Positions 1-64,000 of a DNA stretch of 64,000 bases are shown one piece after another; position 1 is the first letter of the stretch, and each line of letters starts with the position of its first letter. Both the position numbers and the translations under genes were made by a program. Below the pieces are notes generated by a model. That model saw only the letters and a list, made by a program, of their open reading frames with translations. It was not told the DNA's origin and did not search any database. The stretch is taken from positions 124,001-188,000 of the forward strand of contig NZ_FCOI02000013.1 of assembly GCF_001544795.2 (NCBI RefSeq). Reading direction: 5' to 3'. The stretch comes from Caballeronia temeraria. GTDB taxonomy: Bacteria > Pseudomonadota > Gammaproteobacteria > Burkholderiales > Burkholderiaceae.

Positions 1-87
1 GAGTCCACCGAAAACCCATGTCAGCGGATTTCGTTCGGCGTGTCTGTGCCGCGAGAGCCGCAAGACGCCATGCACAGGAGTCTGGCG

Positions 88-513
88 ATGTCGATCGAGA
101 ACGTTCTATACCGTGCGCATGCTCATGTCACCGGCGGGCGCGATGGCCGCGCAACCGTGCCCGAAAGCAATCTGGATCTCAAACTGACGACGCCGGAAGA
201 ACTCGGCGGCGGTGGCGGCGACGGCACCAATCCCGAGCAACTCTTTGCCGCGGGTTATAGCGCATGTTTCATCGGCGCCATCAAATTTGTCGCCGCTCGC
301 GACAAGATCACATTGCCGAAAGATGTCGCGGTCGATGGCAGCGTGGGCATCGGTCAGATTCCGAATGGCTTCGGCATCGAAGTGGAACTGAAGATATCGC
401 TGCCGGGCATGGATCGCACCGAGGCGCAGGCGCTCGTCGACAAGGCGCATATCGTGTGTCCCTATTCAAATGCGACACGCAATAACATCGATGTCAAATT
501 GACGCTTGCGTAA
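88..513 (+). CDS. ohr: Organic hydroperoxide resistance protein (OsmC/Ohr family)
   Basis: Small cytoplasmic thiol peroxidase that reduces organic hydroperoxides, usually using lipoylated proteins as reductant. The 141-residue product has the family's two catalytic cysteines: C60 in AAGYSACF and C124 in [12 protein letters not shown]. The glycine-rich stretch [14 protein letters not shown] is also typical of Ohr. The reading frame stays open upstream to 40, but the ATG at 88 has an AGGAG about 8 bases before it and gives the usual Ohr N-terminus ([10 protein letters not shown]). No OhrR regulator lies next to it. Family assignment is secure; the substrate is inferred from the family. Confidence 0.93.
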
Positions 514-653
514 GCAGCGTGGACGTTCGAGTGTCGGATTTCATGACGCTCGAACGTTGTTTGCCACATGCGCGGCCGAATCCTTGAAAATACCCGCAAG
601 AAGGCAGAAAGCGCAGTTGTTTTGACGTCGCGCGTGTTCACGCGGAGGAAACG

Positions 654-1055
654 ATGCTGACATCTGGAATCGATCACATAGGTCTCACGGTGCGCAATCT
701 CGACGCAACGCGTGACTTTTTCGTTCAATGTCTCGGCTGGCAGGTTGCCGGCGAGCGGCCCGAATATCCGGCGGTGTTCGTATCCGACGGAAAGTTATTG
801 ATCACGTTATGGCAGGTGAAGGACGAAGCTGCGCCAATAGCTTTCGATCGGCGCAAAAATATCGGGCTTCATCATCTCGCGTTGCGCGCGACGGATGAAG
901 CCGCGCTTGCGACCATTCTCGAGCGCGTCTCGACATGGCCCGGCGTGACGGTCGAATTCGTGCCGGAGTTGTTAGGAACAGGTCCGAAGCGGCATATGAT
1001 GATTTATGAGCCGGGCGGCATACGAATCGAATTCGATTTCGATCCTCGCCTTTAG
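654..1055 (+). CDS. VOC (glyoxalase/bleomycin-resistance/dioxygenase) family protein
   Basis: Single vicinal-oxygen-chelate domain protein of 133 residues. The start ITHIGL-type strand (GIDHIGLTVRNLDATRDFF), the central NIGLHHLALR and the final EPGGIRIEFDF are the usual strands carrying the metal ligands (H8, a central His and a C-terminal Glu). GGAGG lies 5 bases before the ATG. Such proteins include lactoylglutathione lyases, dioxygenases and resistance proteins. The sequence does not tell which, and the neighbours (ohr and an H-NS gene on the opposite strand) give no pathway. Confidence 0.85.
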   Translation: MLTSGIDHIGLTVRNLDATRDFFVQCLGWQVAGERPEYPAVFVSDGKLLITLWQVKDEAAPIAFDRRKNIGLHHLALRATDEAALATILERVSTWPGVTVEFVPELLGTGPKRHMMIYEPGGIRIEFDFDPRL

Positions 1056-1120
1056 CCTAAAGCGCGAGCGCAAAGAAAAGGCGGAGTCGCGAACGACCTC
1101 CGCCGTATATGGATTCGCTA

Positions 1121-1612
1121 TCAGCCGATTAGAAAAGGCGCGCGGTCTTTCACGGATGCGAGCCATGCAGGTGCACGGCCGCGCCCGCTCCACGTTGCGC
1201 CGCTTTGCGGATCGCGATAAAGCGCGGGTTGAGGACCGCGCGGTTGTCCCTTGCGCTTGACTGCGGCGCGCGCCTTTTCCTTGGGCTTGGCTCCTCGCGC
1301 GCTCGCACCCACCGCGAACTTGCTGCGGTCCTTAGCGTTCGCGATCCAGCCCGGCGCACGTCCACGGCCGCTCCAGGTTGCGCCGGTCTTGGGGTCCCGA
1401 TAAGCCACTGTGCCTTGCTTCCTGGCAGAACCCGCGCGGCCTTTCTTCTTGCCTGTACCGGAATACTGTTCGATGTCGGAAACAGTCAATCCATGCTTCG
1501 ACATCAAATCATGAATCTTTTGCAGCGCGCTCTCGGATTGCTTGGCGACGAGCGCATCGGCCTTCGCCTGAAGTGCTTCTATACGTGCCTGAATACTTTC
1601 TAGCGTTGACAT
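1121..1612 (-). CDS. H-NS family nucleoid protein with two DNA-binding modules
   Basis: A 163-residue H-NS/histone-like protein. Residues 1-35 form the helical oligomerisation part (MSTLESIQARIEALQAKADA). The C-terminal DNA-binding motif occurs twice: YRDPKTGATWSGRGRAPGW from residue 71 and YRDPQSGATWSGRGRAPAW from residue 132, joined by a Lys/Arg/Ala-rich linker (SARGAKPKEKARAAVKRKG). Most Burkholderia H-NS-like proteins of about 100 residues carry one copy. GAGGAAA precedes the ATG. It probably silences AT-rich DNA; the second module could raise affinity or bridge DNA. The duplication is directly visible; its effect is inference. Confidence 0.9.
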   Translation of the reverse strand: MSTLESIQARIEALQAKADALVAKQSESALQKIHDLMSKHGLTVSDIEQYSGTGKKKGRAGSARKQGTVAYRDPKTGATWSGRGRAPGWIANAKDRSKFAVGASARGAKPKEKARAAVKRKGQPRGPQPALYRDPQSGATWSGRGRAPAWLASVKDRAPFLIG

Positions 1613-1973
1613 GACTTTCCTCTAATAGATTGTCGACCGCACTATGCCATGCACATCTGCAAGGCGCTAGAGGAGATTCGTGCAAATACGTGGCAACCGA
1701 GATTATAGAAAGTTTATTAACGCCATTAAGTGGCGAGACGCACACTGCAAATCGAGTTTGCAATCTGGTCGAAAGATGTAATCCAATCGTTGCTTTTGTA
1801 CAAGCTTGACAGGACTCTATTCCAGAAATGCCGCGAGGCATCTACGGTGCGCCCTTCGGAAGTTATTGTTGTATGAGTGGCCGGGCGCAGGAGGGGAGAT
1901 CGCGTCATGCCGGCTAGGCCCTCATGCGAATGCGGGCGCAGCCGTTGTCGCTCAAGCGGGAATGACTATTGAA
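1613..1973. other. Intergenic region between H-NS gene and hiuH
   Basis: About 360 bases without a convincing gene. It is more AT-rich than its surroundings and must contain the promoter of the H-NS gene, which reads leftward from 1612. Short open frames here lack ribosome sites and family features. I see no clear terminator for hiuH, whose stop lies at 1974. Confidence 0.5.
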
Positions 1974-2312
1974 TCAACTACCGCGATACGTGCCGAAGCT
2001 CCACGGCGAACAGAGCAGCGGCACGTGATAATGCTGTGTCGCGTCCGCGAGTGTGAAACGGACCGGCACGACATCGGCGAACACATCGGGTGTCTTGAAG
2101 TAATCTGCGACCCAGAAACGCAATTCGAAACTGCCTGCGCGCGCTTGCGCAGCCGGGAGGATCGGCGAATCGGTGCGCCCGTCGCGATTGGTGCGCGTGC
2201 GTGCGAGCAGCGTGGGCGGCTGAGTGCTGATGTCGAATAACTCAATCTGCATCCCGGCGGCGGGTTTGCCGAGCGCGACGTCGAGTACATGCGTGGTGAT
2301 GCCTGCGGCCAT
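1974..2312 (-). CDS. hiuH: 5-hydroxyisourate hydrolase
   Basis: Transthyretin-like enzyme that hydrolyses 5-hydroxyisourate, the product of urate oxidation, to OHCU in the cytoplasm. The 112-residue sequence has the N-terminal ITTHVLD with the catalytic His at residue 8 and ends in the diagnostic YRGS. AGGAGA lies about 6 bases upstream of the ATG. It is the last gene of a leftward set with a second, exported HIU hydrolase and an MFS carrier. OHCU decarboxylase, the next enzyme of the pathway, is encoded at 5556-6080. Function is well supported. Confidence 0.93.
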   Translation of the reverse strand: MAAGITTHVLDVALGKPAAGMQIELFDISTQPPTLLARTRTNRDGRTDSPILPAAQARAGSFELRFWVADYFKTPDVFADVVPVRFTLADATQHYHVPLLCSPWSFGTYRGS

Positions 2313-2351
2313 AGTGTCTTCTCCTGATCTCGCGTTCTGTTCGTGTTTTGC

Positions 2352-2867
2352 TTAACTGCCGCGGTAATAGTTGTAGCTCCACGGCCCGAACAGTACGGGC
2401 AGATGAATGCGCTGATTGACGTCGGTGATGCGAAAGCGCAGCGGAATCTTCGAGAGAAACAAGGGTTGCGGGAGGTCCGCCTTGCGCGCGGCGAAGTAAT
2501 CGTCCGCATGCAGCAACAGCTCATAGGTGCCCGCACGATACATGTCGCCGATAAGAAGCGGCGGCTCGCTGCGACCGCTCGCGGCCAGCGTGATCGTCTG
2601 CAAGAGTTTCGAGCGCCCATCTTCGATCGCGAACAGATCGACGCGCATGCCCGCGGCGGGCGTGCCGTGCCATGTGTCGAGTCCGTGCATCGTGAGCCGC
2701 GGGCTCAGGCCGTCTTGCTGCACCGGTCCCGTGGTCTGGTTCGGCGCGGGTGCGTCGGCGGACAGCGCGGCTTTCGCCATCAGCATGCTGCCGCCGAGCG
2801 CCACCGATTGCAGGGCAAAGCGACGGCGACTGACGTCGAATGCCGGGGATGTGTCTTTATCGCGCAT
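2352..2867 (-). CDS. 5-hydroxyisourate hydrolase-like protein with Tat-type signal
   Basis: Second HIU hydrolase homologue, 171 residues. Residues 1-37 look like a twin-arginine signal: SRRRFALQ followed by a hydrophobic stretch (SVALGGSMLMAKAALSADA). The rest is a transthyretin-like domain ending in YRGS, but the N-terminal catalytic region reads LTMHGLDTWHGTPAAGM, so the His is kept in a changed setting. Its start lies one base from the stop of the upstream MFS gene, implying one transcript. Export would put the enzyme in the periplasm. Whether it acts on HIU or another compound is not shown by the sequence. Confidence 0.85.
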   Translation of the reverse strand: MRDKDTSPAFDVSRRRFALQSVALGGSMLMAKAALSADAPAPNQTTGPVQQDGLSPRLTMHGLDTWHGTPAAGMRVDLFAIEDGRSKLLQTITLAASGRSEPPLLIGDMYRAGTYELLLHADDYFAARKADLPQPLFLSKIPLRFRITDVNQRIHLPVLFGPWSYNYYRGS

Positions 2868-2868
2868 A

Positions 2869-4209
2869 TTAGGCCTCTTGTTTGTTGCCGAGCTTGCGGA
2901 TGCCGATGAGCACGAGCACCGCTGCGAGCACCTCGATCACCGCCACGAGGTACAGGCCGGTCGTCACTTTGCCCGTCGCGTTCTTGATGAGCCCCATCAC
3001 ATAGGGCGCGCCGAATCCTGCAAGATTGGAGACGGAATTGATGAGTGCCACGCCGATTGCGGCCGCGCTGCCCGCGAGATAGCGATTGGGCAATTGCCAG
3101 AACACCGGGATCGCACTCATCGTGCCGACGAGCGATGCCGTCATGGCCAGCAACGCGATGACCGGCGAGATCTTATCGAGGCCCATCAGCACGGCGAGCA
3201 CCGCCATCGAAACGCCGCCGACGATCGCCGCGCCGCTGAAGTGCCAGCGCACTTCATTGCTGCGGTCCGAGTGGGCACCGTTGATGATCATGCCGGCCGC
3301 GCCGCACAGATACGCAACCGCCGCGATCCAGCCGACCGCCATCGGCGTGCCTATGCCTACATCCTTGATGACCGTGGGAATCCAGAACGTGAGCGTGGAG
3401 TTCGCGCACAGCAGGCAGAAGAAGATCGCGATCAGCAGCCATACTTTGCGATTCCTGAAGAGCGAGCGCCAGTCGTGACCACGTTCGCCCATCGCGGCGT
3501 TATCGCGTTGCAGTGCATCGAGCACGACGCGCTTTTCATCGTCCGACAGCCAGCGTGCCTGCTCGGGCTTGTCCGTCATGTAGAAATACGCGAACACACC
3601 GGCGAGCACCGAAGGAATGCCTTCGATGACGAAGAGCCATTGCCATCCGTGCATGCCATGAACGCCACTCATCGACGTCATGATCCAGCCGGCGAGCGGA
3701 CCGCCGAGCACGCCCGCGATAGCCGATGCAGACATGAACGTGCCGAAAGCGCGCGCACGCCGCTGCGACGGATACCAGTACGTGAGGTAGAGGATCACGC
3801 CCGGATAAAACCCTGCTTCGAATGCGCCGAGGAGGAAGCGCAGGACATAGAACTGCGTGGGCGTGCTGACATGCGTTTGCAGCATGCAGATAATGCCCCA
3901 GCAGATCGTGATGCGCATGATCGTCTTTTTTGCGCCGATCTTCTGCAGCAGCATGTTCGACGGCACTTCGAAAAGGAAGTAGCCGAGGAAGAAAATGCCT
4001 GCGCCGAGGCCATATACCGCTTCGCTGAAATGCAGCGAATCCAGCATCTGCAGCTTGGCGAAGCCGATGTTCACGCGATCCAGCCAGGCGAGCACCCATA
4101 GCACGCCGAGAAACGGCAGCAGGCGCCACGAGACCTTTCGATAGACGCTCGCTTCGGCGCTTTCGGCCGCGCTCGCGAAGACCGGCATCTCCTGTTTGAT
4201 GAGCGACAT
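2869..4209 (-). CDS. MFS transporter, anion:cation symporter type
   Basis: Twelve-helix major facilitator carrier of 446 residues. The start YRKVSWRLLPFLGVLWVLAWLDRVNIGFAKL and the helix 4-5 region (LRFLLGAFEAGFYPGVILYLTYWYPSQRRARA) are typical of the ACS family, which takes up organic anions such as phthalate, tartrate and 4-hydroxyphenylacetate. AAGGAGA lies 4 bases upstream of the ATG. It is followed by two HIU hydrolase genes and diverges from a LysR gene at 4498. A purine-derived or aromatic acid substrate is plausible. A promoter motif like that of iacA lies upstream (4268-4295), which favours control together with indole-acetate catabolism. Confidence 0.88.
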   Translation of the reverse strand: MSLIKQEMPVFASAAESAEASVYRKVSWRLLPFLGVLWVLAWLDRVNIGFAKLQMLDSLHFSEAVYGLGAGIFFLGYFLFEVPSNMLLQKIGAKKTIMRITICWGIICMLQTHVSTPTQFYVLRFLLGAFEAGFYPGVILYLTYWYPSQRRARAFGTFMSASAIAGVLGGPLAGWIMTSMSGVHGMHGWQWLFVIEGIPSVLAGVFAYFYMTDKPEQARWLSDDEKRVVLDALQRDNAAMGERGHDWRSLFRNRKVWLLIAIFFCLLCANSTLTFWIPTVIKDVGIGTPMAVGWIAAVAYLCGAAGMIINGAHSDRSNEVRWHFSGAAIVGGVSMAVLAVLMGLDKISPVIALLAMTASLVGTMSAIPVFWQLPNRYLAGSAAAIGVALINSVSNLAGFGAPYVMGLIKNATGKVTTGLYLVAVIEVLAAVLVLIGIRKLGNKQEA

Positions 4210-4267
4210 GGTTTCTCCTTTCCAGTCGGTTTGCGTCGCGCGGCTGCGGCCGTGCGTTCGGTTGGAA

Positions 4268-4295
4268 GCAAGTATAGAAACGGCCAAAAAATCGG
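4268..4295 (-). promoter_or_regulatory. Promoter-like element shared with iacA and iacG
   Basis: Read on the plus strand this is GCAAGTATAGAAACG then GCCAAAAAATCGG. A near copy lies before iacA (11648-11672: GCCAGTCTAGAAACG then CAAAAAGATGG) and a weaker one before iacG (6720-6743). On the minus strand it gives a TATACT -10-like hexamer about 62 bases before the start codon of the MFS gene. It may be the core promoter, an operator, or both. Confidence 0.4.
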
Positions 4296-4497
4296 GAACG
4301 GGGGATGGGCCAATAGGCCCCATAGCAACGCGTATATGGGTCGAAAAGCCTTGTGTGATGCGGCTCCGCGCGCTTTCTCGCGGCGCCTTTCGCGACCTAT
4401 GGATTACCCTAGCGCGCCTCGCATGATGCGGTTGCTGCGATGACGGCTGGCAAAATAGCGGCGCGGCCATGCGAACAACGGAGACCTGCAAATCACC

Positions 4498-5445
4498 ATG
4501 AATCGCACCGACGATCCATTCGATACCTACCTGCTGCGCGTGCTGTGCACGCTGATCGGCGAGCGCAGCGTGTCGCGCACGGCCATTCGTATGAACCAGT
4601 CGCAGCCGGCCATCAGCTCGGCGCTCAAGCGGCTGCGCGCCATCTTCAACGACCCATTGCTCACGCGCGAAAAGAACGTGATGGTGCCGACCGAGCGCGC
4701 GCTGCAGCTCGCGCAAAGCGCGCAGGCCGCGTTGAGTGCACTCGATAACCTGCTCGTATCGGACGATCATTTCGATCCCGCAACCACTGAGCAAAGCTTT
4801 ACCGTGGGAATGCCCGACTATCTGGCTCCGCCCTTTTTTGCGCATGTCGTGCGCGAATTCAGGCGCGCTGCACCGCATGCGCGCATCGTGGCGGTGCCGC
4901 TTTCGGCTTCGTTCAACTACGAGCAGGGGCTATCCGAAGGCTCGCCGGATATCGTGATCGGCAACTGGCCCAATCCCCCCGAGCATCTGCACTTGTCGGT
5001 GCTGCTCGAGGACGACGTCGTGTGTGTCGTCGCCCGCGATAGCGTGTACGCGCAATCAGGCAAGTTCGATGCCCAGGACTATCTGAGCGCGTCGCATATC
5101 GTGCCGACGCCGTATTCGCGCGATCAGCGCGGCGTCGTCGATACCGGACTCAGCACCATGCGCGTGCATCGCGACAACCGCGTGAGCTGCCCGTACTTCA
5201 ATCTCGCGCCTAGCCTGATTCCCGGCACCGATCTCATTCTCACGACCGGCCGGCACTTCGCCAACTATCACGCGCAGCATCTGCCGCTCGCCGTGCTCGA
5301 ACCGCCGATCGAATTTCCCTTCATGCGCTTTTATCAGTTGTGGCATCCGTCGCGGCATCGCTCTGCATCGCACGTATGGCTGCGCGGAATGCTGACGGCG
5401 GCCGCGCAGGAATTACGTGCGCTGCGCGACATGAATCGCGCGTAG
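4498..5445 (+). CDS. LysR-family transcriptional regulator
   Basis: A 315-residue LysR regulator: N-terminal winged helix-turn-helix (RTAIRMNQSQPAISSALKRL, about residues 28-60) and a substrate-binding domain with the NodD/LinR-like features FTVGMPDYLAPPFF and LPLAVLEPP. It diverges from the MFS/HIU hydrolase operon across a 288-base region that also holds the MFS promoter. It most likely controls that operon, possibly with uraD just downstream. The effector is unknown. Confidence 0.9.
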   Translation: MNRTDDPFDTYLLRVLCTLIGERSVSRTAIRMNQSQPAISSALKRLRAIFNDPLLTREKNVMVPTERALQLAQSAQAALSALDNLLVSDDHFDPATTEQSFTVGMPDYLAPPFFAHVVREFRRAAPHARIVAVPLSASFNYEQGLSEGSPDIVIGNWPNPPEHLHLSVLLEDDVVCVVARDSVYAQSGKFDAQDYLSASHIVPTPYSRDQRGVVDTGLSTMRVHRDNRVSCPYFNLAPSLIPGTDLILTTGRHFANYHAQHLPLAVLEPPIEFPFMRFYQLWHPSRHRSASHVWLRGMLTAAAQELRALRDMNRA

Positions 5446-5555
5446 GGTTATTGCGTTCTGTTATGCGGTCAATAGGATCAGGTGTCTCGCCGCTCGATCA
5501 CGCGCTTCCTATACTCGGCACGAATCGCCATCGATATGCCATAGGAGAGCCGTTC

Positions 5556-6080
5556 ATGTCACAGCCGATCAATCTGGAGCCGGTCAACTCGCTGGATCGC
5601 ACTGCCTTTGTCGGTGCGTTTGCCAGCGTGTTCGAGCATTTTCCTCAAGCGGCGGAAGGCGCGTGGAGCGTGCGGCCATTCGCTTCCGCCAGCGCGTTGC
5701 ATGACGCCATGATGGATGTCATCCGCAAGCTCGACGACAAGAGTCAGCGCGCATTTCTCAATCTCCACCCGCTACTTTCCGGCGCGAACATTCGTTCGGG
5801 AACGATGACGGCGGATTCGGATGCGGAACAAAAGAGCGCCGGACTCGATGCAATGTCGACGGAGCAGGAAGCTTCTCTCGATCGTCTCAATGCGGCCTAT
5901 CTGGAGCGCCACGGTTTTCCGTTCATCATCTGCGTGCGGCATTACACGCGTGAGGGGATTTTCAGTGCGCTGGAGCGTCGCATCGGGCGCAGCACGCAGC
6001 AGGAACTCGACGAGGCCCTCGCGCAAATCGCGGCGATCACGCGAGCGCGTCTGAATGCGCGACTATCCACATTGAATTGA
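5556..6080 (+). CDS. uraD: OHCU decarboxylase (2-oxo-4-hydroxy-4-carboxy-5-ureidoimidazoline decarboxylase)
   Basis: Makes S-allantoin from OHCU, the product of HIU hydrolase, in the cytoplasm. The 174-residue protein has the catalytic HP (His71 in LNLHPLL), the AGLDAMS-like segment and the FPFIICVRHYTREGIFSALERR block typical of UraD. AGGAGAG lies 6 bases before the ATG at 5556; the frame is open further upstream to 5340 but that part is inside the LysR gene. It completes the HIU hydrolase-UraD pair. No urate oxidase is in the window. Confidence 0.92.
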   Translation: MSQPINLEPVNSLDRTAFVGAFASVFEHFPQAAEGAWSVRPFASASALHDAMMDVIRKLDDKSQRAFLNLHPLLSGANIRSGTMTADSDAEQKSAGLDAMSTEQEASLDRLNAAYLERHGFPFIICVRHYTREGIFSALERRIGRSTQQELDEALAQIAAITRARLNARLSTLN

Positions 6081-6119
6081 GTCAACGAGGCTGACGCAAT
6101 GTCAGCCTCCTCCATTCAT

Positions 6120-6656
6120 TCACTGCGCGGCGCACGCACGCGGCACGCGATGAAAGTTGCGATCGAAATAGATCAGGCCGTCGCCATCGTCGCGTACGCG
6201 GATCGCGGTGGTTTCGACGAACATCACCGAGTGCGATCCCACTTCCTTCGCCTCGACGATGGTGCCCTGCAGGCTCGCGAGCGCATCGCGCAAGACGGGT
6301 ACGCCGTTCGCGCCTTCGTCCCATACGGGCAATGAAAACCGCTCTTCCATCGACAATGGCGTGAGCCCCGCGAAGTGCCGCGCGATCTGTTCGAGATGCC
6401 CTGGCAATACATTCACGCATACATTGCGATTGTTCACGAATGCGGCATGCATCGCGCTCGAACGGTTGATGCAGACGAGCAACGTGGGCGGCGCATCCGT
6501 GACCGAGCACACCGCGCTGGCGGTGATGCCGCAGCGGCCATGCGTGCCGGTCGTGGTGATGACGTTCACTGCGGCGCCCAGATGGGCCATGGCCTGGCGG
6601 AACATCTTGCGCGCCTGATCGATATCGGAAAGGTCGGGACGGGGCAGCGCGGACAT
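6120..6656 (-). CDS. iacG: Flavin reductase (iacG-like)
   Basis: Flavin reductase-like FMN-binding domain protein of 178 residues. Features are FRQAMAHLGAAVNVITTTG, ITASAVCSVTDAPPTLLVCI and VNVLPGHLEQIARHFAG, the last being the HpaC-type NAD(P)H:flavin reductase signature. AGGAGAC lies about 7 bases before the ATG at 6656. In iac clusters, iacG encodes such a reductase, which could supply reduced flavin to the flavin-dependent IacA. It is read alone, leftward, away from the response regulator gene. The iac assignment rests on the cluster context. Confidence 0.82.
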   Translation of the reverse strand: MSALPRPDLSDIDQARKMFRQAMAHLGAAVNVITTTGTHGRCGITASAVCSVTDAPPTLLVCINRSSAMHAAFVNNRNVCVNVLPGHLEQIARHFAGLTPLSMEERFSLPVWDEGANGVPVLRDALASLQGTIVEAKEVGSHSVMFVETTAIRVRDDGDGLIYFDRNFHRVPRACAAQ

Positions 6657-6719
6657 GGGAGCGTCTCCTGTTCGTTTCATGTTCATGTTGTGTATAGCAA
6701 ATCGTGAATCAAGCGTACG

Positions 6720-6743
6720 CGCTGAAACGCACAAAAAAAATCG
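6720..6743 (-). promoter_or_regulatory. iacG upstream element resembling the iacA promoter motif
   Basis: Plus strand reads CGCTGAAACGCACAAAAAAAATCGG in this area. The GAAACG, two-base gap, CAAAAA, ATCGG arrangement matches the elements upstream of iacA and of the MFS gene at 2869-4209. It lies about 64 bases before the iacG start codon, a similar distance to the other two. Confidence 0.35.
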
Positions 6744-6883
6744 GCATGATCAGCCAGCCTGTCCGGTGTGGTTACCGAGCGCACTAAAGCTTTTACCTAT
6801 CTGACGCAATCGAGGTAAAGAAGGGACTTTCGCGGTGAATTTCGGCTGGTTATCATTGTTCTTCCAATAAACGAGGCTTTGCG

Positions 6884-7579
6884 ATGAGACAGCCGAATCC
6901 CCCGGCGCGCATGGCCCCTGATGCGCGCATCGAAAGAGCAATCGCAATGAATTCTCCGGCTCCTGTGGTGTATATCGTCGACGACGACAATGGCATGCGC
7001 ACCTCGCTTGCATGGCTGCTCGATTCCGTCGGCGTGAAGTCGGAAGGCTTCGCGAACGCGGCCGAGTTTTTGCGTGCGTTCGATATGAGCCGCCCCGCGT
7101 GCCTCGTGCTCGATGTGCGCATGCCGGAGACGAGTGGCTTCGACGTCCAAGCCGAACTCAATCGCCGTGGCGCGACCTTGCCGATCATCTTCGTGAGCGG
7201 ACACGGCGACATTCCGATGTCCGTGCGTGCGCTTCAGCATGGCGCGATCGATTTCGTCGAGAAGCCCTATAACTCGCAGCAAATGCTCGATCGTGTGCAG
7301 CGTGCGATGAAACTCGCGACACAGCGTCATGCGAAAGATCAGCGCAAGCGCGAGTTGCGCGAACGCGTCGAGTCTCTGACGACGCGCGAGAAGGAAGTCC
7401 TGCGCGGCGTGATCGAAGGCAAGGCGAGCAAACGCATTGCCGCCGATCTCTCCATCAGCGTAAAGACCGTCGACGTGCATCGCGCGAGCATCAAGGACAA
7501 GCTCGGCGCGGCTTCGATCGCCACGCTCGTGCGTGACGTGCTCGAAGTATGGAGCCCGCCCGACGACGAGCCCGCATAA
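6884..7579 (+). CDS. FixJ/NarL-type response regulator
   Basis: Two-domain response regulator of 231 residues. The receiver domain has acidic DDD at 33-35, the phospho-acceptor D77 in LVLDVRM, and K127 in VEKPY. The C-terminal LuxR-type helix-turn-helix reads LTTREKEVLRGVIEGKASK then TVDVHRASI. This arrangement is FixJ-like. An alternative start at 6947 (MNSPAP) would drop a 21-residue leader. It sits between iacG and iacE; the matching FixL-like kinase gene lies at 11762-13267, on the other side of the iacA-E operon. I infer the two form one system controlling auxin catabolism, as two-component control is known for some Paraburkholderia iac clusters. Confidence 0.88.
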   Translation: MRQPNPPARMAPDARIERAIAMNSPAPVVYIVDDDNGMRTSLAWLLDSVGVKSEGFANAAEFLRAFDMSRPACLVLDVRMPETSGFDVQAELNRRGATLPIIFVSGHGDIPMSVRALQHGAIDFVEKPYNSQQMLDRVQRAMKLATQRHAKDQRKRELRERVESLTTREKEVLRGVIEGKASKRIAADLSISVKTVDVHRASIKDKLGAASIATLVRDVLEVWSPPDDEPA

Positions 7580-7587
7580 CCCGCGCG

Positions 7588-8331
7588 CTAACGCATGTAG
7601 AGGCCGCCGTTCACATCCCAGCATGCGCCATTGGCGAAATAGGCATCGGGTGATGCAAGCAGCACCGCGACATCGGCGATGTATTCGGCCGAACCGAGAC
7701 GTCCGACGGGAATGCCTGCAATCACCTTGTCGAGCTTATCGGCGGGCACGCTTTCATGCACGATCGGCAGATCGAGCGGGCCAGGCGATATCGCGTTCAC
7801 GGTCACGCCGTGCGCGGCGAGATCGCGCGCGAAGACTTTGGTCAATGTAATCGCACCGCCTTTGGCCGCCGCGTAATGCGCGCCGGTGGCCGATCCGCCA
7901 TTCTGTCCCGCGAGCGATGCGATATTGACGATGCGCCCCGCGCCGCGATCCGCGAAATAGCGGCCGAAGACCTGACAGCCGAAAAGCACGCTGCGCAGGT
8001 TGACATCGATGACCTGATCGAACTGCTCGGCGGTGATGTCCATGACAGGCACGACCTTGGACGCGCCCGCATTGTTGACGAGTACATCGATACGGCCCCA
8101 GCGTTCATGCACCGCGTCGCGCGCACGTTCGAAGTGCGTCTTCGACGTGACGTCCAACTCGACCGCGAATGCACTGCTTTGGTCAGCGCTCAACTCACGT
8201 GCGAGCGCGTGCGTTGCATCGGTTGCGATATCGGCCAGGGCGACTTTGTAGCCCGCAGCACGAAGGCGGCGCGCGACGACCGCGCCGAGGCCGCGCGCGG
8301 CGCCCGTAATGAGCGCAATTCTATTCGACAT
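7588..8331 (-). CDS. iacE: Short-chain dehydrogenase (iacE-like)
   Basis: Classical SDR oxidoreductase of 247 residues. The NAD(P)-binding TGAARGLG is at 9-16, NNAG at 86-89, and the catalytic S139, Y153 and K157 (YAAAK) are all in place. AAGGAA precedes the ATG. It ends the leftward iacA-iacB-iacI-iacH-iacE gene run. IacE homologues are proposed to act on the hydroxylated indole-acetate intermediate. The SDR call is certain; the substrate is inferred from synteny. Confidence 0.87.
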   Translation of the reverse strand: MSNRIALITGAARGLGAVVARRLRAAGYKVALADIATDATHALARELSADQSSAFAVELDVTSKTHFERARDAVHERWGRIDVLVNNAGASKVVPVMDITAEQFDQVIDVNLRSVLFGCQVFGRYFADRGAGRIVNIASLAGQNGGSATGAHYAAAKGGAITLTKVFARDLAAHGVTVNAISPGPLDLPIVHESVPADKLDKVIAGIPVGRLGSAEYIADVAVLLASPDAYFANGACWDVNGGLYMR

Positions 8332-8343
8332 CTTCAGTTCCTT

Positions 8344-9480
8344 TTATTGAGCGAACGCGGCTGCGACATGCGCCGCGACCGCGCAGACTTGCTCATCCGC
8401 GCCTTTGCGCCCGACGATCTGCAAGCCGGCCTTGAGCGATGAACCTAGCACCGGAAGAGGCAAGCTCAGTGCAGGATGTCCGCTGAGATTGAATGGCCTG
8501 ATCAACGACGACATAGCAATCACCGATGTTCCCGCGCGCGCCGCTTCGAGCGTGATCGGAAACGCGGGCAGGGTCGGGAGCGCGAGCACATCGACGTCTT
8601 CTAGTGAGCGATTCACAGCGGCCGTGAAGATGCGCCTCACGTTCTCCGCGGCTTCGAGATCAGCAGTAGTGGTGTTCGATGCCATGCGCAGACGTGCATC
8701 GAGATCCGCGCCTATCTTTCCGGTCTCGACGAGATGACCGAACGCATGCCATGTCTCCGCGTTGATGACGGCGAGACCGGCGGCGAAGGCATCGGCCATC
8801 GATGCCAGTTCGACATCGCCTGATGCGAGTCCTGCACGATGCACGGCCTGTCCGACCGCTTTAACGATATCTTCATCCGCAACCACGGAAACAATGCCGA
8901 CGCGAACCGTCGCTGCATCGCGCCGTGCAATGCGCGCATCGAACGATGGATCGATCGCGGACATGGCGTCGATCAAGATGCGCATTTCGCGCGCGAACGG
9001 GCCGACGCAATCGAGCGTCGTTTCGACCGGTGCCACGCCGCGTCGCGATACGCGTCCGAAGGTCGGCTTCAATCCGATCACGCCGCAGCATGCAGCAGGG
9101 CCGCGCACGGAGCCGCCCGTATCGGTGCCGAGCGCGGCATCGACGAGCCCGAGTCCGACAGCCGAAGCCGACCCGCTCGACGATCCGCCCGGAATGCGCG
9201 TCGCGTCCTGAGGGTTCAGCGGTGTGCCGGTGAAGTCATTGATGCCGGTCATGCCGAACGCAAGCTCGTGCATGTTGGCCTTGCCCTTGATGCGCCAGCC
9301 CGCATCGAGCAGACGCTGCACGACATCGGCATGCTCGATTGCAGCCGGTGCATCGGAGAGCGCGCGACTGGCTGCCGTGGTCGGATAACCTGCAACATCG
9401 ATGCTGTCCTTGATCGCGATGGTCGGACCATCGGCATCGTCTCGCGCGCGCAAATCGAACTCGCTGATAAAGGCGCTCAT
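8344..9480 (-). CDS. iacH: Amidase-signature hydrolase (iacH-like)
   Basis: Amidase of 378 residues with the complete Ser-cisSer-Lys triad: K24 in IAIKDSIDV, S102 in PGGSSSGSA and S124 in GTDTGGSVRGP. Its start overlaps the stop of iacI by four bases (ATGA), indicating translational coupling. Thirteen bases separate it from iacE. Amidases of this type are constant members of iac clusters, though their exact step is less settled than those of IacA, IacC and IacE. Confidence 0.87.
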   Translation of the reverse strand: MSAFISEFDLRARDDADGPTIAIKDSIDVAGYPTTAASRALSDAPAAIEHADVVQRLLDAGWRIKGKANMHELAFGMTGINDFTGTPLNPQDATRIPGGSSSGSASAVGLGLVDAALGTDTGGSVRGPAACCGVIGLKPTFGRVSRRGVAPVETTLDCVGPFAREMRILIDAMSAIDPSFDARIARRDAATVRVGIVSVVADEDIVKAVGQAVHRAGLASGDVELASMADAFAAGLAVINAETWHAFGHLVETGKIGADLDARLRMASNTTTADLEAAENVRRIFTAAVNRSLEDVDVLALPTLPAFPITLEAARAGTSVIAMSSLIRPFNLSGHPALSLPLPVLGSSLKAGLQIVGRKGADEQVCAVAAHVAAAFAQ

Positions 9481-9995
9481 GCGTTCGTCTCCTTGCGAAC
9501 GTTGACTTGCCACGGCGCGTTGAAAAGGCGCTCGGTGCGGAAATGCCGAATCAGCCATGCGTAATTTCCATTGCGCTGGATCGGCACGAAATCGATTTCC
9601 AGGCGCGCGGCGATAAGCTCGGCCTTCGCATCGACATAACCCGATGCCTGTAACATGATCCATCGTCCTTTGGCGATATTGCCATCGACATGGATATGCT
9701 CCGACGTCAGGAAATGCACGTTGGTCGTGAAATGCGGTGACGGCGGCAGATAACGTTGCAGCATTTCGACGATCGCCGCGCGTCCTTGCAGACGCCCAAA
9801 TTTTTGCGCATAGTGCGGGCCGATACCTTCCCAGATAGCGTCATCGGTGAAAAGCGCGGATAGCGATTCCCCTTCGAGTGGCGCACAAGGCACGTCGCAT
9901 AGCGCCATATAACGCGCGATGGTCTTGCGCACTTCGTTCTGTGCTTCGAGTGCGTGAAGTCTTGCGAGTAACGCATCGATGGTGATTTGCGTCAT
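9477..9995 (-). CDS. iacI: SnoaL/NTF2-like protein (iacI-like)
   Basis: A 172-residue protein with a cone-shaped NTF2-like fold: ALEAQNEVRKTIARYMALCD, LFTDDAIWEGIG and GYVDAKAELIAARLEIDFV are the usual helical and sheet segments. Such folds serve as small isomerases, cyclases or hydroxylase accessory proteins. It lies between iacB (4 bases) and iacH (overlapping) in one transcript, the position IacI has in known clusters. The catalytic role is not deducible from the sequence. Confidence 0.8.
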   Translation of the reverse strand: MTQITIDALLARLHALEAQNEVRKTIARYMALCDVPCAPLEGESLSALFTDDAIWEGIGPHYAQKFGRLQGRAAIVEMLQRYLPPSPHFTTNVHFLTSEHIHVDGNIAKGRWIMLQASGYVDAKAELIAARLEIDFVPIQRNGNYAWLIRHFRTERLFNAPWQVNVRKETNA

Positions 9996-9999
9996 AACG

Positions 10000-10377
10000 T
10001 CATGCGTTATTGGTTGCAGCGGCCGGAACCGTCAATGCACGCCCCACGCGCGCTTCGATCTTTCCATAACGCCAGAGGTTATAGTCGCCAACGGGCGTCG
10101 TGCGATAGAGATTGCACACGGCGACGGCCGTGTCGAAATCGGCGACGTCGGCCATGATGTAGAACGTCCACGGCGCGCCATCGGACTGACCGACGACGAG
10201 ACGATCGTCGTCCATGACGCCTAGCACGCGCACGTTTTCCATCGCTTCGATGGCGGCAAGCATCTTGCCGTAGGCTTGCCATACATCGCCGATCTCCTCG
10301 CGTGGCAGATCGAAGAAGTTCTGGGTCACGCCGCAGCAAAAGAGCACGCGCAAAGGGAGATTTCGGTTATCGGTCAT
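10000..10377 (-). CDS. iacB: IacB-like conserved protein
   Basis: A 125-residue soluble protein without a catalytic motif I can name. PWTFYIMADVADFDTAVAVCNLYRTTPVGDYNLWRYGKIEARVGRAL suggests a ferredoxin-like alpha/beta fold (dimeric alpha-beta barrel type). A small conserved protein of this sort, IacB, accompanies IacA in indole-acetate clusters. It sits 36 bases after iacA and 4 bases before iacI. Name given by synteny; biochemical role unknown. Confidence 0.72.
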   Translation of the reverse strand: MTDNRNLPLRVLFCCGVTQNFFDLPREEIGDVWQAYGKMLAAIEAMENVRVLGVMDDDRLVVGQSDGAPWTFYIMADVADFDTAVAVCNLYRTTPVGDYNLWRYGKIEARVGRALTVPAAATNNA

Positions 10378-10412
10378 GTAGCGTTGCTCCTGTCGTTATT
10401 CGATGAAAGTGA

Positions 10413-11576
10413 TCAGAGATAGCCGGGAATCGGCGGCACGCCGACGAACACGGCACCGGCGCCGTCGTAATTGCCTTCGCCGAGGAATGCGTGTTGCGTG
10501 ACGACCATCGCGTCGCGCATGAGTCGTTGCAACGGATGCGTTCGATAAATCGCCATCGTGCCGCCCAGCCGATAGGCGCGATTCACGACGTCCGCGCCTT
10601 CGCGTGCAATCTGCGTGGCGGAAAGGCGCAACAGGCTGACTTGTTCCGGGGTGACTTCATTGCCCGCGAGAATCGATTGCCAGACGCTGTACGTCGATTC
10701 ATAGAAGAACGCGCGCGCGGAACGCAATTGCGCCTCGGCTTTTGCAAGCTCGATTCGGTAATACGCGCGATCCGCGAGTTGGGGCGCGCCGGTCGTGGTC
10801 TTCCTGCCGCCCGCCATATGATTGGCGACATCGAGGGCCGCGCGCGCGAGACCCAGATTTACGACAGCGAGCACTTGCGCCGCGTAAGCGATGGTCGGAT
10901 AGCGATAGAGCGGTTCATCGACAGTCGATGCGCCGCCGCGCACGAAGGTCCAGTCTTCATCCACGAACTGATCCGTCACGCGCAAGTCGTGACTGCCGGT
11001 GCCCTGCATGCCGACGACGTTCCAGTTCTCGACGATCTCCACCTGTGACGGCCGGAACACCGCGGTGCGCGGCTTGCCCGGCGCTTCGCCCGGTTTGCCC
11101 GTGCCGATGCCTACACCGAGCCAGTCTGCGCCTTTGCAACCGCTTGCGAACTTCCACGTGCCGTTCACGCGATATCCGCCCGGCGCGGCTTGTGCGTTCT
11201 GCACGGGGAACAGTCCGCCGGCAAACACCTGATCGGGGCCATCGGCATAAATCTGTTCCTGAGTCGCGAGCGGCAACGCGGCGAGATAGAGATTCGCGGA
11301 GCCGAAACTCGCGACCCACGCGGCAGAGCCGTCGGCGACTGCAATGCGTTCGATCATCCCGAGGAATTCGCCAGGTGCGCGCGCATCGCCGCCGAAGCGT
11401 TTGGGCGTAGCCGCGCGATAGATCCCGACGCGCTTCAACTTTTCGATGACATCGCGCGGCACGTGTGACAGCCGGTCGAATTCGTCGCGACGTGCGGCGA
11501 TTTCGGTGATGACGTCGTCGAGCGTCACGTCATCGAATTGATCGCGTATAGCGACGGCAGTCGCGGATGCTGACAT
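10413..11576 (-). CDS. iacA: Acyl-CoA dehydrogenase-like flavin monooxygenase (iacA-like)
   Basis: A 387-residue member of the acyl-CoA dehydrogenase/HpaH-type flavin oxygenase family. GGYRVNGTWKFASGCKGADWL and WNVVGMQGTGSHDLRVTDQFV are the flavin-contact strands, followed by a helical C-terminal domain. In iac clusters this enzyme carries out the first hydroxylation of indole-3-acetate using reduced flavin. AGGAGAC precedes the ATG at 11576; the frame remains open to 11747 but without a better start. It is the first gene of the run reading through iacB, I, H and E and is divergent from the sensor kinase. Confidence 0.87.
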   Translation of the reverse strand: MSASATAVAIRDQFDDVTLDDVITEIAARRDEFDRLSHVPRDVIEKLKRVGIYRAATPKRFGGDARAPGEFLGMIERIAVADGSAAWVASFGSANLYLAALPLATQEQIYADGPDQVFAGGLFPVQNAQAAPGGYRVNGTWKFASGCKGADWLGVGIGTGKPGEAPGKPRTAVFRPSQVEIVENWNVVGMQGTGSHDLRVTDQFVDEDWTFVRGGASTVDEPLYRYPTIAYAAQVLAVVNLGLARAALDVANHMAGGRKTTTGAPQLADRAYYRIELAKAEAQLRSARAFFYESTYSVWQSILAGNEVTPEQVSLLRLSATQIAREGADVVNRAYRLGGTMAIYRTHPLQRLMRDAMVVTQHAFLGEGNYDGAGAVFVGVPPIPGYL

Positions 11577-11647
11577 GGGGACGTCTCCTTTTCGTTTGTA
11601 TGGCGCATGAAAATAAATGGAAGTGCGTTGACGCCGCACAGATTGAT

Positions 11648-11672
11648 GCCAGTCTAGAAACGCAAAAAGATG
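11648..11672 (-). promoter_or_regulatory. iacA promoter-like element
   Basis: Plus-strand text GCCAGTCTAGAAACG then CAAAAAGATGG, about 75 bases before the iacA start codon. It matches 4268-4295 almost base for base and 6720-6743 in part. On the minus strand it contains TAGACT as a possible -10 hexamer. A likely binding or core-promoter element for the operon. Confidence 0.42.
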
Positions 11673-11761
11673 GAAACAATTGGGAAGGCGAGCGCCGGGA
11701 TCGGTGATGCATCCCGGTCGGATAAAGAAATCTTTAGGGACGTCCAAGGCGCGCCGATGTT

Positions 11762-13267
11762 ATGGTTATCGTTGCAGCCCTGTTTCCCCGCGCCAATATG
11801 AACTTCCCCGCTGAAGACGATTTTCGACGCCTGCTCGACGCACTGACTCAATGCGTGTTGCTGCATGACGCGCGGACGAAGGCGATCGTCTGGGCCAATC
11901 GCGCGGCGTGCATCGCACTCGGCTTTTCGGTGGAGGAATTGCTTCCGCTCAAGGCGCACGACATGACGCGCGACGACATCCGATATCGCCGCGAAATAGC
12001 CGTGAACGCGATGGACCGTTCCATCACCGAAGGGCCGCAAAGCTACGAATGGTGCTATCGCTCGCGCGCGGGCGTCGACATGTTGTCCGAGGCGATCGCC
12101 ACCTACGTGCCGCTCTCCGGGAACGAAGTGGTGATGGTGCAGTTCCGTGACATCAGCGCGGAAGACGCGATGCGTCAGAAGTTGCGTCGCTATGAATCGC
12201 GCTTGCGGGAGTACATGCAGGATCTGGGCGAGGGCGTCGCAGTGCTGACGCCGCGCGGCAAGGTAAGTTTCATTAGCGAGTCGGGCAGGCGCGTGCTCGG
12301 CGTCGCGAGCGATGCAGCGCTCGGCGTCGCGCTCGACTATTGCACGAGAGAGGACCGCGAGCGGCTGGTCGCTCAGTTGCGCAGCGCGACGCGACAGCAT
12401 TCGACGCCCGCCCAACGCTATGCGATCACGCGGCGTGACGGCGCGAAGCGATGGCTGCGTATCACGTGCAGGCGCATCGATATCGAAGACGGCACGCTGG
12501 TGCATTTCCGCGATATCAGCGATGAAGTGGCGATAGAAGAAGCACGCCGCAACGAAGCGCGCATGCTCGAATACGCGGGGCGCTATAACGCGATGGGCGA
12601 AATGGCCACGGCGATCGCGCACGAGTTGAGTCAGCCACTCGCCGCCGTTCGCAACTTCATCGAGGGCGCGATACAGCGGCTTGCACAACCGGATTCCATC
12701 GATAGCGCGATCTGGGGTCTGCGAGCAGCGGACCGGCAAGCCGAGCACGCGGCACACATCATCAAGAGCGTGCGCGAGTTCATCGTGAAGCGCGAGCCTG
12801 TGGAAGCTCAGGCGGATCTTCGCGACGTGCTCGCGGATGTCGCGTACTTCATTCAATTGCGCGCGCGCGATGAAGGCGTAACGGTCATGATCGAACAATC
12901 GCGCGAGCCATTGCCGATACGCTGCGAGCGCGTGCTCATCGGTCAAGTCGTTCTCAATCTCGCATTCAATGCCGTCGAAGCGTTGAGTGGCGGGAAGGCG
13001 TCGACGGGCATCGTCACGCTCGCCACGATGATGAAGGGCGACACGGCCGAACTTCATGTCATCGATAACGGACCGGGCGTTCCAGACGATGCGCTCGAAC
13101 GCCTGTTCGACGGCTTTTCTTCGGCCAAGGCAGGCGGCAACGGCATCGGCTTGTCGTTGTGCAAGAACATCGTGTCGCGGCACGAAGGGCGTATCTGGGC
13201 GCAACGCGCGGCAAGCGGTGGGCTCGAGTGCTGCGTCGCGTTGCCCTTGTCCCATCGCGCGGATTGA
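11762..13267 (+). CDS. FixL-like PAS sensor histidine kinase
   Basis: Soluble sensor kinase of 501 residues; no membrane segment is visible. Two PAS domains (about 20-135 and 150-262) are followed by a dimerisation/phospho-acceptor region with H287 in AIAHELSQPLAAVRNF, a FixL/TodS-type H-box. The ATPase domain has N403 in VLNLAFNAVEAL, DNGPG at 435-439, and GNGIGLSLCKN. A later start at 11798 (MNFPAED) is possible. It is divergent from iacA. Its cytosolic PAS domains could sense an indole-acetate-derived ligand; partner is probably the regulator at 6884-7579. Confidence 0.86.
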   Translation: MVIVAALFPRANMNFPAEDDFRRLLDALTQCVLLHDARTKAIVWANRAACIALGFSVEELLPLKAHDMTRDDIRYRREIAVNAMDRSITEGPQSYEWCYRSRAGVDMLSEAIATYVPLSGNEVVMVQFRDISAEDAMRQKLRRYESRLREYMQDLGEGVAVLTPRGKVSFISESGRRVLGVASDAALGVALDYCTREDRERLVAQLRSATRQHSTPAQRYAITRRDGAKRWLRITCRRIDIEDGTLVHFRDISDEVAIEEARRNEARMLEYAGRYNAMGEMATAIAHELSQPLAAVRNFIEGAIQRLAQPDSIDSAIWGLRAADRQAEHAAHIIKSVREFIVKREPVEAQADLRDVLADVAYFIQLRARDEGVTVMIEQSREPLPIRCERVLIGQVVLNLAFNAVEALSGGKASTGIVTLATMMKGDTAELHVIDNGPGVPDDALERLFDGFSSAKAGGNGIGLSLCKNIVSRHEGRIWAQRAASGGLECCVALPLSHRAD

Positions 13268-13283
13268 CACGATGTTCCGCATT

Positions 13284-13784
13284 TCAAAGCAGAAAGCCGA
13301 TTGCGCTCAACGCTTCGGTCGAATCGATCAGGCGAATAACCTTTTCGATCAGCTTCGGTTCGCCGCTCGCCAAACTGATCTTATGCGTGAGATCGGCGGC
13401 GAAGATCGTCGATACGCCGCGCTTGTAGGCAACGATCACCTGCGCCGATTTCACTTCCACGATGTCCGCGCTGTCGCTCGACAAGGTGAAGCGCGAAACG
13501 GTACGCACCGTGCGCGCCGCGTCGGATGCGGACGCGGAATAGCCCGACGTCATGCGTTGCACGCGCAACTCGCGCATGTGCTGATCATCGTAGGCATAGT
13601 TCAGGGTCGCGGCGAAGTCGGTCGCGTTCGGATCGATCGGCACCACATAGAAGCCTTGCGGGTCCCACATGTCGAGCCACGCACGATAGTCACGCCGATC
13701 GAGCAACTCGGCTTCACGCCAGATGAATTCGATCGCGCGCGCGAACGTCTGTTGAGAGAAGAGTGCGTTGCGATCGTCCATCAT
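13284..13784 (-). CDS. iacD: Aromatic-ring hydroxylating dioxygenase, beta subunit (iacD-like)
   Basis: Small subunit of a Rieske non-haem iron dioxygenase, 166 residues, with an NTF2-like fold (AIEFIWREAELLDRRDYRAWLDMW). The start chosen at 13784 gives a four-base ATGA overlap with the alpha-subunit stop, and GGAG lies just upstream inside iacC. An upstream in-frame ATG at 13808 has no ribosome site. With IacC it forms the oxygenase component proposed to open the route from the oxindole intermediate toward catechol. Confidence 0.88.
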   Translation of the reverse strand: MMDDRNALFSQQTFARAIEFIWREAELLDRRDYRAWLDMWDPQGFYVVPIDPNATDFAATLNYAYDDQHMRELRVQRMTSGYSASASDAARTVRTVSRFTLSSDSADIVEVKSAQVIVAYKRGVSTIFAADLTHKISLASGEPKLIEKVIRLIDSTEALSAIGFLL

Positions 13785-15064
13785 GCCTGCTCCATCATTG
13801 CGCGCCATTGCCTGTACGCTTCACGCATGCCGGTTTCGTCCGTGGCGTGCGCGGTCTTTTCGCCGTTCGCTGCAGTCGTTTCGCGGTTCAGGCCGCGATT
13901 GACGAGAATCGGCACATCAGGGCCCGCATGCGAGCCGCGTTGCACGCGTTCCCATGCTTCGGCATCGTCGGGGCTGCCAAAGCCGAACGGGCCCTGGAAG
14001 TGTTCGTGTATGCGCAGGCGCACGCGATTCGCTTCCTCGGGTCCGCCATCCATCGCGAGTGCGACGTGGCGAATTTCCGTTTCCTCTGCGGAAATGGGAC
14101 GCAAGACACGGAAGAACGCCATCGAGAGCGCGAGATTCGGAAAGAGATTCAGATTGAAGCCCACGCCCATCAGCGAGCGCACGATGCGGCGCACTTCCTC
14201 CGGCGTGTGTTTCTCGGCGAGCTTTGCGGCGAGATCGTTGAAACGCTCCGGCAACGGCGCGCCGTCGTCCTTGTCGAGATCGACGAGTTCGGGAACCAGC
14301 ACCGCAAGGCTATGGCCATTTCCGAGCGAGCGGCAGAAGGCATCGTCGCTCGTCATGAAACTCGTGATGGCGGCCGCGGTTTCGTCGTCGATCGATTTCA
14401 TCCACGATTTATGCACGACCGGAAAATGATAAAGATCGGTCGTGTTTTCGAGTTGGATCTTCCAGTTGCCTTTGAACTTGAACTTGTGCTCGCCGTTGGC
14501 CTTGATCGGATAGCCTGCGCCTTGCTTCATGAAGAGGTCGATCCACGGTTTGGCTCCGCCGAGAAAGTCTTCCAGTGGTTCGGTTGCTTCGTTGAAGCTC
14601 GCGAAGATCAAGCCCTGATAGATCCCGACGCGCAATTTCTTGAGCGGCAGATCGCCTTTTTCGCAGACGCCTTCATAACCGTCGCCATAAGGCAATGCGC
14701 GCAGCGCGCCATCGAGCGCATAGGACCAGCTGTGATACGGACACGTGAAGCCTTTTGCATTGCCTTTGTGCTCTTCACATACGGTGGCGCCGCGATGACG
14801 GCAGCGGTTTTGCAGCACGTGTACGGCGCCGCTCTTGTCGCGCACGACGATCACCGGCTGGCGGCCGATGGTCGTCGTCACGAAATCGCCTGGCTTCGGC
14901 AACTCGCTTTCATGTGCGACCCAGATCCACGTCTTATAGAAGATGCGTTCGAGTTCGGCTTCGAAGAGATCGCTATCGTAGTAAAGCGACGGCTCGATGC
15001 GATCCGCTTGCGCGCGGCGGCCGAGCGCGCTTGTGTCGATGATTTGGGTGGTCGGCGTACTCAT
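13781..15064 (-). CDS. iacC: Aromatic-ring hydroxylating dioxygenase, alpha subunit (iacC-like)
   Basis: Large subunit of a Rieske oxygenase, 427 residues. The [2Fe-2S] ligands are C88 and H90 (CRHRG) and C108 and H111 (CPYH). The catalytic domain contains NWKIQLENTTDLYHFPVVH, which carries the bridging Asp and the first iron His ligands. The frame is open to 15169, but the ATG at 15064 gives the family-like N-terminus. It is divergent from a LysR gene at 15224. Electrons would come from the reductase at 16147-17115. Confidence 0.9.
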   Translation of the reverse strand: MSTPTTQIIDTSALGRRAQADRIEPSLYYDSDLFEAELERIFYKTWIWVAHESELPKPGDFVTTTIGRQPVIVVRDKSGAVHVLQNRCRHRGATVCEEHKGNAKGFTCPYHSWSYALDGALRALPYGDGYEGVCEKGDLPLKKLRVGIYQGLIFASFNEATEPLEDFLGGAKPWIDLFMKQGAGYPIKANGEHKFKFKGNWKIQLENTTDLYHFPVVHKSWMKSIDDETAAAITSFMTSDDAFCRSLGNGHSLAVLVPELVDLDKDDGAPLPERFNDLAAKLAEKHTPEEVRRIVRSLMGVGFNLNLFPNLALSMAFFRVLRPISAEETEIRHVALAMDGGPEEANRVRLRIHEHFQGPFGFGSPDDAEAWERVQRGSHAGPDVPILVNRGLNRETTAANGEKTAHATDETGMREAYRQWRAMMEQA

Positions 15065-15223
15065 CGGTTCGATATAGGGTGAAGTTGATCGGCTAACACG
15101 GGAATAGCGATGTTGATCGGCACATCCTCTCGTTGACATCAGTCTCGCTTTGCGAAGATCATGCGTCAAATCGATTAAAAAACGGGTGCTGGATCAATCC
15201 GGCCGATATCTTGAGAGTTCCCG

Positions 15224-16144
15224 ATGACATCCCTCGACCATGTCGATCTCAATCTGCTGCGTGTATTTCAGGCGATCGTCGAAGAGCGCAGCCTCACCAA
15301 AGCCGGTGAACGGCTCGCGCTTTCTCAGCCAGCGGTGAGCTACTCGCTGGGCCGCCTGCGCACGCTTTTCGATGACACGCTCTTCATCCGGACGCGCGCG
15401 GGCATGCAGCCAACGCCTGTTGCGCTGGAACTTGCCGAGATCGTCGGTCGCGCGCTCGATACCGTGCGCGAGGCATTGCGCTTTGCCGAGCGCTTCGATG
15501 CATCGACGAGCAATCGCACCTTTCGGCTCTCGCTTTCCGATGCCGGAGAAATGGCGTATCTGCCCGCGATATGCCAGGCGCTGCATGAAGCCGCGCCGCG
15601 CGTGAAGCTGCTCGTGGAGCCGTTACCTGTAGAGGAAATCGAGGAGGCAATGCGGTCGAGCCGGCTCGACTTCGCAATCGGCAATCTGCCTTCGCTATTG
15701 CCGCGCACGCGTCACGCGCTGCTGTTCGAGGAAGCCTATGTGTGCATGACGAGAAAGCGCACAGGCCTTCCCGCAGGGGAGACGTTGAGTCTCGATCAGT
15801 TTCTGTCGGCGTCGCACGTTCAGGTTCGCTCGCTCGAACACAGCCATCACGCACTCGACGACGCCCTGCGCTCGCAAGGCGTCGGACGCAATATAGCGCT
15901 CGCACTGCCGCATTTCGTCGCCGTGCCCGGCGTGCTTGCGGTTACGGATCTCTTTGCGACATTGCCCGAGCGGCTCGCGCATATCCTCAATCGAAACGAT
16001 GCGTTTCGCATTTATGCATTGCCCGTTCAACTGCCCAAGGCAGCCGTGACGATGCACTGGCACGAGCACTTTCACGAGGATGAAGGCATCGCGTGGATGC
16101 GCGGCCTCATGACCGACATCCTTGCGGGCTTCGAGAGGTTATGA
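15224..16144 (+). CDS. LysR-family regulator of the iac region
   Basis: A 306-residue LysR protein: helix-turn-helix KAGERLALSQPAVSYSLGRLR (about residues 26-46) and an effector domain. It diverges from iacC with a 159-base intergenic region and its 3' end lies two bases from the stop of iacF, so it is embedded in the iac genes. A LysR-type iac regulator is known from Paraburkholderia clusters besides the two-component system. The effector is probably indole-acetate or an intermediate (inference). Confidence 0.88.
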   Translation: MTSLDHVDLNLLRVFQAIVEERSLTKAGERLALSQPAVSYSLGRLRTLFDDTLFIRTRAGMQPTPVALELAEIVGRALDTVREALRFAERFDASTSNRTFRLSLSDAGEMAYLPAICQALHEAAPRVKLLVEPLPVEEIEEAMRSSRLDFAIGNLPSLLPRTRHALLFEEAYVCMTRKRTGLPAGETLSLDQFLSASHVQVRSLEHSHHALDDALRSQGVGRNIALALPHFVAVPGVLAVTDLFATLPERLAHILNRNDAFRIYALPVQLPKAAVTMHWHEHFHEDEGIAWMRGLMTDILAGFERL

Positions 16145-16146
16145 AG

Positions 16147-17115
16147 TCAGAGGTCGAGCACGAGCACAGGCGAGCGAGAACGGGACACACAGCAACAGAT
16201 CACGCTATTGCTCGCGCGCTCGGCCTTGCTCAGGCAATGATCGCGATGCTCGGGTTCGCCGCTCACGACATCGACCATGCAGGTACCGCAGACACCTTCA
16301 CCGCATGACGTATCCACTTCGATGCCGATCGACGCGAGCGCGTCGACGATGGACGTCGAGGCATCGACGCGCACGGTTTGCCCGGTGCTGGCGAGTTGAA
16401 CGTCGAAGGTATCGAGCGATGTTTCCGTGTCCGCTTGCGGCTCCGCCTTGAAACGTTCGAGATGAACGGCATTGGCAGGCAGGCGCTTTTGTGCGGCGTT
16501 CACGACCACGTCCATGAATGGCGACGGGCCGCAGGTATAGACGTGCGCGTTCTCGTCCGCATCCTGCAGACAGGCATCGAGCTCATCGAAGAGTGCATCG
16601 GGCTCGACGCCGAAATGGAGCTTGACGTGCTTATCGAATGGCGCGCGCGCGAGGAGCGGCAGAAACGCCGCATGTGCTTCACTGCGCGCGAAATAATGCA
16701 GCGCGAAGGGTGCGCCGATTGCGACGAGGCGATACGCCATCGAAAGCAAGGGTGTAATGCCGATGCCCGCGCCGATCAGAATATGCTCGCTGACACCTTC
16801 TTCGAGACGAAACAGATTGCGCGGCGCCCCAATCGATAACTCGCTGCCGATGCTCACTTCGTCATGCAGGGAACGCGAGCCGCCACGGGATTGCTCTTCT
16901 TTTTTAACGGCGAAGAGATGCGAGTCGCGGCAAGCCGGATCGCCGCACAATGAGTATTGCCGTGTGATGCCCGATGGACTCGTCACATCGATATGTGCGC
17001 CCGGTTCATAGGCTTCGAAGGGCAGGCCATCGACACGCGAGATGCTGAACGAGCGCACGCCGTGGGCTTCCTCGCGCAGGGCGTCGACGCGAACCTTGAA
17101 GGTTTGAGCTTGCAT
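16147..17115 (-). CDS. iacF: Phthalate dioxygenase reductase-like oxidoreductase (iacF-like)
   Basis: A 322-residue electron-transfer protein in the order flavin domain, NAD domain, plant-type ferredoxin. GAHIDVTSPSGITRQYSL is the flavin-binding site, LIGAGIGITPLLSM the NAD-binding loop, and CGEGVCGTC with a later Cys in HRDHCLS the [2Fe-2S] ligands near the C-terminus. This layout is that of phthalate/vanillate oxygenase reductases. It would feed electrons to IacC/IacD. AAGG precedes the ATG. The gene is convergent with the LysR gene and lies downstream of an MFS gene. Confidence 0.9.
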   Translation of the reverse strand: MQAQTFKVRVDALREEAHGVRSFSISRVDGLPFEAYEPGAHIDVTSPSGITRQYSLCGDPACRDSHLFAVKKEEQSRGGSRSLHDEVSIGSELSIGAPRNLFRLEEGVSEHILIGAGIGITPLLSMAYRLVAIGAPFALHYFARSEAHAAFLPLLARAPFDKHVKLHFGVEPDALFDELDACLQDADENAHVYTCGPSPFMDVVVNAAQKRLPANAVHLERFKAEPQADTETSLDTFDVQLASTGQTVRVDASTSIVDALASIGIEVDTSCGEGVCGTCMVDVVSGEPEHRDHCLSKAERASNSVICCCVSRSRSPVLVLDL

Positions 17116-17189
17116 GATGCTGCCTTTTCAGTGTGTTCCAGAGAACGATGCGTCGAGCGTAACGCCACTCATCGAATAAGCAAAATAGA

Positions 17190-18623
17190 TTAAAAAGCGC
17201 GATTCATATCAATCGTGCGGATATTGCTTTCGGCCGAAACTACGCTCACGGTTGATTCAGTCGTATCGTGGATCACGCGTGCTTCACGCGTTTCGTGCTC
17301 CAGACTCGATCGATAAGGTCGGCATCCGGCGAAGAGCAGCACGGCAGCCAGCACAATCGCCACGGCGTTCATGATGGCCATCGATTGGCCGACCGCGAGC
17401 GGCGAACCAAACACCTTGTCGGTGATGAGCGCGACGAGCGTCGTGCCGAGACCCAGACCGATGAGGTTCGATACGAGCAGAAACATCGCGGAGATCTGCG
17501 CACGCATCTGATTGGGCGCAAGTGCCTGCATCGCGGCGGCGGAAGTCGGAAGAGGGAACGACGCAAAGAACATCGCTGCAACGAGCCATGCGAGCGATGC
17601 GTTGAGGCTCGTCGTCTGCGTGAATGCAATTGCAGGAACGAGCATGCAGGCCGCGCCGATCCATGCGGCGCGCAGCGGCGCATCGGTGCGTCCGCGGCGC
17701 AGCAGCCAGTCGTTGAGCCAGCCCCCGCAGAACACACCTGTCGTGTTGGCGACGAGCATCACGATGCCGAGCATATAGCCCGTCTCGACTGGCGTGAGAC
17801 CGAAGCGGCGCATGTAAAAGGCGGGTGTCCAGCCCATCAGACAATAAAGGCCCATCGCGTAGAACGAAAAGCCGAGGTAGTGGCAGAAGAACGTCTTGCG
17901 ATGACTGGCGATGAAGCGCAGCGCATCCCCCATCGCGACGCGTTTCACTTTGCCCGCGCCATCTTGCGCAAGACCTTTTCGCTCAGGATCGCGCACGGTC
18001 AACATGAAAACGAACGCGATCAGAAGTCCCGGCAACCCGACGATAAAGAACGTCAACTGCCATGCACGCAATTCGCCGACGATCGGCAATGTGAACAACG
18101 TTGCGTGCTTGAGCAGTGCAATGACATAACCGCCCACGAGAAAGGCTATACCGCCACCGATGAACGATCCGAGCGAATAAATGCCGATCGCACGGCCCAT
18201 CTTTTCCTTCGGAAAGAAATCCGCGAGCATCGAATAGGTTCCCGGCGAAAGGGCGGCTTCCCCTACACCCACGCTCATGCGCGAGACGAACATGTGCACG
18301 AAGCTCTGACTCAGACCGCATGCGGCCGTCGCGATGCTCCACAGGGCAATGCCGGCTGCGATGATGCGCGGGCGGGCAAAGCGGTCCGCGAGATATGCGA
18401 TCGGCATACCCATGACCGCGTAGAAGAGCGAGAATGCGAAGCCATGCAGCAGACTGAATTGCGTGTCAGTCAGATGCAGGTCGCGCTTGATCGGCTCGAT
18501 CATCAACGCCAGCACCTGCCGGTCGATGAAGGAAAACACATAAGCCAGCATGCAGATGACGACGACATACCACTCGTATGAATAGCGTTTTCGGTTGGGC
18601 TTCGTGGTGCTTGGCGAATGCAT
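17190..18623 (-). CDS. MFS transporter of the iac region
   Basis: Twelve-helix major facilitator of 477 residues of the Spns/aromatic-acid type. FSFIDRQVLALMIEPIKRDL ends helix 1 and ADRFARPRIIAAGIALWS is the conserved loop 2-3; VGVGEAALSPGTYSMLADFFP lies in helix 4-5. The C-terminal 40 residues are hydrophilic. GGAGAC precedes the ATG. Located 74 bases upstream of iacF and reading the same way, it is a likely indole-acetate importer; that substrate is inferred from position only. Confidence 0.86.
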   Translation of the reverse strand: MHSPSTTKPNRKRYSYEWYVVVICMLAYVFSFIDRQVLALMIEPIKRDLHLTDTQFSLLHGFAFSLFYAVMGMPIAYLADRFARPRIIAAGIALWSIATAACGLSQSFVHMFVSRMSVGVGEAALSPGTYSMLADFFPKEKMGRAIGIYSLGSFIGGGIAFLVGGYVIALLKHATLFTLPIVGELRAWQLTFFIVGLPGLLIAFVFMLTVRDPERKGLAQDGAGKVKRVAMGDALRFIASHRKTFFCHYLGFSFYAMGLYCLMGWTPAFYMRRFGLTPVETGYMLGIVMLVANTTGVFCGGWLNDWLLRRGRTDAPLRAAWIGAACMLVPAIAFTQTTSLNASLAWLVAAMFFASFPLPTSAAAMQALAPNQMRAQISAMFLLVSNLIGLGLGTTLVALITDKVFGSPLAVGQSMAIMNAVAIVLAAVLLFAGCRPYRSSLEHETREARVIHDTTESTVSVVSAESNIRTIDMNRAF

Positions 18624-19052
18624 CGTGTGTCTCCGTAGCTGGGCTCGGACGGCAGTGTCGATGCGACAGTTGTCCGCGTCAAATTCGCCGAAAAGGGACG
18701 CCGATATCAGCGCGGCAAATTTAAATGGGCATAAGTGAGCTTTATCGATGGACGCGCTTTTGACTGATTTGCCGCGTCCGGAGGAAAAACACAGACTTCA
18801 ATTCATAAGAAACGCGATATCAGGGCTGGATCGACGCTGACTATTAGCTTTCGAAGAAGAGAACAGCTTCTGAAGTAAATCCTGAAATAGGTACGAGCGC
18901 CTATACATGCTCGCGGGCGTTTTTCAATCGTGCATTCCTAGAATTGCGCGGCGGTCACGATACGAGAAGAATTAGAAAGCTTGACGCCAAAAAATCAAAA
19001 ACCTATAAGCAGTCGCATCGATGGCGACGCAAGTACGTAGCAGGAGGAGGGC
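18624..19052. other. Divergent promoter region between the MFS and AraC genes
   Basis: About 430 bases with no supported gene. Must contain the leftward MFS promoter and the rightward AraC promoter. The last 100 bases before the AraC start are AT-richer, and AGGAGGAGGG just before 19053 is a very strong ribosome site. No clear inverted repeat or terminator seen. Confidence 0.5.
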
Positions 19053-19994
19053 ATGTACGCCAATTACGAAACCTTCGAAGACGCCGACCACCACGCGCAT
19101 TCGCTGGCAGGTTGGGATCAACGATACGACCAGGTGGGCGAAGGCGCGTTTCGCAGCACGGTGAAGCAGGTTTCAGTGGCGGGCGTGCAGGTTTTTCAGG
19201 AATCCGCGAACGTTCGTATCGTTCAGCGCGGGCAATTGCCAGCGGGATTCGTCACGTTCGGGCTCGCGCTCGGCGGCGGCGCTCCGTTTTCCTTTCAGGG
19301 CGTGCGCGTGGATGAAAACGCGCTCGTCGTCGCACCGGGTGCGAAGGAATTTCTGCTGCATTCACCGCCCGATATGTCGATGCTCGGCGTCGCAATCGAT
19401 TCGACATTGCTTGCTTCCGCAGCCGATGCGGCTGGCGTCGATGTCCAGGACGAAATTCTCAATCGGCACGTGCTGAGCATTCCTGGCGCGGCTGGCGCGC
19501 GTGCAGGAAAGCGCATCATTGCGGCCGTTGAAACGGTGTTGGCGGACCCCGATCCCTTTCTGTCGGGCGATGGCGCGCATCGCTTCACACACACGGTAAC
19601 GGAAAGCATTCTGGATCTTCTGACGTTTCACGTGCCGACGCGCGAGGACCGGCTCACGTATGCATGCCGGGCCGATGTCGTGCGGCGCGCGCACGATCTC
19701 GTGCTGGCGCGCCCCGAGCAACCGATATCGGTGCTGGATCTATGCGAGAAGTTGCGCGTGAGCCGACGCACCATTCAAAATAGCTTTCAATCGGTCACGC
19801 AGATGAATCCGGTAAGCTATCTGCGCGCAGTGCGTCTTGCACAAGTGAGGCGGCTCCTGACCACGACATCGCCAGGTGAGATACCGGTCCGCGAAGCCGC
19901 AATGCGCTGGGGATTCTCCAATCTCGGTCACTTCGCGAGCGATTACAAAAGCCTGTTCGGCGAACTTCCCTCTCAAACGCCGCGCGCTCGTTGA
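19053..19994 (+). CDS. AraC-family transcriptional regulator
   Basis: A 313-residue protein with an N-terminal sensing part and a C-terminal AraC domain with two helix-turn-helices: VLDLCEKLRVSRRTIQNSFQ and VREAAMRWGFSNLGHFASDYK, with LFGELPSQTPR at the end. The layout resembles EutR-like regulators that respond to amines. It is followed by the amine dehydrogenase operon, so amine-dependent activation is likely (inference). Confidence 0.9.
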   Translation: MYANYETFEDADHHAHSLAGWDQRYDQVGEGAFRSTVKQVSVAGVQVFQESANVRIVQRGQLPAGFVTFGLALGGGAPFSFQGVRVDENALVVAPGAKEFLLHSPPDMSMLGVAIDSTLLASAADAAGVDVQDEILNRHVLSIPGAAGARAGKRIIAAVETVLADPDPFLSGDGAHRFTHTVTESILDLLTFHVPTREDRLTYACRADVVRRAHDLVLARPEQPISVLDLCEKLRVSRRTIQNSFQSVTQMNPVSYLRAVRLAQVRRLLTTTSPGEIPVREAAMRWGFSNLGHFASDYKSLFGELPSQTPRAR

Positions 19995-20221
19995 ATAAGG
20001 CGTAAAAGCATGGTTCTCTTGCCGATAGCAGGCCGCATCGCCGCGGCTTGCCATCGGCGTTTGTCTTTTCAAAGCGTGCTCGAGATGCTGCGCTGAGCGC
20101 GCATCTCTGTCGGCTCCCTTTCGAATGCTCCATTTCGGCACGCACGCGCTGCCGGTTCCGAAGTGCTCTTTTTTATTGTCATCTTTAGAGTCAGTTCGAC
20201 GATAAACAAGGAGACGCACAG

Positions 20222-21379
20222 ATGGAGATGAGACGGCTAGCCACCGCCATGGGGGCTTTATTGTATGGACTGCTTGCGTGTCAGCCGCACGCGGGCGCGG
20301 CCGAAAAGCCGGAAGAGCTGACGGTAGCGAAGGTTCCGCCGTACAGCCCGCATCGCATATTCGTGACGGATGTCTCGTTCGCGAGCATGACCGACGCGCG
20401 CGTGCACGTCTTCGACGGCGACACGAAGCGCTTCGTCGGCGAGATCGACGGCGGATTCGCGCCGGGCTTCACGATTTCGCCCGATCACAAGACGAGCTAT
20501 GTCGCGACGACGTACTTCGCCCGCGGCAGCCACGGCGCGCGCACGGACGTGGTCGAGATGATCGATAACACGACGCTCGACGTGACCGGCGAAATCGTGA
20601 TTCCGGCCAAACACGGTCAAACGGTGCCCACGCCCTACAGCACGATTCTTTCGGAAGACGGCAGCCGTCTGTATGTGTCGAACATCACGCCGTCGACGTC
20701 GGTCACCGTAGTGGATACGGCCGCGAAGAAGGTGCTCGGCGAAATCGACACAGACGGGTGCGTGCTCGCATATCCCAGTGGCAATGACCGCTTTTCCGCG
20801 CTGTGCGAGAGCGGCAAAGCCCTCACCGTGAAGCTCGATGCGACCGGCAAGGAAGCGAGCCGCAAGCTCTCTGACGCCTTCATCGACGTCGACAAGGACC
20901 CCGCGTTCATCAACGCCGTGCGCGACGGCAATACCTATCTGTTCACGACGTTCCACGGCAGCGTGCGCTCGGCCGATTTCTCGGGCGATGCACCGGTGCT
21001 CGGCACGGCGTGGTCGTTGCTGAGCGATCAGGAGCGCAAGGCAGGCTGGCGTCCGGGTGGTTTGCAGCAGACCGCTTTGAATACGGCGAGTCATCGTCTC
21101 TACGTGGCCATGCACAAAGGCGCGGACGGCTCGCACAAGGATCCGGGCACGGAGATCTGGGTCTACGACACGCAGAGCAAAAAGCGCGTGGCGCGCTGGG
21201 AGTTGGCCAAGCAGAAGATCGATCCGCTGCTCGCGATTCAGGTCAGCACCGACGATAAGCCGCTTTTCTACGGCCTCACGCCGACGTCCGATCTCGTCGT
21301 GATGGACGCGACGACCGGCAAGCGCATGCATGTAGAAAAGCAGCTCGGCACGACGTCGACGTTGCTGCTCAATCCTTGA
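20222..21379 (+). CDS. aauB: Aromatic amine (methylamine) dehydrogenase heavy chain
   Basis: Large subunit of a periplasmic tryptophan-tryptophylquinone (TTQ) amine dehydrogenase. The 385-residue protein begins with a Sec signal (ATAMGALLYGLLACQPHAGAA) and continues as a seven-bladed propeller; blade-like strands include VHVFDGDTKRFVGEIDGGFAPGF and RLYVSNITPSTSVTVVDT. AAGGAGAC lies upstream. The order heavy chain, MauE, MauD, light chain matches aauBEDA of Alcaligenes faecalis and mauBEDA of methylotrophs. Its iac surroundings favour arylethylamines over methylamine. Confidence 0.88.
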   Translation: MEMRRLATAMGALLYGLLACQPHAGAAEKPEELTVAKVPPYSPHRIFVTDVSFASMTDARVHVFDGDTKRFVGEIDGGFAPGFTISPDHKTSYVATTYFARGSHGARTDVVEMIDNTTLDVTGEIVIPAKHGQTVPTPYSTILSEDGSRLYVSNITPSTSVTVVDTAAKKVLGEIDTDGCVLAYPSGNDRFSALCESGKALTVKLDATGKEASRKLSDAFIDVDKDPAFINAVRDGNTYLFTTFHGSVRSADFSGDAPVLGTAWSLLSDQERKAGWRPGGLQQTALNTASHRLYVAMHKGADGSHKDPGTEIWVYDTQSKKRVARWELAKQKIDPLLAIQVSTDDKPLFYGLTPTSDLVVMDATTGKRMHVEKQLGTTSTLLLNP

Positions 21380-21388
21380 GGTGACGCG

Positions 21389-21946
21389 ATGATCGATCCC
21401 GTCATTCTCATGGTGTGCATCGCGAGTGCGACGATTATCGCGCTTGCGAGTGCGGTGCCGAAGTGGCGCGAGCTGTCGCGCTATCGCGCATCGCTCGAAG
21501 CCTTCGCGTTGCTGCCGTCGTTCACGGTGACGCCTTTGTCGTTCGTCTTTCCGGCGCTCGAAACCGCTGGCGCGATCGGCTTGTTGTTCGCCGATACGCG
21601 CATGGTCAGCGCAATCGTGCTGGCCGCGCTCTTCGCGCTCTTCGGCGTGGCGCTTGCAGTCAACGTGTTGCGCGGTCATACCGACATCGATTGCGGCTGC
21701 TCGGGCTTTATCGCTGCAAACGCATCGGAGCGTGCGCCGAAGTCGATCGGATGGTGGCACGTCGCACGCGCGCTGATGCTGGCCGTCCTCGCCGCCGCTG
21801 CACTCGTTCCCGCAAGCGGCCGCGCGCTCATGGCGTTCGACTATCTGAGCGCAGGCGCCTGCACGCTTTTCGCCGTCGCCGCGTGGTTCACGCTCGACGT
21901 GCTGCTGGTCAATCTTCCCAAGCTCGATTCTCTGAGGAATTCATGA
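21389..21946 (+). CDS. mauE: MauE-type membrane protein for amine dehydrogenase maturation
   Basis: Integral membrane protein of 185 residues with about five hydrophobic helices. The Cys pair in TDIDCGCSGF, after the third helix, is typical of MauE/DoxX-like thiol-handling proteins. MauE is needed for assembly of the disulfide-rich light chain in methylotrophs. It is nine bases downstream of the heavy chain gene and overlaps mauD by four bases. Confidence 0.88.
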   Translation: MIDPVILMVCIASATIIALASAVPKWRELSRYRASLEAFALLPSFTVTPLSFVFPALETAGAIGLLFADTRMVSAIVLAALFALFGVALAVNVLRGHTDIDCGCSGFIAANASERAPKSIGWWHVARALMLAVLAAAALVPASGRALMAFDYLSAGACTLFAVAAWFTLDVLLVNLPKLDSLRNS

Positions 21947-22587
21947 TGCAAACCGCCCTGATGATTTCGGCCGCACTGTCGTGGGCCGCTTTGCTCGCGC
22001 TCGGCGCGATCTGTCTCGCACTCGTTCGCCAAGTCGGCATTCTCTATGAACGCATGATGCCCGCGGGCGCGCTCATGATCGACAAGGGCCCGGCAGTCGG
22101 CGCCATTGCACCGGTGTTCGAGCTCGGCGATATCGCCGGCCGCGCGGTGAAGGTCGGCGGCCTGTCGAACTCGAAGCGCAACACACTCGTGTTCTTCCTC
22201 TCGCCGACGTGCCCCGTGTGCAAGAAGCTGCTGCCGTTGCTTCCGTCGCTCCAGGCGCGCGAAGGCTCCGTCGATATCGTGCTCGCCAGCGACGGCGAAT
22301 TCGAGGAACACGCCGCGTTCTATCGCAAGTCCGGTCTTTCGCAATATCCGTATGTGCTGTCGCAGGAACTCGGTCTTTCTTATCAGATCGGCAAGCTGCC
22401 TTATGCCGTATTGCTCGATGAGGAAGGCAAGGTCCGCGCGAAGGGTCTCGTGAACACGCGCGAACATCTGGAAAGCCTGTTCGAAGCAAAGGAACGGGGG
22501 GTCGCGTCGCTGCAGGAATTCGTGCACGGCAAGCACGACGATCACGCGCATCACGACCATGAAGGGCAAGTCGGACGGCACGCCTGA
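21943..22587 (+). CDS. mauD: MauD-type thioredoxin-like maturation protein
   Basis: A 214-residue protein with one N-terminal membrane anchor (ALMISAALSWAALLALGAIC) and a periplasmic thioredoxin-like domain with the active site CPVC in FFLSPTCPVCKKLLP. The tail is His/Asp-rich (KHDDHAHHDHEGQVGRH), possibly metal-binding. In methylotrophs, MauD with MauE forms or isomerises the light chain's disulfides. The start overlaps mauE (ATGATG); an ATG three bases later is equally possible. Confidence 0.9.
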   Translation: MMQTALMISAALSWAALLALGAICLALVRQVGILYERMMPAGALMIDKGPAVGAIAPVFELGDIAGRAVKVGGLSNSKRNTLVFFLSPTCPVCKKLLPLLPSLQAREGSVDIVLASDGEFEEHAAFYRKSGLSQYPYVLSQELGLSYQIGKLPYAVLLDEEGKVRAKGLVNTREHLESLFEAKERGVASLQEFVHGKHDDHAHHDHEGQVGRHA

Positions 22588-22626
22588 AGACGCCGATAAC
22601 TTATTCATTCATACAGGTGAGCGTCC

Positions 22627-23148
22627 ATGAAATGGCTGGATTCATTCTTCGAACATAAGGCGCGCGGCGTCGCGCAGCGCAGCTCGCGGCGCAGTGCGAT
22701 GGCGAAGCTCGGAAAGGTGCTGGTGGGGTCGGCAATGGTGCCGCTGTTGCCGGTGGATCGCACCGCGTATGCGACGGAGCCGAAGAAGCCGGGTTCATCG
22801 GCAAGCGACGATCCGACGAGCTGCGACTACTGGAAGTATTGCGCGATCGACGGCTGGCTTTGCAGTTGCTGCGGCGGTACGTCGAGCAGTTGCCCCCCGG
22901 GCACGACGCCTTCGCCGATCACGTGGATCGGTACGTGCCGCAATCCGCACGACGGCTCGGATTACATCGTGTCGTACAACGACTGCTGCGGCAAGACGAG
23001 TTGCGGACGCTGCTTCTGCAATCGCAATGAACGCGAAAAGCCGCTCTATAAGCTGTCGCTGAATAACGATATCAACTGGTGTATGGCGAACGGTAATTCG
23101 AATTACCACTGCTCGGTATCGGTTCTGTTGGGAGCGGCAACGCAATGA
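22627..23148 (+). CDS. aauA: Aromatic amine dehydrogenase light chain (TTQ subunit)
   Basis: The 173-residue catalytic subunit. The leader has a twin-arginine-like SRRSAMAKLGKVLVGSAMVP, as in known light chains that are exported folded. The mature part holds about a dozen cysteines. By alignment to the Paracoccus light chain, TTQ would form from W100 (ITWIGTC) and W151 (DINWCMA), the known 51-residue spacing, with D75 (AIDG) and the catalytic base D119 (YNDCCG) conserved. The chain oxidises amines to aldehyde plus ammonia. MauG is not present in the window. Confidence 0.93.
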   Translation: MKWLDSFFEHKARGVAQRSSRRSAMAKLGKVLVGSAMVPLLPVDRTAYATEPKKPGSSASDDPTSCDYWKYCAIDGWLCSCCGGTSSSCPPGTTPSPITWIGTCRNPHDGSDYIVSYNDCCGKTSCGRCFCNRNEREKPLYKLSLNNDINWCMANGNSNYHCSVSVLLGAATQ

Positions 23149-23630
23149 AGACTGCAAGTGTTGTGATGGCGGCGCTCGCCGCCGGCGTGATGAGCCTCGC
23201 TTCGGGCGCATTCGCACAGACGGTGCATTACCCCGGCGGCAAATCCACGTTCGATGGCAAGTGCGCCGTCTGTCATCAGGCGGGCGGCAAGGGCATGGAC
23301 GGACTCGCGCCGCCGCTCGTCGAGTATCCGGGCAAGTATGCAGGATCGCCCGATGGCCGCGCCCAATTAGGGCATACCGTGCTCTATGGCATGTTCGGCC
23401 CGATCAAGGTCAAGGAGAAGAGCTACAACTTCAAGATGCCGAGCTTCGCGTCGCTCTCCGATGAAGAGATCGCCGATGTGCTGAACTACGTCGTGTTCGA
23501 TCTGAACGCACAGCATGGATCGGCGAAGCCCTTTGACGTCGCCGAGGTCAAGGCATGGCGTGCGGGACCGCTCGATCAGACCGCCGTGCATCAGCATCGC
23601 GAAGCAGTCTTGAAGGGCCTCGGGCTATGA
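23145..23630 (+). CDS. Periplasmic cytochrome c (class I)
   Basis: A 161-residue single-haem cytochrome with a Sec signal (VVMAALAAGVMSLASGAFAQ), the haem site CAVCH near residue 40, and a likely Met ligand in the YNFKMPSFASLSDEEIADVLNY stretch. It overlaps the light-chain stop by four bases. In A. faecalis a cytochrome gene likewise follows aauA. It may accept electrons from the amine dehydrogenase, or take part in TTQ formation. Confidence 0.88.
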   Translation: MKTASVVMAALAAGVMSLASGAFAQTVHYPGGKSTFDGKCAVCHQAGGKGMDGLAPPLVEYPGKYAGSPDGRAQLGHTVLYGMFGPIKVKEKSYNFKMPSFASLSDEEIADVLNYVVFDLNAQHGSAKPFDVAEVKAWRAGPLDQTAVHQHREAVLKGLGL

Positions 23631-24079
23631 AGCCGCGCGCGGTCCTCGCCGCTGCGATGCTGGCCGCGCTTTCGACGGCGGCGGCAGCGCAGACGTACGA
23701 TGCGGCGCGCGCGCGCCAGGACTGGGTGCTCAATTGCATGGGATGCCACACGGCCAATGGCTCGGGCATTCCCGGCAAGGTGCCCGCCTTGCGCAACTCG
23801 CTCGGTCATTTCGTCTCGCTTCCCGAGGGCCGCCAGTTTGTCATGCGCGTGCCAGGCGCGGCCAATTCCGCATTGAACGATGCGGAGCTCGCGAACGTCC
23901 TGAACTGGCTGCTCAGGACGATGAACGAGCAATCGCGGCCCGCATCGTTCAAGCCTTATACGGCCGAAGAAATCGCGGCGCATCGCAGGCCCGCGCTCAC
24001 CGATGTCGCGCGCACCCGCATGAAGCTCGTGAAGGAATTGCAGGAGAACGGCGTGAACGCCGTCCCGGAACATTACTAG
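23627..24079 (+). CDS. Second periplasmic cytochrome c
   Basis: A 150-residue monohaem cytochrome: Sec signal (RAVLAAAMLAALSTAAAAQ), haem motif CMGCH, and a C-terminal helix with ANVLNWLLRTMNEQ. Translationally coupled to the preceding cytochrome by an ATGA overlap. The start at 23627 is chosen for this overlap; the same frame runs on upstream without features. Probably a partner of the first cytochrome in the electron path to the oxidase. Confidence 0.87.
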   Translation: MKPRAVLAAAMLAALSTAAAAQTYDAARARQDWVLNCMGCHTANGSGIPGKVPALRNSLGHFVSLPEGRQFVMRVPGAANSALNDAELANVLNWLLRTMNEQSRPASFKPYTAEEIAAHRRPALTDVARTRMKLVKELQENGVNAVPEHY

Positions 24080-24090
24080 GAGACATCTCA

Positions 24091-25596
24091 ATGAATAGCA
24101 ATCAGCATCCCGCGATGCTCGATTCGACGCGCGCGTTTCTCGCGTCGGCGAAGAAAATGCTGATCGATGGCGCATGGGTCGATAGCGCAAGCGGCGCGAC
24201 GCTCGACGTGATCGATCCCGCCGATGGCGAACTGCTCGCACGCGTACCGAGCGCCGATGAAACCGACGTGGATCGCGCAGTACAAGCCGCGCGCCGCGCC
24301 TTCGACGATTCCGCGTGGTCGCGCATGAAGCCGACCGATCGCGAGCGCCTCTTGTTGCGCGTCGCCGATCTCATCGAAGCGAACGCACGCGAGCTCGCGG
24401 AAATCGAATCGCTCGACAACGGCAAGCCGGTGACGGTCGCGCAAGGTCTTGATGTGTCGATGGCCGCGCAATGCTTCCGCTATATGGCCGGCTGGGCGAC
24501 GAAGATCGAAGGCAGCACGCTCGATGCGGCGATTCCGTATAGCCCGTCGAACGATTACTTCGGTTATACGCGCAAGGAAGCGGTGGGCGTCGTCGGCGCC
24601 ATCATTCCGTGGAATTTCCCGTTGCTGATGGCATCGTGGAAACTGGCGCCCGCGCTCGCGACGGGCTGCACTGTCGTGCTGAAGCCCGCGGAAGACACGC
24701 CGCTTTCCGCATTGCGCCTCGCGATGCTGATCGAAGAAGCGGGCGCGGAGAAGGGCGTCGTGAATGTCGTGACCGGTCTGGGCCGCACGGCGGGCGCCGC
24801 GCTCGCGCGTCATCCGGGCATCGACAAGATCGCCTTCACCGGTTCGACGCCGACGGGCAAGGCAATCGGCCACGCGGCGCTCGACAACATGACGCGCATG
24901 TCGCTCGAACTCGGCGGAAAATCGCCCGTGATCGTGCTGCCCGATGTGGATATCGACAGGGCCGCTCAAGGCGTCGCGAATGCGATCTTCTTCAACTCGG
25001 GGCAAGTGTGTACTGCCGGTTCGCGCGTGTACGTGCACGATAAAGTCTTCGATCGCGTGATGGAACGTGTTGCCTCGATCGCTCAATCTCTGCCGATGGG
25101 ACCGGGCCTCGATGCATCGACGCAGATCGGCCCGCTCGTTTCCGCGCGGCAGATGGATCGCGTGCTGGGCTATATCGAAGCGGGCCGCGATGAAGGTGCG
25201 CGTGCGATCGCGGGCGGTGCGCGCAAGGAAGGCGCGGGCTTTTTCGTGAAGCCGACTGTGCTCGTCGATACCGATCATTCGATGAAGGTCGTGCGTGAGG
25301 AGATCTTCGGACCGGTGCTCGTTGCAATGCCGTTCAACGATATCGACAGCGTGGTCGCGAAGGCGAACGACACGCCTTATGGACTCGGCGCGAGCATCTG
25401 GTCGAACGACCTCTCTGCCATTCATAAGCTCGTGCCGCGCATCAAGGCGGGCACGGTGTGGGTCAATTGCCACTCGCTGCTCGATAACGCGATGCCGTTC
25501 GGCGGCTTCAAGCAATCGGGTTTCGGGCGCGAACTCGGACGCGCGGTGATCGACATGTACACGGAAACCAAGTCCGTGCTGATCAACTACGCGTGA
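24091..25596 (+). CDS. Aldehyde dehydrogenase, phenylacetaldehyde/indole-acetaldehyde type
   Basis: NAD-dependent aldehyde dehydrogenase of 501 residues. Catalytic C307 (NSGQVCTAGSR), general base E273 (SLELGGKSP), and cofactor motifs IIPWNFPLL and FTGSTPTGKAIG are complete. TAGGAGA precedes the ATG. Placed directly after the amine dehydrogenase and cytochromes, it would turn the arylacetaldehyde into an arylacetic acid, for instance indole-acetaldehyde to indole-3-acetate. The substrate is inferred from position and similarity to phenylacetaldehyde dehydrogenases. Confidence 0.9.
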   Translation: MNSNQHPAMLDSTRAFLASAKKMLIDGAWVDSASGATLDVIDPADGELLARVPSADETDVDRAVQAARRAFDDSAWSRMKPTDRERLLLRVADLIEANARELAEIESLDNGKPVTVAQGLDVSMAAQCFRYMAGWATKIEGSTLDAAIPYSPSNDYFGYTRKEAVGVVGAIIPWNFPLLMASWKLAPALATGCTVVLKPAEDTPLSALRLAMLIEEAGAEKGVVNVVTGLGRTAGAALARHPGIDKIAFTGSTPTGKAIGHAALDNMTRMSLELGGKSPVIVLPDVDIDRAAQGVANAIFFNSGQVCTAGSRVYVHDKVFDRVMERVASIAQSLPMGPGLDASTQIGPLVSARQMDRVLGYIEAGRDEGARAIAGGARKEGAGFFVKPTVLVDTDHSMKVVREEIFGPVLVAMPFNDIDSVVAKANDTPYGLGASIWSNDLSAIHKLVPRIKAGTVWVNCHSLLDNAMPFGGFKQSGFGRELGRAVIDMYTETKSVLINYA

Positions 25597-25606
25597 GGAC
25601 GCTCGC

Positions 25607-26821
25607 ATGACAACTAAAACAATCGCGCGGCAACTCGTTTCGACGGCGGCGCTCGCCGTGTGCGCGAGTGCATCGGCGCAAAGCAACGTGACGCTGTACG
25701 GGACCGTCGATGCAGGGTTGACCTATACGAGCAATCAGCAAGTCACGAATGCGGACGGCAGCGTCAGCTCGGGGCATAACTTCGCGTTCTCCGGCGGCAA
25801 TCTTGTGCCTTCGCGCTTCGGCTTGCTCGGCGTGGAAGATCTGGGCGGTGGCTTGCAGGCGAAGTTCAACGTAGAAAATAGCTTTTATACGGGGACGGGA
25901 AGCTTTGTTCAGGGCGGGGCGCTCTTCAATCGTCAGGCCTGGGTGGGACTCGCGCACGAGCAATTCGGTACGTTGTCGTTCGGGCGTCAATACGATTCGT
26001 ATTCCGATTTCCTCGGGCCGTATGTGTCGAGCAATTCGTGGGCGACGCTCTATGGTTCGCATATCGGCGACGTCGATAACCTCAACGAAGCGTTCAACTT
26101 CAATAACGCGATCAAGTACACGAGCCCGGACTGGAACGGCTTCTCGTTAGGTGGCACGTATAGCCTGGGCGGTGTGGCGGGCGATTTCGCGCAACGACGC
26201 GGTTATTCGATTGCGGCGACTTATACGCACTTGCCGGTTTCCATCAGCGCGGGCTATCTGAACCTGCACAATCCGCTCGATGCGGCTCTGGGCGGCGCCA
26301 ATGGCTATATCGGCGATTTCGCCTGCTCGAATCCGTCGGCGCTTTATTGTCAGCTGCAGAATGCGGAAGCGTTGAAGGCCTATGGGGCGGGCGCATCGTA
26401 TGCAATCGGGCCAGCGACCATCGCGCTGACTTATACGCATAGCCTTCTCGAACGTAGCCAGTACTTCGCCGACAGCGCCAATCCGCAAGGCCGTAACATT
26501 GCGTTCGATATCGGCGAAGTGAATCTGACTTACGCCGCGACGCCGTTCCTGCAACTGGGACTGGCTTATATCTATAACAATGCGAAGCCGGACGGCGGTT
26601 CGTCGACGCGCTTTCATCAAGTGAACCTCGGCGCGAACTACGCGTTGTCCAAGCGCACGGCGCTGTATGGCGTCGCGATCATGCAGAAGGCGGTGGGAGC
26701 GGGACTCGGCATCGATCCCGCAACGGGCGGCCCGGCGAACTACGCGCAGATTCCCAATCTGCCGAATTCCAACAGCGATCGTCAGTTGTCGGTGACGCTC
26801 GGCATACGGCATAACTTCTAA
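25607..26821 (+). CDS. Gram-negative general porin (OmpC-like)
   Basis: Outer membrane 16-strand porin of the Burkholderia type, 404 residues. It starts with a signal peptide ending ASASAQ and then SNVTLYGTVDAGLTY, which is diagnostic; the last residue is Phe (GIRHNF), the sorting signal for outer-membrane barrels. It begins 11 bases after the aldehyde dehydrogenase and ends at a strong terminator, closing the operon. It may admit amines or aromatic acids. Confidence 0.93.
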   Translation: MTTKTIARQLVSTAALAVCASASAQSNVTLYGTVDAGLTYTSNQQVTNADGSVSSGHNFAFSGGNLVPSRFGLLGVEDLGGGLQAKFNVENSFYTGTGSFVQGGALFNRQAWVGLAHEQFGTLSFGRQYDSYSDFLGPYVSSNSWATLYGSHIGDVDNLNEAFNFNNAIKYTSPDWNGFSLGGTYSLGGVAGDFAQRRGYSIAATYTHLPVSISAGYLNLHNPLDAALGGANGYIGDFACSNPSALYCQLQNAEALKAYGAGASYAIGPATIALTYTHSLLERSQYFADSANPQGRNIAFDIGEVNLTYAATPFLQLGLAYIYNNAKPDGGSSTRFHQVNLGANYALSKRTALYGVAIMQKAVGAGLGIDPATGGPANYAQIPNLPNSNSDRQLSVTLGIRHNF

Positions 26822-26843
26822 GTCCTTCCGAGGGCGTGCTTTG

Positions 26844-26877
26844 ACCCGGCCGGGATGATTCCCCGCCGGGTTTTTTT
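26844..26877 (+). terminator. Rho-independent terminator of the amine dehydrogenase operon
   Basis: Stem ACCCGGC (26844-26850) pairs with GCCGGGT (26865-26871), followed by a run of seven T. It lies 23 bases after the porin stop codon. Confidence 0.9.
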
Positions 26878-27010
26878 GCTTGCGTCACCGTCCGTCTTTA
26901 TCAATCTTATGGATGCATGTCGCCACATATGATTGATTTGACCGATATAGTCGGGTCGCTTAATTTCGATGAGAGGCACCCACCTATATCGAATCACGGA
27001 GACATCGACA

Positions 27011-27919
27011 ATGAACAGAGAAGCCATCGACAGCCTGCTGCAAAAGATCAACGACAGCGCCACGAGCGAAGGCAATGCGCGGACGAAGACCATCGTCAAT
27101 CGCATCGTGCGCGATCTTTTCTACACGATCGACGATCTCGACGTGACGCCGACGGAGTTCTGGACGGCGCTCAACTACCTCGGCGAAACAGGCCAGAGCG
27201 GCGAATTCGGATTGATCGCGGCAGGCCTCGGCTTCGAGCATTTCCTCGATGCCCGTCTCGACGAAAAGGAAGCGAAAGCGGGTATCGAAGGCGGCACGCC
27301 GCGTACGATCGAGGGTCCCCTCTATGTCGCGGGTGCGCCGGAATCCGTTGGACATGCACGGCTCGACGATGGCGCGAGTCCCGGAGAAACGCTCGTGATG
27401 CGCGGCCGTGTGTTGACGAAGGAGGGACAGCCGCTCGCGAATGCGTTGGTCGAAGTGTGGCACGCCAATCATCTCGGCAATTACTCGTACTTCGACAAGT
27501 CGCAGTCCGCGTTCAACCTGCGTCGCTCGATCCGCACCGATAACGAAGGCAACTATGCGTTCACGAGCGTCGTTCCGGTCGGCTATAGCGTGCCGCCTGG
27601 CGGCAAGACGCAGCAATTGCTCGATCAACTCGGGCGACACGGTCATCGTCCGGCGCATATTCATTTCTTTGTTTCGGCGCCGGGCTATCGCAAGTTGACG
27701 ACGCAGATCAACATCGACGGCGATCCGTATCTGTGGGACGACTTCGCGTTCGCGACGCGCGATGGTCTCGTTCCGGAAGTGAAGAAAGCCGAAGGCGCCG
27801 AGGGCAAACCGTATGGCGTGGAAGGGCGCTTTGCGCTGATCGACTTCGACTTCACGTTGTGCAGCGAACGTGACGATGTGCCGGGCACTGAAGTAGAACG
27901 TGTGCGCGCCGCTGTCTGA
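27011..27919 (+). CDS. catA: Catechol 1,2-dioxygenase
   Basis: Intradiol ring-cleaving dioxygenase of 302 residues that turns catechol into cis,cis-muconate. Fe(III) ligands are Y158 (HLGNYSYFD), Y192 (VPVGYSVPP), H216 and H218 (RPAHIHFF). The N-terminal helical linker domain typical of CatA is present (residues 1-95). GGAGAC lies 8 bases before the ATG. Catechol is the end product of iac pathways, so catA fits here; catB, catC and downstream genes are absent from the window. Confidence 0.92.
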   Translation: MNREAIDSLLQKINDSATSEGNARTKTIVNRIVRDLFYTIDDLDVTPTEFWTALNYLGETGQSGEFGLIAAGLGFEHFLDARLDEKEAKAGIEGGTPRTIEGPLYVAGAPESVGHARLDDGASPGETLVMRGRVLTKEGQPLANALVEVWHANHLGNYSYFDKSQSAFNLRRSIRTDNEGNYAFTSVVPVGYSVPPGGKTQQLLDQLGRHGHRPAHIHFFVSAPGYRKLTTQINIDGDPYLWDDFAFATRDGLVPEVKKAEGAEGKPYGVEGRFALIDFDFTLCSERDDVPGTEVERVRAAV

Positions 27920-27946
27920 GTTTTCGATCGTTGGTACGATCGCGGC

Positions 27947-28687
27947 ATGAACAATGAGCGCGATATTCATGCCGATCTATTCGGCGTCGATGGCTGCAAG
28001 GCGGGCTGGTTCGTCGTGAAGCAATGCGGGCGCACCGCAGCAATCACGACGAGCGTTATCGCTCACTTTCAGGACTTACTCGACTGCAAACGCGCGAATG
28101 CCATTGTGGCCGTGGATATGCCGATCGGTCTTTCGGAGAATGGCATTCGCGCGTGCGACACGCTTGCTCGCAAAATGCTCGGGCGTCCGCGCGGAAGCTC
28201 CGTCTTTGCTCCGCCGATACGCGCGGCATTGGCCGCATCGAGCTATGAAGAAGCGTGCGCGATCAATCATGCCGAATCCGGAAAACGGATATCCATTCAG
28301 GCATTCCATATCCGCAAAAAGATTGCGGAAGTCGATGATGTAATGCACACGCATAACATTAATGCCACACGCGTTTTCGAAGTGCATCCGGAGTTGAGCT
28401 TCATGCATGTGCGAATGGAGCAGGGCGGACCGGCGCATGGCCTTCGCGAAAGCAAAGCGCATGCGCCTGGATTCGCATTGCGTCACGCACTGCTCGTGAA
28501 ATGCTTTGGCAGCGCGATCGATTCGGCGCTTGCCACGCGCAAACCGTCGCAAGCATCGCGAGACGACGTGCTCGACGCGTTCGCTGTGTTATGGACCGCT
28601 CGCCGAATCGCATCGGGAAAAGCGTTCCATCTGCCCGAAGAGATCGCGATCGATGCGAACGGCATACCAATGGCGATTTATTGCTGA
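27947..28687 (+). CDS. DUF429-family protein
   Basis: A 246-residue protein with the DUF429 start FGVDGCKAGWFVV and AVDMPIGLSENGIRACD, an RNase H-like fold with acidic residues (D in GVDG, D in VDMP), and EVHPELSFM further on. The biochemical role is not established. It follows catA by 27 bases and overlaps the convergent deaminase gene by ten bases at their 3' ends. Confidence 0.82.
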   Translation: MNNERDIHADLFGVDGCKAGWFVVKQCGRTAAITTSVIAHFQDLLDCKRANAIVAVDMPIGLSENGIRACDTLARKMLGRPRGSSVFAPPIRAALAASSYEEACAINHAESGKRISIQAFHIRKKIAEVDDVMHTHNINATRVFEVHPELSFMHVRMEQGGPAHGLRESKAHAPGFALRHALLVKCFGSAIDSALATRKPSQASRDDVLDAFAVLWTARRIASGKAFHLPEEIAIDANGIPMAIYC

Positions 28688-29172
28688 GAGCGGGTTTGCC
28701 TGCGAAAGTGCGCTACATGGAGCGCTTTTACGCGTTCGGCGAATTCCTCGACGGGACCGTCGACTGTCGTATCGTCGATAACTTCCTGTATCGCTAACGG
28801 ACGAACGCGCCCCTGTTTTGCGCCGAGCTCAGCACGCCAGCGCGTGAATTGCTCGCTCGACGCCGCATACACGATCCGGCCCAGCCCGCCCCACGCGTGC
28901 GCCGCCGAGCACATCGGACAATGCTCGCCGGACGTGTAGACGACCGCGTTTCTGCGCTCGGATTCCGGCAGATTTTCCGCAGCCCACTTCGCAATCGCGA
29001 ATTCCGGGTGTCGCGTATGGTCGCCGCCACTCACGCGATTCCGGTCCTCGAAAAGCACGCGCCCGTCGTTTGCGACGAGCATCGAACCGAAAGGCTCATC
29101 GCCATCGTCGAGCGCTTCCTGCGCCAATTCGATGCAGCGGATCAGATACTTCTTGTCTGTATCGTCGATCAT
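28678..29172 (-). CDS. Nucleoside/guanine deaminase-like protein
   Basis: Zinc-dependent deaminase of the CMP/dCMP-like fold, 164 residues. The zinc and catalytic site is complete: HPEFA (His ligand and proton-shuttling Glu) and CPMC (two Cys ligands). DGDEPFGSMLVANDGRVL is the common N-terminal strand. Deamination of guanine or a related purine is likely, but specificity is not evident. Convergent with the DUF429 gene. Confidence 0.87.
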   Translation of the reverse strand: MIDDTDKKYLIRCIELAQEALDDGDEPFGSMLVANDGRVLFEDRNRVSGGDHTRHPEFAIAKWAAENLPESERRNAVVYTSGEHCPMCSAAHAWGGLGRIVYAASSEQFTRWRAELGAKQGRVRPLAIQEVIDDTTVDGPVEEFAERVKALHVAHFRRQTRSQQ

Positions 29173-29348
29173 GACGCCTCCTAGAATAACGGCCGGACCA
29201 CGATGTTAGCCGACAAGCGAACCGTGAGAGGCGCAATTGTGAAGCGCGTTTTCGGCGGACTTTCAGCGGTCGAAATGGCGCTACGACGATGGGCAGGGCG
29301 GTATAAAATTGTGATGTACTTGTCTTGCGCTCGAATGCGCCCGCCGCC

Positions 29349-29567
29349 ATGGAAACTCCTTCGGGCAAAGAAGCCTCCCGCAAGCAGATCTCGCCGCGCA
29401 TGCTCAACGTGCTGACGGCGCTCATTGGTCTTGCCACGCTCGCACTCGGCGTGGCCTGGCTGATCTACACGTGGGTTGTCCATCTGGAAGTGCCGTACTT
29501 TGCGATTCCGCTCGTGCTCACGGTGCCGGTGATCGTTGCGGTGGCATTCCGGAATTGCTGGGACTGA
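29349..29567 (+). CDS. Small two-helix membrane protein
   Basis: A 72-residue protein with two hydrophobic segments (VLTALIGLATLALGVAWLIY and YFAIPLVLTVPVIVAVAF). No known motif. The start at 29349 (METPSG) is chosen over the ATG at 29325, but neither has a clear ribosome site. Function unknown. Confidence 0.6.
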   Translation: METPSGKEASRKQISPRMLNVLTALIGLATLALGVAWLIYTWVVHLEVPYFAIPLVLTVPVIVAVAFRNCWD

Positions 29568-29599
29568 CGCGTTTCCGAAATGCAGTCAAAGCGACGCGC

Positions 29600-29640
29600 A
29601 AAAGAAAACGCACCGTGGCGATGCGATCGCGACGGTGCGT
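29600..29640 (-). terminator. Terminator downstream of tRNA-Val
   Basis: Stem ACGCACCGT (29608-29616) pairs with ACGGTGCGT (29632-29640). On the minus strand the second arm is followed by TTTTCTTTT, as expected for a terminator acting on the leftward tRNA transcript. It also lies after the small membrane gene reading rightward. Confidence 0.75.
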
Positions 29641-29651
29641 CTGAATGTCGT

Positions 29652-29728
29652 TGGTAGGCTCGATTGGACTCGAACCAACGACCCCCACCATGTCAAGGTG
29701 GTGCTCTAACCAGCTGAGCTACGAGCCT
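29652..29728 (-). tRNA. tRNA-Val (anticodon GAC)
   Basis: Complete cloverleaf of 77 bases on the minus strand: acceptor AGGCTCG/CGAGCCT, D arm GCTC...GAGC, anticodon stem CCACC/GGTGG around the loop TTGACAT (anticodon GAC), T loop TTCGAGT, and an encoded CCA at 29652-29654. The prophage to the right does not use it: its end is about 170 bases away and no copy of the tRNA 3' end occurs at the other border. Confidence 0.95.
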
Positions 29729-29888
29729 ACGGAAGCCGCGAATTATAGGGGAAAGTTTCGCGTCGTGGGGAATTTTGGGCGAAAATTTTTGATTCGGTGT
29801 TTTTGGGCGTGTTTGTGGTTGTCAGTGCGGTGAGCCGGCGTGAAGTTGAGGGCCGGCGGCAGGCCTTCACGATATTAATCGACTCGGA

Positions 29889-30302
29889 TCATTTATTTGA
29901 CATAACATAAATTCTTGCACTGTGCCCGCCTTCCCCCGTAGTGCCCGTATTACCAGATGCCTGCGCCTGAGACGTGGGGGTTACCGCCGCCGACAAGCCA
30001 ACCGCGCACACTATCGACGCCTTCGCGATAACCCCCGCCGCTTTTCCCCAAATGGACTCCCAGACAGCGCGCGCGTGCTCGTCTTTGCTGCGCTCGAACT
30101 GAGAAGCGGCGATAACCTCTATCGGCTCAATGCCAAGAGCCTCCGCAATCCGCGCGCACGTCAATTCGTCCGGAGCGGAACGGCCAACGCGCCACGAACT
30201 GACCGCCGCACGCGTCACGCCTAGCGCCTTCGCGGCGGCGTAGTCGGACGGAAGTTCGAGTTTTTCCCGAACTTCGTCCAAGTATTGAACAGTCGATTTC
30301 AC
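29889..30302 (-). CDS. Membrane-anchored Cro/CI-type regulator (DUF3693-like)
   Basis: A 137-residue putative lysogeny regulator. Helix-turn-helix at about 20-42 (SDYAAAKALGVTRAAVSSWR), then AEALGIEPIEVIAASQFER and ARAVWESIWGKAAG, then a hydrophobic segment (92-108) and a polar tail. This arrangement resembles the DUF3693 proteins of Xanthomonas-type filamentous phages that also integrate at dif. A TTG at 30320 extends the frame, but GTG at 30302 has GGGGGAA just before it. The last codons lie in attL, so integration determines the C-terminus. Probably represses the divergent replication operon. Confidence 0.75.
   Translation of the reverse strand: MKSTVQYLDEVREKLELPSDYAAAKALGVTRAAVSSWRVGRSAPDELTCARIAEALGIEPIEVIAASQFERSKDEHARAVWESIWGKAAGVIAKASIVCAVGLSAAVTPTSQAQASGNTGTTGEGGHSARIYVMSNK
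29895..29922. repeat. attL: dif-like XerC/XerD site, left border
   Basis: Arms read ATTTGACATAA (29895-29905), centre CATAAA, then TTCTTGCACTG (29912-29922). The first arm is the reverse complement of the classical XerD half-site TTATGTTAAAT with one change. The 17 bp core TTGACATAACATAAATT (29897-29913) recurs exactly at the right border. The last codons and stop of the regulator gene lie across it. Confidence 0.75.
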
Positions 30303-30405
30303 ACTTCCCCCGTTTGTCAAGCGATCTCAAACCCGAATGTACGTCAAGCGTCAACAACGCACAACGTACTGCGCGCTTGACTAGTATTGCGCGCTTGACG
30401 TATTG
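30303..30405. promoter_or_regulatory. Divergent control region with four CGCTTGA repeats
   Basis: Between the regulator and the rightward early genes. TCAAGCG occurs at 30317-30323 and 30344-30350, and its complement CGCTTGA at 30374-30380 and 30392-30398; the last two lie in 11-base copies GCGCGCTTGAC. TTGAC in these copies could serve as -35 hexamers. The likely operator set for the HTH regulator. Confidence 0.55.
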
Positions 30406-30514
30406 TTCCGTTCGTCGGGCCGCACAAACGGGCTGAACCCCCCCGTGGCGACTGATCCTCGCCTTTAGGCGGTCCGACATTCCACACATGCAGGGGTTCA
30501 ACCGGGGGGCTTAC

Positions 30515-30643
30515 ATGCGTCACTCATCGTTACAAATTCAACGGTCTTCACTCGGCGGTTTCGCAGTCCTAAGCGGCTACGCCAAGCGCGCGCGCGTTCG
30601 CGCTGCTGTGCGTCGGGTCATTGATTGGGTGGTGATCGCATGA
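30515..30643 (+). CDS. Small basic prophage protein
   Basis: A 42-residue reading frame, Arg-rich in the middle (YAKRARVRAAVRRVIDWVV). It is the first rightward frame after the control region, with GGGGGG about 6 bases upstream, and overlaps the next start (GCATGA). No known family; real but small genes of this sort are common at this position. Existence is plausible, function unknown. Confidence 0.4.
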   Translation: MRHSSLQIQRSSLGGFAVLSGYAKRARVRAAVRRVIDWVVIA

Positions 30644-30768
30644 CTGAGGCTCTTTTCTTCGTGGCGGGCGCGGTTTTCACCTTCTTTGCGGTCGGCGTCG
30701 GCGTGCTCGGCGCGCTGGCCTACACGGGGATGATCGATGAAAACGGAACAGCAACCCGAAAGCTGTGA
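30640..30768 (+). CDS. Small single-helix membrane protein, prophage early region
   Basis: A 42-residue frame starting in an ATGA overlap with the preceding one. One hydrophobic helix (LFFVAGAVFTFFAVGVGVLG) followed by a short polar tail. No family recognised. Confidence 0.5.
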   Translation: MTEALFFVAGAVFTFFAVGVGVLGALAYTGMIDENGTATRKL

Positions 30769-31150
30769 GGACGTTTCGCATGCAGTGGTGCCCGGCTCAA
30801 TAGGTCGCGCTCTACTGTGCAGCGTGCCATGGGCACCGCGCGCAACGCCCGCCAGTGACAAGGCAAGGGCCGAAGCGATGACAGCGTTAAACAGAATTCT
30901 TTCGAAGTACCGCGAGCGGCCACGAAGCGCGCCGGTTAGCAAAGCGGATTTTCAACAGGCGCGCGAAAACTTTTGGAGTAAAGGCAATGCAACCTTGGGA
31001 TTCGATTCTGGTGCTCGCTACGGCGCAAAGCCCCTACGCGGGCACGGCGGGCAGCATCACGGCAGTGACGAAGGGCGCGGACGGCTCGCTCATCAGCGTG
31101 ACGGCGCGCATGGACAAGGACGGGACCGAAGAAACGTTCCCGGTCGCTGA
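30737..31150 (+). CDS. Doubtful prophage reading frame
   Basis: Open frame of 137 residues. The N-terminal 85 residues (for example KADFQQARENFWSKG) look protein-like, but the last 50 are rich in Gly, His and Arg and read like a shadow of the 60-residue gene at 30987, which has a ribosome site. Either an overlapping gene or a spurious frame; no homology recognised. Confidence 0.25.
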   Translation: MKTEQQPESCEDVSHAVVPGSIGRALLCSVPWAPRATPASDKARAEAMTALNRILSKYRERPRSAPVSKADFQQARENFWSKGNATLGFDSGARYGAKPLRGHGGQHHGSDEGRGRLAHQRDGAHGQGRDRRNVPGR

Positions 31151-31169
31151 AGTGCAGCGCTTGGGCTAA
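30987..31169 (+). CDS. Small prophage protein of unknown function
   Basis: A 60-residue beta-rich frame (DSILVLATAQSPYAGTAGSI, EETFPVAEVQRLG). GGAG lies 11 bases upstream. It is four bases from the next gene and in the same direction. Similar in size to the following KOW-like protein, perhaps an accessory of replication. Confidence 0.6.
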   Translation: MQPWDSILVLATAQSPYAGTAGSITAVTKGADGSLISVTARMDKDGTEETFPVAEVQRLG

Positions 31170-31172
31170 ATC

Positions 31173-31394
31173 ATGCTCATCAACACGTTCCGCGAAGGTG
31201 AGCGCGTCATGGTGACGGCAAAAGATGACTTCTACGCTTACATCGACGGCTGGCGCGGTCGTGTTGGCTCGTTCGAAGGCATCCCCGGCGGGCATGTGCG
31301 TGTCGAAGTGCCGGACGAAGGCGTGACGAAGCTTTTCATCGTGCCGGTGGATCAAGTCGTGCGCTGCGGTGAGCGGCTGGTGGTGGTGCGCTGA
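31173..31394 (+). CDS. Small beta-barrel (KOW/SH3-like) prophage protein
   Basis: A 73-residue frame with FREGERVMVTAKDDF, GWRGRVGSFEGIPGGHVRVEV and VDQVVRCGERLVVV. The pattern of short strands around GRVGSF resembles KOW/SH3-type nucleic-acid or protein-binding barrels. Its stop overlaps the start of the replication gene (TGATG), so the two are probably co-translated. Function unknown. Confidence 0.65.
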   Translation: MLINTFREGERVMVTAKDDFYAYIDGWRGRVGSFEGIPGGHVRVEVPDEGVTKLFIVPVDQVVRCGERLVVVR

Positions 31395-33370
31395 TGATCC
31401 GCGAATCAAACGAAGCTTGGGCCGTTCGCCAAGTTGTCGACCTTCCCCCGCGCTGGCGCGGGCGGCTGCTCGGCAACTGGCGCGCGGCCTGCGCTTCGTT
31501 TGATCGCTCGAAAGTGACGGGTGAGGGTGACGCGCTGAGGCGCGCGAATGCCGGTTTGTTGATGGCGCTCGCGAGTCTGAGCACGGCACCTTTGGCGCTC
31601 GATGCGTCGGATATCGACGTGTGCGCGGCGGCGGAAAAGTACGCGGAGCAATGCCGCAAGACGGCAGAGGAAACGCAGCATATCGGGCGCGACGCGACGC
31701 GCGCGGAGCTGGAGCGTTTCTGTATTACGGCGGGCATCAACGCGCCGGGCGCGGACATGGAGCAAGAACCGGCCATCCTGCGCATGCAATGCCACTTGTG
31801 GTGGCGTCGGCAACTGCGTCGCGCCATGTCGCGCGCCGTCGAAGGATCGGCCATCGGCCTCGGCTACGTCCACAAGGGCGGCGATTGCTACGTGTCCGAC
31901 GAGTCGGTGATGCACCGCCTACAGCAAAACGCGCGCAACGCGGAAATGCTCGAATCGACCATCGCGCGCAATGAACTAGGGCAGGAATTCACGCTGGCGG
32001 AACTCGCGGCGAAGTCGCCCGCGAATAAGTCGGTGCGGCGCGCGGAACTGATGACGCGCATCAACGGGTTTGAGCGTATCGCCATCGACATGAAGCACGC
32101 GGGCGTGTTCTTCACGCTCACGGCACCGTCGCGCATGCACGCGTACCGGACCATCAACGGCAAGCCCGTGCGCAATCGCAAATATGACGGCACCAAGCCC
32201 AATGAGGCGCAAGCGCATCACACGAAAACGTGGGCGCGCATCCGTGCGGCGCTCGCGCGTCGCGGGGTGAGGATTTACGGGTTTCGCATTGCCGAACCGA
32301 ATCACGATGGCACGCCGCATTGGCATGTGCTGGTTTTCTGCAAGCCCGATGAACTCGCGATCCTTAAGAGCACGGTCTATAAGTACGCGCTCGCCGTCGA
32401 TGGTGACGAAGCGGGCGCGCGCAAGCATCGCGTGGACTGGAAGCCGATGGACCCGGCCAAGGGCACGGCGGCGGGCTACATCGCGAAGTACGTCGCGAAA
32501 AACATCGACGGCTATCGGCTCGATAAGGACATGTATGGCAACGATGCAATCCAAACGTCGCAGCGCGTCGAGGCGTGGGCGACACGTTGGCGCATTCGAC
32601 AGTTTCAGCAGATCGGCGGGCCTCCGGTTACGGTCTGGCGTGAATTGCGCCGCGTTCAAAGCGTACCGGCTGACGCTCCGGGATTTGTCGTCTCGGCTCA
32701 CAACGCCGTCAACAAAATCGCCGTTATTGAAGGGCGTGAAAACGCGTCCGTCGCGTGGGATAGGTATGTGGCGGCGCAAGGTGGTGTGTTCTGCGGACGC
32801 GGTTATCGCGTGCGTCTTGCGACGGTCGCGGCTGAGGGCGCGACGCGCTATGGCGAAGAGCGCGCGCCCAAGGTAATCGGCATCACGTTCAACGAGGAAT
32901 ACAAGGTGCGCGACGCGCGGGGCAACTGGACCGACGTGCGCGAAATGCAAACCATCGTGGAGAGCAAGAGGTTCGAATGGGAAATCCTGCGTCCGGCAAG
33001 TTCCAACGCTTTCGCTGTGTCGTATGCGGGCAGCGATTCGACACCTACGACTGTCCGCGATGCGGAGGGTTTTTCGGGTTTCGAGCGCGCGCAGCGCGCG
33101 TCTTGGACCTGTGTCAATAACTGTACGGAGTCGGGGGAATTCAAGCCTGAGGGCATCCCGACAACCTTTGGGCGGTTGTCGGAAGCGGCTTATGAGGCGT
33201 GTTCCGGTGCGGTGGTGGCGGCATTTAACGAATGGGTGAGGCGGAATGGACGGGAAGGTGGCGGAATTGAAAGCGCTGGCGGAGCAGGCACGGGAGGAAG
33301 TCAGGCAGCTTCCGCCGTTCGTCCGGATGGCCGGGCAAAAACAGATGGCATTGCTTCAAAACATCATTGA
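31394..33370 (+). CDS. Rolling-circle replication initiation protein
   Basis: A 658-residue HUH endonuclease that would nick the origin and start rolling-circle replication. Motif 2 is PHWHVLVFC (H309, H311). Motif 3 is GYIAKYVAKN with Y362 and Y366, the two-tyrosine layout of the phiX174 gpA/PM2 P12 superfamily. Motif 1 is probably FFTLTAPSRMHA (about 239-250). The N-terminal 230 residues are helical; the C-terminal 250 are variable. Its 3' end contains a nested 47-residue gene. A rolling-circle initiator together with a jelly-roll capsid fits corticoviruses. Confidence 0.87.
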   Translation: MIRESNEAWAVRQVVDLPPRWRGRLLGNWRAACASFDRSKVTGEGDALRRANAGLLMALASLSTAPLALDASDIDVCAAAEKYAEQCRKTAEETQHIGRDATRAELERFCITAGINAPGADMEQEPAILRMQCHLWWRRQLRRAMSRAVEGSAIGLGYVHKGGDCYVSDESVMHRLQQNARNAEMLESTIARNELGQEFTLAELAAKSPANKSVRRAELMTRINGFERIAIDMKHAGVFFTLTAPSRMHAYRTINGKPVRNRKYDGTKPNEAQAHHTKTWARIRAALARRGVRIYGFRIAEPNHDGTPHWHVLVFCKPDELAILKSTVYKYALAVDGDEAGARKHRVDWKPMDPAKGTAAGYIAKYVAKNIDGYRLDKDMYGNDAIQTSQRVEAWATRWRIRQFQQIGGPPVTVWRELRRVQSVPADAPGFVVSAHNAVNKIAVIEGRENASVAWDRYVAAQGGVFCGRGYRVRLATVAAEGATRYGEERAPKVIGITFNEEYKVRDARGNWTDVREMQTIVESKRFEWEILRPASSNAFAVSYAGSDSTPTTVRDAEGFSGFERAQRASWTCVNNCTESGEFKPEGIPTTFGRLSEAAYEACSGAVVAAFNEWVRRNGREGGGIESAGGAGTGGSQAASAVRPDGRAKTDGIASKHH

Positions 33371-33389
33371 AAAAATCGAGGCTCTATGA
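33246..33389 (+). CDS. Small nested prophage protein
   Basis: A 47-residue helical frame (KVAELKALAEQAREEVRQLP, LQNIIEKIEAL) lying mostly inside the 3' end of the replication gene in another frame. GAGG lies about 5 bases before its ATG, and its stop overlaps the next start (ATGA). The coupling to the zinc-ribbon gene makes it likely to be real. Function unknown. Confidence 0.5.
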   Translation: MDGKVAELKALAEQAREEVRQLPPFVRMAGQKQMALLQNIIEKIEAL

Positions 33390-33688
33390 AAACGCGCGCA
33401 AAAAAAACGGTCATCGGCACCATCAAGTGCCACTGCTGCGAGCGGGACATTCCCGCCAAGGAAAACGAGCATGGCACGCTCGATGTTTCGTGCCAGTGGT
33501 GCGAAATGCCGGTCTATGCGAAGAAGGGCACCGACGCGCACAAGCGCCTGTCGGCGCGCGTCGTCCGTTTCCCGGTGCCGCACGATGCGACGCCCGCGAG
33601 CGTGGCGGAGCCGTTCATACCGCCTTCGCCGGAAAAGCCCGCCGCGCGTGCCGCGCGCGGTGTGTTTGACGTATTCACGGGAGCCTAA
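33386..33688 (+). CDS. Zinc-ribbon prophage protein
   Basis: A 100-residue protein with two Cys pairs, CHCC (residues 15-18) and CQWC (36-39), forming a probable zinc ribbon, then a Pro/Ala-rich tail. A basic N-terminus (MKTRAKKT) fits nucleic-acid binding. It starts in an ATGA overlap. Could be a transcription factor for the late operon (PM2 has small Zn-finger regulators), which is an inference. Confidence 0.68.
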   Translation: MKTRAKKTVIGTIKCHCCERDIPAKENEHGTLDVSCQWCEMPVYAKKGTDAHKRLSARVVRFPVPHDATPASVAEPFIPPSPEKPAARAARGVFDVFTGA

Positions 33689-33690
33689 GC

Positions 33691-34227
33691 ATGGGCGATA
33701 TGGCGGAAGCGCAAGCAATGGACGCAATGCCGGGCCTTGATTCGCTCGGCGGCATGGCGGCGGGCATCGACGCGGAAGCGGCGGGCGCGCTCAATCCGGA
33801 AATGTCCGGTGCGATGCCAGGGCAACCGGTCCCGACCGGCCCGGACTACGAGCGCGGCGCGCGCGGCATCGTGGACATGACGCGCGCGATGATCGGCGGC
33901 TATGCGCCGGGCGCGGAGTGGGACGAAGCAACGAGCGGACGCATGGCGGCATCGCTCGCGCCCGTGTTCGAAAAATACGGGTGGGACATGGAAGCGGCTA
34001 TGCCGTGCGAACTGGTCGCGCTGGTGGTGTGCGGCCCGGTGCTCTACCAGTCGGCGCGCGCCGTGGCGCTCAAGATCAAACAGGACCGCTACGCGCTGGA
34101 AAACGCGCGGCCCGGCATGGCGGACCCTAACACGGTGAAGGGCGCGGAGCGGGATTCTGCGCCGGCCGATTCGGCGGAGGCGCTCGCGGCGGCGGTGCGC
34201 AACGCGAAAGTCTTTCCGGACATGTGA
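33691..34227 (+). CDS. Prophage protein with putative membrane segment
   Basis: A 178-residue protein. The N-terminal 55 residues are rich in Ala, Gly and Met; then a helical part (GARGIVDMTRAMIGGY, VFEKYGWDMEAAMP) and a hydrophobic segment ELVALVVCGPVLYQSARAVAL before a basic helix. It overlaps the ATPase start (TGATG). Position next to the ATPase suggests a virion or packaging role; no homologue recognised. Confidence 0.62.
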   Translation: MGDMAEAQAMDAMPGLDSLGGMAAGIDAEAAGALNPEMSGAMPGQPVPTGPDYERGARGIVDMTRAMIGGYAPGAEWDEATSGRMAASLAPVFEKYGWDMEAAMPCELVALVVCGPVLYQSARAVALKIKQDRYALENARPGMADPNTVKGAERDSAPADSAEALAAAVRNAKVFPDM

Positions 34228-34883
34228 TGGTGACGCGCGCAAAGAAAGCGGCGCCAGAAAAAGCCGCGCCCGCCTATGGCGTCGAAGCGAAGGCGCATAT
34301 TGAGGCGGTGCTCGGCGCGTCCGGCTCGGGCAAGTCGAGTTACGTTAAGCGCCTGATGGAGCGGGCGCGGCCCGCGCGGCTGATCGTGTTCGATCCTGAG
34401 GGCGAATGGTCCGCCTTCGGCAAGGCAACGAGCAACGTCGCGGACGTGCTCGCGGGTTTCCGGGCCGCTGGCACCGATGGCGCGTGCCGGGTGGTGTTTG
34501 TGCCGTCGCCGGTGCCGGAAATCGCCGTACGGCAGTTTGACGCGGTGTGCCGGATCGCGTTTCACGCGGAGCGCCTGACCTTCATTGTCGATGAACTCAA
34601 AAGCGTTACCACGCCGTCCCGGTCGCCGGTCGGCTGGGGCATGCTCACCGGGCGCGGGCGCAAGCGCGGGATTGTGATGTACGGCCTCTCGCAACGCCCG
34701 GCCAGCATCGACAAAGACTTTCTAGGCAACTGCAACTATGTCCGCTCGGGGCGGCTCACCTATGACGAGGACGTGCGCACGGTCGCCAAGGTGCTACGCG
34801 TGCCACAAGATGACGTGGCAAGCCTGCCTGACCTCGGCTGGATACGGCGCGACATGGCCACGGGGCAGACTGATCGCGGGTAG
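34227..34883 (+). CDS. Packaging ATPase (PM2 P9-like, FtsK/A32 type)
   Basis: A 218-residue P-loop ATPase thought to drive genome packaging into the preformed capsid. Walker A is GASGSGKS (30-37), Walker B LTFIVDEL (117-124), and YGLSQRPASIDKDFLGN (from 152) fits the conserved region after it in A32-like packaging ATPases. It has about the size of PM2 P9. A GTG three bases upstream is an alternative start; ATG at 34227 overlaps the previous stop. Filamentous-phage Zot proteins also have a P-loop, but usually with a membrane helix, absent here. Confidence 0.83.
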   Translation: MVTRAKKAAPEKAAPAYGVEAKAHIEAVLGASGSGKSSYVKRLMERARPARLIVFDPEGEWSAFGKATSNVADVLAGFRAAGTDGACRVVFVPSPVPEIAVRQFDAVCRIAFHAERLTFIVDELKSVTTPSRSPVGWGMLTGRGRKRGIVMYGLSQRPASIDKDFLGNCNYVRSGRLTYDEDVRTVAKVLRVPQDDVASLPDLGWIRRDMATGQTDRG

Positions 34884-34910
34884 TGCGATCGCGGCGCGGA
34901 GCGTTACGAA

Positions 34911-35126
34911 ATGGGAAGACAACGAAAGTACTACTCCAACGCGGAGCGGCAGCGCGCGTATCGGGCACGAGCCGCGCGGACGCGTGACATAGAGCGCGAA
35001 TATGTGAAGGAAAAGCGCGAGCGCGAAAAGAGGGCGGTACAGGATCGTCTATTAGGACGCGATCTAGTAGAACCCCGCTTCGGCGGGGTTTTTTTATGGC
35101 TTGGCGCGGCGCGCGGGTGTGGCTAG
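34911..35126 (+). CDS. Small highly basic helical protein
   Basis: Open frame of 71 residues. The first 50 are strongly charged (ERQRAYRARAARTRDIEREY, VKEKREREKRAV) and look like a real DNA-binding or coiled-coil peptide. The frame then runs through the terminator at 35071-35095, so the final 20 residues (RFGGVFLWLGAARGCG) may not be translated in all transcripts. Start 27 bases after the ATPase. Confidence 0.42.
   Translation: MGRQRKYYSNAERQRAYRARAARTRDIEREYVKEKREREKRAVQDRLLGRDLVEPRFGGVFLWLGAARGCG
35071..35095 (+). terminator. Rho-independent terminator after the ATPase genes
   Basis: AACCCCGC, TTCG loop, GCGGGGTT, then TTTTT. A textbook hairpin with a tetraloop. Separates the early/ATPase transcript from the capsid operon. 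Confidence 0.9.
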
Positions 35127-35220
35127 GTCGCGACACAGCTAAAAATATTTTCGGGCCGATGGCGGGCGTTTTGGCGCGTTCCTATAGGTCGCGCTCTAGG
35201 TCGCGTTCCTATAGGTCGCG
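35124..35220. repeat. Cluster of four TAGGTCGCG repeats before the capsid operon
   Basis: TAGGTCGCG occurs at 35124-35132, 35185-35193, 35197-35205 and 35212-35220. Two copies lie in an 18-base direct repeat, GCGTTCCTATAGGTCGCG, at 35176-35193 and 35203-35220, which contains the palindrome CCTATAGG. Non-coding region between terminator and capsid genes, thus a candidate late-promoter operator or replication origin. Confidence 0.65.
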
Positions 35221-35302
35221 GATTCGCCTTTTCAGGGGAGGGCGGCGACACTCCGAACCATTCAAACGGGCCGCATGGTGCGGCGTCTATCGGAGTCGAA
35301 CC

Positions 35303-35428
35303 ATGAACGCAAAAGCATTGCTCAAGGCCTATCTGGCCTATCTCGCCTTCAACGCAGTGACGAAGATCGTCGTGCGTCCGGTCGCCACGTCGCTGAACGT
35401 GCCGCTGATCACCACGATCGTTTCCTAA
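35303..35428 (+). CDS. Small prophage protein preceding the capsid gene
   Basis: A 41-residue frame (ALLKAYLAYLAFNAVTKIVV then PLITTIVS) with an amphipathic to hydrophobic helix. It ends 14 bases before the capsid start and opens the structural operon. Probably a minor virion or membrane protein; no family known to me. Confidence 0.55.
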   Translation: MNAKALLKAYLAYLAFNAVTKIVVRPVATSLNVPLITTIVS

Positions 35429-35442
35429 AGGAGGGCGCGTCA

Positions 35443-36237
35443 ATGCTGCTCGTTAAAAACACGCCTTTCACGAACGTTGTCGCCTCGGGCGTCGCCACGG
35501 TGAACCTGCCTATCGGCATGTCGTACAACAAGATCATTCTCGCGCTCGGCGGCACGACCTTTACGCCGTCGATGATCACCAACATCAACCTGAAGGTGAA
35601 CGGCAAGATCATCTACAACGCGATTGGCTCGCGTCTGTCGCTGATCAACGCGTACCGTCAGGTGGTGGGCAGCGCAACCTGCCTCACGCTCGATTTCACC
35701 GAGCCGCGCGCCAAGTCGATGATCGAACAGTACGTGGGCAACATCAACACGGCCTCGGGCGTGTCGTCGGTGACCATCGAAGTGACCATTGCGGGCGCAA
35801 CGGCCCCGACGCTGGACAGCTATTCCGAACTGGGCCCGCCCGCCGCGCTCGGCGTGATCGCGAAGCACATTCCCTTTACGGCCTCGTTCGCTGGCTCGGG
35901 CAAGTTCCCGATGAAGCTGATCGATATCACGAACCGCGGCGGCATCATCAAGCGCGTCCACTTCGCGCACGGCGGCAACCTGTCGCAGCTCGAAGTCAAG
36001 AAAAACGGCATCGTCATCTGGGACAACATCCCGACCGCGATCAACACGAGTTGGCAGGCGGAGTACGCCAAGACCGCGCAGACCAACCTGTACACGTATG
36101 ACCCGTGTGCGGACAACAACTACGCCAACGGTGTGAAGACGGCAGACGCAACCGCGCTCGAATTCAACCCGACCTTCACGGCGGCGGATACGGTCACGGC
36201 GGTGGTTGAAGTGCTGGACGTGCTCGGCAACATGTAA
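35443..36237 (+). CDS. Major capsid protein, PM2 P2-like (double jelly-roll)
   Basis: A 264-residue protein, close to PM2 P2 (269 residues). The N-terminal part has the P2-family pattern: GVATVNLPIGMSYNKIIL, then NINLKVNGKIIYNAIG, then SLINAYRQV and TCLTLDFTE. The second half has LDSYSELGPPAALGVIAKHI and a further set of strands, consistent with two jelly rolls. AAAGGAGG lies 9 bases before ATG 35443, and a strong terminator follows, as usual for a highly expressed capsid gene. The frame is open upstream to 35275 without features. Capsid call is confident at family level; the fold is from family knowledge. Confidence 0.85.
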   Translation: MLLVKNTPFTNVVASGVATVNLPIGMSYNKIILALGGTTFTPSMITNINLKVNGKIIYNAIGSRLSLINAYRQVVGSATCLTLDFTEPRAKSMIEQYVGNINTASGVSSVTIEVTIAGATAPTLDSYSELGPPAALGVIAKHIPFTASFAGSGKFPMKLIDITNRGGIIKRVHFAHGGNLSQLEVKKNGIVIWDNIPTAINTSWQAEYAKTAQTNLYTYDPCADNNYANGVKTADATALEFNPTFTAADTVTAVVEVLDVLGNM

Positions 36238-36263
36238 CGGCTCAGGGTGGGAGTGCAGCGGCC

Positions 36264-36303
36264 CGGCCCGATTGAATTCGATGCGTCGGGCCGCTCTTTT
36301 TTT
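36264..36303 (+). terminator. Terminator after the capsid gene
   Basis: CGGCCCGA (36264-36271) pairs with TCGGGCCG (36286-36293), followed by CTCTTTTTTT. Leaky termination here would set capsid above the minor virion proteins. Confidence 0.85.
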
Positions 36304-36320
36304 AACCATCGGGGAATTAC

Positions 36321-36704
36321 ATGGACGGCTTTGACCTTTCCTCGCTCGGTCTCGACACGAGCAACCAGTACGGCTTTTCCATCGGCCCGCAATCGGACGG
36401 CACCTACAACGTGCCATCGACGGCGGTCGCGGTCACGGGATCGGACACGGGCGGCGCTGGCTACAACTACGCGCCGGGCGTGTTCAATCTGCTCAATAAC
36501 GGCCTCTCGGCTTTCACGTCGATCTACAACAATCAGCAAAGTCTGGACTACAAGCGCTACGAGGCCACGCAAGCGGGGCTGGTCGCGCAAGGTCAGGCGG
36601 CGGGCGCACTGGCGACGGCGCAACTGTCGGCGGTGAACTCAAACAAGATGCTGATGATCCTCGGCGCAATCGCCGTGGTGATGCTCGCGATCCACAAGGG
36701 ATAA
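36321..36704 (+). CDS. Prophage structural protein with C-terminal membrane helix
   Basis: A 127-residue protein: Gly/Ser/Thr/Asn-rich N-terminal half (SIGPQSDGTYNVPSTAVAV), helical middle (YNNQQSLDYKRYEATQAGL) and a C-terminal hydrophobic helix MLMILGAIAVVMLAIHKG. This tail-anchor pattern recurs in the next two similar proteins (36708 and 37465). Probable internal-membrane virion protein. Confidence 0.68.
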   Translation: MDGFDLSSLGLDTSNQYGFSIGPQSDGTYNVPSTAVAVTGSDTGGAGYNYAPGVFNLLNNGLSAFTSIYNNQQSLDYKRYEATQAGLVAQGQAAGALATAQLSAVNSNKMLMILGAIAVVMLAIHKG

Positions 36705-36707
36705 GCC

Positions 36708-37052
36708 ATGAACGGCACGACCGGCAATATCGCAACGGGCGTCGCCATGTCGAACCCGTACAGCGCGGCGGCAATGGCAGCAATGCAAATGTCGTCGGCG
36801 CTGTTCGCCAGTCCGACCGGCCCGCAAATGTCGAGCGCGGGCGGCTTCGATCCGTTCACGGTCGATAACTCGGGGTGGTCCGTCAACTTCGGCAGCGGCA
36901 GCGCGAGCGCGACGGCGAACCCCGTTTCGAATCTCGCGCAAGGGCTGGCGAACGCGGCCAGCGGCGCGGCGGGCGGCATCAACCTGAACAACCCGTTTGT
37001 GCTGCTCGGCCTCGCGGCCATCGTCATCGTCATCGTGAAGCACGGCAAATGA
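36708..37052 (+). CDS. Prophage structural protein with C-terminal membrane helix
   Basis: A 114-residue protein rich in Ala, Ser, Asn and Gly, ending in PFVLLGLAAIVIVIVKHGK. The layout is the same as the preceding gene (polar body, then tail helix, then basic end). Three bases separate them, and the stop overlaps the next start (ATGA). Confidence 0.68.
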   Translation: MNGTTGNIATGVAMSNPYSAAAMAAMQMSSALFASPTGPQMSSAGGFDPFTVDNSGWSVNFGSGSASATANPVSNLAQGLANAASGAAGGINLNNPFVLLGLAAIVIVIVKHGK

Positions 37053-37468
37053 TCCACATTCGACCCGAACCGGTTACGGACGCGGTACGCGATGAAGTCG
37101 CGGCGGCGTTCGATGCCAACCCGCTTCAGCGTGCCAAGACGGACACGAGCGCGGGCATGGTGGACGCGGTGCGGTGTCTCGATAACGCGGTGTTTTGCCG
37201 GGTGTTCGCGAGCGGTGTGCCGGTGGCGTTTTTCGCGCTGCGCATCGAACAGAAGGGCACGCGGCGTGAAGCGGAAGTGACCATTGCGCACGGTCGCGCG
37301 GCGTTCGATCTGACGGCTGAAATTCTGCCGATGATCGAGCGCGCGGCGGCGGACCTCGGCGCGCATGGACTCACGGTCGTGACGCGGCGCGGCGGGCTGG
37401 TTAAAAAATTGAAGTCGGCGGGCTACGGCACGGCGGCGGTGCGACTGAGAAAGGAACTCGCGCGATGA
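37049..37468 (+). CDS. GNAT-like phage protein
   Basis: A 139-residue alpha/beta protein. VAFFALRIEQKGTRREAEVTI, then an ILPMIERAAADLGAHGLTVVT helix-strand pair, then a RRGGLVKKLKSAGYG segment resemble the C-terminal half of GNAT acetyltransferases seen in many phage genomes. A clear acetyl-CoA pyrophosphate loop is not obvious. The start at 37049 overlaps the preceding stop; the frame is open further upstream in the shadow of gene 36708. It sits among structural genes, so a modifying or structural role is possible. Confidence 0.6.
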   Translation: MIHIRPEPVTDAVRDEVAAAFDANPLQRAKTDTSAGMVDAVRCLDNAVFCRVFASGVPVAFFALRIEQKGTRREAEVTIAHGRAAFDLTAEILPMIERAAADLGAHGLTVVTRRGGLVKKLKSAGYGTAAVRLRKELAR

Positions 37469-38055
37469 TTCGCAACCCTCGGCAATTGCATTTGATGCGG
37501 ATGGGCCTTCCGGCCACGCCCGCTAATCGCTCGGATTCGTCGTCGTCGTCCGACTCCACGACGAACAACTACGCCGACAAGCGCAACGCGGTGCAAGGCG
37601 GCGTCGGCGTGTCGGGCGACAACAACATGGTGTTCAACTCGTCCACCACGACCGATTACGGCGCGATTCAAAACGCGCTCAATGCGATGGTGGGCGCGAC
37701 GCAAGCGGCGACCTACAACAACTCGGTGGTGAGCGCGGGCGCGATCCAAGGCAACACGGACGTGGCGAAAGCGGCCATCAACGGCAACTCGGGCGTCGCA
37801 TCGACGGCGATCACAAGCACCGTCGCGGCGTCGAACCATCTAGAGGACGTGGGGCTGTCGATGCTACAGGCCAATACCGCGCTCGCGAATTCGCTGATGG
37901 GCGGCGTCCAGCAAAGCACGCAAGCGGTCACGGGCATCGCGTCGCAACTCGCGCAAACGCAGATTGCCTCGCAAAACGACAATCGCTATCTGATCGCGGC
38001 GGGTCTCGCGGTCGTCTGCATCGTCGGCGTGATGGCGTTTAACCATAAGGCATAA
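37465..38055 (+). CDS. Prophage structural protein with C-terminal membrane helix
   Basis: A 196-residue protein. Ser/Asp-rich N-terminus (ANRSDSSSSSDSTTNNYADK), a long Ala/Asn/Thr/Gln-rich helical body (ALNAMVGATQAATYNNSVV) and a tail helix YLIAAGLAVVCIVGVMAFNH. The third member of the tail-anchored set. It may span the space between capsid and membrane. Confidence 0.68.
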   Translation: MIRNPRQLHLMRMGLPATPANRSDSSSSSDSTTNNYADKRNAVQGGVGVSGDNNMVFNSSTTTDYGAIQNALNAMVGATQAATYNNSVVSAGAIQGNTDVAKAAINGNSGVASTAITSTVAASNHLEDVGLSMLQANTALANSLMGGVQQSTQAVTGIASQLAQTQIASQNDNRYLIAAGLAVVCIVGVMAFNHKA

Positions 38056-38060
38056 CGATC

Positions 38061-38834
38061 ATGCAGATTTTCGATATCACGGTTCCGGCTAATTCGGCGT
38101 TCGTCGTGCACGCGCCGGGCAAGTACATCAAGTATCTGTCGGGCAACAACGGCGGCGGCGATACACGGCTGGCGGTGACGCCCGGCATGCAGGGCAGCAC
38201 GAAAATTACGCTGATTCCGGGACAGGCCTATCGCGTGTCCGACGAAGCGAAAAAGCCGGATTCGTGGACGCTCTCGAACTATGCCAACGGCGCGGCGATT
38301 ATCGGTCAAGTGGTCGTCGGTGACGGCAAGATAGATGACAACAGCATTGCGGGCACCGTGCAGGTCATCGACGGCGGCAAGGCGCGCACGCTGAACAATA
38401 GCGCCTTCACGTGTTGGGGCGGTGGTTCATCCGTCGCGTCGCAGTGGTGCCGCGTCCAACTCTGGAACCCGGCAAACAATCCGAATCGGGTGGTTCTCGA
38501 AACGATATTCAGCCTCGCGGCGAGCGGCAACACGGCGGCGATTCTGACCGGTGGGAGTACGCAACTAGGAACGCTCCTGCAAGTCGGGCAACCGAAGCGC
38601 GTGGGCGGAACGCCTAGCCTAGCGGGCCTCTACACAGATAACACGGCGGTGCAGCCTAGCGCCTATCCATCGCTCGCCCTTTTCGGCGCGCTGAATGTAT
38701 CGACGGTCGCGGCGGGATATAGCCCGAAAGAGCCGTTTGTCATTCCGCCGGGATACGGGTTGATGCTGGCGGCCAACGCGGCGGCAACAAGTATTTCCGC
38801 AGACTTCGAGTGGTACGAAGAGCCGAACGTATGA
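38061..38834 (+). CDS. Beta-rich virion protein, candidate vertex/spike or minor capsid
   Basis: A 257-residue protein without hydrophobic helix. Short strands such as FDITVPANSAFVVHAPGKYI, TKITLIPGQAYRVS and SKEPF-like VIPPGYGLMLAANAA are typical of jelly-roll or spike domains. Only three Trp/Cys-rich positions (FTCWGGGSSVASQWC) stand out. Six bases after the previous gene and overlapping the lysozyme start. Candidate for the PM2 P1-like spike role, by elimination only. Confidence 0.55.
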   Translation: MQIFDITVPANSAFVVHAPGKYIKYLSGNNGGGDTRLAVTPGMQGSTKITLIPGQAYRVSDEAKKPDSWTLSNYANGAAIIGQVVVGDGKIDDNSIAGTVQVIDGGKARTLNNSAFTCWGGGSSVASQWCRVQLWNPANNPNRVVLETIFSLAASGNTAAILTGGSTQLGTLLQVGQPKRVGGTPSLAGLYTDNTAVQPSAYPSLALFGALNVSTVAAGYSPKEPFVIPPGYGLMLAANAAATSISADFEWYEEPNV

Positions 38835-39472
38835 AAACGCCCGGTGCGCTCTACCTCATTGCGGCGGGCACGCTCGCGGCAGCGGCCTACGTGTGGTGGG
38901 CCAATGGTGGCGTGCCGGACCCGATGCAGAATCCCGACGATTCAATTGATCCGCTCGCGCCGCTCGGTGACGCGATGGACGAAGCAACCGCAACGGTGTG
39001 GAACATGATTAGCCCGAACCCGGCAGCAAGCATGCAACCCAGTGACGCGCTGGTATCGCGCCTGAAGCAAAGCGAAGGACTGCGCCTGACGCGTTACAAC
39101 CTCGGCGACGGCGGCTGGACGATTGGCTACGGCCACTACTCCACGAACCTCGCGGACATTCCCGCAACCTGCACGCAAGCGCAAGCCGATGCGTGGTTTG
39201 CGTCGGACCTGCAAGCGAAGGCGGTCAAGTGGGTGCAGCTTTACGTGTCGGTGCCGCTCACGCAAAACCAGTTTGATGCGCTCGTGGACGTCGCGTTCAA
39301 CCTCTCGCCGCGCGGCTTCAAGCGCTTTGCCGATGCGGTCAACGCGGGACAGGGCATTGACGACATCGCGCAAGCGTCGGTGTCGTGGGTCTCGCCCGCA
39401 TTGCAGAACGGCATCCAGAATCGGCGGAACTCCGAAATGGCGATGTTCGATAACGGGGATTACACAGCATGA
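38831..39472 (+). CDS. GH24 lysozyme with N-terminal signal-anchor
   Basis: Muramidase of 213 residues that cleaves peptidoglycan. The T4-type catalytic motif is complete: E82 in KQSEGLRLTRYN, D93 (LGDGG) and T97 (WTIGYGH), with the E-to-T spacing of 15 as in T4 lysozyme. Residues 6-24 (ALYLIAAGTLAAAAYVWWA) form a weakly hydrophobic helix, as in SAR endolysins or virion-membrane lysozymes. The start at 38831 overlaps the previous stop (ATGA). May serve entry, exit or both. Confidence 0.88.
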   Translation: MKTPGALYLIAAGTLAAAAYVWWANGGVPDPMQNPDDSIDPLAPLGDAMDEATATVWNMISPNPAASMQPSDALVSRLKQSEGLRLTRYNLGDGGWTIGYGHYSTNLADIPATCTQAQADAWFASDLQAKAVKWVQLYVSVPLTQNQFDALVDVAFNLSPRGFKRFADAVNAGQGIDDIAQASVSWVSPALQNGIQNRRNSEMAMFDNGDYTA

Positions 39473-39837
39473 AACTCGATAAAAGCGGCCTGTTGATGGT
39501 CGGCGCGGCGGCGGCGGTGCTGCTGCTGGTGGTGAAGAAAACGACGCCTTCGGGCACGCCCGCGAAAAGCGGACAAGCGGCCATCGGCTCGAACGCGGCT
39601 TCGTGGTTGTCGAACGCCATCAGCAACATGGGCGGCAACCCGGTCGCGACAACCAGCACGAACAGCCTTGGATCAACGATCGGCGGCCTGACGCTGTTCG
39701 GCAACGGCACCTTCGACGCGGGCGGAATCTATGTCGATCCCGGTCAGGTGACGGTCAACAACAACACCGGGCAGGTGACTGAATCGCCGTTCTCCGGCAT
39801 GTACAACGTGCTGTCCCCCGCTACCTACGGATTCTGA
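39469..39837 (+). CDS. Prophage membrane protein, N-terminal anchor
   Basis: A 122-residue protein: N-terminal helix (GLLMVGAAAAVLLLVV), Lys pair, then a polar Gly/Asn/Ser/Thr-rich body with repeated strands (GGIYVDPGQVTVNNNTGQV). It starts inside the lysozyme stop (ATGA). Likely a virion protein facing out of the internal membrane. Confidence 0.65.
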   Translation: MKLDKSGLLMVGAAAAVLLLVVKKTTPSGTPAKSGQAAIGSNAASWLSNAISNMGGNPVATTSTNSLGSTIGGLTLFGNGTFDAGGIYVDPGQVTVNNNTGQVTESPFSGMYNVLSPATYGF

Positions 39838-39839
39838 TC

Positions 39840-40115
39840 ATGAGCACAAAAGAATTTCTGTTCCTCGGCGCGGTGATCTACATCGGCTGGCGCTATCAGC
39901 GCTCGCACCAGTCGCGCAGCGCGGTCGATCAGGCGTATCTGCAAGACGCGCAGACCTTCGCGAGCATGGCGGGCAGCAACTTCACGCAAAGCAATTGGGA
40001 TCCGGTCAGCGGTCAACCCACCTACATGTGGGGCGCGACGCCCGTGGCGCTGCAAGGCGGGCTGTCGGTGCAAGCCAATAGCGGCGTCGGCTCAATTTTC
40101 GGGCACATCGCATGA
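39840..40115 (+). CDS. Prophage membrane protein, N-terminal anchor
   Basis: A 91-residue protein with a short N-terminal helix (FLFLGAVIYIGWRYQ) and a polar body with NWDPVSGQPTYMWGATPVAL. Two bases after the preceding gene and overlapping the next by four. Same layout as its neighbours. Confidence 0.62.
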   Translation: MSTKEFLFLGAVIYIGWRYQRSHQSRSAVDQAYLQDAQTFASMAGSNFTQSNWDPVSGQPTYMWGATPVALQGGLSVQANSGVGSIFGHIA

Positions 40116-40507
40116 AGCGCGCCGAACTCGCGATCCTCGCGGGCGTGGTGCTGCTCGTCGGCTATGCCGCGTACAAGGTGAAAACGGCCGGCAGCGCGCT
40201 GGCGAACAGCGCGGCGGCGGCGGCGTCGGCGGGCTGGAACCTCGCGAATTATCCGGTGCTGCCCGCGTCGATTCCGGGCGCGAGCGTCGGCAACGCGATT
40301 GTGTCGGCGCCCGCGTCGGCGCTCGATGCGCTCTCATTCGGGACCATCGGCGGCACCACAACGCCCGCGTCAAGCTGGTATGACGCGCTCAAGGCGGGGC
40401 CGCTCGGCGGGCTGGTGGGCATCGTCAGCGGCGAAGGCAACACGAACATTTTTGGACCGGCACCAAGCGCGGGGCTGGACTTTGGCAAAGGCGACAACTG
40501 GAACTAG
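40112..40507 (+). CDS. Prophage membrane protein, N-terminal anchor
   Basis: A 131-residue protein: helix AELAILAGVVLLVGYAAYKV, then an Ala/Ser/Gly/Pro-rich body ending GLDFGKGDNWN. Third of three consecutive N-anchored proteins. Function unknown; probable virion membrane protein. Confidence 0.62.
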   Translation: MKRAELAILAGVVLLVGYAAYKVKTAGSALANSAAAAASAGWNLANYPVLPASIPGASVGNAIVSAPASALDALSFGTIGGTTTPASSWYDALKAGPLGGLVGIVSGEGNTNIFGPAPSAGLDFGKGDNWN

Positions 40508-40519
40508 GGGAGAAAACCC

Positions 40520-40708
40520 ATGAAAGCATTTTTTGCACGCTTGCAAGAACCCTCCACGCATGCCGCGCTCGCGGGCCTCGCGGCCATCGCGGCACAAGGC
40601 GCGGTGAGTCTCGGCGCTGATCCGCATGTGGTGGGCGCGGTCGGCACGGCGGCGGCGGGCCTGTTTGGTCTGCTCGGCGTGCTGATGCCGGAAAAGGCGG
40701 GCGCGTAA
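40520..40708 (+). CDS. Small hydrophobic protein, holin-like
   Basis: A 62-residue protein with two hydrophobic helices (HAALAGLAAIAAQGAVSLGA and GAVGTAAAGLFGLLGVLMP) and a charged end. Size and layout fit a two-helix holin. AGGGGAGA lies upstream. Its stop overlaps the next start (TAATG). With the lysozyme upstream, a lysis role is reasonable. Confidence 0.55.
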   Translation: MKAFFARLQEPSTHAALAGLAAIAAQGAVSLGADPHVVGAVGTAAAGLFGLLGVLMPEKAGA

Positions 40709-40857
40709 TGGAATCCAGCCTGCTGATGAACGTCGGTGGAATGGTGCTCGCGGCGGGCGTCACGTATGGCGCGATCCGCGCGGACCTGAAAAACCTGCAT
40801 GAGCGGATTGCGCTGCTCGAAAAGATCGTTTTCAAACCTCTCACGAAGGGAGCCTGA
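40708..40857 (+). CDS. Small protein with helix and coiled coil, possible lysis partner
   Basis: A 49-residue frame: hydrophobic MNVGGMVLAAGVTYGAI followed by a heptad-like helix (DLKNLHERIALLEKIVF). Reminiscent of small holin partners or XhlA-like hemolysins. Overlaps the holin-like gene by one base. Confidence 0.5.
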   Translation: MESSLLMNVGGMVLAAGVTYGAIRADLKNLHERIALLEKIVFKPLTKGA

Positions 40858-40858
40858 C

Positions 40859-40957
40859 ATGGCCACGCGTAAGAAGGCGGCGCACAAGCCGCGCAAGAAG
40901 TCGCATCACAAGACCCCGGCACGCAGCAAGGTGACGGGCCGGTTCCTCAAGAAATAA
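40859..40957 (+). CDS. Very basic 32-residue peptide, possible genome-condensing protein
   Basis: A 32-residue frame in which 15 residues are Lys, Arg or His (TRKKAAHKPRKKSHHKTPAR). GGGAG lies 5 bases upstream; the gene begins one base after the preceding stop. Such composition suits neutralising packaged DNA. No homologue recognised. Confidence 0.55.
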   Translation: MATRKKAAHKPRKKSHHKTPARSKVTGRFLKK

Positions 40958-40968
40958 GGGAGAAAGAC

Positions 40969-41067
40969 ATGCCTAAGATCGAATGGAAGAGCGCGGCGAT
41001 TGGTGCCGTCGCTGTCTACGCGTTCCTGTGGTATCGCGCCAAAAAGGCGTCCACCACGTCGAGCTAA
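40969..41067 (+). CDS. Small single-helix protein, end of structural operon
   Basis: A 32-residue frame with one short hydrophobic helix (SAAIGAVAVYAFLWY) and a basic, Ser/Thr-rich end. GGGAGAAA lies upstream. Last rightward gene before the terminator at 41090. Confidence 0.52.
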   Translation: MPKIEWKSAAIGAVAVYAFLWYRAKKASTTSS

Positions 41068-41309
41068 AAGCCGAAGCGCTGAAGCAAGGACGCCCGCCGC
41101 GCGCGGGCGTTTTCTATGGTGGCGTCGAAGGTGCCCGCCAGTTTGGCGGCGGCGACTTTATCGGCGACCTGCCACGCGTGGACGTAGTGCAGGAAGGCGC
41201 GCTCGGACGAACAGTAGGCGGGCGCGACCGCTTCCACCCATTGCCGGACCTCATCGAGCGTCACGGGCACCTGTCCGAACAGATCGTGCTGAGGGTGGTG
41301 GCGGCGCAT
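41064..41309 (-). CDS. Leftward small prophage protein
   Basis: An 81-residue helical, soluble frame (LDEVRQWVEAVAPAYCSSER, YVHAWQVADKVAAAKLAG). GGAGC lies about 8 bases before its ATG on the minus strand. It reads leftward like the regulator at 29889-30302. In the circular viral form it would lie directly downstream of that regulator across the joined att site. Function unknown. Confidence 0.58.
   Translation of the reverse strand: MRRHHPQHDLFGQVPVTLDEVRQWVEAVAPAYCSSERAFLHYVHAWQVADKVAAAKLAGTFDATIENARARRASLLQRFGF
41090..41114 (+). terminator. Terminator of the structural operon
   Basis: ACGCCCGC (41090-41097) pairs with GCGGGCGT (41103-41110) and is followed by TTTTC. Lies 22 bases after the last rightward prophage gene, within the opposite-strand 81-residue gene. 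Confidence 0.7.
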
Positions 41310-41345
41310 AAAAAAAGCTCCGATCCCAATTTCTGGAAAAGGAGC
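41310..41345 (-). terminator. Weak leftward hairpin with T run before the 81-residue gene
   Basis: On the minus strand, GCTCC, a 19-base loop, GGAGC, then seven T directly before the ATG at 41309. It could end the regulator transcript in the circular form, yet its GGAG also serves as ribosome site for the 81-residue gene. The stem is only five pairs, so confidence is low. Confidence 0.4.
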
Positions 41346-41422
41346 ATTTGTGGTGCCTTAATCGGCGCTTAGGCGGCGAGGGGAAACCCGTATGCTTTCT
41401 CTGCCCGCCGGTTCCGGCGGAA

Positions 41423-41450
41423 AGTTGACATAACATAAATTATCGAAGTT
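41423..41450. repeat. attR: dif-like XerC/XerD site, right border
   Basis: Arms read AGTTGACATAA (41423-41433), centre CATAAA, then TTATCGAAGTT (41440-41450). The core TTGACATAACATAAATT (41425-41441) is identical to attL. The second arm resembles the XerC half-site more than the corresponding attL arm does, as expected if it is the chromosomal half. Confidence 0.75.
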
Positions 41451-41564
41451 TTACCTGTCAGGGCTTTTTAGTAATGTCCGGTTTGGGCTCATTAGAAATG
41501 TCGCATTCAAGCCCACGCCCAAACATCTGTATCTGCCTACGACAAAGGCCTCCAGAGCGACGCA
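41451..41564. other. Short flank with two imperfect repeats
   Basis: Non-coding stretch between attR and dhaK. Two related segments begin TAATGTC (41472) and AAATGTC (41496) and both contain a TT then GC(T/C)C pattern, which might be the worn end of an insertion sequence. No transposase is present. It also holds the dhaK 3' trailer. Confidence 0.3.
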
Positions 41565-42554
41565 TCACATTCCCCAACGCAATCCCGCCGTATGCACCGG
41601 ACTGTCCCAGTGCCGCATCATTTCGTCGTCGAGCGTGCAGAGCGTGATCGACGCGCCCGCCATCTCCAGCGATGTCGTCAATGCGCCCACTTGCGAGCGC
41701 GCGACGCTCAATCCGCGCCCGTCGAGCCACGTCCGCGCCGCGTTGTAGAGCAGATAAAGCTCCGACAACGCCGTACCGCCCAGTCCGTTCACGAGCACGA
41801 GCAAGCGCGCATCGGCCGCCGGTTTCAGGTCCTCGACGATCGCCGAAAGCAGTTCATCCGCGATTGCGTTGGCCGTCTCGAACTTCGCGCGCCGGCGCCC
41901 CGGCTCGCCGTGAATGCCCACACCGATCTCGATTTCATCGTCGCCGAGCGTGAAGGTCGGCTTGCCCGCCGCGGGCACCGTGCAACTCGAAAACGCGACG
42001 CCCATCGACGCGATGCGCGCCACTACGCGCTCACCGAACGCCCGGCACGCCTGCAGATCGGCGCCCGTTTCCGCGAAACTGCCGACCAGCTTTTCGACGA
42101 TCACCGTGCCTGCGACGCCGCGCCGTCCCGTCGTGAAGCTGGAGTTCTCGACCGCGACATCGTCGTTGACGATCACCGATGCATTCGGCATCTCGCACAA
42201 TTCCGACGCCATCTCGAAGTTCATCAGGTCTCCGGAATAATTCTTCACGATGAACAGCACACCCGCCCCCGTGTCCGCTGCCTGGGCCGCGGCCATCATC
42301 TGATCCGGCGTCGGTGATGTGAACACCTGTCCGGGGCACGCGGCATCGAGCATGCCATGTCCGACAAAGCCGCCATGCAGCGGCTCGTGGCCCGATCCGC
42401 CGCCCGAGATGATCGCGACCTTTCCCGGCTTGAGCGTCTTGCGCACGATGTAGAGCGGATCGAAACTGACCGTGACGATTTCTGCATGCGCCGCCGCAAA
42501 ACCCGCGAGGCTTTCGGTCAAATAGTCATCGACGCGATTGATGAATTTCTTCAT
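41565..42554 (-). CDS. dhaK: Dihydroxyacetone kinase, DhaK subunit
   Basis: Substrate-binding subunit of dihydroxyacetone kinase, 329 residues. GGGSGHEPLHGGFVGHGML and the IGVGIHGEPG segment carrying the His that binds the ketone covalently are present. GGAG precedes the ATG. It follows dhaL (22 bases) in a leftward pair. DhaM is absent, so phosphate may come from ATP, or DhaM may be encoded elsewhere. Confidence 0.92.
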   Translation of the reverse strand: MKKFINRVDDYLTESLAGFAAAHAEIVTVSFDPLYIVRKTLKPGKVAIISGGGSGHEPLHGGFVGHGMLDAACPGQVFTSPTPDQMMAAAQAADTGAGVLFIVKNYSGDLMNFEMASELCEMPNASVIVNDDVAVENSSFTTGRRGVAGTVIVEKLVGSFAETGADLQACRAFGERVVARIASMGVAFSSCTVPAAGKPTFTLGDDEIEIGVGIHGEPGRRRAKFETANAIADELLSAIVEDLKPAADARLLVLVNGLGGTALSELYLLYNAARTWLDGRGLSVARSQVGALTTSLEMAGASITLCTLDDEMMRHWDSPVHTAGLRWGM

Positions 42555-42576
42555 GTCCCCTGCTCCATTTTTGTGT

Positions 42577-43206
42577 TCAGGCGTCGTCTTGCGCGATGCG
42601 CGCGCAGACGGCTTCGATCATGAGCTGACTCGACCGCGCGCCCGGATCGATATGGCCGCGCGAGCGCTCGCCCAGAAACGATGCGCGGCCCTTGGTGGCG
42701 AGCATGTCGCGTGTCGCGAGCATGTTGTCTTCCGCGATGCGCGGCAGTTCCTTCAGGACATCGTGCTTCGATGCGCCCGCATCGGCCATCGCGGTGAAAC
42801 GTTGCGCAACGGGGATCAGCACGTCCATCATCGTCTTGCTGCCGGTGCCCGTCTTGCCGCGCTGACCCACCGCTTCGACCCCAGCCGCGAACGCGCGCGC
42901 GAACTCCGCGACGCCCGCATCGTCGGCGGATGTCTTCGCCATGCCCGTCAGCATCGAAAAGAAAAGCGGCCCGGACGAGCCGCCGACCGTCGACAGCACC
43001 TTCGTCGCCGCGAGCTTGAGCGCAGGCGCGAAGGCTTCGGCGTCGATCTGCGCGCGCATTCCGGCGAGCGCATCCATGCCGCGCAGCAGATTGATGATGT
43101 GATCGCCGTCGCCGATCGCCTGATCGAGCGACGCGATTTCGTCGGCATGTTCCCTGAGCGATGCGTGGGCCGCATCGATGCACGCCATGACCGTCTTGCC
43201 GTTCAT
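42577..43206 (-). CDS. dhaL: Dihydroxyacetone kinase, DhaL subunit
   Basis: Nucleotide-binding subunit, 209 residues. Three Asp residues in LDQAIGDGDH (D28, D33, D35) coordinate Mg-ADP/ATP; VGGSSGPLFFSML and QRGKTGTGSKTMMDVL are the family blocks. GGAGG precedes the ATG. Works with DhaK in triose metabolism or a related sugar kinase reaction. Confidence 0.92.
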   Translation of the reverse strand: MNGKTVMACIDAAHASLREHADEIASLDQAIGDGDHIINLLRGMDALAGMRAQIDAEAFAPALKLAATKVLSTVGGSSGPLFFSMLTGMAKTSADDAGVAEFARAFAAGVEAVGQRGKTGTGSKTMMDVLIPVAQRFTAMADAGASKHDVLKELPRIAEDNMLATRDMLATKGRASFLGERSRGHIDPGARSSQLMIEAVCARIAQDDA

Positions 43207-43276
43207 GCGCCGATCCTCCGTTCACGAGTTCCGCGAGCAGAAAGGATACAGCGTCACGCGGCCTTGCGCAGCCGGA

Positions 43277-45115
43277 TCAGGTCCAGGGAACGTGCACGCG
43301 ATCGAGATTCCTGTCGAGCTGATAGGCCGCGCTGATGAGCGCGAGGTGCGTCAGCGCCTGCGGAAAATTGCCGAGCGCCTCGCCGCTCGTCGCCACTTCT
43401 TCCGAAAACAGTCCGACATGATTCGCGTAAGCCAGCATCTTCTCGAAGACGAGCCGCCCTTCATCGACACGGCCCGCGCGCGCGAGCGCCTCCGCATACC
43501 AGAACGAGCACGCGGAGAAGCCGCCTTCCGTGCCGGGCAAACCATCGAGCGTCGAGCCGCGCGTGTAGCGGAAGATCAGCGGATCGACGCACAAATCGCG
43601 GCCGATTGCATCGAGCGTGCCGATCCAGCGCGGATCTTTCGGTCCGATGAAACGCACGAGCGGCATCATCAGCGAGGAGGCATCGAGCGTGGCCGAGCCG
43701 GGCGTCTGCACGAAGCTCTTGATGTCGTTGTTCCAGAATCGCTCGTGGATATCGCGATGAATCTCATCGCGCGCACTGAACCAGCTTGCAAGCGGTGCGG
43801 GCAGCGAGCGCTTTTCCGCCAGCCGCAGCGCGCGATCGACGGTCACCCAGCACATCAGGCGCGAATGCAGCAACGCGCGCGTGCCGTTGCGGAATTCCCA
43901 GATGCCGTTGTCCGCGTCCTGCCAATGCTCGACGACGTAATCGACCGTGCGCGTCACGTGACGCCAGCCATCGTAGGAAATCGCCGCGCCGTACTTGTTG
44001 TAGAGATAGACCGAATCGAGCAGCGCGCCATAGACGTCGAGCTGGATCTGTTCGCGCGCCTCGTTGCCGACGACAACCTGCCCCGGCACTTTGCCGACGA
44101 GACTCGTCAATTCGCTTTCGGGGAGCGCGTCGGTGCCGTCGACGGAATACATCACGCGCAACTGGCCGTGAGAGCTGCAATCGCGGCTGCGCTCGGCGAT
44201 CCACTTCATGAAGCGTTCCGCCTCGCCGGTGTAGCCGAGGCGCAGCAACGCGTAGACGGAAAACGCGGCGTCGCGTATCCACGTGAAGCGATAATCCCAG
44301 CGGCGTGCGCCGTCCTGCGACTCGGGCAAGCCGAAGGTCGGCGCGGCGACGATCGCGCCGAATTCCTCCGAGCTCAACATCTTCAGCGTCAGCGCCGAGC
44401 GCAGCACGACTTCGCGATAACGCCCGCGATACGTCGAACGCGACGACCAGGCTTTCCAGTAATCGATGGTATCGGCAAGGATCGCATCGTGGTTCGTTTC
44501 GACGTCGGCGAGCCCTTGCGCATCGCCGAGCGCGAAACAGGCGCAGTCGCCCTCGGCGAAGTCGAGCGTCGCGCAGGCGCCGTTACCGTCGATCGCAAGC
44601 GGCACGTTGGCGAGCAGTTGCAAGGACGGCGCGCCATCGTCGCGCACGAATTCGACGCCCTTCTCCACTGCATGCGCCGTATGTTCCACGCGTGCGTACT
44701 CGAAGCGCGGATCGCAGCGCACGTCGAGCGTCATGCGTCCGTACACGAGCCGCACGATGCGCAGCACGCAGTTCGGCAAGGCATCGGCGCGCGTCGCGTT
44801 CGATGCGACCGGCATCAGATCGAGCAGCTCGCACACGCCATCGCGGGTCATGAAACGCGTGAGCAGCACGTTCGTCTCGGGCAGATACATCTGCTTGACG
44901 TTCGCATCGCGCGCGCGTGGCGTGATCGAGAAAGCGCCGCCGTGCTCGCCGTCGAGCAGCGCGGCAAACACCGTCGGCGAGTCGATGCGCGGAAAACACA
45001 TGAAGTCGATCGCGCCGCACAGCGACACGAGCGCAGCCGTCTTCATGTTGCCGATCATGCCGCGTCCATCGACGGGCAGCGCGGCCGGTGGAACCTGCTC
45101 AGGATGGTGTCCCAT
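43277..45115 (-). CDS. Glycoside hydrolase family 15 (glucoamylase-like) protein
   Basis: A 612-residue cytoplasmic enzyme of the GH15 group. The N-terminal beta domain begins GMIGNMKTAALVSLCGAIDFMCFPRIDSPTVFAALLD, typical of trehalase/glucoamylase-like GH15 proteins; the (alpha/alpha)6 domain has RWDYRFTWIRDAAFSVYALLRLGY and GLFSEEVATSGEALGNFPQALTH, which contains the catalytic Glu. GGGAG lies 10 bases before the ATG at 45115; an upstream ATG at 45148 lacks one. Acts on an alpha-glucoside such as trehalose or maltodextrin; the substrate is not resolved. Confidence 0.87.
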   Translation of the reverse strand: MGHHPEQVPPAALPVDGRGMIGNMKTAALVSLCGAIDFMCFPRIDSPTVFAALLDGEHGGAFSITPRARDANVKQMYLPETNVLLTRFMTRDGVCELLDLMPVASNATRADALPNCVLRIVRLVYGRMTLDVRCDPRFEYARVEHTAHAVEKGVEFVRDDGAPSLQLLANVPLAIDGNGACATLDFAEGDCACFALGDAQGLADVETNHDAILADTIDYWKAWSSRSTYRGRYREVVLRSALTLKMLSSEEFGAIVAAPTFGLPESQDGARRWDYRFTWIRDAAFSVYALLRLGYTGEAERFMKWIAERSRDCSSHGQLRVMYSVDGTDALPESELTSLVGKVPGQVVVGNEAREQIQLDVYGALLDSVYLYNKYGAAISYDGWRHVTRTVDYVVEHWQDADNGIWEFRNGTRALLHSRLMCWVTVDRALRLAEKRSLPAPLASWFSARDEIHRDIHERFWNNDIKSFVQTPGSATLDASSLMMPLVRFIGPKDPRWIGTLDAIGRDLCVDPLIFRYTRGSTLDGLPGTEGGFSACSFWYAEALARAGRVDEGRLVFEKMLAYANHVGLFSEEVATSGEALGNFPQALTHLALISAAYQLDRNLDRVHVPWT

Positions 45116-45225
45116 CGCGAAATGCTCCCGACGAGCCTGGAGTGACATGGTCGGAAGTCGAGCAAGTCATATTCCTGTCGATGGCGACAGTTTCGATGCC
45201 TGCGACAAACGCTGGACGCCTCGCG

Positions 45226-45450
45226 TTAGCGCGCGGCGGTCTGTTCGCCCTGCGTCGTGTCCGGATGCTTCGGCGCGGTGTCGAAACCCGCGGCGCTCGC
45301 GGCGCTCTCTTGCGCGGCGAGCGCAGACGTTGCGGGCACGGGCGCATCCGCATGATGCGACCTGCCGAAGCTCGCGATATAAACCACGGCCGCCACGGCG
45401 ACGCCCACCAATACTGCCGCCACCGCCACGCCCGACGACTTTCGTCTCAT
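45226..45450 (-). CDS. Small membrane-anchored protein
   Basis: A 74-residue frame with a basic start (MRRKSSG), one helix (VAVAAVLVGVAVAAVVYIAS) and a polar Ala/Ser/Thr-rich periplasmic tail. GGGAGGAGT lies next to the ATG, a very strong ribosome site. Only the N-terminal helix is informative; function unknown. A much longer frame in another phase over the antiporter is a shadow. Confidence 0.65.
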   Translation of the reverse strand: MRRKSSGVAVAAVLVGVAVAAVVYIASFGRSHHADAPVPATSALAAQESAASAAGFDTAPKHPDTTQGEQTAAR

Positions 45451-45583
45451 TACTCCTCCCTTTCGGATACGATGACCCGGCTCGCGGCCCGGCCCCGCGC
45501 TGATGGTAGCAGCGCGACGCGTGCCGCCTGCGTGGGCCGCCGCGCACTGCCGCGCATATTTCACCGCAATCCGAGGACATTCC

Positions 45584-47182
45584 ATGCACGCCGCCACGGC
45601 ATTCAATCTGGTGCTCGTTTCGCTGATCGCCATCATCGCGCTCGAAGTGCTCGCCCGGAGGCTGAAGCTGCCGCCCGCGGCCGCGCTGCTCGTCGGCGGC
45701 GTCGCGATGGCATTCGTGCCGGGCTTGCCGCATCTCGAACTGGACCCGGAACTCGTGCTCGTCGTGTTCCTGCCGCCGCTTCTGATGTACGGCGCGTACT
45801 TCTTCGTGTGGGACGATTTCAAGCGCAACCTGAGCGGCATCCTGCTGCTCGCGATCGGCGCGGTCGCGTTCACGACGCTCGTCGTCGGCGTGGCGGTGCA
45901 TCTCGTCGTGCCCGAACTGCCGTGGGCCGCGTGCTTCGCGCTCGGCGCGGTCGTTTCGCCGCCCGACGCGGTCGCGGCGAAGGCCGTGCTCGAACGTGTC
46001 GCGCTGCCGCGCCGGCTGATGGTGCTGCTCGAAGGCGAAAGCCTGCTCAACGATGCGGCCGGCCTCGTGCTCTTTCGCTTCGCGCTCGTGGCCGCGATGA
46101 GCGGCGTGTTCAGCGCGCCGCGCGCCGTCGCGAGTTTCGCGGGGCTCGCGATCGGCGGCGTCGTGGTCGGCATCGTCGCGGGTTTCATCGCCGTGAAGCT
46201 GCTGCGCGCTCTGGAGGACGATTACCTCGTCATCACCACGTCGATGCTCACGTCGTGGGTCAGCTATATCGCGGGCGAGGAACTCGGCGTGTCGAGCGTC
46301 ATCGCGACGGTCACGTGCGGCATGGTCGTCGGCTGGCATCAGCACGAAGTGTTCACGGCGGCGCAGCGCATGCGCGGCACGGCGTTCTGGCAGGTCGTCG
46401 TGTTCGTGCTGGAGTCGCTGGTGTTCGTGCTGATCGGTCTGTCGCTGCGCGGCATCGCGGTGCGGCTCGGCGGCGTCGGCGATGCCTTCTCGCTGCTTGG
46501 ACCGGCGACGGCCGCCGTGATCGCCGTCGTGATCGCGTCGCGCTTCGTGTGGGTGTTCGGCGTCGAGGCGGTGAAATGGATCGCGTGGACCTTCACGGGA
46601 CGCCGGCGCGCGGACGCCGCCGCCGTTCCCGACTGGCGCGCGGCTACCGTCGTCAGCTGGGCCGGCATGCGCGGCGTGGTGACGCTCGCGGTCGCGCTGT
46701 CCCTGCCCGAAACGATGCCGGGCCGCGATCTCATCCTCTTCGCCGGCTTCGCGGTGATCCTCGTAACGGTGCTCCTGCAAGGCGCGACGATCGGCCCGCT
46801 CATCGCGCTGCTATCGCTCGCGCGCGGCCACGAGCGTTCGTCGCGGCATCTCAGCGAGCCGCAGGCGTGGGCGCGCATGGAAACCGCGCAACTGGCCGCG
46901 ATTCAGCCGCTCGTCCACGACGCCGACGGCAACGTGATTCATCCGCGGCTTTTGGAGCAATACACGTATCGCGCGGGGCTCACGAAGCGCTTCGAGGACA
47001 TGGAGGAATTTCCGGCGGACGCGCGTCACGCGCACTACGACGTCGTGCTCGCCGCCATCGCCGCCGGGCGCGCGGAACTGCTGCGGATGCATCGCGCGGG
47101 CGAGATCCACGACGAACTGCTGCATTCGCTGGAGCACGACCTCGATCTGCAGGAGATCATCGCGCTCCATTCGCGCGGTTGA
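45584..47182 (+). CDS. Na+/H+ antiporter (CPA1 family)
   Basis: A 532-residue cation:proton antiporter with 12 or so helices and a cytoplasmic tail. FALGAVVSPPDAVAAKAVLER carries the acidic ion-binding residue pattern (SPPDAV), and ESLLNDAAGLVLFRFAL is the NhaP-type signature with the Asn-Asp pair. WAGMRGVVTLAVALSLP is the later conserved helix. GAGGA lies upstream of ATG 45584. The nhaR gene 4 kb downstream may regulate it, though it is not adjacent. Confidence 0.9.
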   Translation: MHAATAFNLVLVSLIAIIALEVLARRLKLPPAAALLVGGVAMAFVPGLPHLELDPELVLVVFLPPLLMYGAYFFVWDDFKRNLSGILLLAIGAVAFTTLVVGVAVHLVVPELPWAACFALGAVVSPPDAVAAKAVLERVALPRRLMVLLEGESLLNDAAGLVLFRFALVAAMSGVFSAPRAVASFAGLAIGGVVVGIVAGFIAVKLLRALEDDYLVITTSMLTSWVSYIAGEELGVSSVIATVTCGMVVGWHQHEVFTAAQRMRGTAFWQVVVFVLESLVFVLIGLSLRGIAVRLGGVGDAFSLLGPATAAVIAVVIASRFVWVFGVEAVKWIAWTFTGRRRADAAAVPDWRAATVVSWAGMRGVVTLAVALSLPETMPGRDLILFAGFAVILVTVLLQGATIGPLIALLSLARGHERSSRHLSEPQAWARMETAQLAAIQPLVHDADGNVIHPRLLEQYTYRAGLTKRFEDMEEFPADARHAHYDVVLAAIAAGRAELLRMHRAGEIHDELLHSLEHDLDLQEIIALHSRG

Positions 47183-47189
47183 GCGCGCT

Positions 47190-48641
47190 TCAGGCTTCCG
47201 CGCCCGGCGTCGCCCCGGATGACTCGTCGCACTGCATCCACGCGTAGGCGGTGACGACCGCGGGCGCGCGGTTCCTCAGGCGAATGAGCCACTCGCCCGC
47301 CGTCGCGCGACGCATGCCGCCGCGCGCGGCAGTCGGCGCCAGCGCGACGAGAATCATGTGCCCTGCGCCGCGCGCGCCACGGCCGAGATGCACGACGGTG
47401 CAGATCGGCTCGCCGCCGCGCGTGTATCGGCCGATGTCGCCGAGCGTGAACCAGGCGCTCGCGACTCCATCGGGCGGCACGATCTGCACGTCGACGCCGG
47501 GTGCGTCGTCATCGCTCGAAAGCCAGATTTCCGCGAGACTCGGCGATGCGGCGTGCGCCCGCACCGGCCAGCGCAATGCCGACTCCGCGCCGTCCGCGAT
47601 GGTCAGCGCCGCACGGCAGCGCGACAGCTCCAGGTTGCCGGAAGGCAGCACGACGGAGCACGCGCCGGTGTCCATCAACTCGTCGAGCGCGCTTTCGATG
47701 AGCGAGCTGCCATCCTGCTGCCACGCGACGTTCCCCGCATGCAGGCTGACGAGCGCATGACACGCCGCGCCGCCGATATCCTGCGCACGCTGCACGACAT
47801 AGCGGACGGCGTCGAGCACTTCGGCGTCGGGGCACGGGCCGAAGGCGTCGCGCATCGTGCGATAACGTCGCTTGAGCTGCACGCCGATCATCGGCAAGGG
47901 CGTGTCGTGATCGGCGCGGGGTTGCGGGGAATCGCCGTCGGGCGCGAAGCCGTAGATGCGCGCTCCGCCGGCCGCGTGCGCCGCTTCGGCATGCGCGCGC
48001 GCCTCGTTGAGCAGCGCGTCCATCTGAGGTTTGAGCAACTCGCTTCCGTAACCGAGACCGGCGGCGGAATCGGCGGCATCGTTCTGATTCCAGAAGCACT
48101 GGAAGCGCGTGCGCGTTCCGCTCGCATCCTCCGAGAAACGCGGATGCGTGAACGCGACATCTTCGTCGCACACACCGACGATCGCGTTTCCCAGCCCTTC
48201 GCGCGTGGGCGCGTGATCGGCGGGCACGCGCTCGATGCGCGCATCGACGTGCGAGGGAATCGCCAGCGCTTCCGTGAAGCGTTCGAACTGACCCGCGAGA
48301 TCCGTGTGCAGATGCGCGTAGAACTCGCGCGTGACGTGCGCGGTGCAAAAGCGCGTGCTTTCGAGGGCGGCGGGCGGATCGCGATACAGCGCCGACATCC
48401 AGATCCAGGGCTGCCAGCCGTTGCGCTCGATCGTGCGCGCGAACTGCTGCGCGGTGTGACCGCCCTGCTTCATCTCGATGGCGATCGGGATACGGTCGCG
48501 CGGCATGCCGCCCAGGTCGCGATAGTGCGTCGCATTGGCCCACACGATATATGGATCGATTCGCGCGACGGATGCGAGCGCGCGCGGCGCGATGGGCTCG
48601 AAGCCTTCGCTCGCCGTGCCGATCTCCCAATGCGGGCTCAT
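47190..48641 (-). CDS. Subtilase-like (S8 family) protein lacking recognisable His and Ser motifs
   Basis: A 483-residue protein. The strand IVGVCDEDVAFTHPRF resembles the catalytic-Asp region of S8 peptidases, CHALVSLHAGNVA the central strand, and CSVVLPSGNLELSRC the oxyanion-hole Asn region (SGN). HGTH and GTSMAAP motifs are not seen: the expected His region reads RADHDTPLPMIGVQL, and the C-terminus continues into a beta domain. It could be an inactive protease homologue or use other residues. Located between the antiporter (convergent) and terC. Function unknown. Confidence 0.6.
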   Translation of the reverse strand: MSPHWEIGTASEGFEPIAPRALASVARIDPYIVWANATHYRDLGGMPRDRIPIAIEMKQGGHTAQQFARTIERNGWQPWIWMSALYRDPPAALESTRFCTAHVTREFYAHLHTDLAGQFERFTEALAIPSHVDARIERVPADHAPTREGLGNAIVGVCDEDVAFTHPRFSEDASGTRTRFQCFWNQNDAADSAAGLGYGSELLKPQMDALLNEARAHAEAAHAAGGARIYGFAPDGDSPQPRADHDTPLPMIGVQLKRRYRTMRDAFGPCPDAEVLDAVRYVVQRAQDIGGAACHALVSLHAGNVAWQQDGSSLIESALDELMDTGACSVVLPSGNLELSRCRAALTIADGAESALRWPVRAHAASPSLAEIWLSSDDDAPGVDVQIVPPDGVASAWFTLGDIGRYTRGGEPICTVVHLGRGARGAGHMILVALAPTAARGGMRRATAGEWLIRLRNRAPAVVTAYAWMQCDESSGATPGAEA

Positions 48642-48893
48642 TCGTCCCCCCTCTTGCCTGCGTTCCTGGGAAGCGAGGCCGCGGGTCCATGCCTGATCGC
48701 TCGTGCGCGGTTTTTTTCTATTGTGTGGACGATTGATCGCGATGCCGCTACGCGCGAATTCATCGGTGGATAGTTCGGGAACCGAAAGGAATCGGGCGTT
48801 CGCTATCGCATAACGTAGTCACTTGGGCGGGGAGAAGCAAGCGGATTCCCGCTTGCGAGCGCGTGGAGTGCGGGGCGGCGCACGGTGGAGGCT
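48642..48893. other. Intergenic region between the subtilase-like gene and terC
   Basis: About 250 bases with no supported gene. Contains the leftward promoter of the subtilase-like gene and the 3' end of terC. No perfect terminator is evident. Confidence 0.4.
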
Positions 48894-49682
48894 TCACCCC
48901 GACACGCCATCCAGACGCGCCTGCTCTTGCGTCCGCACATTCCCCTCACGTTTGCCCTTCGCCCGCCTCGAAAGCAGATTCAAACCTTCGACGAATCCCG
49001 CGAAGCCCATCGCCGCGTAGATATAGCCCTTCGGTACGTGCGTGCCGAAACCTTCGGCGATCAGCGTCATGGCGATCACGAGCAGGAACGAGAGCGCGAG
49101 CGTCACGACCGTCGGATTACGTTCGATGAAGCGCGAGAGCGGTTGCGCGGCAAACAGCATCGTCGCGACCGCGAAGATGACGGCGATGAACATGATCGGC
49201 AGATGATCGGTCATCCCGACCGCCGTGATGATGCTGTCCACCGAGAACACGAGATCGAGCAGCAGGATCTGGCCGATCGCCGCGAACGCCGTCATCTGGC
49301 CGACGCCCGAGATCACGCCGGGCTCGTCATGGTGATCCCTTCTGACGTGATGATGCATCTCCTTGGTCGCCTTCCAGACGAGGAACAGGCCGCCCGCGAG
49401 CAGAATGAGATCGCGCCACGAGAATGCATGATCGAATACCGAGAACACCGGCGTGGTCAGTTGCGCGATCCACGCGACGGTGCCGAGCAGCGCGAGCCGC
49501 ATCACCAGTGCGAGCATGATGCCGATACGCTGCGTGCGCGCGCGTTGCGCCACGGGCAGCTTGTTGCTGAGTATCGAAATGAAGACGAGATTGTCGATGC
49601 CGAGCACGACTTCCATCACGATCAGGGTGACGAGCGCGGCCCAGACAGCGGGATCGGCGGCAAGCGAAAGGAGATATTCCAT
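48894..49682 (-). CDS. TerC-family integral membrane protein
   Basis: A 262-residue membrane protein with seven or so helices. [20 protein letters not shown] and [18 protein letters not shown] carry the paired acidic residues (GIDN and SVDS) that define the TerC/YgjT family; [15 protein letters not shown] is a His-rich loop. TerC-type proteins help manganese homeostasis or metalation of exported proteins. The start at 49682 (MEYLLSLA) gives the usual N-terminus. Confidence 0.9.
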
Positions 49683-49769
49683 GAGAGCGCGAAGGTTCGA
49701 TCGGTTGAATGTATCGCGCCATGTTGGCTGAGATCGGCATGTGGAAAAATCAGCGATAATCGAAACCAC

Positions 49770-49787
49770 ACTTCGGTTTTTTCGAAG
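49770..49787 (+). promoter_or_regulatory. Putative NhaR/LysR-type operator upstream of nhaR
   Basis: ACTTCGGTTTTTTCGAAG: CTTCG and CGAAG arms around a T run, with the LysR T-N11-A pattern. An exact copy lies at 50692-50709, right after nhaR, so nhaR is flanked by identical 18-base elements. Probably autoregulation here; the hairpin could also act as an RNA element. Confidence 0.5.
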
Positions 49788-49810
49788 CATCGGAAGAACG
49801 GAAAACGCCC

Positions 49811-50692
49811 ATGCTCAATTATCGTCATCTGCATTATTTCTGGGTCGTCGTGAAGGAAGGCGGTTTCGCGCGCGCGGCGGAGCGGCTCGACATGGCCGTG
49901 CAGACGATCAGCGCACAGGTGCGCGAGCTGGAAAAGTCGCTCGGACACCAGTTGCTCAAGCCGGCTGGCCGCGGCGTCACCATGACCGAAGCGGGACAGG
50001 CGGCGTTCGCGCGCGCCGAGGAAATCTTTCAGATCGGTCAGTTCATTCAGGACGAAGTGCGAGAAGCCGCGAGCGGCACGCTGGCGCGGCTTGCCGTCGG
50101 TCTGTCGGACGGCATCTCCAAGCTCGCCGCGCATGCGCTGCTCGCGCCGGTGCTCGGCAATCCTTCGCTGCGTCTCTTGTGCCACGAAGGCGAAACCGAT
50201 GAATTGCTCGGCGAACTGGCGCTGCATCGGCTCGATCTCGTGCTCGCGAGTCATCCCGCGCCGCACAATCAGAATCTGCGTCTGACGAGCGAGCGGCTGA
50301 TCGCCTCGCCGGTCGACTGGTACGGGCCGGCTTCCATCGTGCGCAGAAGCGCGATCGATCACTTCCCGGACAGTCTCGCCTCGCTGCCGATTCTGTTGCC
50401 CACCGGCCATTCGTCGCTGCGCGCGCGGCTCGATCGATGGCTCGAGGCGCAAGGCATCGCGCCGCGCATCGTCGGCGAGTTCGAGGACAGCGCGCTGATG
50501 GCCGTGTTCGGTGCGCGTGGCCTCGGCGTATTCCCGCTCGCGGAATTCGGCGCCGGCGATGCGCCGCTGTTGCGCGGTCTGCGCTGGCTCGGCCGCTCGC
50601 CCGAGGTGAAGGAGGAAGTCCACGCGATCGTGTCGCGGCGCGGGCGGCATCATCCGTTGACGCAACAGGTGCTGGCGCGTGCCGCAGCCTGA
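49811..50692 (+). CDS. nhaR: LysR-family transcriptional activator NhaR
   Basis: A 293-residue LysR regulator of the Na+-responsive NhaR type: [26 protein letters not shown] is the characteristic N-terminus, [17 protein letters not shown] the recognition helix, and [20 protein letters not shown] and [13 protein letters not shown] fall in the effector domain. A Na+/H+ antiporter gene lies about 2.6 kb away. The divergent gene is terC. Confidence 0.9.
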
Positions 50693-50709
50693 CTTCGGTT
50701 TTTTCGAAG
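50692..50709 (+). promoter_or_regulatory. Second copy of the nhaR-flanking operator-like repeat
   Basis: Identical to 49770-49787. It overlaps the last base of the nhaR stop and lies 78 bases before the HPF-like gene, so it could place that gene under NhaR control or end the nhaR transcript. Confidence 0.45.
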
Positions 50710-50786
50710 TTCGAGTTCCGTTCTATCTGCTTTTCCGCACCGTCGAGAGGCCTTACGCTGAATCCATGTTCAACGAGGAGGCCTCA

Positions 50787-51197
50787 ATGAAAGTCCTGTT
50801 CAAGTCCCGCGACCCCGAAGCCATTGCGATGCACGAACTCGCGAAGGCGCGCAGCGAATTCGTTTTTCGCCGTCTCGCGTGGCTGATCTCGAAGGCGACG
50901 GTCAGCCTGTCCGACATCAACGGACCGCGCGGCGGCGTGGACAAGCGCTGTCAGGTCGAAGTGCAGTTGAATCGGGAAAACAAGGTCGTGGCGACGTCGA
51001 TCGCACGTGACTGGCGCGGCGCGATCGATCTCGCGCTCGCCCGCGCCGTGCGCACGCTCGTGCGCCGGCGCCAGGACATCAAGCCGACGCGCCGCGTGCG
51101 TGCGCGCGGATTTGCATGGAATTTCGCGGAGGAGCCGGCGCTGCAGGAAGCCGTCGATCCGCGCATGCGTCTGATGAGGAAGATGACTGGCGCGTAA
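50787..51197 (+). CDS. HPF/RaiA-like ribosome-associated domain protein
   Basis: A 136-residue protein. The segment EFVFRRLAWLISKATVSLSD, CQVEVQLNRENKVVATSIARDW and DLALARAVRTLVRRRQD follows the beta-alpha-beta-beta-beta-alpha pattern of hibernation-promoting factors, with a basic tail. GAGGAGG is close to the ATG at 50787. Related Burkholderia proteins are annotated as HPF/RaiA domain proteins; a role in translation silencing is inference. Confidence 0.7.
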   Translation: MKVLFKSRDPEAIAMHELAKARSEFVFRRLAWLISKATVSLSDINGPRGGVDKRCQVEVQLNRENKVVATSIARDWRGAIDLALARAVRTLVRRRQDIKPTRRVRARGFAWNFAEEPALQEAVDPRMRLMRKMTGA

Positions 51198-51204
51198 GCC
51201 GCGG

Positions 51205-52614
51205 TCACGACGGCATCCGGACTTGAAGCAGCATCCGCGGCGCGGTGACCGAAGCCGCGCGCGGCGCTGCCTGTTCGACAGCCTCGAAGCCGCCGTCCGG
51301 CACGGCGTCCATCGACATATAGAGTGCGCGCATCTCGCTGCTCAGGCCGTGGAAGTGGCACAGGAACGTGTTCCGGTCCGCGTAGTACCACGGCGTGTTC
51401 AACTCCCGGAAGCTTACGAGTTCGGCCGAGTCCATCTCGGGGCAGAGGCCGTGCGCAATCAGTTCCTGCATGAAGATGTATTGGTCGCCTTGACTCGAGA
51501 ACGTGTATCTGACGTCCTCGATCTCGCGCACCTTCGCCAGCACCGCATCCAGCACGTTCGCGTTCGCTTCGGTATTGCGAAAACCCATCACGCCTGAATT
51601 GAAACGCCAGCCGCAGATATCCGCGGTCAACACGCGATCGCGTCCTTCAGTGAACTTCTCGAGCGTCACCGTCTGGTTCATCGCGATGATATCCGCGTCC
51701 ATCCAGAAGACCCATTCGTGCTGCGGCAGATACTTCCTGAGCAGGAGCGGCTTGGCCCAGTTGCCGCAAGCATCGCGCCCGAAATCCGGCGGCACTTCGC
51801 GATGGATGTAGAGCGTATATCCATGCCGCTCGCAGTACGCGCGCAGGCTTGCTTCGCCGAAGCGCGCATAGCTCGCGATGTTCGGCGTGTACAGCATCAC
51901 GACCGCGATCGAGCGGCCCGGCTGACACACCGAGAACGGCTCGTTCGAATCGGCCGACAACGGTGCCGTGTTCTCGAAGATACGCAAGTCGCCCGACGCA
52001 TGACAGGCGTTCACATGCCGCGCGAGCATTGCGCGCCACATCGGCCCGTACTTGCTGTAGAGGCGCGGTGTGTAGACGAGCGATACCGCGACGACCTCCC
52101 GCCCGCGCAGATCAGGATGCTGCCCCGACCACATCGACGCGATCGGCACGACGCCGTTCAGATCGTCCCAGTCAGGCACGGTCGGCAGCCCTTCGAGCAG
52201 TTCTTCTTCCGGCACGAACTTGCCGTAGTCGAAGTATTCGCGGCATCGCGCGGCGAAGCCACGGGCCATGCGCCGGTTCTCTTCGGTGTTTCTCAGCACG
52301 AACATTTCCGTGTTGACGCCGAAGTGTCCTTTTGTCAGCAGCATATCCCGGTCCGCCGTGATCTGCCCGAAGTCGTGGAAGCGGATGAAAAGCGCGTTTT
52401 CCGTGGCGAAGAGGATGACTTCGCCCTCCTCCGCCTCCCGCAACACGTCGCTCAACAACTGGTACTTGTAGAGCGTGCGCAGTTCGAGCGAATCGATGCA
52501 GCTCGACATCGGCTCGAAACGATGTTTCGTGTTCGTGCGCCGGCAATATTCAGCGTGGTTGTCGAGGGACGATGTCGCGTTGCGATCGGAGAAACAGCTA
52601 ACCAGAGTCACCAT
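51205..52614 (-). CDS. Glycosyltransferase (galactosyl/mannosyl transferase, GMA12/MNN10-like)
   Basis: A 469-residue cytosolic protein. The C-terminal half has EWVFWMDADIIAMNQ, with the metal- and nucleotide-sugar-binding DAD (DxD), WRFNSGVMGFRN and SSQGDQYIFMQELI, the pattern of GT34-like transferases. The N-terminal half (LEYR-like LELRTLYKYQLLSDVLREA, EGEVILFATENALF) is a second, less familiar domain resembling capsular glycosyltransferase proteins. The frame continues upstream to 52785 but ATG 52614 is the best start. Acceptor unknown. Confidence 0.75.
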   Translation of the reverse strand: MVTLVSCFSDRNATSSLDNHAEYCRRTNTKHRFEPMSSCIDSLELRTLYKYQLLSDVLREAEEGEVILFATENALFIRFHDFGQITADRDMLLTKGHFGVNTEMFVLRNTEENRRMARGFAARCREYFDYGKFVPEEELLEGLPTVPDWDDLNGVVPIASMWSGQHPDLRGREVVAVSLVYTPRLYSKYGPMWRAMLARHVNACHASGDLRIFENTAPLSADSNEPFSVCQPGRSIAVVMLYTPNIASYARFGEASLRAYCERHGYTLYIHREVPPDFGRDACGNWAKPLLLRKYLPQHEWVFWMDADIIAMNQTVTLEKFTEGRDRVLTADICGWRFNSGVMGFRNTEANANVLDAVLAKVREIEDVRYTFSSQGDQYIFMQELIAHGLCPEMDSAELVSFRELNTPWYYADRNTFLCHFHGLSSEMRALYMSMDAVPDGGFEAVEQAAPRAASVTAPRMLLQVRMPS

Positions 52615-52934
52615 GGAAGGGTCAACAGTCGAAAGACGGAAAGCAGGAAACGTGAAACGCGGGCCGGTCTGCCCGCGTGAATCGTGCGAGCATATCCGGC
52701 CATGTTTAGTGGATTTGTGAATTATTGAGTCAAACGGGACGAGCGGCGCTAGGATTCGGCCGATTCTCGGAGCTTCTTGAGACAATTCGCCAAAATTTCA
52801 AGATGCGGTTCGGACGCGCCCCGATCGGCGCGATTGTCGATGTCCGAACATGGCCGGCATTCGATGAGCGACACGCGCTGTGCCCTGGCGCCCGACGTGC
52901 GCGAGACTCAACGAACGGCACCGGAGCCGCGAAT
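52615..52934. other. Gene-poor stretch between the glycosyltransferase and a small conserved gene
   Basis: About 320 bases. Contains the promoter of the leftward glycosyltransferase and the 3' end of the small gene at 52935. Short frames on both strands show no ribosome site or family features. Nothing else seen. Confidence 0.4.
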
Positions 52935-53174
52935 TCAACCTGACACCGCGACGCGCGGCCCGCGCATCACCGATGCATCGTCGAGCTGCGCCTTGCCGCA
53001 TTCGATCGCGTAATTGGCCGCGCCCTGCGCCGTCGGAAATGCGCGCATCGGCCCGATCGCGCGCCGCACGCCGCCGGGCCGCTCGATCAGAAGCGTCGCG
53101 ACGAATTCTCCAGCCCGATGCTGGACGATGACCGAAAGTTCGCAGCCTCGATATTCGATTGGAGTGGAGTCCAT
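52935..53174 (-). CDS. Small conserved Burkholderia-type protein
   Basis: A 79-residue frame: YRGCELSVIVQHRAGEFVATLLIE then FPTAQGAANYAIECGKAQLD. The compact beta-strand then helix order recalls small Burkholderiaceae proteins with a UPF/DUF6566-like appearance. No function is known to me. Leftward, alone. Confidence 0.62.
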   Translation of the reverse strand: MDSTPIEYRGCELSVIVQHRAGEFVATLLIERPGGVRRAIGPMRAFPTAQGAANYAIECGKAQLDDASVMRGPRVAVSG

Positions 53175-53430
53175 CGCTGACCTCGCTTGCCTGTATGCAC
53201 TGGGAAGAAGTCAATCTACGCAAGGTCCGCCCAACGCGTAACCCCGCCTGTGAGTGGCTGCGAACGCAGGCCGAGCGATTGTTTCGTCCGACGTCCGCGC
53301 AAACGTTTCACCTTCAGATCTGCGGAAATAGGAATTAATCAGATTTCGACGCGAATTTTCCTAAGTCTGTATCCTGATCCGAACAGACCAGACGAAGGAT
53401 GCCGGCGCCTTCCGGAATCCGCCCTCGCCG

Positions 53431-54435
53431 ATGACAAGAGCCAGGAACGAACGACGTTGCAAAACGGCCGCCTGGCTGATCGCGCTCGCTTCGCTCGGCA
53501 TGGCGGGCAAGGCGCTTCACGCGCAGGAATTCTCCTTCCTCGCTGGTCCGCTCAAGAGCAATGGTCAGAATACCTACTCGTGGGAAGCGAATTATCGCGA
53601 AGGGCTCGGACGCTACGCCGCCTGGAGCTTTTCCTGGCTGAACGAGGGTCATATTCCCGATCATCATCGCGACGGGCAGGCTGTGCAGATCTGGGGACGC
53701 ATGCCGCTCTGGGACGACCGGCTGGAACTGTCGGCGGGCGCCGGGCCGTATCGATATTTCGACACGAGTCAGGCGCAGGCCGGCGGCGAATACTCGAACA
53801 CGCACGGCTGGGGCGGCATGTTCACGCTGCGCGCGGCGTATTACTTCGACAACCGCTGGATCGCGGAGATGAAGCTGAACCGCGTGCAGGCGTTCGGCGG
53901 ACCGGATACGACCGCGCTGCTCTTCGGCATCGGCTATCAGCTCGATGCGCCCGACGGCCGCGGACCGCGCGCGCGTGCCGTGCCGCGCACGACGAATGTC
54001 ACGAACAACGAAGTCACCGTGATGCTCGGCACGACGATCCTCAACAGCCCCGACTCGGAGACGAATCTGGCGGAGAGCATCGAGTACCGGCGCGGACTGT
54101 GGCGCTACCTCGATTTCACCGCGTCCTATCTGCACGAAGGCGGACAGGTTCAGTCGCGCCGCGACGGCCTCGCCGCGCAACTCTGGGCGACCCGCGCGTT
54201 CTTCGACGACAAGCTCACGCTCGGCGTCGGCGTGGGACCGTATCTGTCGATCACGCAAAACGACGACCTGCCGCAAAACCGCACCGGCGATGGCCGTTTC
54301 TCGGGCCTCGTGTCGGTATCGGCGAGTTATCGATTTACGGACCGATGGCTCGCGCGCGTGACGTGGAACCGCATGATCACGCGTTACGACCGCGATGCGG
54401 ACATCATCGAAGCGGGCTTCGGCGTGCGTTTCTAG
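53431..54435 (+). CDS. Outer membrane beta-barrel protein
   Basis: A 334-residue exported protein. Signal peptide (TAAWLIALASLGMAGKALHAQ), then two repeats of a barrel unit, each with a LGRYAAWSFSWLNEGHIPDHHRDGQAVQIW or LWRYLDFTASYLHEGG...RDGLAAQLW pattern, and a final GFGVRF with C-terminal Phe. The internal duplication (about 40-190 and 200-334) is visible. Enzyme or porin function cannot be told apart; PagL-like and acyloxyacyl hydrolase proteins show somewhat similar barrels. Confidence 0.75.
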   Translation: MTRARNERRCKTAAWLIALASLGMAGKALHAQEFSFLAGPLKSNGQNTYSWEANYREGLGRYAAWSFSWLNEGHIPDHHRDGQAVQIWGRMPLWDDRLELSAGAGPYRYFDTSQAQAGGEYSNTHGWGGMFTLRAAYYFDNRWIAEMKLNRVQAFGGPDTTALLFGIGYQLDAPDGRGPRARAVPRTTNVTNNEVTVMLGTTILNSPDSETNLAESIEYRRGLWRYLDFTASYLHEGGQVQSRRDGLAAQLWATRAFFDDKLTLGVGVGPYLSITQNDDLPQNRTGDGRFSGLVSVSASYRFTDRWLARVTWNRMITRYDRDADIIEAGFGVRF

Positions 54436-54437
54436 GC

Positions 54438-56825
54438 CTAGAAAAGCTCTTTCTGGCCGGACATCAGCGCGGTGAAATCGTCGCGCATGAAAGGCAGGAT
54501 GCCGTCCGCGACCGGCTGAAGCTGCTTGCTCACGTAGTGCTCGTAGTCGATCGGCGCGTGTCGCGCTTCCACCGGCTCGGGGCCGGCCGTCGTCATCACG
54601 TAGCTGATCCAGCCGCCGTTCTGATATTGCAGCGGGCGTTTGGCGCGCGCGTTGTATTCATCGGCGATGCGGGCCGCGCGCACGTGCGGCGGCACGTTGC
54701 GCTGATAATCGCCGAGCGTGCGGCGCAGCCGCTTGCGATAGACGAGCAGTTCATCCAGCTCGCCGCGCCGCGTGCGTCCGACATAGTCGCGCACGTAATC
54801 CGCGTACGCCTCGCCCTTGAACACGCGCATGTACAGCTCCTGCTGGAAGCGCTGCGCGAGCGGCGTCCAGTCGGAGCGCACCGTTTCGAGCCCTTTGTAG
54901 ATGATTTCCTCGCTGCCGTCCGCGCGCGTCGTGAGTCCGGCATAGCGTTTCTTGCTGCCCTCTTCCGTGCCGCGGATCGTCGGCATCAGAAAGCGTGTGA
55001 AATGCGTCTCGAACTGCAATTCGAGCGCGCTGTCGAGTCCGAAGGTTTCGCGCAAATGCTCGCGCCAGTATTCGTTCACATGCGCGACGAGCGCCCGGCC
55101 GATGCGCGCCGCGTCGTCCTCGCCGCGCGCGCGCCGCAGCCAGACGAAAGTCGAATCCGTATCGCCGTAGATGACGCTGTAGCCGCGCGCCTCGATCAGT
55201 TCGCGCGTGCGATGCATGATTTCATGGCCGCGCATCGTGATCGACGACGCGAGACGCGGATCGAAGAAGCGGCAGCCGCTCGATCCGAGCACGCCGTAGA
55301 ACGAGTTCATGATGATCTTGAGCGCCTGCGATAGCGGCTTGTTGCGTTGACGTTTCGCCGCTTCGCGCCCTTCCCACACTTGCGCGACGATCGCGGGCAG
55401 ACAGTGCGTGTCGCGTGAAAAGCGCGCGCCCCGAAAACCCGGCACGGTGTCGGTGTCATCGGGCGTCGCCATGCCTTGCGCGAGTCCGGCCGGATCGATC
55501 AGAAACGTGCGGATGATCGACGGATACAGGCTCTTGTAGTCGAGCACGAGCACGGAATCGTACAGACCGGGGCGCGAGTCCATGACGAAGCCGCCGGGGC
55601 TCGCTTCCTCGGGCACATCGCCGAGATTGGGCGCGACATAACCGAGCCGATGCATCCGCGGCATGTACAGATGCGTGAACGCGGCCACCGATCCGCCGCT
55701 GCGATCCGCCTGCAATCCGGTGACGGTCGCGCGCTCCAGCAAGAAGGAGAGCAGCTCGGTCTTCTCGAATACCTTCGTGACGAGTTCGCAGTCGTTCAGG
55801 TTGTAACGCGCGAGCGCGGGCTTGTCCTCCTGAAAGCGCCGCTCGATCTCGTCCATGCGGGCATACGGACTGTCGATCGCCTTGCCTTCGCCCAGCAGCG
55901 ACTGCGCGACGTATTCAAGGCTGAACGACGGAAAATTCCACGTCGCCGAGCGCAGCGCCTCGATGCCGTCGATCACGAGCCTTCCCGCGATCGAAACGAA
56001 CCAGTGATTCCGGTTCATGCCGTGCTCGCGCCATTCGACCGTGCCACCGTCGCGGCCGAGCGCGAGCGGCACGCCGTAGTCGTCGGCGTGTCGCTGGAGA
56101 ATGCGCAGGTCGAACTGCACGACATTCCAGCCGATGATCGCGTCCGGATCGTGTTGCGCGATCCACGCGTTGAATTTGCGCAGCATGTCGGCGCGGGAAT
56201 CGCAGTAGTCGAGGGCGAAATCCGTTGGTTCGGCGTCGCCGTTCGGCGGCCCGAGCATGTACACCTGACGCGCGCCGCAGCCTTCGAGCGCGATCGAATA
56301 GAGATCGCCCTTCACGCTCGTTTCGATATCGAGCGACACCACGCGCAGCGACGGCCGATAGTCCTGCGCCGGCTTCAGTTCGCTGGAAATGTAACCGTCG
56401 CGCGCGACGCCCTCGAACGCGACCGGCGCGGTGATGAAGCGCTCCATCAGATAGCGCTCGTGCGGACGGATATCGGCCTCGAAGACATGGACGCCCGCGC
56501 CTCGCAGGTTCTTCTCGAGCGCAAGCAACTGGCGATACTGCGGGCAATAGAGCCCGAGCACCGGCTGCTGGCGAAAATCCTTCAGCGGCAGCTCGCGCAG
56601 ATACGCATCCCGCACACCGGCGACGACGGGCTCCGCCTTCGCGCGATCCTCGGCGCGAATAAACGCGACGCTCGTCTGGAGCGCGATGCGGATTCTTCTC
56701 GGACCCTCTTCGGTTGCGAGCCAGAAATCGACTTCCGTCCCGGCTGCGGTGTCGCGCCAGTGACGAGTCAACAGAAAGCCCTGTTGTGCGGAAGCCAAGC
56801 CGGAATCTTCGAGAGCGCGTGCCAT
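54438..56825 (-). CDS. polB: DNA polymerase II (family B)
   Basis: A 795-residue family-B polymerase, near the 783 residues of E. coli Pol II. Proofreading exonuclease motifs are [19 protein letters not shown] and YNLNDCELV; polymerase motifs are [13 protein letters not shown] (A), [13 protein letters not shown] (B) and YGDTDSTFV (C), all with their catalytic Asp residues. Used in repair and lesion bypass. ATG 56825 chosen; a GTG two codons earlier is possible. Convergent with the barrel protein, three bases apart. Confidence 0.95.
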
Positions 56826-56851
56826 CGACACATTTTACTTGGCGGCAAAAC

Positions 56852-56883
56852 AAAAAAGCCCGGCGCGCCAATCGGCGCCGGGC
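56852..56883 (-). terminator. Terminator of the flhDC transcript
   Basis: GCCCGGCGC (56858-56866) pairs with GCGCCGGGC (56875-56883). Read leftward it is followed by TTTTTTG, so it ends transcripts from flhDC just before polB. Confidence 0.88.
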
Positions 56884-56919
56884 TTCGGGATTCGGGAGAA
56901 CAGAAAAGATAAGTAAAAC

Positions 56920-56991
56920 GCGGTAGCGGCGGCCCGGTCATCCACCATCCTCGCGGACGGTCCCCGGAAGATGGCCGGCGGCCGCTACCGC
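56920..56991 (-). other. Long imperfect hairpin immediately after flhC
   Basis: GCGGTAGCGGC (56920-56930) pairs with GCCGCTACCGC (56981-56991), enclosing 50 bases with further pairing potential (GCCC/GGCC). It touches the flhC stop and is followed leftward by a T-rich stretch. Either a second terminator, an mRNA 3' stabiliser, or a small RNA. Confidence 0.6.
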
Positions 56992-57678
56992 CTAAGCAGC
57001 CTGTGCGACCAGGCCCGCCCGTTGCGGCTGTAACGCCGCTACTGCCGCTACGTTAGCGAGTACCGTGTGCTCCGCAAGCTCCGGCACTTCGTTCTTCGAC
57101 ATCACCACCTCCAGCGCGGCTTCTTTGCTGGCCTGTTTGGCGGCCGCCGCTTTCTTGGTCTTCCCCGCGCGTGACGGCGGCTGGCAGGCCCCGCACACCA
57201 CGTTGTTCTGCAAATCATGCTTGTGTGCGACAAACTTCCCGGTGCAGCGGCAGCACGGCGTCATCTGCAGCATGCCCGCGTCGAAGAAGCGCACAAGAGT
57301 CCAGGCCCGCGTCAGGTCGAGTACCGCCTCGGCACCGCTATGGTTGCAGTGCTCGAGGTACAGCCGATACCCCTTGGTCAGCGCATTGAGATGCGAACAG
57401 CCGGCTTCGTTCTTCAGGAACGTATAGGTGTTATAGAAAAGCGATGCGTGGATATTGGCGAGCCACGTCATGTACCAGTCGGCCGAGAACGGCAGCATGC
57501 CCTTCGGCGGCGACACGCCCTTCACTTCGCGATACAGGCGGATCATGCGATCGCGCGAGAGCGTGAGTTCGCTCTCCAGCACTTGCATGCGCGCGCCAAG
57601 CTCGATCAGCGCGATGGCGCGGAATACTTCCTGGGCGTCTTCAGTGAGGCTCTTCTTCAGCATGGCTCGCTCCGTCAT
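56992..57678 (-). CDS. flhC: Flagellar transcriptional activator FlhC
   Basis: A 228-residue subunit of the FlhD4C2 master regulator of flagella. Helical N-terminus (EVFRAIALIELGARMQVLESE), and the zinc site in the C-terminal half: CCRCTGKFVAH and VVCGACQ. The C-terminal 40 residues are Ala/Lys-rich. Start at ATG 57678; GTG one codon earlier is possible. Four bases after flhD; the two act as one complex that activates class II flagellar promoters. Confidence 0.95.
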   Translation of the reverse strand: MTERAMLKKSLTEDAQEVFRAIALIELGARMQVLESELTLSRDRMIRLYREVKGVSPPKGMLPFSADWYMTWLANIHASLFYNTYTFLKNEAGCSHLNALTKGYRLYLEHCNHSGAEAVLDLTRAWTLVRFFDAGMLQMTPCCRCTGKFVAHKHDLQNNVVCGACQPPSRAGKTKKAAAAKQASKEAALEVVMSKNEVPELAEHTVLANVAAVAALQPQRAGLVAQAA

Positions 57679-57681
57679 CAC

Positions 57682-57999
57682 TTAAGCGAACTGTTCGGCC
57701 GGCTGGCCAGCCAGCAGGATGGCTGCGTGCGTCGGCGCAATGTCCGCGTTCTTCGCGGGTTGCACCAGAGCGGACAGCATCGTGTGATCGTTGAAGCGGA
57801 ATGCGCAAAGCAGGTTATCCGACGACGCGAGCTTCACGACCTGTGCGAGCGTGAGGCCCGACAGCAGATCGGCGAGCTGCGCCGACAGACCGAGCCGGAA
57901 CATGCCGATGGCGCGGTCCTCGCGCAACAGACGCTGCGCGAGCATGATGTATGACAAGTTGATTTCCCGGATCGATTCCAGCGTTTCGCGACCGTTCAT
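57682..57999 (-). CDS. flhD: Flagellar transcriptional activator FlhD
   Basis: A 105-residue helical partner of FlhC. REINLSYIMLAQRLLREDRAIGMFRLGLS is the dimer helix pair and AQVVKLASSDNLLCAFRFND the family's helix-turn-helix region. It precedes flhC in the same transcript. The upstream 400 bases are strikingly AT-rich for this genome, fitting H-NS or other global control of motility. Confidence 0.95.
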   Translation of the reverse strand: MNGRETLESIREINLSYIMLAQRLLREDRAIGMFRLGLSAQLADLLSGLTLAQVVKLASSDNLLCAFRFNDHTMLSALVQPAKNADIAPTHAAILLAGQPAEQFA

Positions 58000-58412
58000 G
58001 GTTGCAACTTCCAGTAAATCCCCGAATTTCCCGCCGGCTTTTTGCCGATATCTTTTTTGTGCCTCACCGGACTCGTTCTGCCCGGCTACGTCCTGCGTAA
58101 TCTTTGTTTCAGTGAGTTACATCTTGTAACAACCACTGTGAGACGGATTCTAAGAACTGTCTGAATCTAAAGCAAGGGTGTCTCAATAATATTTTGTTGC
58201 AAACAACACTTTCGATCGGTAATTTTTTCGGTCTGGAGATTTCTGACGTTTTGCGGGTCGCATCGGTATTTGTCTAACGTTTGCGAGGTCCAGCCGGCGG
58301 GCGTTCATTTTTATCGTAATAATTGCCTACAGCGCCATATAACGGGCATTTGGCAGATTCCGTTGACGCCAGAACCCAGCTTTTATTCGCCATTAATATG
58401 AAGTTATATGGC
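58000..58412. promoter_or_regulatory. AT-rich upstream region of flhDC
   Basis: About 410 bases without genes. AT content is well above the surroundings, with long T and A tracts (ATATTTTGTTGC, TTTTATCGTAATAATT). GTTACATCTTGTAAC (58116-58130) is a clean inverted repeat 117 bases upstream of flhD. Expected to contain the master promoter and binding sites of global regulators. Confidence 0.55.
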
Positions 58413-58451
58413 AAAAAAATGCCGCGCTATCGGCAATTACCGGTGCGCGGC
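58413..58451 (-). terminator. Terminator of the purine nucleoside permease-family gene
   Basis: GCCGCGC (58421-58427) pairs with GCGCGGC (58445-58451); leftward it continues ATTTTTTTG. Located about 90 bases past the gene's stop. Confidence 0.8.
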
Positions 58452-58478
58452 TCAACGGGTAATAATTACTTTTAGTCC

Positions 58479-58541
58479 GTAACAACGGTGTTACCGCCAG
58501 AAACAGGGGTTTGTTACGGCACGCGTAACGCCTCCTGTTAC
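58479..58541. repeat. Cluster of GTTAC/GTAAC inverted repeats
   Basis: GTAAC...GTTAC at 58479-58494 (16 bases), GTTAC...GTAAC at 58513-58529 (17 bases) and another GTTAC at 58537-58541 at the gene end; GTAAC follows at 58578. The same half-site forms the inverted repeat at 58116-58130 upstream of flhD. Confidence 0.5.
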
Positions 58542-59671
58542 TTCTGCGGCACGCCTTTGCGCCACGCGCCCCAATGTGTAACAACCTCCTGTATGAAAGG
58601 ACTGCCCGTTCGATACAGATTTTCGATCGCCGGCGTAAAGCCGCCCTGATCCGCGTAATTGAGCAGATTGTCCGACGCGGTCTGCCCTTCGTAAGGCCGA
58701 TCGAAGTCGGACCCGGCGCGCAGCACCGCCACGCGCGACAAATCCACCCGTTTCACGCTCGCCGCGCGCTTGAGCGCCTCGTAGGTCGCGTTGTCTTCCT
58801 GTTGCGTCGTGCAATAGACGCCGCGCCCGTCGGTCAGCAGCTTCGTCCAGGCGCGCGCCCGCTCGCCGATATATTTGCCGGACCACCACGTATCGCCCGC
58901 GAGCGTGTCGCACTGGATCACGCGCGGCGGCTGGTTCGCTGGCGCGTAGCCGAACTTCGCGCGCGCGACCTTGGCCTGGTCGCTGTCCGAGAGCGTTACA
59001 TTTCGCGAGATGGCGAAAGCCGCATCGGCCAATGATGCGTTGAGCGCGAAAACCTCCGTCCGGTAGTCGAGCGGCGGTTTCTCGTATGGACTCTTGGTGT
59101 TGATCCCGAGGAAACCTGTCGGCCAGTCGGCGGGCTTTTCGCGCGCGTCGAGTTCCCACTGGATGCCGAAATCGACGAGATATTTCGCCCACGCCGCCGA
59201 ACCGAGCGTGCCCTGTTTCGGATCGATGCCCGCGATGCCCGCGACCAGAAAATACGTGTGCCGCAGATTGAAGCGGTCCGAAAACGCGAGCGCCATGATC
59301 GACGCGGCTGCGTTCGTATGGCCCATGCCCGTCGTCATGACGCAGACATCGTCGCGATTGCAGTTCACCTCGGGATAATCCGGCGACAGTCCCGGCACCT
59401 TGACCGCCTGCCACGGCCCGAGCTTGTCGAGCCAGATCTGCCCTTCGGGCCCGAACATCGTGATGATCATGACCTTGACGTGACGGCCGCCGTCGCCGTG
59501 GCCGCTTGATTCGTCGACGTCATTGGACTGCTGGGCGAACGCGCAGCCGGTGAAGCTCGCGAGACTCGCGAGGCCGGCGGCGCAAAGCGTTGCGCAGGCG
59601 GTTTTTCTGAGCCTTAGCGCTCGGGGCGTGCCTTGTTGCGCTTTCGATCGTGACGCACGGACTTTTCTCAT
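58538..59671 (-). CDS. Purine nucleoside permease (NUP) family protein
   Basis: A 377-residue exported protein. Signal peptide (CAAGLASLASFTGCAFAQ, possibly with a lipobox-like Cys) and a phosphorylase-like domain: VKVMIITMFGPEGQIWLDKL, VCVMTTGMGHTNAAASIMAL, FLVAGIAGIDPKQGTLGSA and VAVLRAGSDFDRP match the PF06516 purine nucleoside permease family. Despite the name these resemble nucleoside phosphorylase folds. Function in this organism is not established. Confidence 0.85.
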   Translation of the reverse strand: MRKVRASRSKAQQGTPRALRLRKTACATLCAAGLASLASFTGCAFAQQSNDVDESSGHGDGGRHVKVMIITMFGPEGQIWLDKLGPWQAVKVPGLSPDYPEVNCNRDDVCVMTTGMGHTNAAASIMALAFSDRFNLRHTYFLVAGIAGIDPKQGTLGSAAWAKYLVDFGIQWELDAREKPADWPTGFLGINTKSPYEKPPLDYRTEVFALNASLADAAFAISRNVTLSDSDQAKVARAKFGYAPANQPPRVIQCDTLAGDTWWSGKYIGERARAWTKLLTDGRGVYCTTQQEDNATYEALKRAASVKRVDLSRVAVLRAGSDFDRPYEGQTASDNLLNYADQGGFTPAIENLYRTGSPFIQEVVTHWGAWRKGVPQK

Positions 59672-59793
59672 GGCGGGCTGATCCTCGTAAGGGTTCGACC
59701 TTCGAAAGAAGACCGCGCCCGTCGAGAGCGCAGTCAGCCCGCACGATTATAGGAGAGCGAATAAAACGTGTTTCGCGCGATGTCCGCGCGGCC

Positions 59794-62346
59794 TCAGGTG
59801 CCGCTTTGCGACGTGCGCGGCGGCGGCGCGTTCGATGCGACATCCGGCGAGCCTGCCGCTTCGCTCGTCGGATGCTGCGCGGCCTTCGACGGCTCGCCGC
59901 GCTGATCCGCGCCCGTATCTTCCGCGTCCTGAACGCCTTCCGGCGCGCCTTCGTGATTGCTCCCGTTCACGATCACGAAGTTGCGCTGCGGATTCGCGAT
60001 CTCGATGCCGCGCGCCGTGAACTCGTTGAGGATGCGCCGGTTGAACTCGCGCTGCACGGGCCAGCGCGAGCTGTCGCGGCACTGGATCTGGCCCGCGAGC
60101 GTGACGGTCGAGCCGTCGACGGCATCGACGCCCCAGAAGCTGAAGTCGGAGAGAATGCCGTCGCGGAAGGCTTCGTCGTTGCGCAAGGCCGAGCCGATTT
60201 CCTTCAGCGTGGAGATCGCGAGATCGACATCCTGGCCGAGCGCGATCGACACGCGCACCGCCGCATTGCCGATGCCGCGATTCGTGTTGTTCACCGTCGA
60301 CACCGAGCTGAACGGCACCGTGTAGAGCGAACCGTCGCCGCCGCGCAGGCGCACCGTGCGGATCGACAGATACTCGACCGTGCCCGACACGCCCGCGAGC
60401 GTCACCCAGTCGCCGACCTGCATCGCGTTTTCCATCAACAGGAAGATGCCGGTGATGAGATCCTGCACGAGCTTTTGCGAGCCGAAGCCGAGCGCCACGC
60501 CGAAGATGCTCGCGCTCGCGAGCAACGGCGCCGTGTTCACGCCGAGCTCGGAAAGGCCCGTCAGGACGACGACCATCGCGATGATGATGAAGAGGCCGGT
60601 GCGCATCATCGGCAGCAGCGTGCGCAGGCGCGCGGCGCGCAGGCGTTCGCCGCTCGCGGTCCATTGTTCGAGCCGCCGCTCGACGACGATATTCGCCGCT
60701 TCCCACACGAATACCGCGAACACGGCCGCGATCACGATGGTGATGAGCGCCGACGCGAGCCGGTTGCCCACGCCGCCCGACGTGAAGAAATGCACGATAT
60801 CGACGTGCCATACCTGCAGCAGCGCAACCACGGTGATGACCGAAATAAGCGCCTGCACGACGCGCCGCAGCGCCGGGTAATAGCGATACGCGCGGCGCCG
60901 CGCGATCGACTCGTTCGCGAGATCGTCGTCGTCCTGATGGAAAACGCGGCCGAGCGCGCCGAACGCGACAATTGCCAGCACGCGCGCGCCGACCAGCACG
61001 AGCAAGGACACGCCGCCCAGATGAAAGAGCGTCCGGTAACCGTTCTGCACGTCGAGCGCCCAGACGAACCACAGCGCGATCACGAAGAAAATGGCGACGC
61101 CCGCCCAGACATCGGCGATCCACGCGCCGAAGAACCGGGTCGAGCGATTCGCCCTCGCCCGCTCCCGGATGCGCTCCGCCACCGACGTGCGGCTCTGGAA
61201 GATCACGAACGCGATCATCAGATGCACGATCAGCAGCGTGACCTTCAGCACCGCGATGCGCGCATCGCCGGACAGCCCGATCGGTTCGCCGCCATTGGCA
61301 AGCGCGATGCCCGCGCCCGCCACGCACACGATGCGCAGCACCCAGCGATGCGTATAGGCCGCGAAAAAGTCGCGCATCTGGATGAGGCGCAGTCCGGGCG
61401 CACGCGGCGCGAGGAAAAATCCGCTCACGATGACAATTGCGCGGCACGCCAGATAGACGTCGATGAGCGCGCCCGCGACGTTCGCCTCGGGCGTGTTGTC
61501 GTCGATGAGGATGGACATCAGCAGCGTCACCACGCCGATGAACACGACGAGCGGAACCAGTGACAGCAGCCCGTACAGCAGCGCGCTCGGCAGGCGCTGC
61601 AACAGCGTCCAGTGACGCGCGGCGTGACGCTGGCCCCGCGCGGAGTCGGCGTTGCGCTCGGCGAGATGCATCGCGGTCGCGTCGCCGCTGTGCGCCGCGG
61701 CGTCTTCCGCGCGCTCGGCGGCGTTTTGTTCGCGCACGAGGCTGGGGTCCTGCGCTTCGGCATCGGCGACGCCGCGTGCGGCGATCCGTGCACGCGGCCG
61801 CTTCAGCAGGCGCAGGCACACGAATTCGAGCAGCAGCGCGGGCACCAGCGACGCCAGCACGGTCCACGCAACATGGCCGATCAGCGCACGGCCGTTCTCA
61901 CTCGACGCCCGATCGCGCCACCACGAAACGACCGAGCCGAAATCGAGCAACGCCACCGTCGAATGCCGCAGACCCGCGCCGATCTGCACGAGCCAGTGCC
62001 CGGCCTGCCGCGACAACTGCGATGCGAGCCCGTTCGCCGTCAACGAATGCGCGAGCACGCCCGACGCGCCCGATGCAGGCGCCGCCGCCGATGCCGCCTG
62101 CGGTGCGCTCGCGGGCGCGGCCAGCGCGCCTGCCGCCGCGATGGCGCGCAACGTATCCGCGACTTGCGAACGGCGCGCCGGATCGTTGAGCACCGTGAGC
62201 GCATCGCGCGCCTGTTGCGGCGTCAGCGCGACGGCCGGCTGCGAGGCGTGCTGTGCGGAAGCGGCTGCGGCGAAGGAGGATTGAGAAAAAATCGGAAGGA
62301 AGCTCGATACGACGACGAGCAGCACTGCAAGGAGCAATTTGCGCAT
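59794..62346 (-). CDS. Large MscS-family mechanosensitive channel protein
   Basis: An 850-residue inner membrane protein. Signal peptide, a periplasmic Ala-rich region (about 30-130), about ten further helices, then the MscS pore helix and beta domain: NTAPLLASASIFGVALGFGSQKLVQDLITGIFLL (about 605-640), MQVGDWVTLAGVSGTVEYLSIRTVRL and the C-terminal alpha/beta part. A hydrophilic tail of 70 residues follows. YbiO/YnaI-like. Acts as osmotic safety valve. Confidence 0.9.
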   Translation of the reverse strand: MRKLLLAVLLVVVSSFLPIFSQSSFAAAASAQHASQPAVALTPQQARDALTVLNDPARRSQVADTLRAIAAAGALAAPASAPQAASAAAPASGASGVLAHSLTANGLASQLSRQAGHWLVQIGAGLRHSTVALLDFGSVVSWWRDRASSENGRALIGHVAWTVLASLVPALLLEFVCLRLLKRPRARIAARGVADAEAQDPSLVREQNAAERAEDAAAHSGDATAMHLAERNADSARGQRHAARHWTLLQRLPSALLYGLLSLVPLVVFIGVVTLLMSILIDDNTPEANVAGALIDVYLACRAIVIVSGFFLAPRAPGLRLIQMRDFFAAYTHRWVLRIVCVAGAGIALANGGEPIGLSGDARIAVLKVTLLIVHLMIAFVIFQSRTSVAERIRERARANRSTRFFGAWIADVWAGVAIFFVIALWFVWALDVQNGYRTLFHLGGVSLLVLVGARVLAIVAFGALGRVFHQDDDDLANESIARRRAYRYYPALRRVVQALISVITVVALLQVWHVDIVHFFTSGGVGNRLASALITIVIAAVFAVFVWEAANIVVERRLEQWTASGERLRAARLRTLLPMMRTGLFIIIAMVVVLTGLSELGVNTAPLLASASIFGVALGFGSQKLVQDLITGIFLLMENAMQVGDWVTLAGVSGTVEYLSIRTVRLRGGDGSLYTVPFSSVSTVNNTNRGIGNAAVRVSIALGQDVDLAISTLKEIGSALRNDEAFRDGILSDFSFWGVDAVDGSTVTLAGQIQCRDSSRWPVQREFNRRILNEFTARGIEIANPQRNFVIVNGSNHEGAPEGVQDAEDTGADQRGEPSKAAQHPTSEAAGSPDVASNAPPPRTSQSGT

Positions 62347-62494
62347 GGGTCGATTGAAGATCTCGAAATTTCAGGGACTCGATGCGGACGACGCGCACAA
62401 CCTATGCTAACGCGAGGCCGTCGGCACGGCAGAAGCGGGTCAGGAGGACCCTGAACGGGTAGCACGCCGCGCTCCTGCCCCGCGCTGTACAGGC

Positions 62495-63421
62495 TCAGAG
62501 GGCCGTCGGCTCGCCGCGATCGCGCGCGACGTCGGGTTCGAAAAACACCCAGCGCACTTGCGGAAAAGCACGCTGCAGGTCGTCTTCGATGACGTTGATC
62601 GCATCGATCATCGCGCGGCCGCTCGCGTAGTCGATCATTTCGGCCTGCACCGCGACCACCACGTGTTTGCCCCATTGCAGCGTGATGAGGCTGATGATGC
62701 GCGTGATTTCGGGACGCGCGCGCAAGTGCGCATCGATCGCCTTGCGCACTTCGGGGCTCGCGGATTCGCCGACGATCATCGACTTCACTTCGCGCGCGAC
62801 GAGAAACGCGATGATCATCAGCAGCACGCCGACGCCAATCGAGCCGGCGGCGTCGTAGGCCGGATTGCCGGTGAGCATCGTCATGAGCACGGCGGCGAAC
62901 GCGATCGCGAGGCCGAGCAGCGCCGCGACATCCTCGCCCGCGACGACGAGCAACTCCGATTCGCGCGTCTCGCGGAACCATCGCCACAGGGTTTTATTTG
63001 GTGCGCCCTTGCGGATTTCGCGCACCGCGCCCGCGAGCGAGAACGCTTCGAGCACGACCGAAATGCCGAGAATCACGAGCGCGACGATCGGATTCGACAA
63101 CGGCTCGTGATGCATCAGCCGATGCGCGCCCTCGTACACCGAAAACGCGCCGCCGACGAAGAACAGCAGCAGCGCGACGATCAGCGCGTAGAAATAGATC
63201 TCGCGCCCCGAGCCCAGCGGATGCAGCGCGTTCGCGGGCGCTTGCGCACGCTTCAGGCCGAAAAGCAGCAGCAGCTGATTGCCGCAATCGGCGGTGGAAT
63301 GGATGGCTTCGGCGAACATCGCGCCCGAGCCGGTGAAGGCCGCCGCCCCGAACTTGCAGACGGCGATGCCGAAGTTCGCGGCGAGCGCGTAGAAAATGGC
63401 TTTCGGTGATTCTTCCTTCAT
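62495..63421 (-). CDS. Cation diffusion facilitator (CDF) transporter
   Basis: A 308-residue membrane protein with six helices and a cytoplasmic domain. GSGAMFAEAIHSTADCGNQLLLLFGL (helix 2, with the metal-site His-Ser-x-x-Asp) and DAAGSIGVGVLLMIIAFLV (helix 5) are the CDF blocks. Exports divalent metals such as Zn or Co in exchange for protons. Metal specificity cannot be fixed from the sequence. Fifteen bases downstream of selD, same direction. Confidence 0.9.
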   Translation of the reverse strand: MKEESPKAIFYALAANFGIAVCKFGAAAFTGSGAMFAEAIHSTADCGNQLLLLFGLKRAQAPANALHPLGSGREIYFYALIVALLLFFVGGAFSVYEGAHRLMHHEPLSNPIVALVILGISVVLEAFSLAGAVREIRKGAPNKTLWRWFRETRESELLVVAGEDVAALLGLAIAFAAVLMTMLTGNPAYDAAGSIGVGVLLMIIAFLVAREVKSMIVGESASPEVRKAIDAHLRARPEITRIISLITLQWGKHVVVAVQAEMIDYASGRAMIDAINVIEDDLQRAFPQVRWVFFEPDVARDRGEPTAL

Positions 63422-63436
63422 GCCGTTTATGTTCGA

Positions 63437-64000
63437 TTAACTCACGTCGATACGGCCGGGGCCGTCTACCATTTCGCCGATCACCGCTGCATCGTTGAAG
63501 CCGTCCGCGCGGAAGATGGCGAGCACGTCGTTCACCGCGCCCGGCGCGCACGACACGAGCAAACCGCCCGACGTCTGCGGATCGGTGAGCAAGGCGCGGG
63601 CCTCGTCGCCATCGACGTTCAGGGAAATATCGCTGCCATACGCGCTCCAGTTGCGCCCCGACGCGCCCGTATAGATGCCCTCGCGCACGAACTCGCGCAC
63701 GTGCGGCAGCCACGGCAGATCGGCGTAACGGATGCGCGCCGTCAGCTTCGCGCCGCGCGCGAGTTCGAGCGTGTGACCGAGCAGACCGAAGCCGGTGACG
63801 TCGGTGAGTGCATGCACGCCGTCGAGTTGCGCGAGTTCCGCGCCGGGGCGATTGAGCTTGGTGGTCGCGTCGATCATCGCCTTGTAGCCTGCGGCATCGA
63901 GCTTGTCCTTCTTCAGCGCCGCCGACAGCACGCCGACGCCGAGCGGCTTGCCGAGCACGAGCACGTCGCCCGCGCGCGCGGCCGCGTTGCGCTTCACGCG
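63437..64000 (-). CDS. selD: Selenide, water dikinase (SelD), partial
   Basis: C-terminal part of selenophosphate synthetase; the 5' portion lies beyond the window edge. AGDVLVLGKPLGVGVLSAAL, ALTDVTGFGLLGHTLELARG and LLTDPQTSGGLLVSC are the family's ATP-binding and catalytic blocks. Visible length about 188 residues of an expected 340-350. The gene makes selenophosphate for selenocysteine or selenouridine tRNA. Confidence 0.93.
   Translation of the reverse strand, partial: RVKRNAAARAGDVLVLGKPLGVGVLSAALKKDKLDAAGYKAMIDATTKLNRPGAELAQLDGVHALTDVTGFGLLGHTLELARGAKLTARIRYADLPWLPHVREFVREGIYTGASGRNWSAYGSDISLNVDGDEARALLTDPQTSGGLLVSCAPGAVNDVLAIFRADGFNDAAVIGEMVDGPGRIDVS

What the first reader, a model, noticed from the sequence alone, without database searches (positions are those of the whole stretch)
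29895..41450. Corticovirus-like (PM2-like) tailless prophage in a Burkholderiaceae chromosome
Seen: one 11.5 kb block encodes a rolling-circle initiator (PHWHVLVFC; YIAKYVAKN), a P2-like capsid protein of 264 residues, a small P-loop ATPase, GH24 lysozyme and about ten small one-helix proteins, with no tail, portal, terminase or integrase gene. Known: PM2 of Pseudoalteromonas is a 10 kb icosahedral phage with internal membrane, and related prophages were reported mainly from aquatic bacteria. Inference: this is a terrestrial, plant-associated branch of PM2-like viruses, probably intact and inducible.
Basis: partly seen in the sequence, partly recalled or inferred. Interest (0 to 1): 0.88.

Follow-up and report, generated by a model that had tools for sequence, protein, structure and literature searches.

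The report
Tailless prophage whose insertion trims repressor
This stretch is a small tailless (PM2-like) virus lying dormant in a soil-type bacterium's chromosome; it appears to enter through the cell's own chromosome-separation site, and in doing so to cut a tail off its own repressor, which may act as the switch for staying dormant.

Summary
Window 29895-41450 is an 11.5-kb PM2-like (order Vinavirales) prophage: its capsid matches both Pfam domains of PM2 P2, the model's first PDB match is PM2 P2, PM2's gene order is kept, and no integrase was found. PM2-like prophages in Betaproteobacteria were already in print (2007, 2022), so the host range is not new.
New here: (1) the ends share a 17-bp repeat inside two dif-like sites; two same-genus genomes carry the empty dif; KOPS-like motifs change strand across the element. 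So it sits in a replicon's dif site, and host XerCD is the likely recombinase. Dif-like sites flank 27 of 30 elements examined (window included). (2) The left att lies inside the repressor gene. Joined in silico, the ends extend the repressor by a basic, ssrA-like tail (...FPLAA). This occurs in 11 of 27 elements: all 11 tails are basic, five end in -AA. Related repressors sit at dif in filamentous phages, where attP-in-regulator was reported. I propose that XerCD integration converts a tailed repressor into a tail-less one, as in mycobacteriophage BPs but with a host recombinase. Anatomy shown; function inferred.

The parts
29652..29728 (-). host tRNA-Val (gac), outside the element; not the integration target
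   Evidence: ARAGORN; also beside the empty dif in L059 and L073
29895..29922 (-). attL: dif-like site CAGTGCAAGAA-TTTATG-TTATGTCAAAT (XerC arm degenerate, XerD arm canonical; outer XerD arm is host DNA)
   Evidence: the one exact TTATGTCAAAT in the 8.3-Mb genome (the backward-read control pattern also occurs once)
29889..30320 (-). repressor: HTH, hydrophobic segment, 3' end lies in attL; prophage form ends ...ARIYVMSNK
   Evidence: PF01381 3.5e-8, phrog_638 7.9e-27
30625..31394 (+). three small early ORFs (47, 60, 73 aa); the last two lie where PM2 has orfs d and e
   Evidence: homologues of the 60- and 73-aa ORFs in 5 of 14 relatives, of the 47-aa ORF in none
31394..33370 (+). rolling-circle replication initiator (GPA type; PM2 gene XII position)
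   Evidence: PF05840 1.1e-75, phrog_91 3.1e-153
33386..33688 (+). small Cys-motif protein in the place of PM2 P14
   Evidence: position; no Pfam match
33691..34227 (+). 178-aa protein in the place of PM2 gp h
   Evidence: position before the ATPase
34224..34883 (+). packaging ATPase (PM2 P9 position)
   Evidence: phrog_2666 1.6e-24; homologue in 14 of 14 relatives
35303..35428 (+). 41-aa hydrophobic protein in the place of PM2 P7
   Evidence: homologues in 5 of 14 relatives
35443..36237 (+). major capsid protein, double jelly roll
   Evidence: PF18628, PF25513; PDB 9t9v 9.6e-19 by sequence; Foldseek 2vvf 7.4e-19
36321..37052 (+). two small proteins with C-terminal hydrophobic segment (P3/P8/P10 region)
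   Evidence: position; no Pfam match
37049..37468 (+). 139-aa protein in the place of the Vinavirales GNAT gene
   Evidence: homologues in 14 of 14 relatives; no Pfam match
37465..38055 (+). 196-aa protein with C-terminal hydrophobic segment
   Evidence: homologues in 13 of 14 relatives; no Pfam match
38061..38834 (+). 257-aa protein in the place of the PM2 spike P1
   Evidence: position before the lysin; homologues in 9 of 14 relatives; no family match
38831..39472 (+). GH24 lysozyme with N-terminal hydrophobic segment
   Evidence: PF00959 1.4e-23
39469..41067 (+). late small ORFs (122, 91, 131, 62, 49, 32, 32 aa), hydrophobic or basic by eye
41064..41309 (-). 81-aa protein beside attR, co-oriented with the repressor in the circle; the place where PM2 and NO16 have DUF3653 genes
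   Evidence: phrog_10187 5.2e-11; homologues in 5 of 14 relatives
41369..41433 (-). coding for the repressor tail that is in frame only when the ends are joined: TFRRNRRAEKAYGFPLAA, then stop
41423..41450 (-). attR: AACTTCGATAA-TTTATG-TTATGTCAACT, 27 of 28 bases of the reconstructed host dif (outer XerC arm is host DNA)

Best explanation
A Vinavirales (PM2-like) temperate phage in which no integrase was found and which most likely uses the host's XerCD recombinases to enter a replicon's dif site. Its attP has one canonical arm plus centre (at its late end) and one degenerate arm (at its repressor end). Integration leaves a near-canonical dif at attR and a weak one at attL, so the replicon would keep dimer resolution and the prophage would be fairly stable. 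attP lies inside the repressor gene. In the excised circle the repressor should carry an 18-residue tail (basic segment, ssrA-like -LAA end) and be followed by the co-oriented 81-aa gene. Integration swaps that tail for two residues from host DNA and separates the downstream gene. Most likely the tailed form is unstable or inactive and the short form maintains lysogeny, so host recombination itself sets the switch. Shown: gene content, att sites, empty site, reading frames. Inferred: XerCD use, tail function, excision, induction.
For: Identity. Integration: 17-bp repeat TTGACATAACATAAATT, the only exact direct repeat over 10 bp between 29300-30400 and 40850-42000; dif arms on both sides; empty dif between tRNA-Val and the right-flank gene in G317 and G352; E. 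coli-type KOPS GGGNAGGG (motif recalled) 6+/0- left and 0+/3- right of the element; dif-like sites at both ends of 27 of 30 elements. Switch: repressor frame crosses att in 11 of 27; their tails hold 4-7 K/R in 12 codons (mean 5.2) against 1.5 and 2.2 in the other frames and 1.9 on the host side; in the 16 other elements no frame exceeds 4; five of 11 tails end in -AA against 15 of 492 background ORFs. Same PHROG family (phrog_638) in filamentous phage Cf2, whose recorded attP lies in that gene. Five further near-full-length repressor hits in Burkholderiaceae have a dif-like half-site at the 3' end; two were examined further and look filamentous.
Against: No circular form of this element was seen; the tail is a reconstruction. 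In 16 of 27 elements the repressor does not cross att (14 end before it; in L029 and L037 none was recognised); PM2's ends before its dif-like site and NO16's before its site, so the overlap is not needed for the lifestyle. Six of 11 tails do not end in -AA (one of these in -VA). Close relatives are not independent. In one search, 10 of 26 strong sites (the window among them, by a tie) had partners no better than the best random 28-mer. In the slightly shifted reading, L078 and L040 have another frame as basic as the repressor frame. Two circular metagenomic relatives have no dif-like site and a third none recognisable. Two of the five extra repressor hits carry a stop inside the match. The repressor tree does not resolve tailless from filamentous rows. 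In marine Vibrio, tailless prophages at dif regularly carry integrase genes (PMC11630473).
Confidence: 0.6

Rival explanations
1. PM2-like prophage integrated at dif by XerCD, but the attP-repressor overlap is incidental: dif merely supplies a stop codon and the extra tail of the circular form has no role.
For: Overlap absent in 16 of 27 elements, in PM2 and in NO16; open tails of about 18 codons are not rare in GC-rich DNA.
Against: Most basic residues sit in the repressor frame in 11 of 11 and no frame is as basic in the 16 non-crossing elements as in most crossing ones. Eight of the 11 are read with ATG in the XerD arm: on the phage side the next codon is TCA in seven and TTA in one, never a stop; on the host side it is TAA in five of the eight (L028, L030, L039, L040, L091).
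Confidence: 0.33
2. A decayed or domesticated remnant that can no longer excise.
For: No induction data; attL XerC arm is degenerate.
Against: The recognised ORFs are open; the degenerate arm lies at the end away from the late genes in 27 of 27; close relatives sit at dif-like sites in several genera.
Confidence: 0.15
3. A filamentous-phage or plasmid element rather than a tailless virus.
For: Repressor and att arrangement are shared with inoviruses.
Against: P2-type capsid, packaging ATPase and PM2 gene order; no Zot match among the window proteins scanned.
Confidence: 0.01

Closest known systems
Pseudoalteromonas phage PM2 (Corticovirus)
   Same: P2 capsid, ATPase, RCR initiator position, gene order; a dif-like half-site just after its HTH gene orf c
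   Different: repressor ends before the site; endolysin of another type in the record; DUF3653 gene where the window has the 81-aa gene; described as lytic (PMC1950889, PMC9966536)
Betaproteobacterial Vinavirales prophages (Krupovic and Bamford 2007 Ralstonia eutropha H16; Yutin 2022 clade D)
   Same: host group, phage-type lysozyme, core genes
   Different: in the passages read, their integration mechanism is called unclear and no att-repressor overlap is described
Vibrio NO16 ('Asemoviridae') and Rhodobacter phage Jorvik
   Same: temperate tailless phages with dif-like att (PMC9966536, PMC10589892)
   Different: NO16's best-scoring site keeps the XerC arm and lies outside its repressor gene; in the passages read no repressor change is described
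Filamentous phages XacF1/Cf1c/Cf2 and phiRSS0
   Same: attP inside an HTH regulator gene; XacF1 ORF may be split and phiRSS0 ORF13 truncated on XerCD integration (PMC4076744, PMC3816273); Cf2 regulator in the same PHROG family
   Different: ssDNA filamentous virions; function of the truncation only hypothesised there
Mycobacteriophage BPs integration-dependent immunity
   Same: attP in the repressor; viral form longer with ssrA-like tag, prophage form short and active (PMC4557955)
   Different: phage-encoded integrase; repressor not tested for kinship here
TLCphi of Vibrio cholerae
   Same: attP with one degenerate arm (PMC4246890)
   Different: TLCphi keeps the XerC arm; the window element keeps the XerD arm

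Membership tests
Vinavirales / PM2-like | P2-type double-jelly-roll capsid protein | tested here: met
Vinavirales / PM2-like | packaging ATPase upstream of the capsid gene | tested here: met
Vinavirales / PM2-like | P1-like spike protein | tested here: inconclusive
   257-aa protein in the right place, no family match; structure job never ran
Vinavirales / PM2-like | capsid groups with known members in a tree | tested here: inconclusive
   window with Burkholderiaceae rows (starred); PM2, GXT1010, NO16 and autolykivirus in another set; root is midpoint only
Vinavirales / PM2-like | icosahedral virion with inner membrane, circular dsDNA | not testable with these tools
   needs particles
Integrative element exploiting Xer (IMEX) | no integrase in the element | tested here: met
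   20 window proteins against Pfam. For relatives only partly tested: 10 of their larger unmatched ORFs gave none
Integrative element exploiting Xer (IMEX) | dif-like sites at both ends, empty dif in relatives | tested here: met
Integrative element exploiting Xer (IMEX) | integration depends on XerC and XerD | not testable with these tools
   needs mutants
Integration-dependent immunity (BPs type) | attP inside the repressor ORF, integration shortens it | tested here: met
   in silico
Integration-dependent immunity (BPs type) | ssrA-like C-terminus on the viral form | tested here: inconclusive
   window ...FPLAA; 5 of 11 elements end in -AA
Integration-dependent immunity (BPs type) | short form stable and active, long form degraded | not testable with these tools
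   needs protein assays
Integration-dependent immunity (BPs type) | phage-encoded integrase | tested here: not met
   none found; so it may work like BPs but is not filed as a member

The most novel reading that the evidence does not exclude
A lysis-lysogeny switch set by host XerCD recombination: integration at dif removes a basic, degron-like tail from the phage repressor and uncouples a downstream gene. It is a portable repressor-attP cassette shared by tailless double-jelly-roll phages and filamentous phages (two virus realms), and it moves between capsid lineages.
Probability: 0.45. Interest if true: 0.82.

Novelty: new variant of a known kind. Interest (0 to 1): 0.66.

Why it matters
Integration of most Vinavirales prophages was called unclear in 2022 (PMC9502842), and in marine Vibrio it was left inconclusive whether tailless phages at dif use host recombinases (PMC11630473). 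Here a set drawn mostly from Burkholderiales and their kin shows dif-like ends in 27 of 30 elements, with no integrase found in the window element, and in 11 of them a repressor whose end is rewritten by integration. If the tail controls stability, commitment to lysogeny would be decided by the cell's chromosome-dimer resolution machinery, and the same solution would serve viruses of two realms. It gives a direct test with two short tails on a reporter protein.

Tried and rejected
Rejected: tRNA-Val as target (it lies 166 bp outside attL and stands intact beside the empty dif). Rejected: L130, a circular contig, as direct proof of a read-through attP (its repressor runs on, but no dif-like site was recognised). 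L123 has a half-site in its repressor frame, but its circularity is not shown. L127/L128 are circular relatives without a dif-like site. First capsid scan of viral contigs with the single window protein found no relative. GNAT and spike labels rest on position only. Idea not supported: that the 81-aa gene is a DUF3653 protein (NO16 gene 7 matches DUF3653 at 2.2e-15, PM2 orf a at 2.5e-4, just under the cut-off; the window gene and L027, L028, L033, L035, L040 do not). That DUF3653 is the TLCphi Xer activation factor is recalled, not checked (paper not held). The dif-side IS-end repeat has no transposase among five ORFs tried. The 30 elements were chosen by me as those with both ends inside the fetched DNA; the three misses are L087 (one end only), L088, L109. 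Left out: L084, L111, L116, L123, L125, L126, L129 (contig cut or one end only), L118 (capsid not found by my profile), L127, L128, L130 (circular), and copies of the same contigs (L079-L083, L089, L090, L092, L110, L135). Of the 30 genomes hit, 13 whose match stops near residue 88-96 and which had no capsid hit were not examined.
Full report
WHAT IS THERE. The block encodes, left to right: a leftward HTH repressor, three small ORFs, a GPA-type rolling-circle initiator (PF05840, E 1.1e-75), a small Cys-motif protein, a 178-aa protein, a packaging ATPase, a 41-aa hydrophobic protein, the capsid protein, two small proteins, a 139-aa and a 196-aa protein, a 257-aa protein, a GH24 lysozyme, a run of small late ORFs, and a leftward 81-aa gene. 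The fetched PM2 record has the order HTH gene, d, e, XII, XIII, XIV, h, IX, VII, II, III, IV, VIII, j, I, V, VI, k, l. The window follows it closely, so several roles (P14, gp h, P7, spike) are assigned by place only.

THE CAPSID. Pfam P2_N 3.4e-30 and P2_C 3.2e-38; PDB by sequence 9t9v 9.6e-19 and PM2 P2 2vvf 6.2e-5; 15 phage records of Vibrio and Pseudoalteromonas by tblastn, 25-29% identity. The AlphaFold model from 10 sequences is of middling confidence (mean pLDDT 65.7, pTM 0.51), yet Foldseek ranks PM2 P2 first (E 7.4e-19, TM 0.59), then STIV, PBCV-1 and PRD1 coats.

HOW WIDE. Genomes with a P2_C match, out of those searched: 15 of 398 in the family sample, 8 of 399 in the order sample, 4 of 369 in the class sample (these three each include the window's own), 4 of 144 in the genus of G392 and 7 of 65 in the genus of G358; the samples overlap. 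Named carriers from genome contigs (15 loci) include Paraburkholderia rhynchosiae, P. fungorum, P. saeva, Burkholderia stagnalis, Cupriavidus, a Ralstonia, Duganella, Noviherbaspirillum sp. Root189, Rhodocyclus and Andreprevotia.

INTEGRATION SITE. The longest direct repeat between 29300-30400 and 40850-42000 is 17 bp, the next 10 bp. It is the centre plus most of the XerD arm of two dif-like sites: attL CAGTGCAAGAA-TTTATG-TTATGTCAAAT and attR AACTTCGATAA-TTTATG-TTATGTCAACT. Taking the outer arms gives a host dif AACTTCGATAA-TTTATG-TTATGTCAAAT; attR differs from it at 1 base and attL at 5. The exact XerD arm occurs once in the 8.3-Mb genome, as does the backward-read control. Of 58 same-genus genomes (own included), 20 hold a site within 3 mismatches of that host dif. 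In two of them (L059 of G317, L073 of G352) the window's left flank with tRNA-Val and its right-flank gene (dhaK-like by eye, no family search) meet at that site, 120-210 bp apart by BLAST ends. On the 226,639-base contig, cumulative GC skew levels off at about the element and then falls, and GGGNAGGG runs 6+/0- on the left and 0+/3- on the right (9 of 9, two-sided 0.004). The element thus most likely occupies a terminus dif.

GENERALITY. Thirty integrated elements, the window included, had both ends within the DNA held; 27 have dif-like sites at both ends, the exceptions being L087 (one end only), L088 and L109. Two of the 27 have imperfect centres (L027 4 of 6, L085 5 of 6). As a control each of 26 strong sites was compared with about 60 random 28-mers of its own neighbourhood: in 16 of 26 the true partner beat all of them, in 10 it did not (four ties, the window among them; L124 and L136 were not in that call). 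Seventeen elements keep centre plus XerD arm (D-type), ten keep XerC arm plus centre (C-type). In all 27 the dif strand is opposite to the capsid gene in D-type and the same in C-type, so the degenerate arm always lies at the end away from the late genes, where the repressor is when recognised. PM2 itself has a D-type half-site after its HTH gene; NO16's best-scoring site is of C-type but weak. The TLCphi attP, as reviewed, keeps the XerC arm (PMC4246890), so the window's D-type attP differs from it.

THE REPRESSOR TAIL. The repressor ORF ends inside attL (...ARIYVMSNK). When the phage ends are joined at the centre, the same frame runs on to ...ARIYVMSTFRRNRRAEKAYGFPLAA. In 11 of 27 elements the repressor frame crosses att. 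Joined tails: window TFRRNRRAEKAYGFPLAA; L028 NRYRGRRAANCDRFHRVA; L030 SRKRYLRERTLSGLRMAA; L032 KSRKRRARDTVSTLAYAA; L078 SRRRRDVRTVSGLRLAA; L136 NRRRFRKTTVWDNALAA; L039 NKRRARRAANDGLFVVSI; L040 NRRRARQAANDGYFVVSI; L091, L086 and L117 have longer tails without -AA. The first 12 codons hold 4-7 Lys/Arg in all 11 (mean 5.2) against means of 1.5 and 2.2 in the other two frames and 1.9 on the host side; the repressor frame is the most basic in 11 of 11, though with a slightly shifted start L078 and L040 have a second frame as basic. In the 16 elements whose repressor does not cross att (14) or was not recognised (2), no frame of the corresponding DNA exceeds 4, which argues against a DNA motif near att as the cause. 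Of 492 long background ORFs (mechanical, 150 aa or more) 15 end in AA and 37 have 4 or more K/R in residues -18 to -7; 5 of 11 tails end in AA. These rows are related, so the nominal probability (1e-5) overstates the case; at least two repressor lineages (window group, L136) show it.

A SHARED CASSETTE. The window repressor and the regulator of filamentous phage Cf2 both match phrog_638 (7.9e-27; 1.1e-23). tblastn of the window repressor against phages gave 40 records, of which 20 were listed; the top rows are labelled inoviruses (WC36-1 2e-10, Cf2 5e-6). The Cf2 record marks attP inside that gene, and its circular-form tail is MSKRVRRLLR..., that of SMA9 KSRIRRIWAF...DEIAA. A profile of seven tailless repressors found matches in 30 of 398 Burkholderiaceae genomes. 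Its five further near-full-length hits (G026, G183, G226, two in G137; two of them with a stop inside) have a dif-like half-site at the 3' end. One carries Zot and Rep_trans, another a secretin, a TspB match and a G2P-like initiator, so both look filamentous; the other three were not typed. The joined tails of those two begin NRRRLWRWLQAA and KLISYIRAMLRA, the second only weakly basic. On the capsid tree the att-in-repressor label needs 6 changes, and 77 of 500 shuffles are as low. L028 and L136 repressors are sisters (100/98) though their capsids lie in different clades, so the cassette seems to move between capsid lineages. The deep part of the repressor tree is unresolved and has long branches.

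MECHANISM PROPOSED. During infection the circle makes a tailed repressor, predicted to be short-lived or inactive. XerCD integration into dif replaces the tail by a few residues or an immediate stop (ATG TAA in the host XerD arm of five relatives), giving the form that holds lysogeny. It also separates the repressor from the 81-aa gene, which in the circle lies downstream on the same strand. Only the anatomy is shown. The repressor made stable and active by loss of an ssrA-like tag is described for mycobacteriophage BPs (PMC4557955, passages); for filamentous phages truncation on integration was stated and a functional difference hypothesised (phiRSS0 ORF13 156 to 130 aa, PMC3816273, passages), or a split of the gene suggested (XacF1 ORF12, PMC4076744, passages).

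LITERATURE SEEN. Passages by term: PMC9502842 (also its section 3.2, part 1), PMC9966536, PMC1950889, PMC5894146, PMC4246890, PMC4076744, PMC4557955, PMC3816273, PMC11630473, PMC10589892, PMC9765430. Abstracts and outlines of PMC1950889 and PMC5894146. Searches bearing on novelty. None of the listings or passages read describes an att-repressor overlap in a tailless phage; the library holds open-licence papers only, and supplements were not read. Results that lower novelty: dif-like att was already reported for NO16 and Jorvik, a dif-like site was named in PM2 (PMC9966536), and betaproteobacterial PM2-like prophages were known.

VERDICT. Observation confirmed; identity about 0.97; integration at dif about 0.93; functional integration-dependent switch about 0.45.

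Noticed in passing
window 41442-41540; L051-L077; L027, L029, L030: An IS-end-like double repeat (...CCGGACATT...AGCC twice, ending in TACA or TGACA) abuts the XerC side of dif within a few bases in 19 of 27 rows by eye (two of them partial, one the window's own attR), as if some insertion sequence targets dif. No transposase among five nearby ORFs tried.
   Followed up: partly
G327:C379, G357:C221, G139:C47, G000:C39, each at 83-110: Four assemblies have a contig that starts exactly 82 bases before a dif-like site, each next to that IS-end-like repeat.
   Followed up: no
L035, L036 and four more in their cluster (L038, L085, L086, L091): In some relatives the replication gene is not GPA-type; L036 and L035 match Rep_1 (PF01446), fitting replication-module swaps; the other four were not scanned.
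   Followed up: partly
L036, L037, L039, L136 late regions: The roughly 13-kb relatives carry an extra 500-760-aa late gene; three of the four scanned match beta-helix, C1q or GDSL-lipase families, perhaps receptor-binding spikes.
   Followed up: no
L127, L128: Circular metagenomic relatives, L127 with a capsid very close to L035, show no dif-like site, and no repressor homologue was found: possible strictly lytic derivatives.
   Followed up: partly
L027, L031, L033, L034, L125: Of 16 repressors that end before att, these five end in -AA or -LA themselves (LRAA, PALA, TALA, FSAA, PRLA), again ssrA-like.
   Followed up: no
C13 contig of the window genome: Octamer GCAGGGCG runs 18+/1- left and 1+/11- right of the element, a possible host KOPS variant; picked from all octamers, so only a lead.
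   Followed up: no
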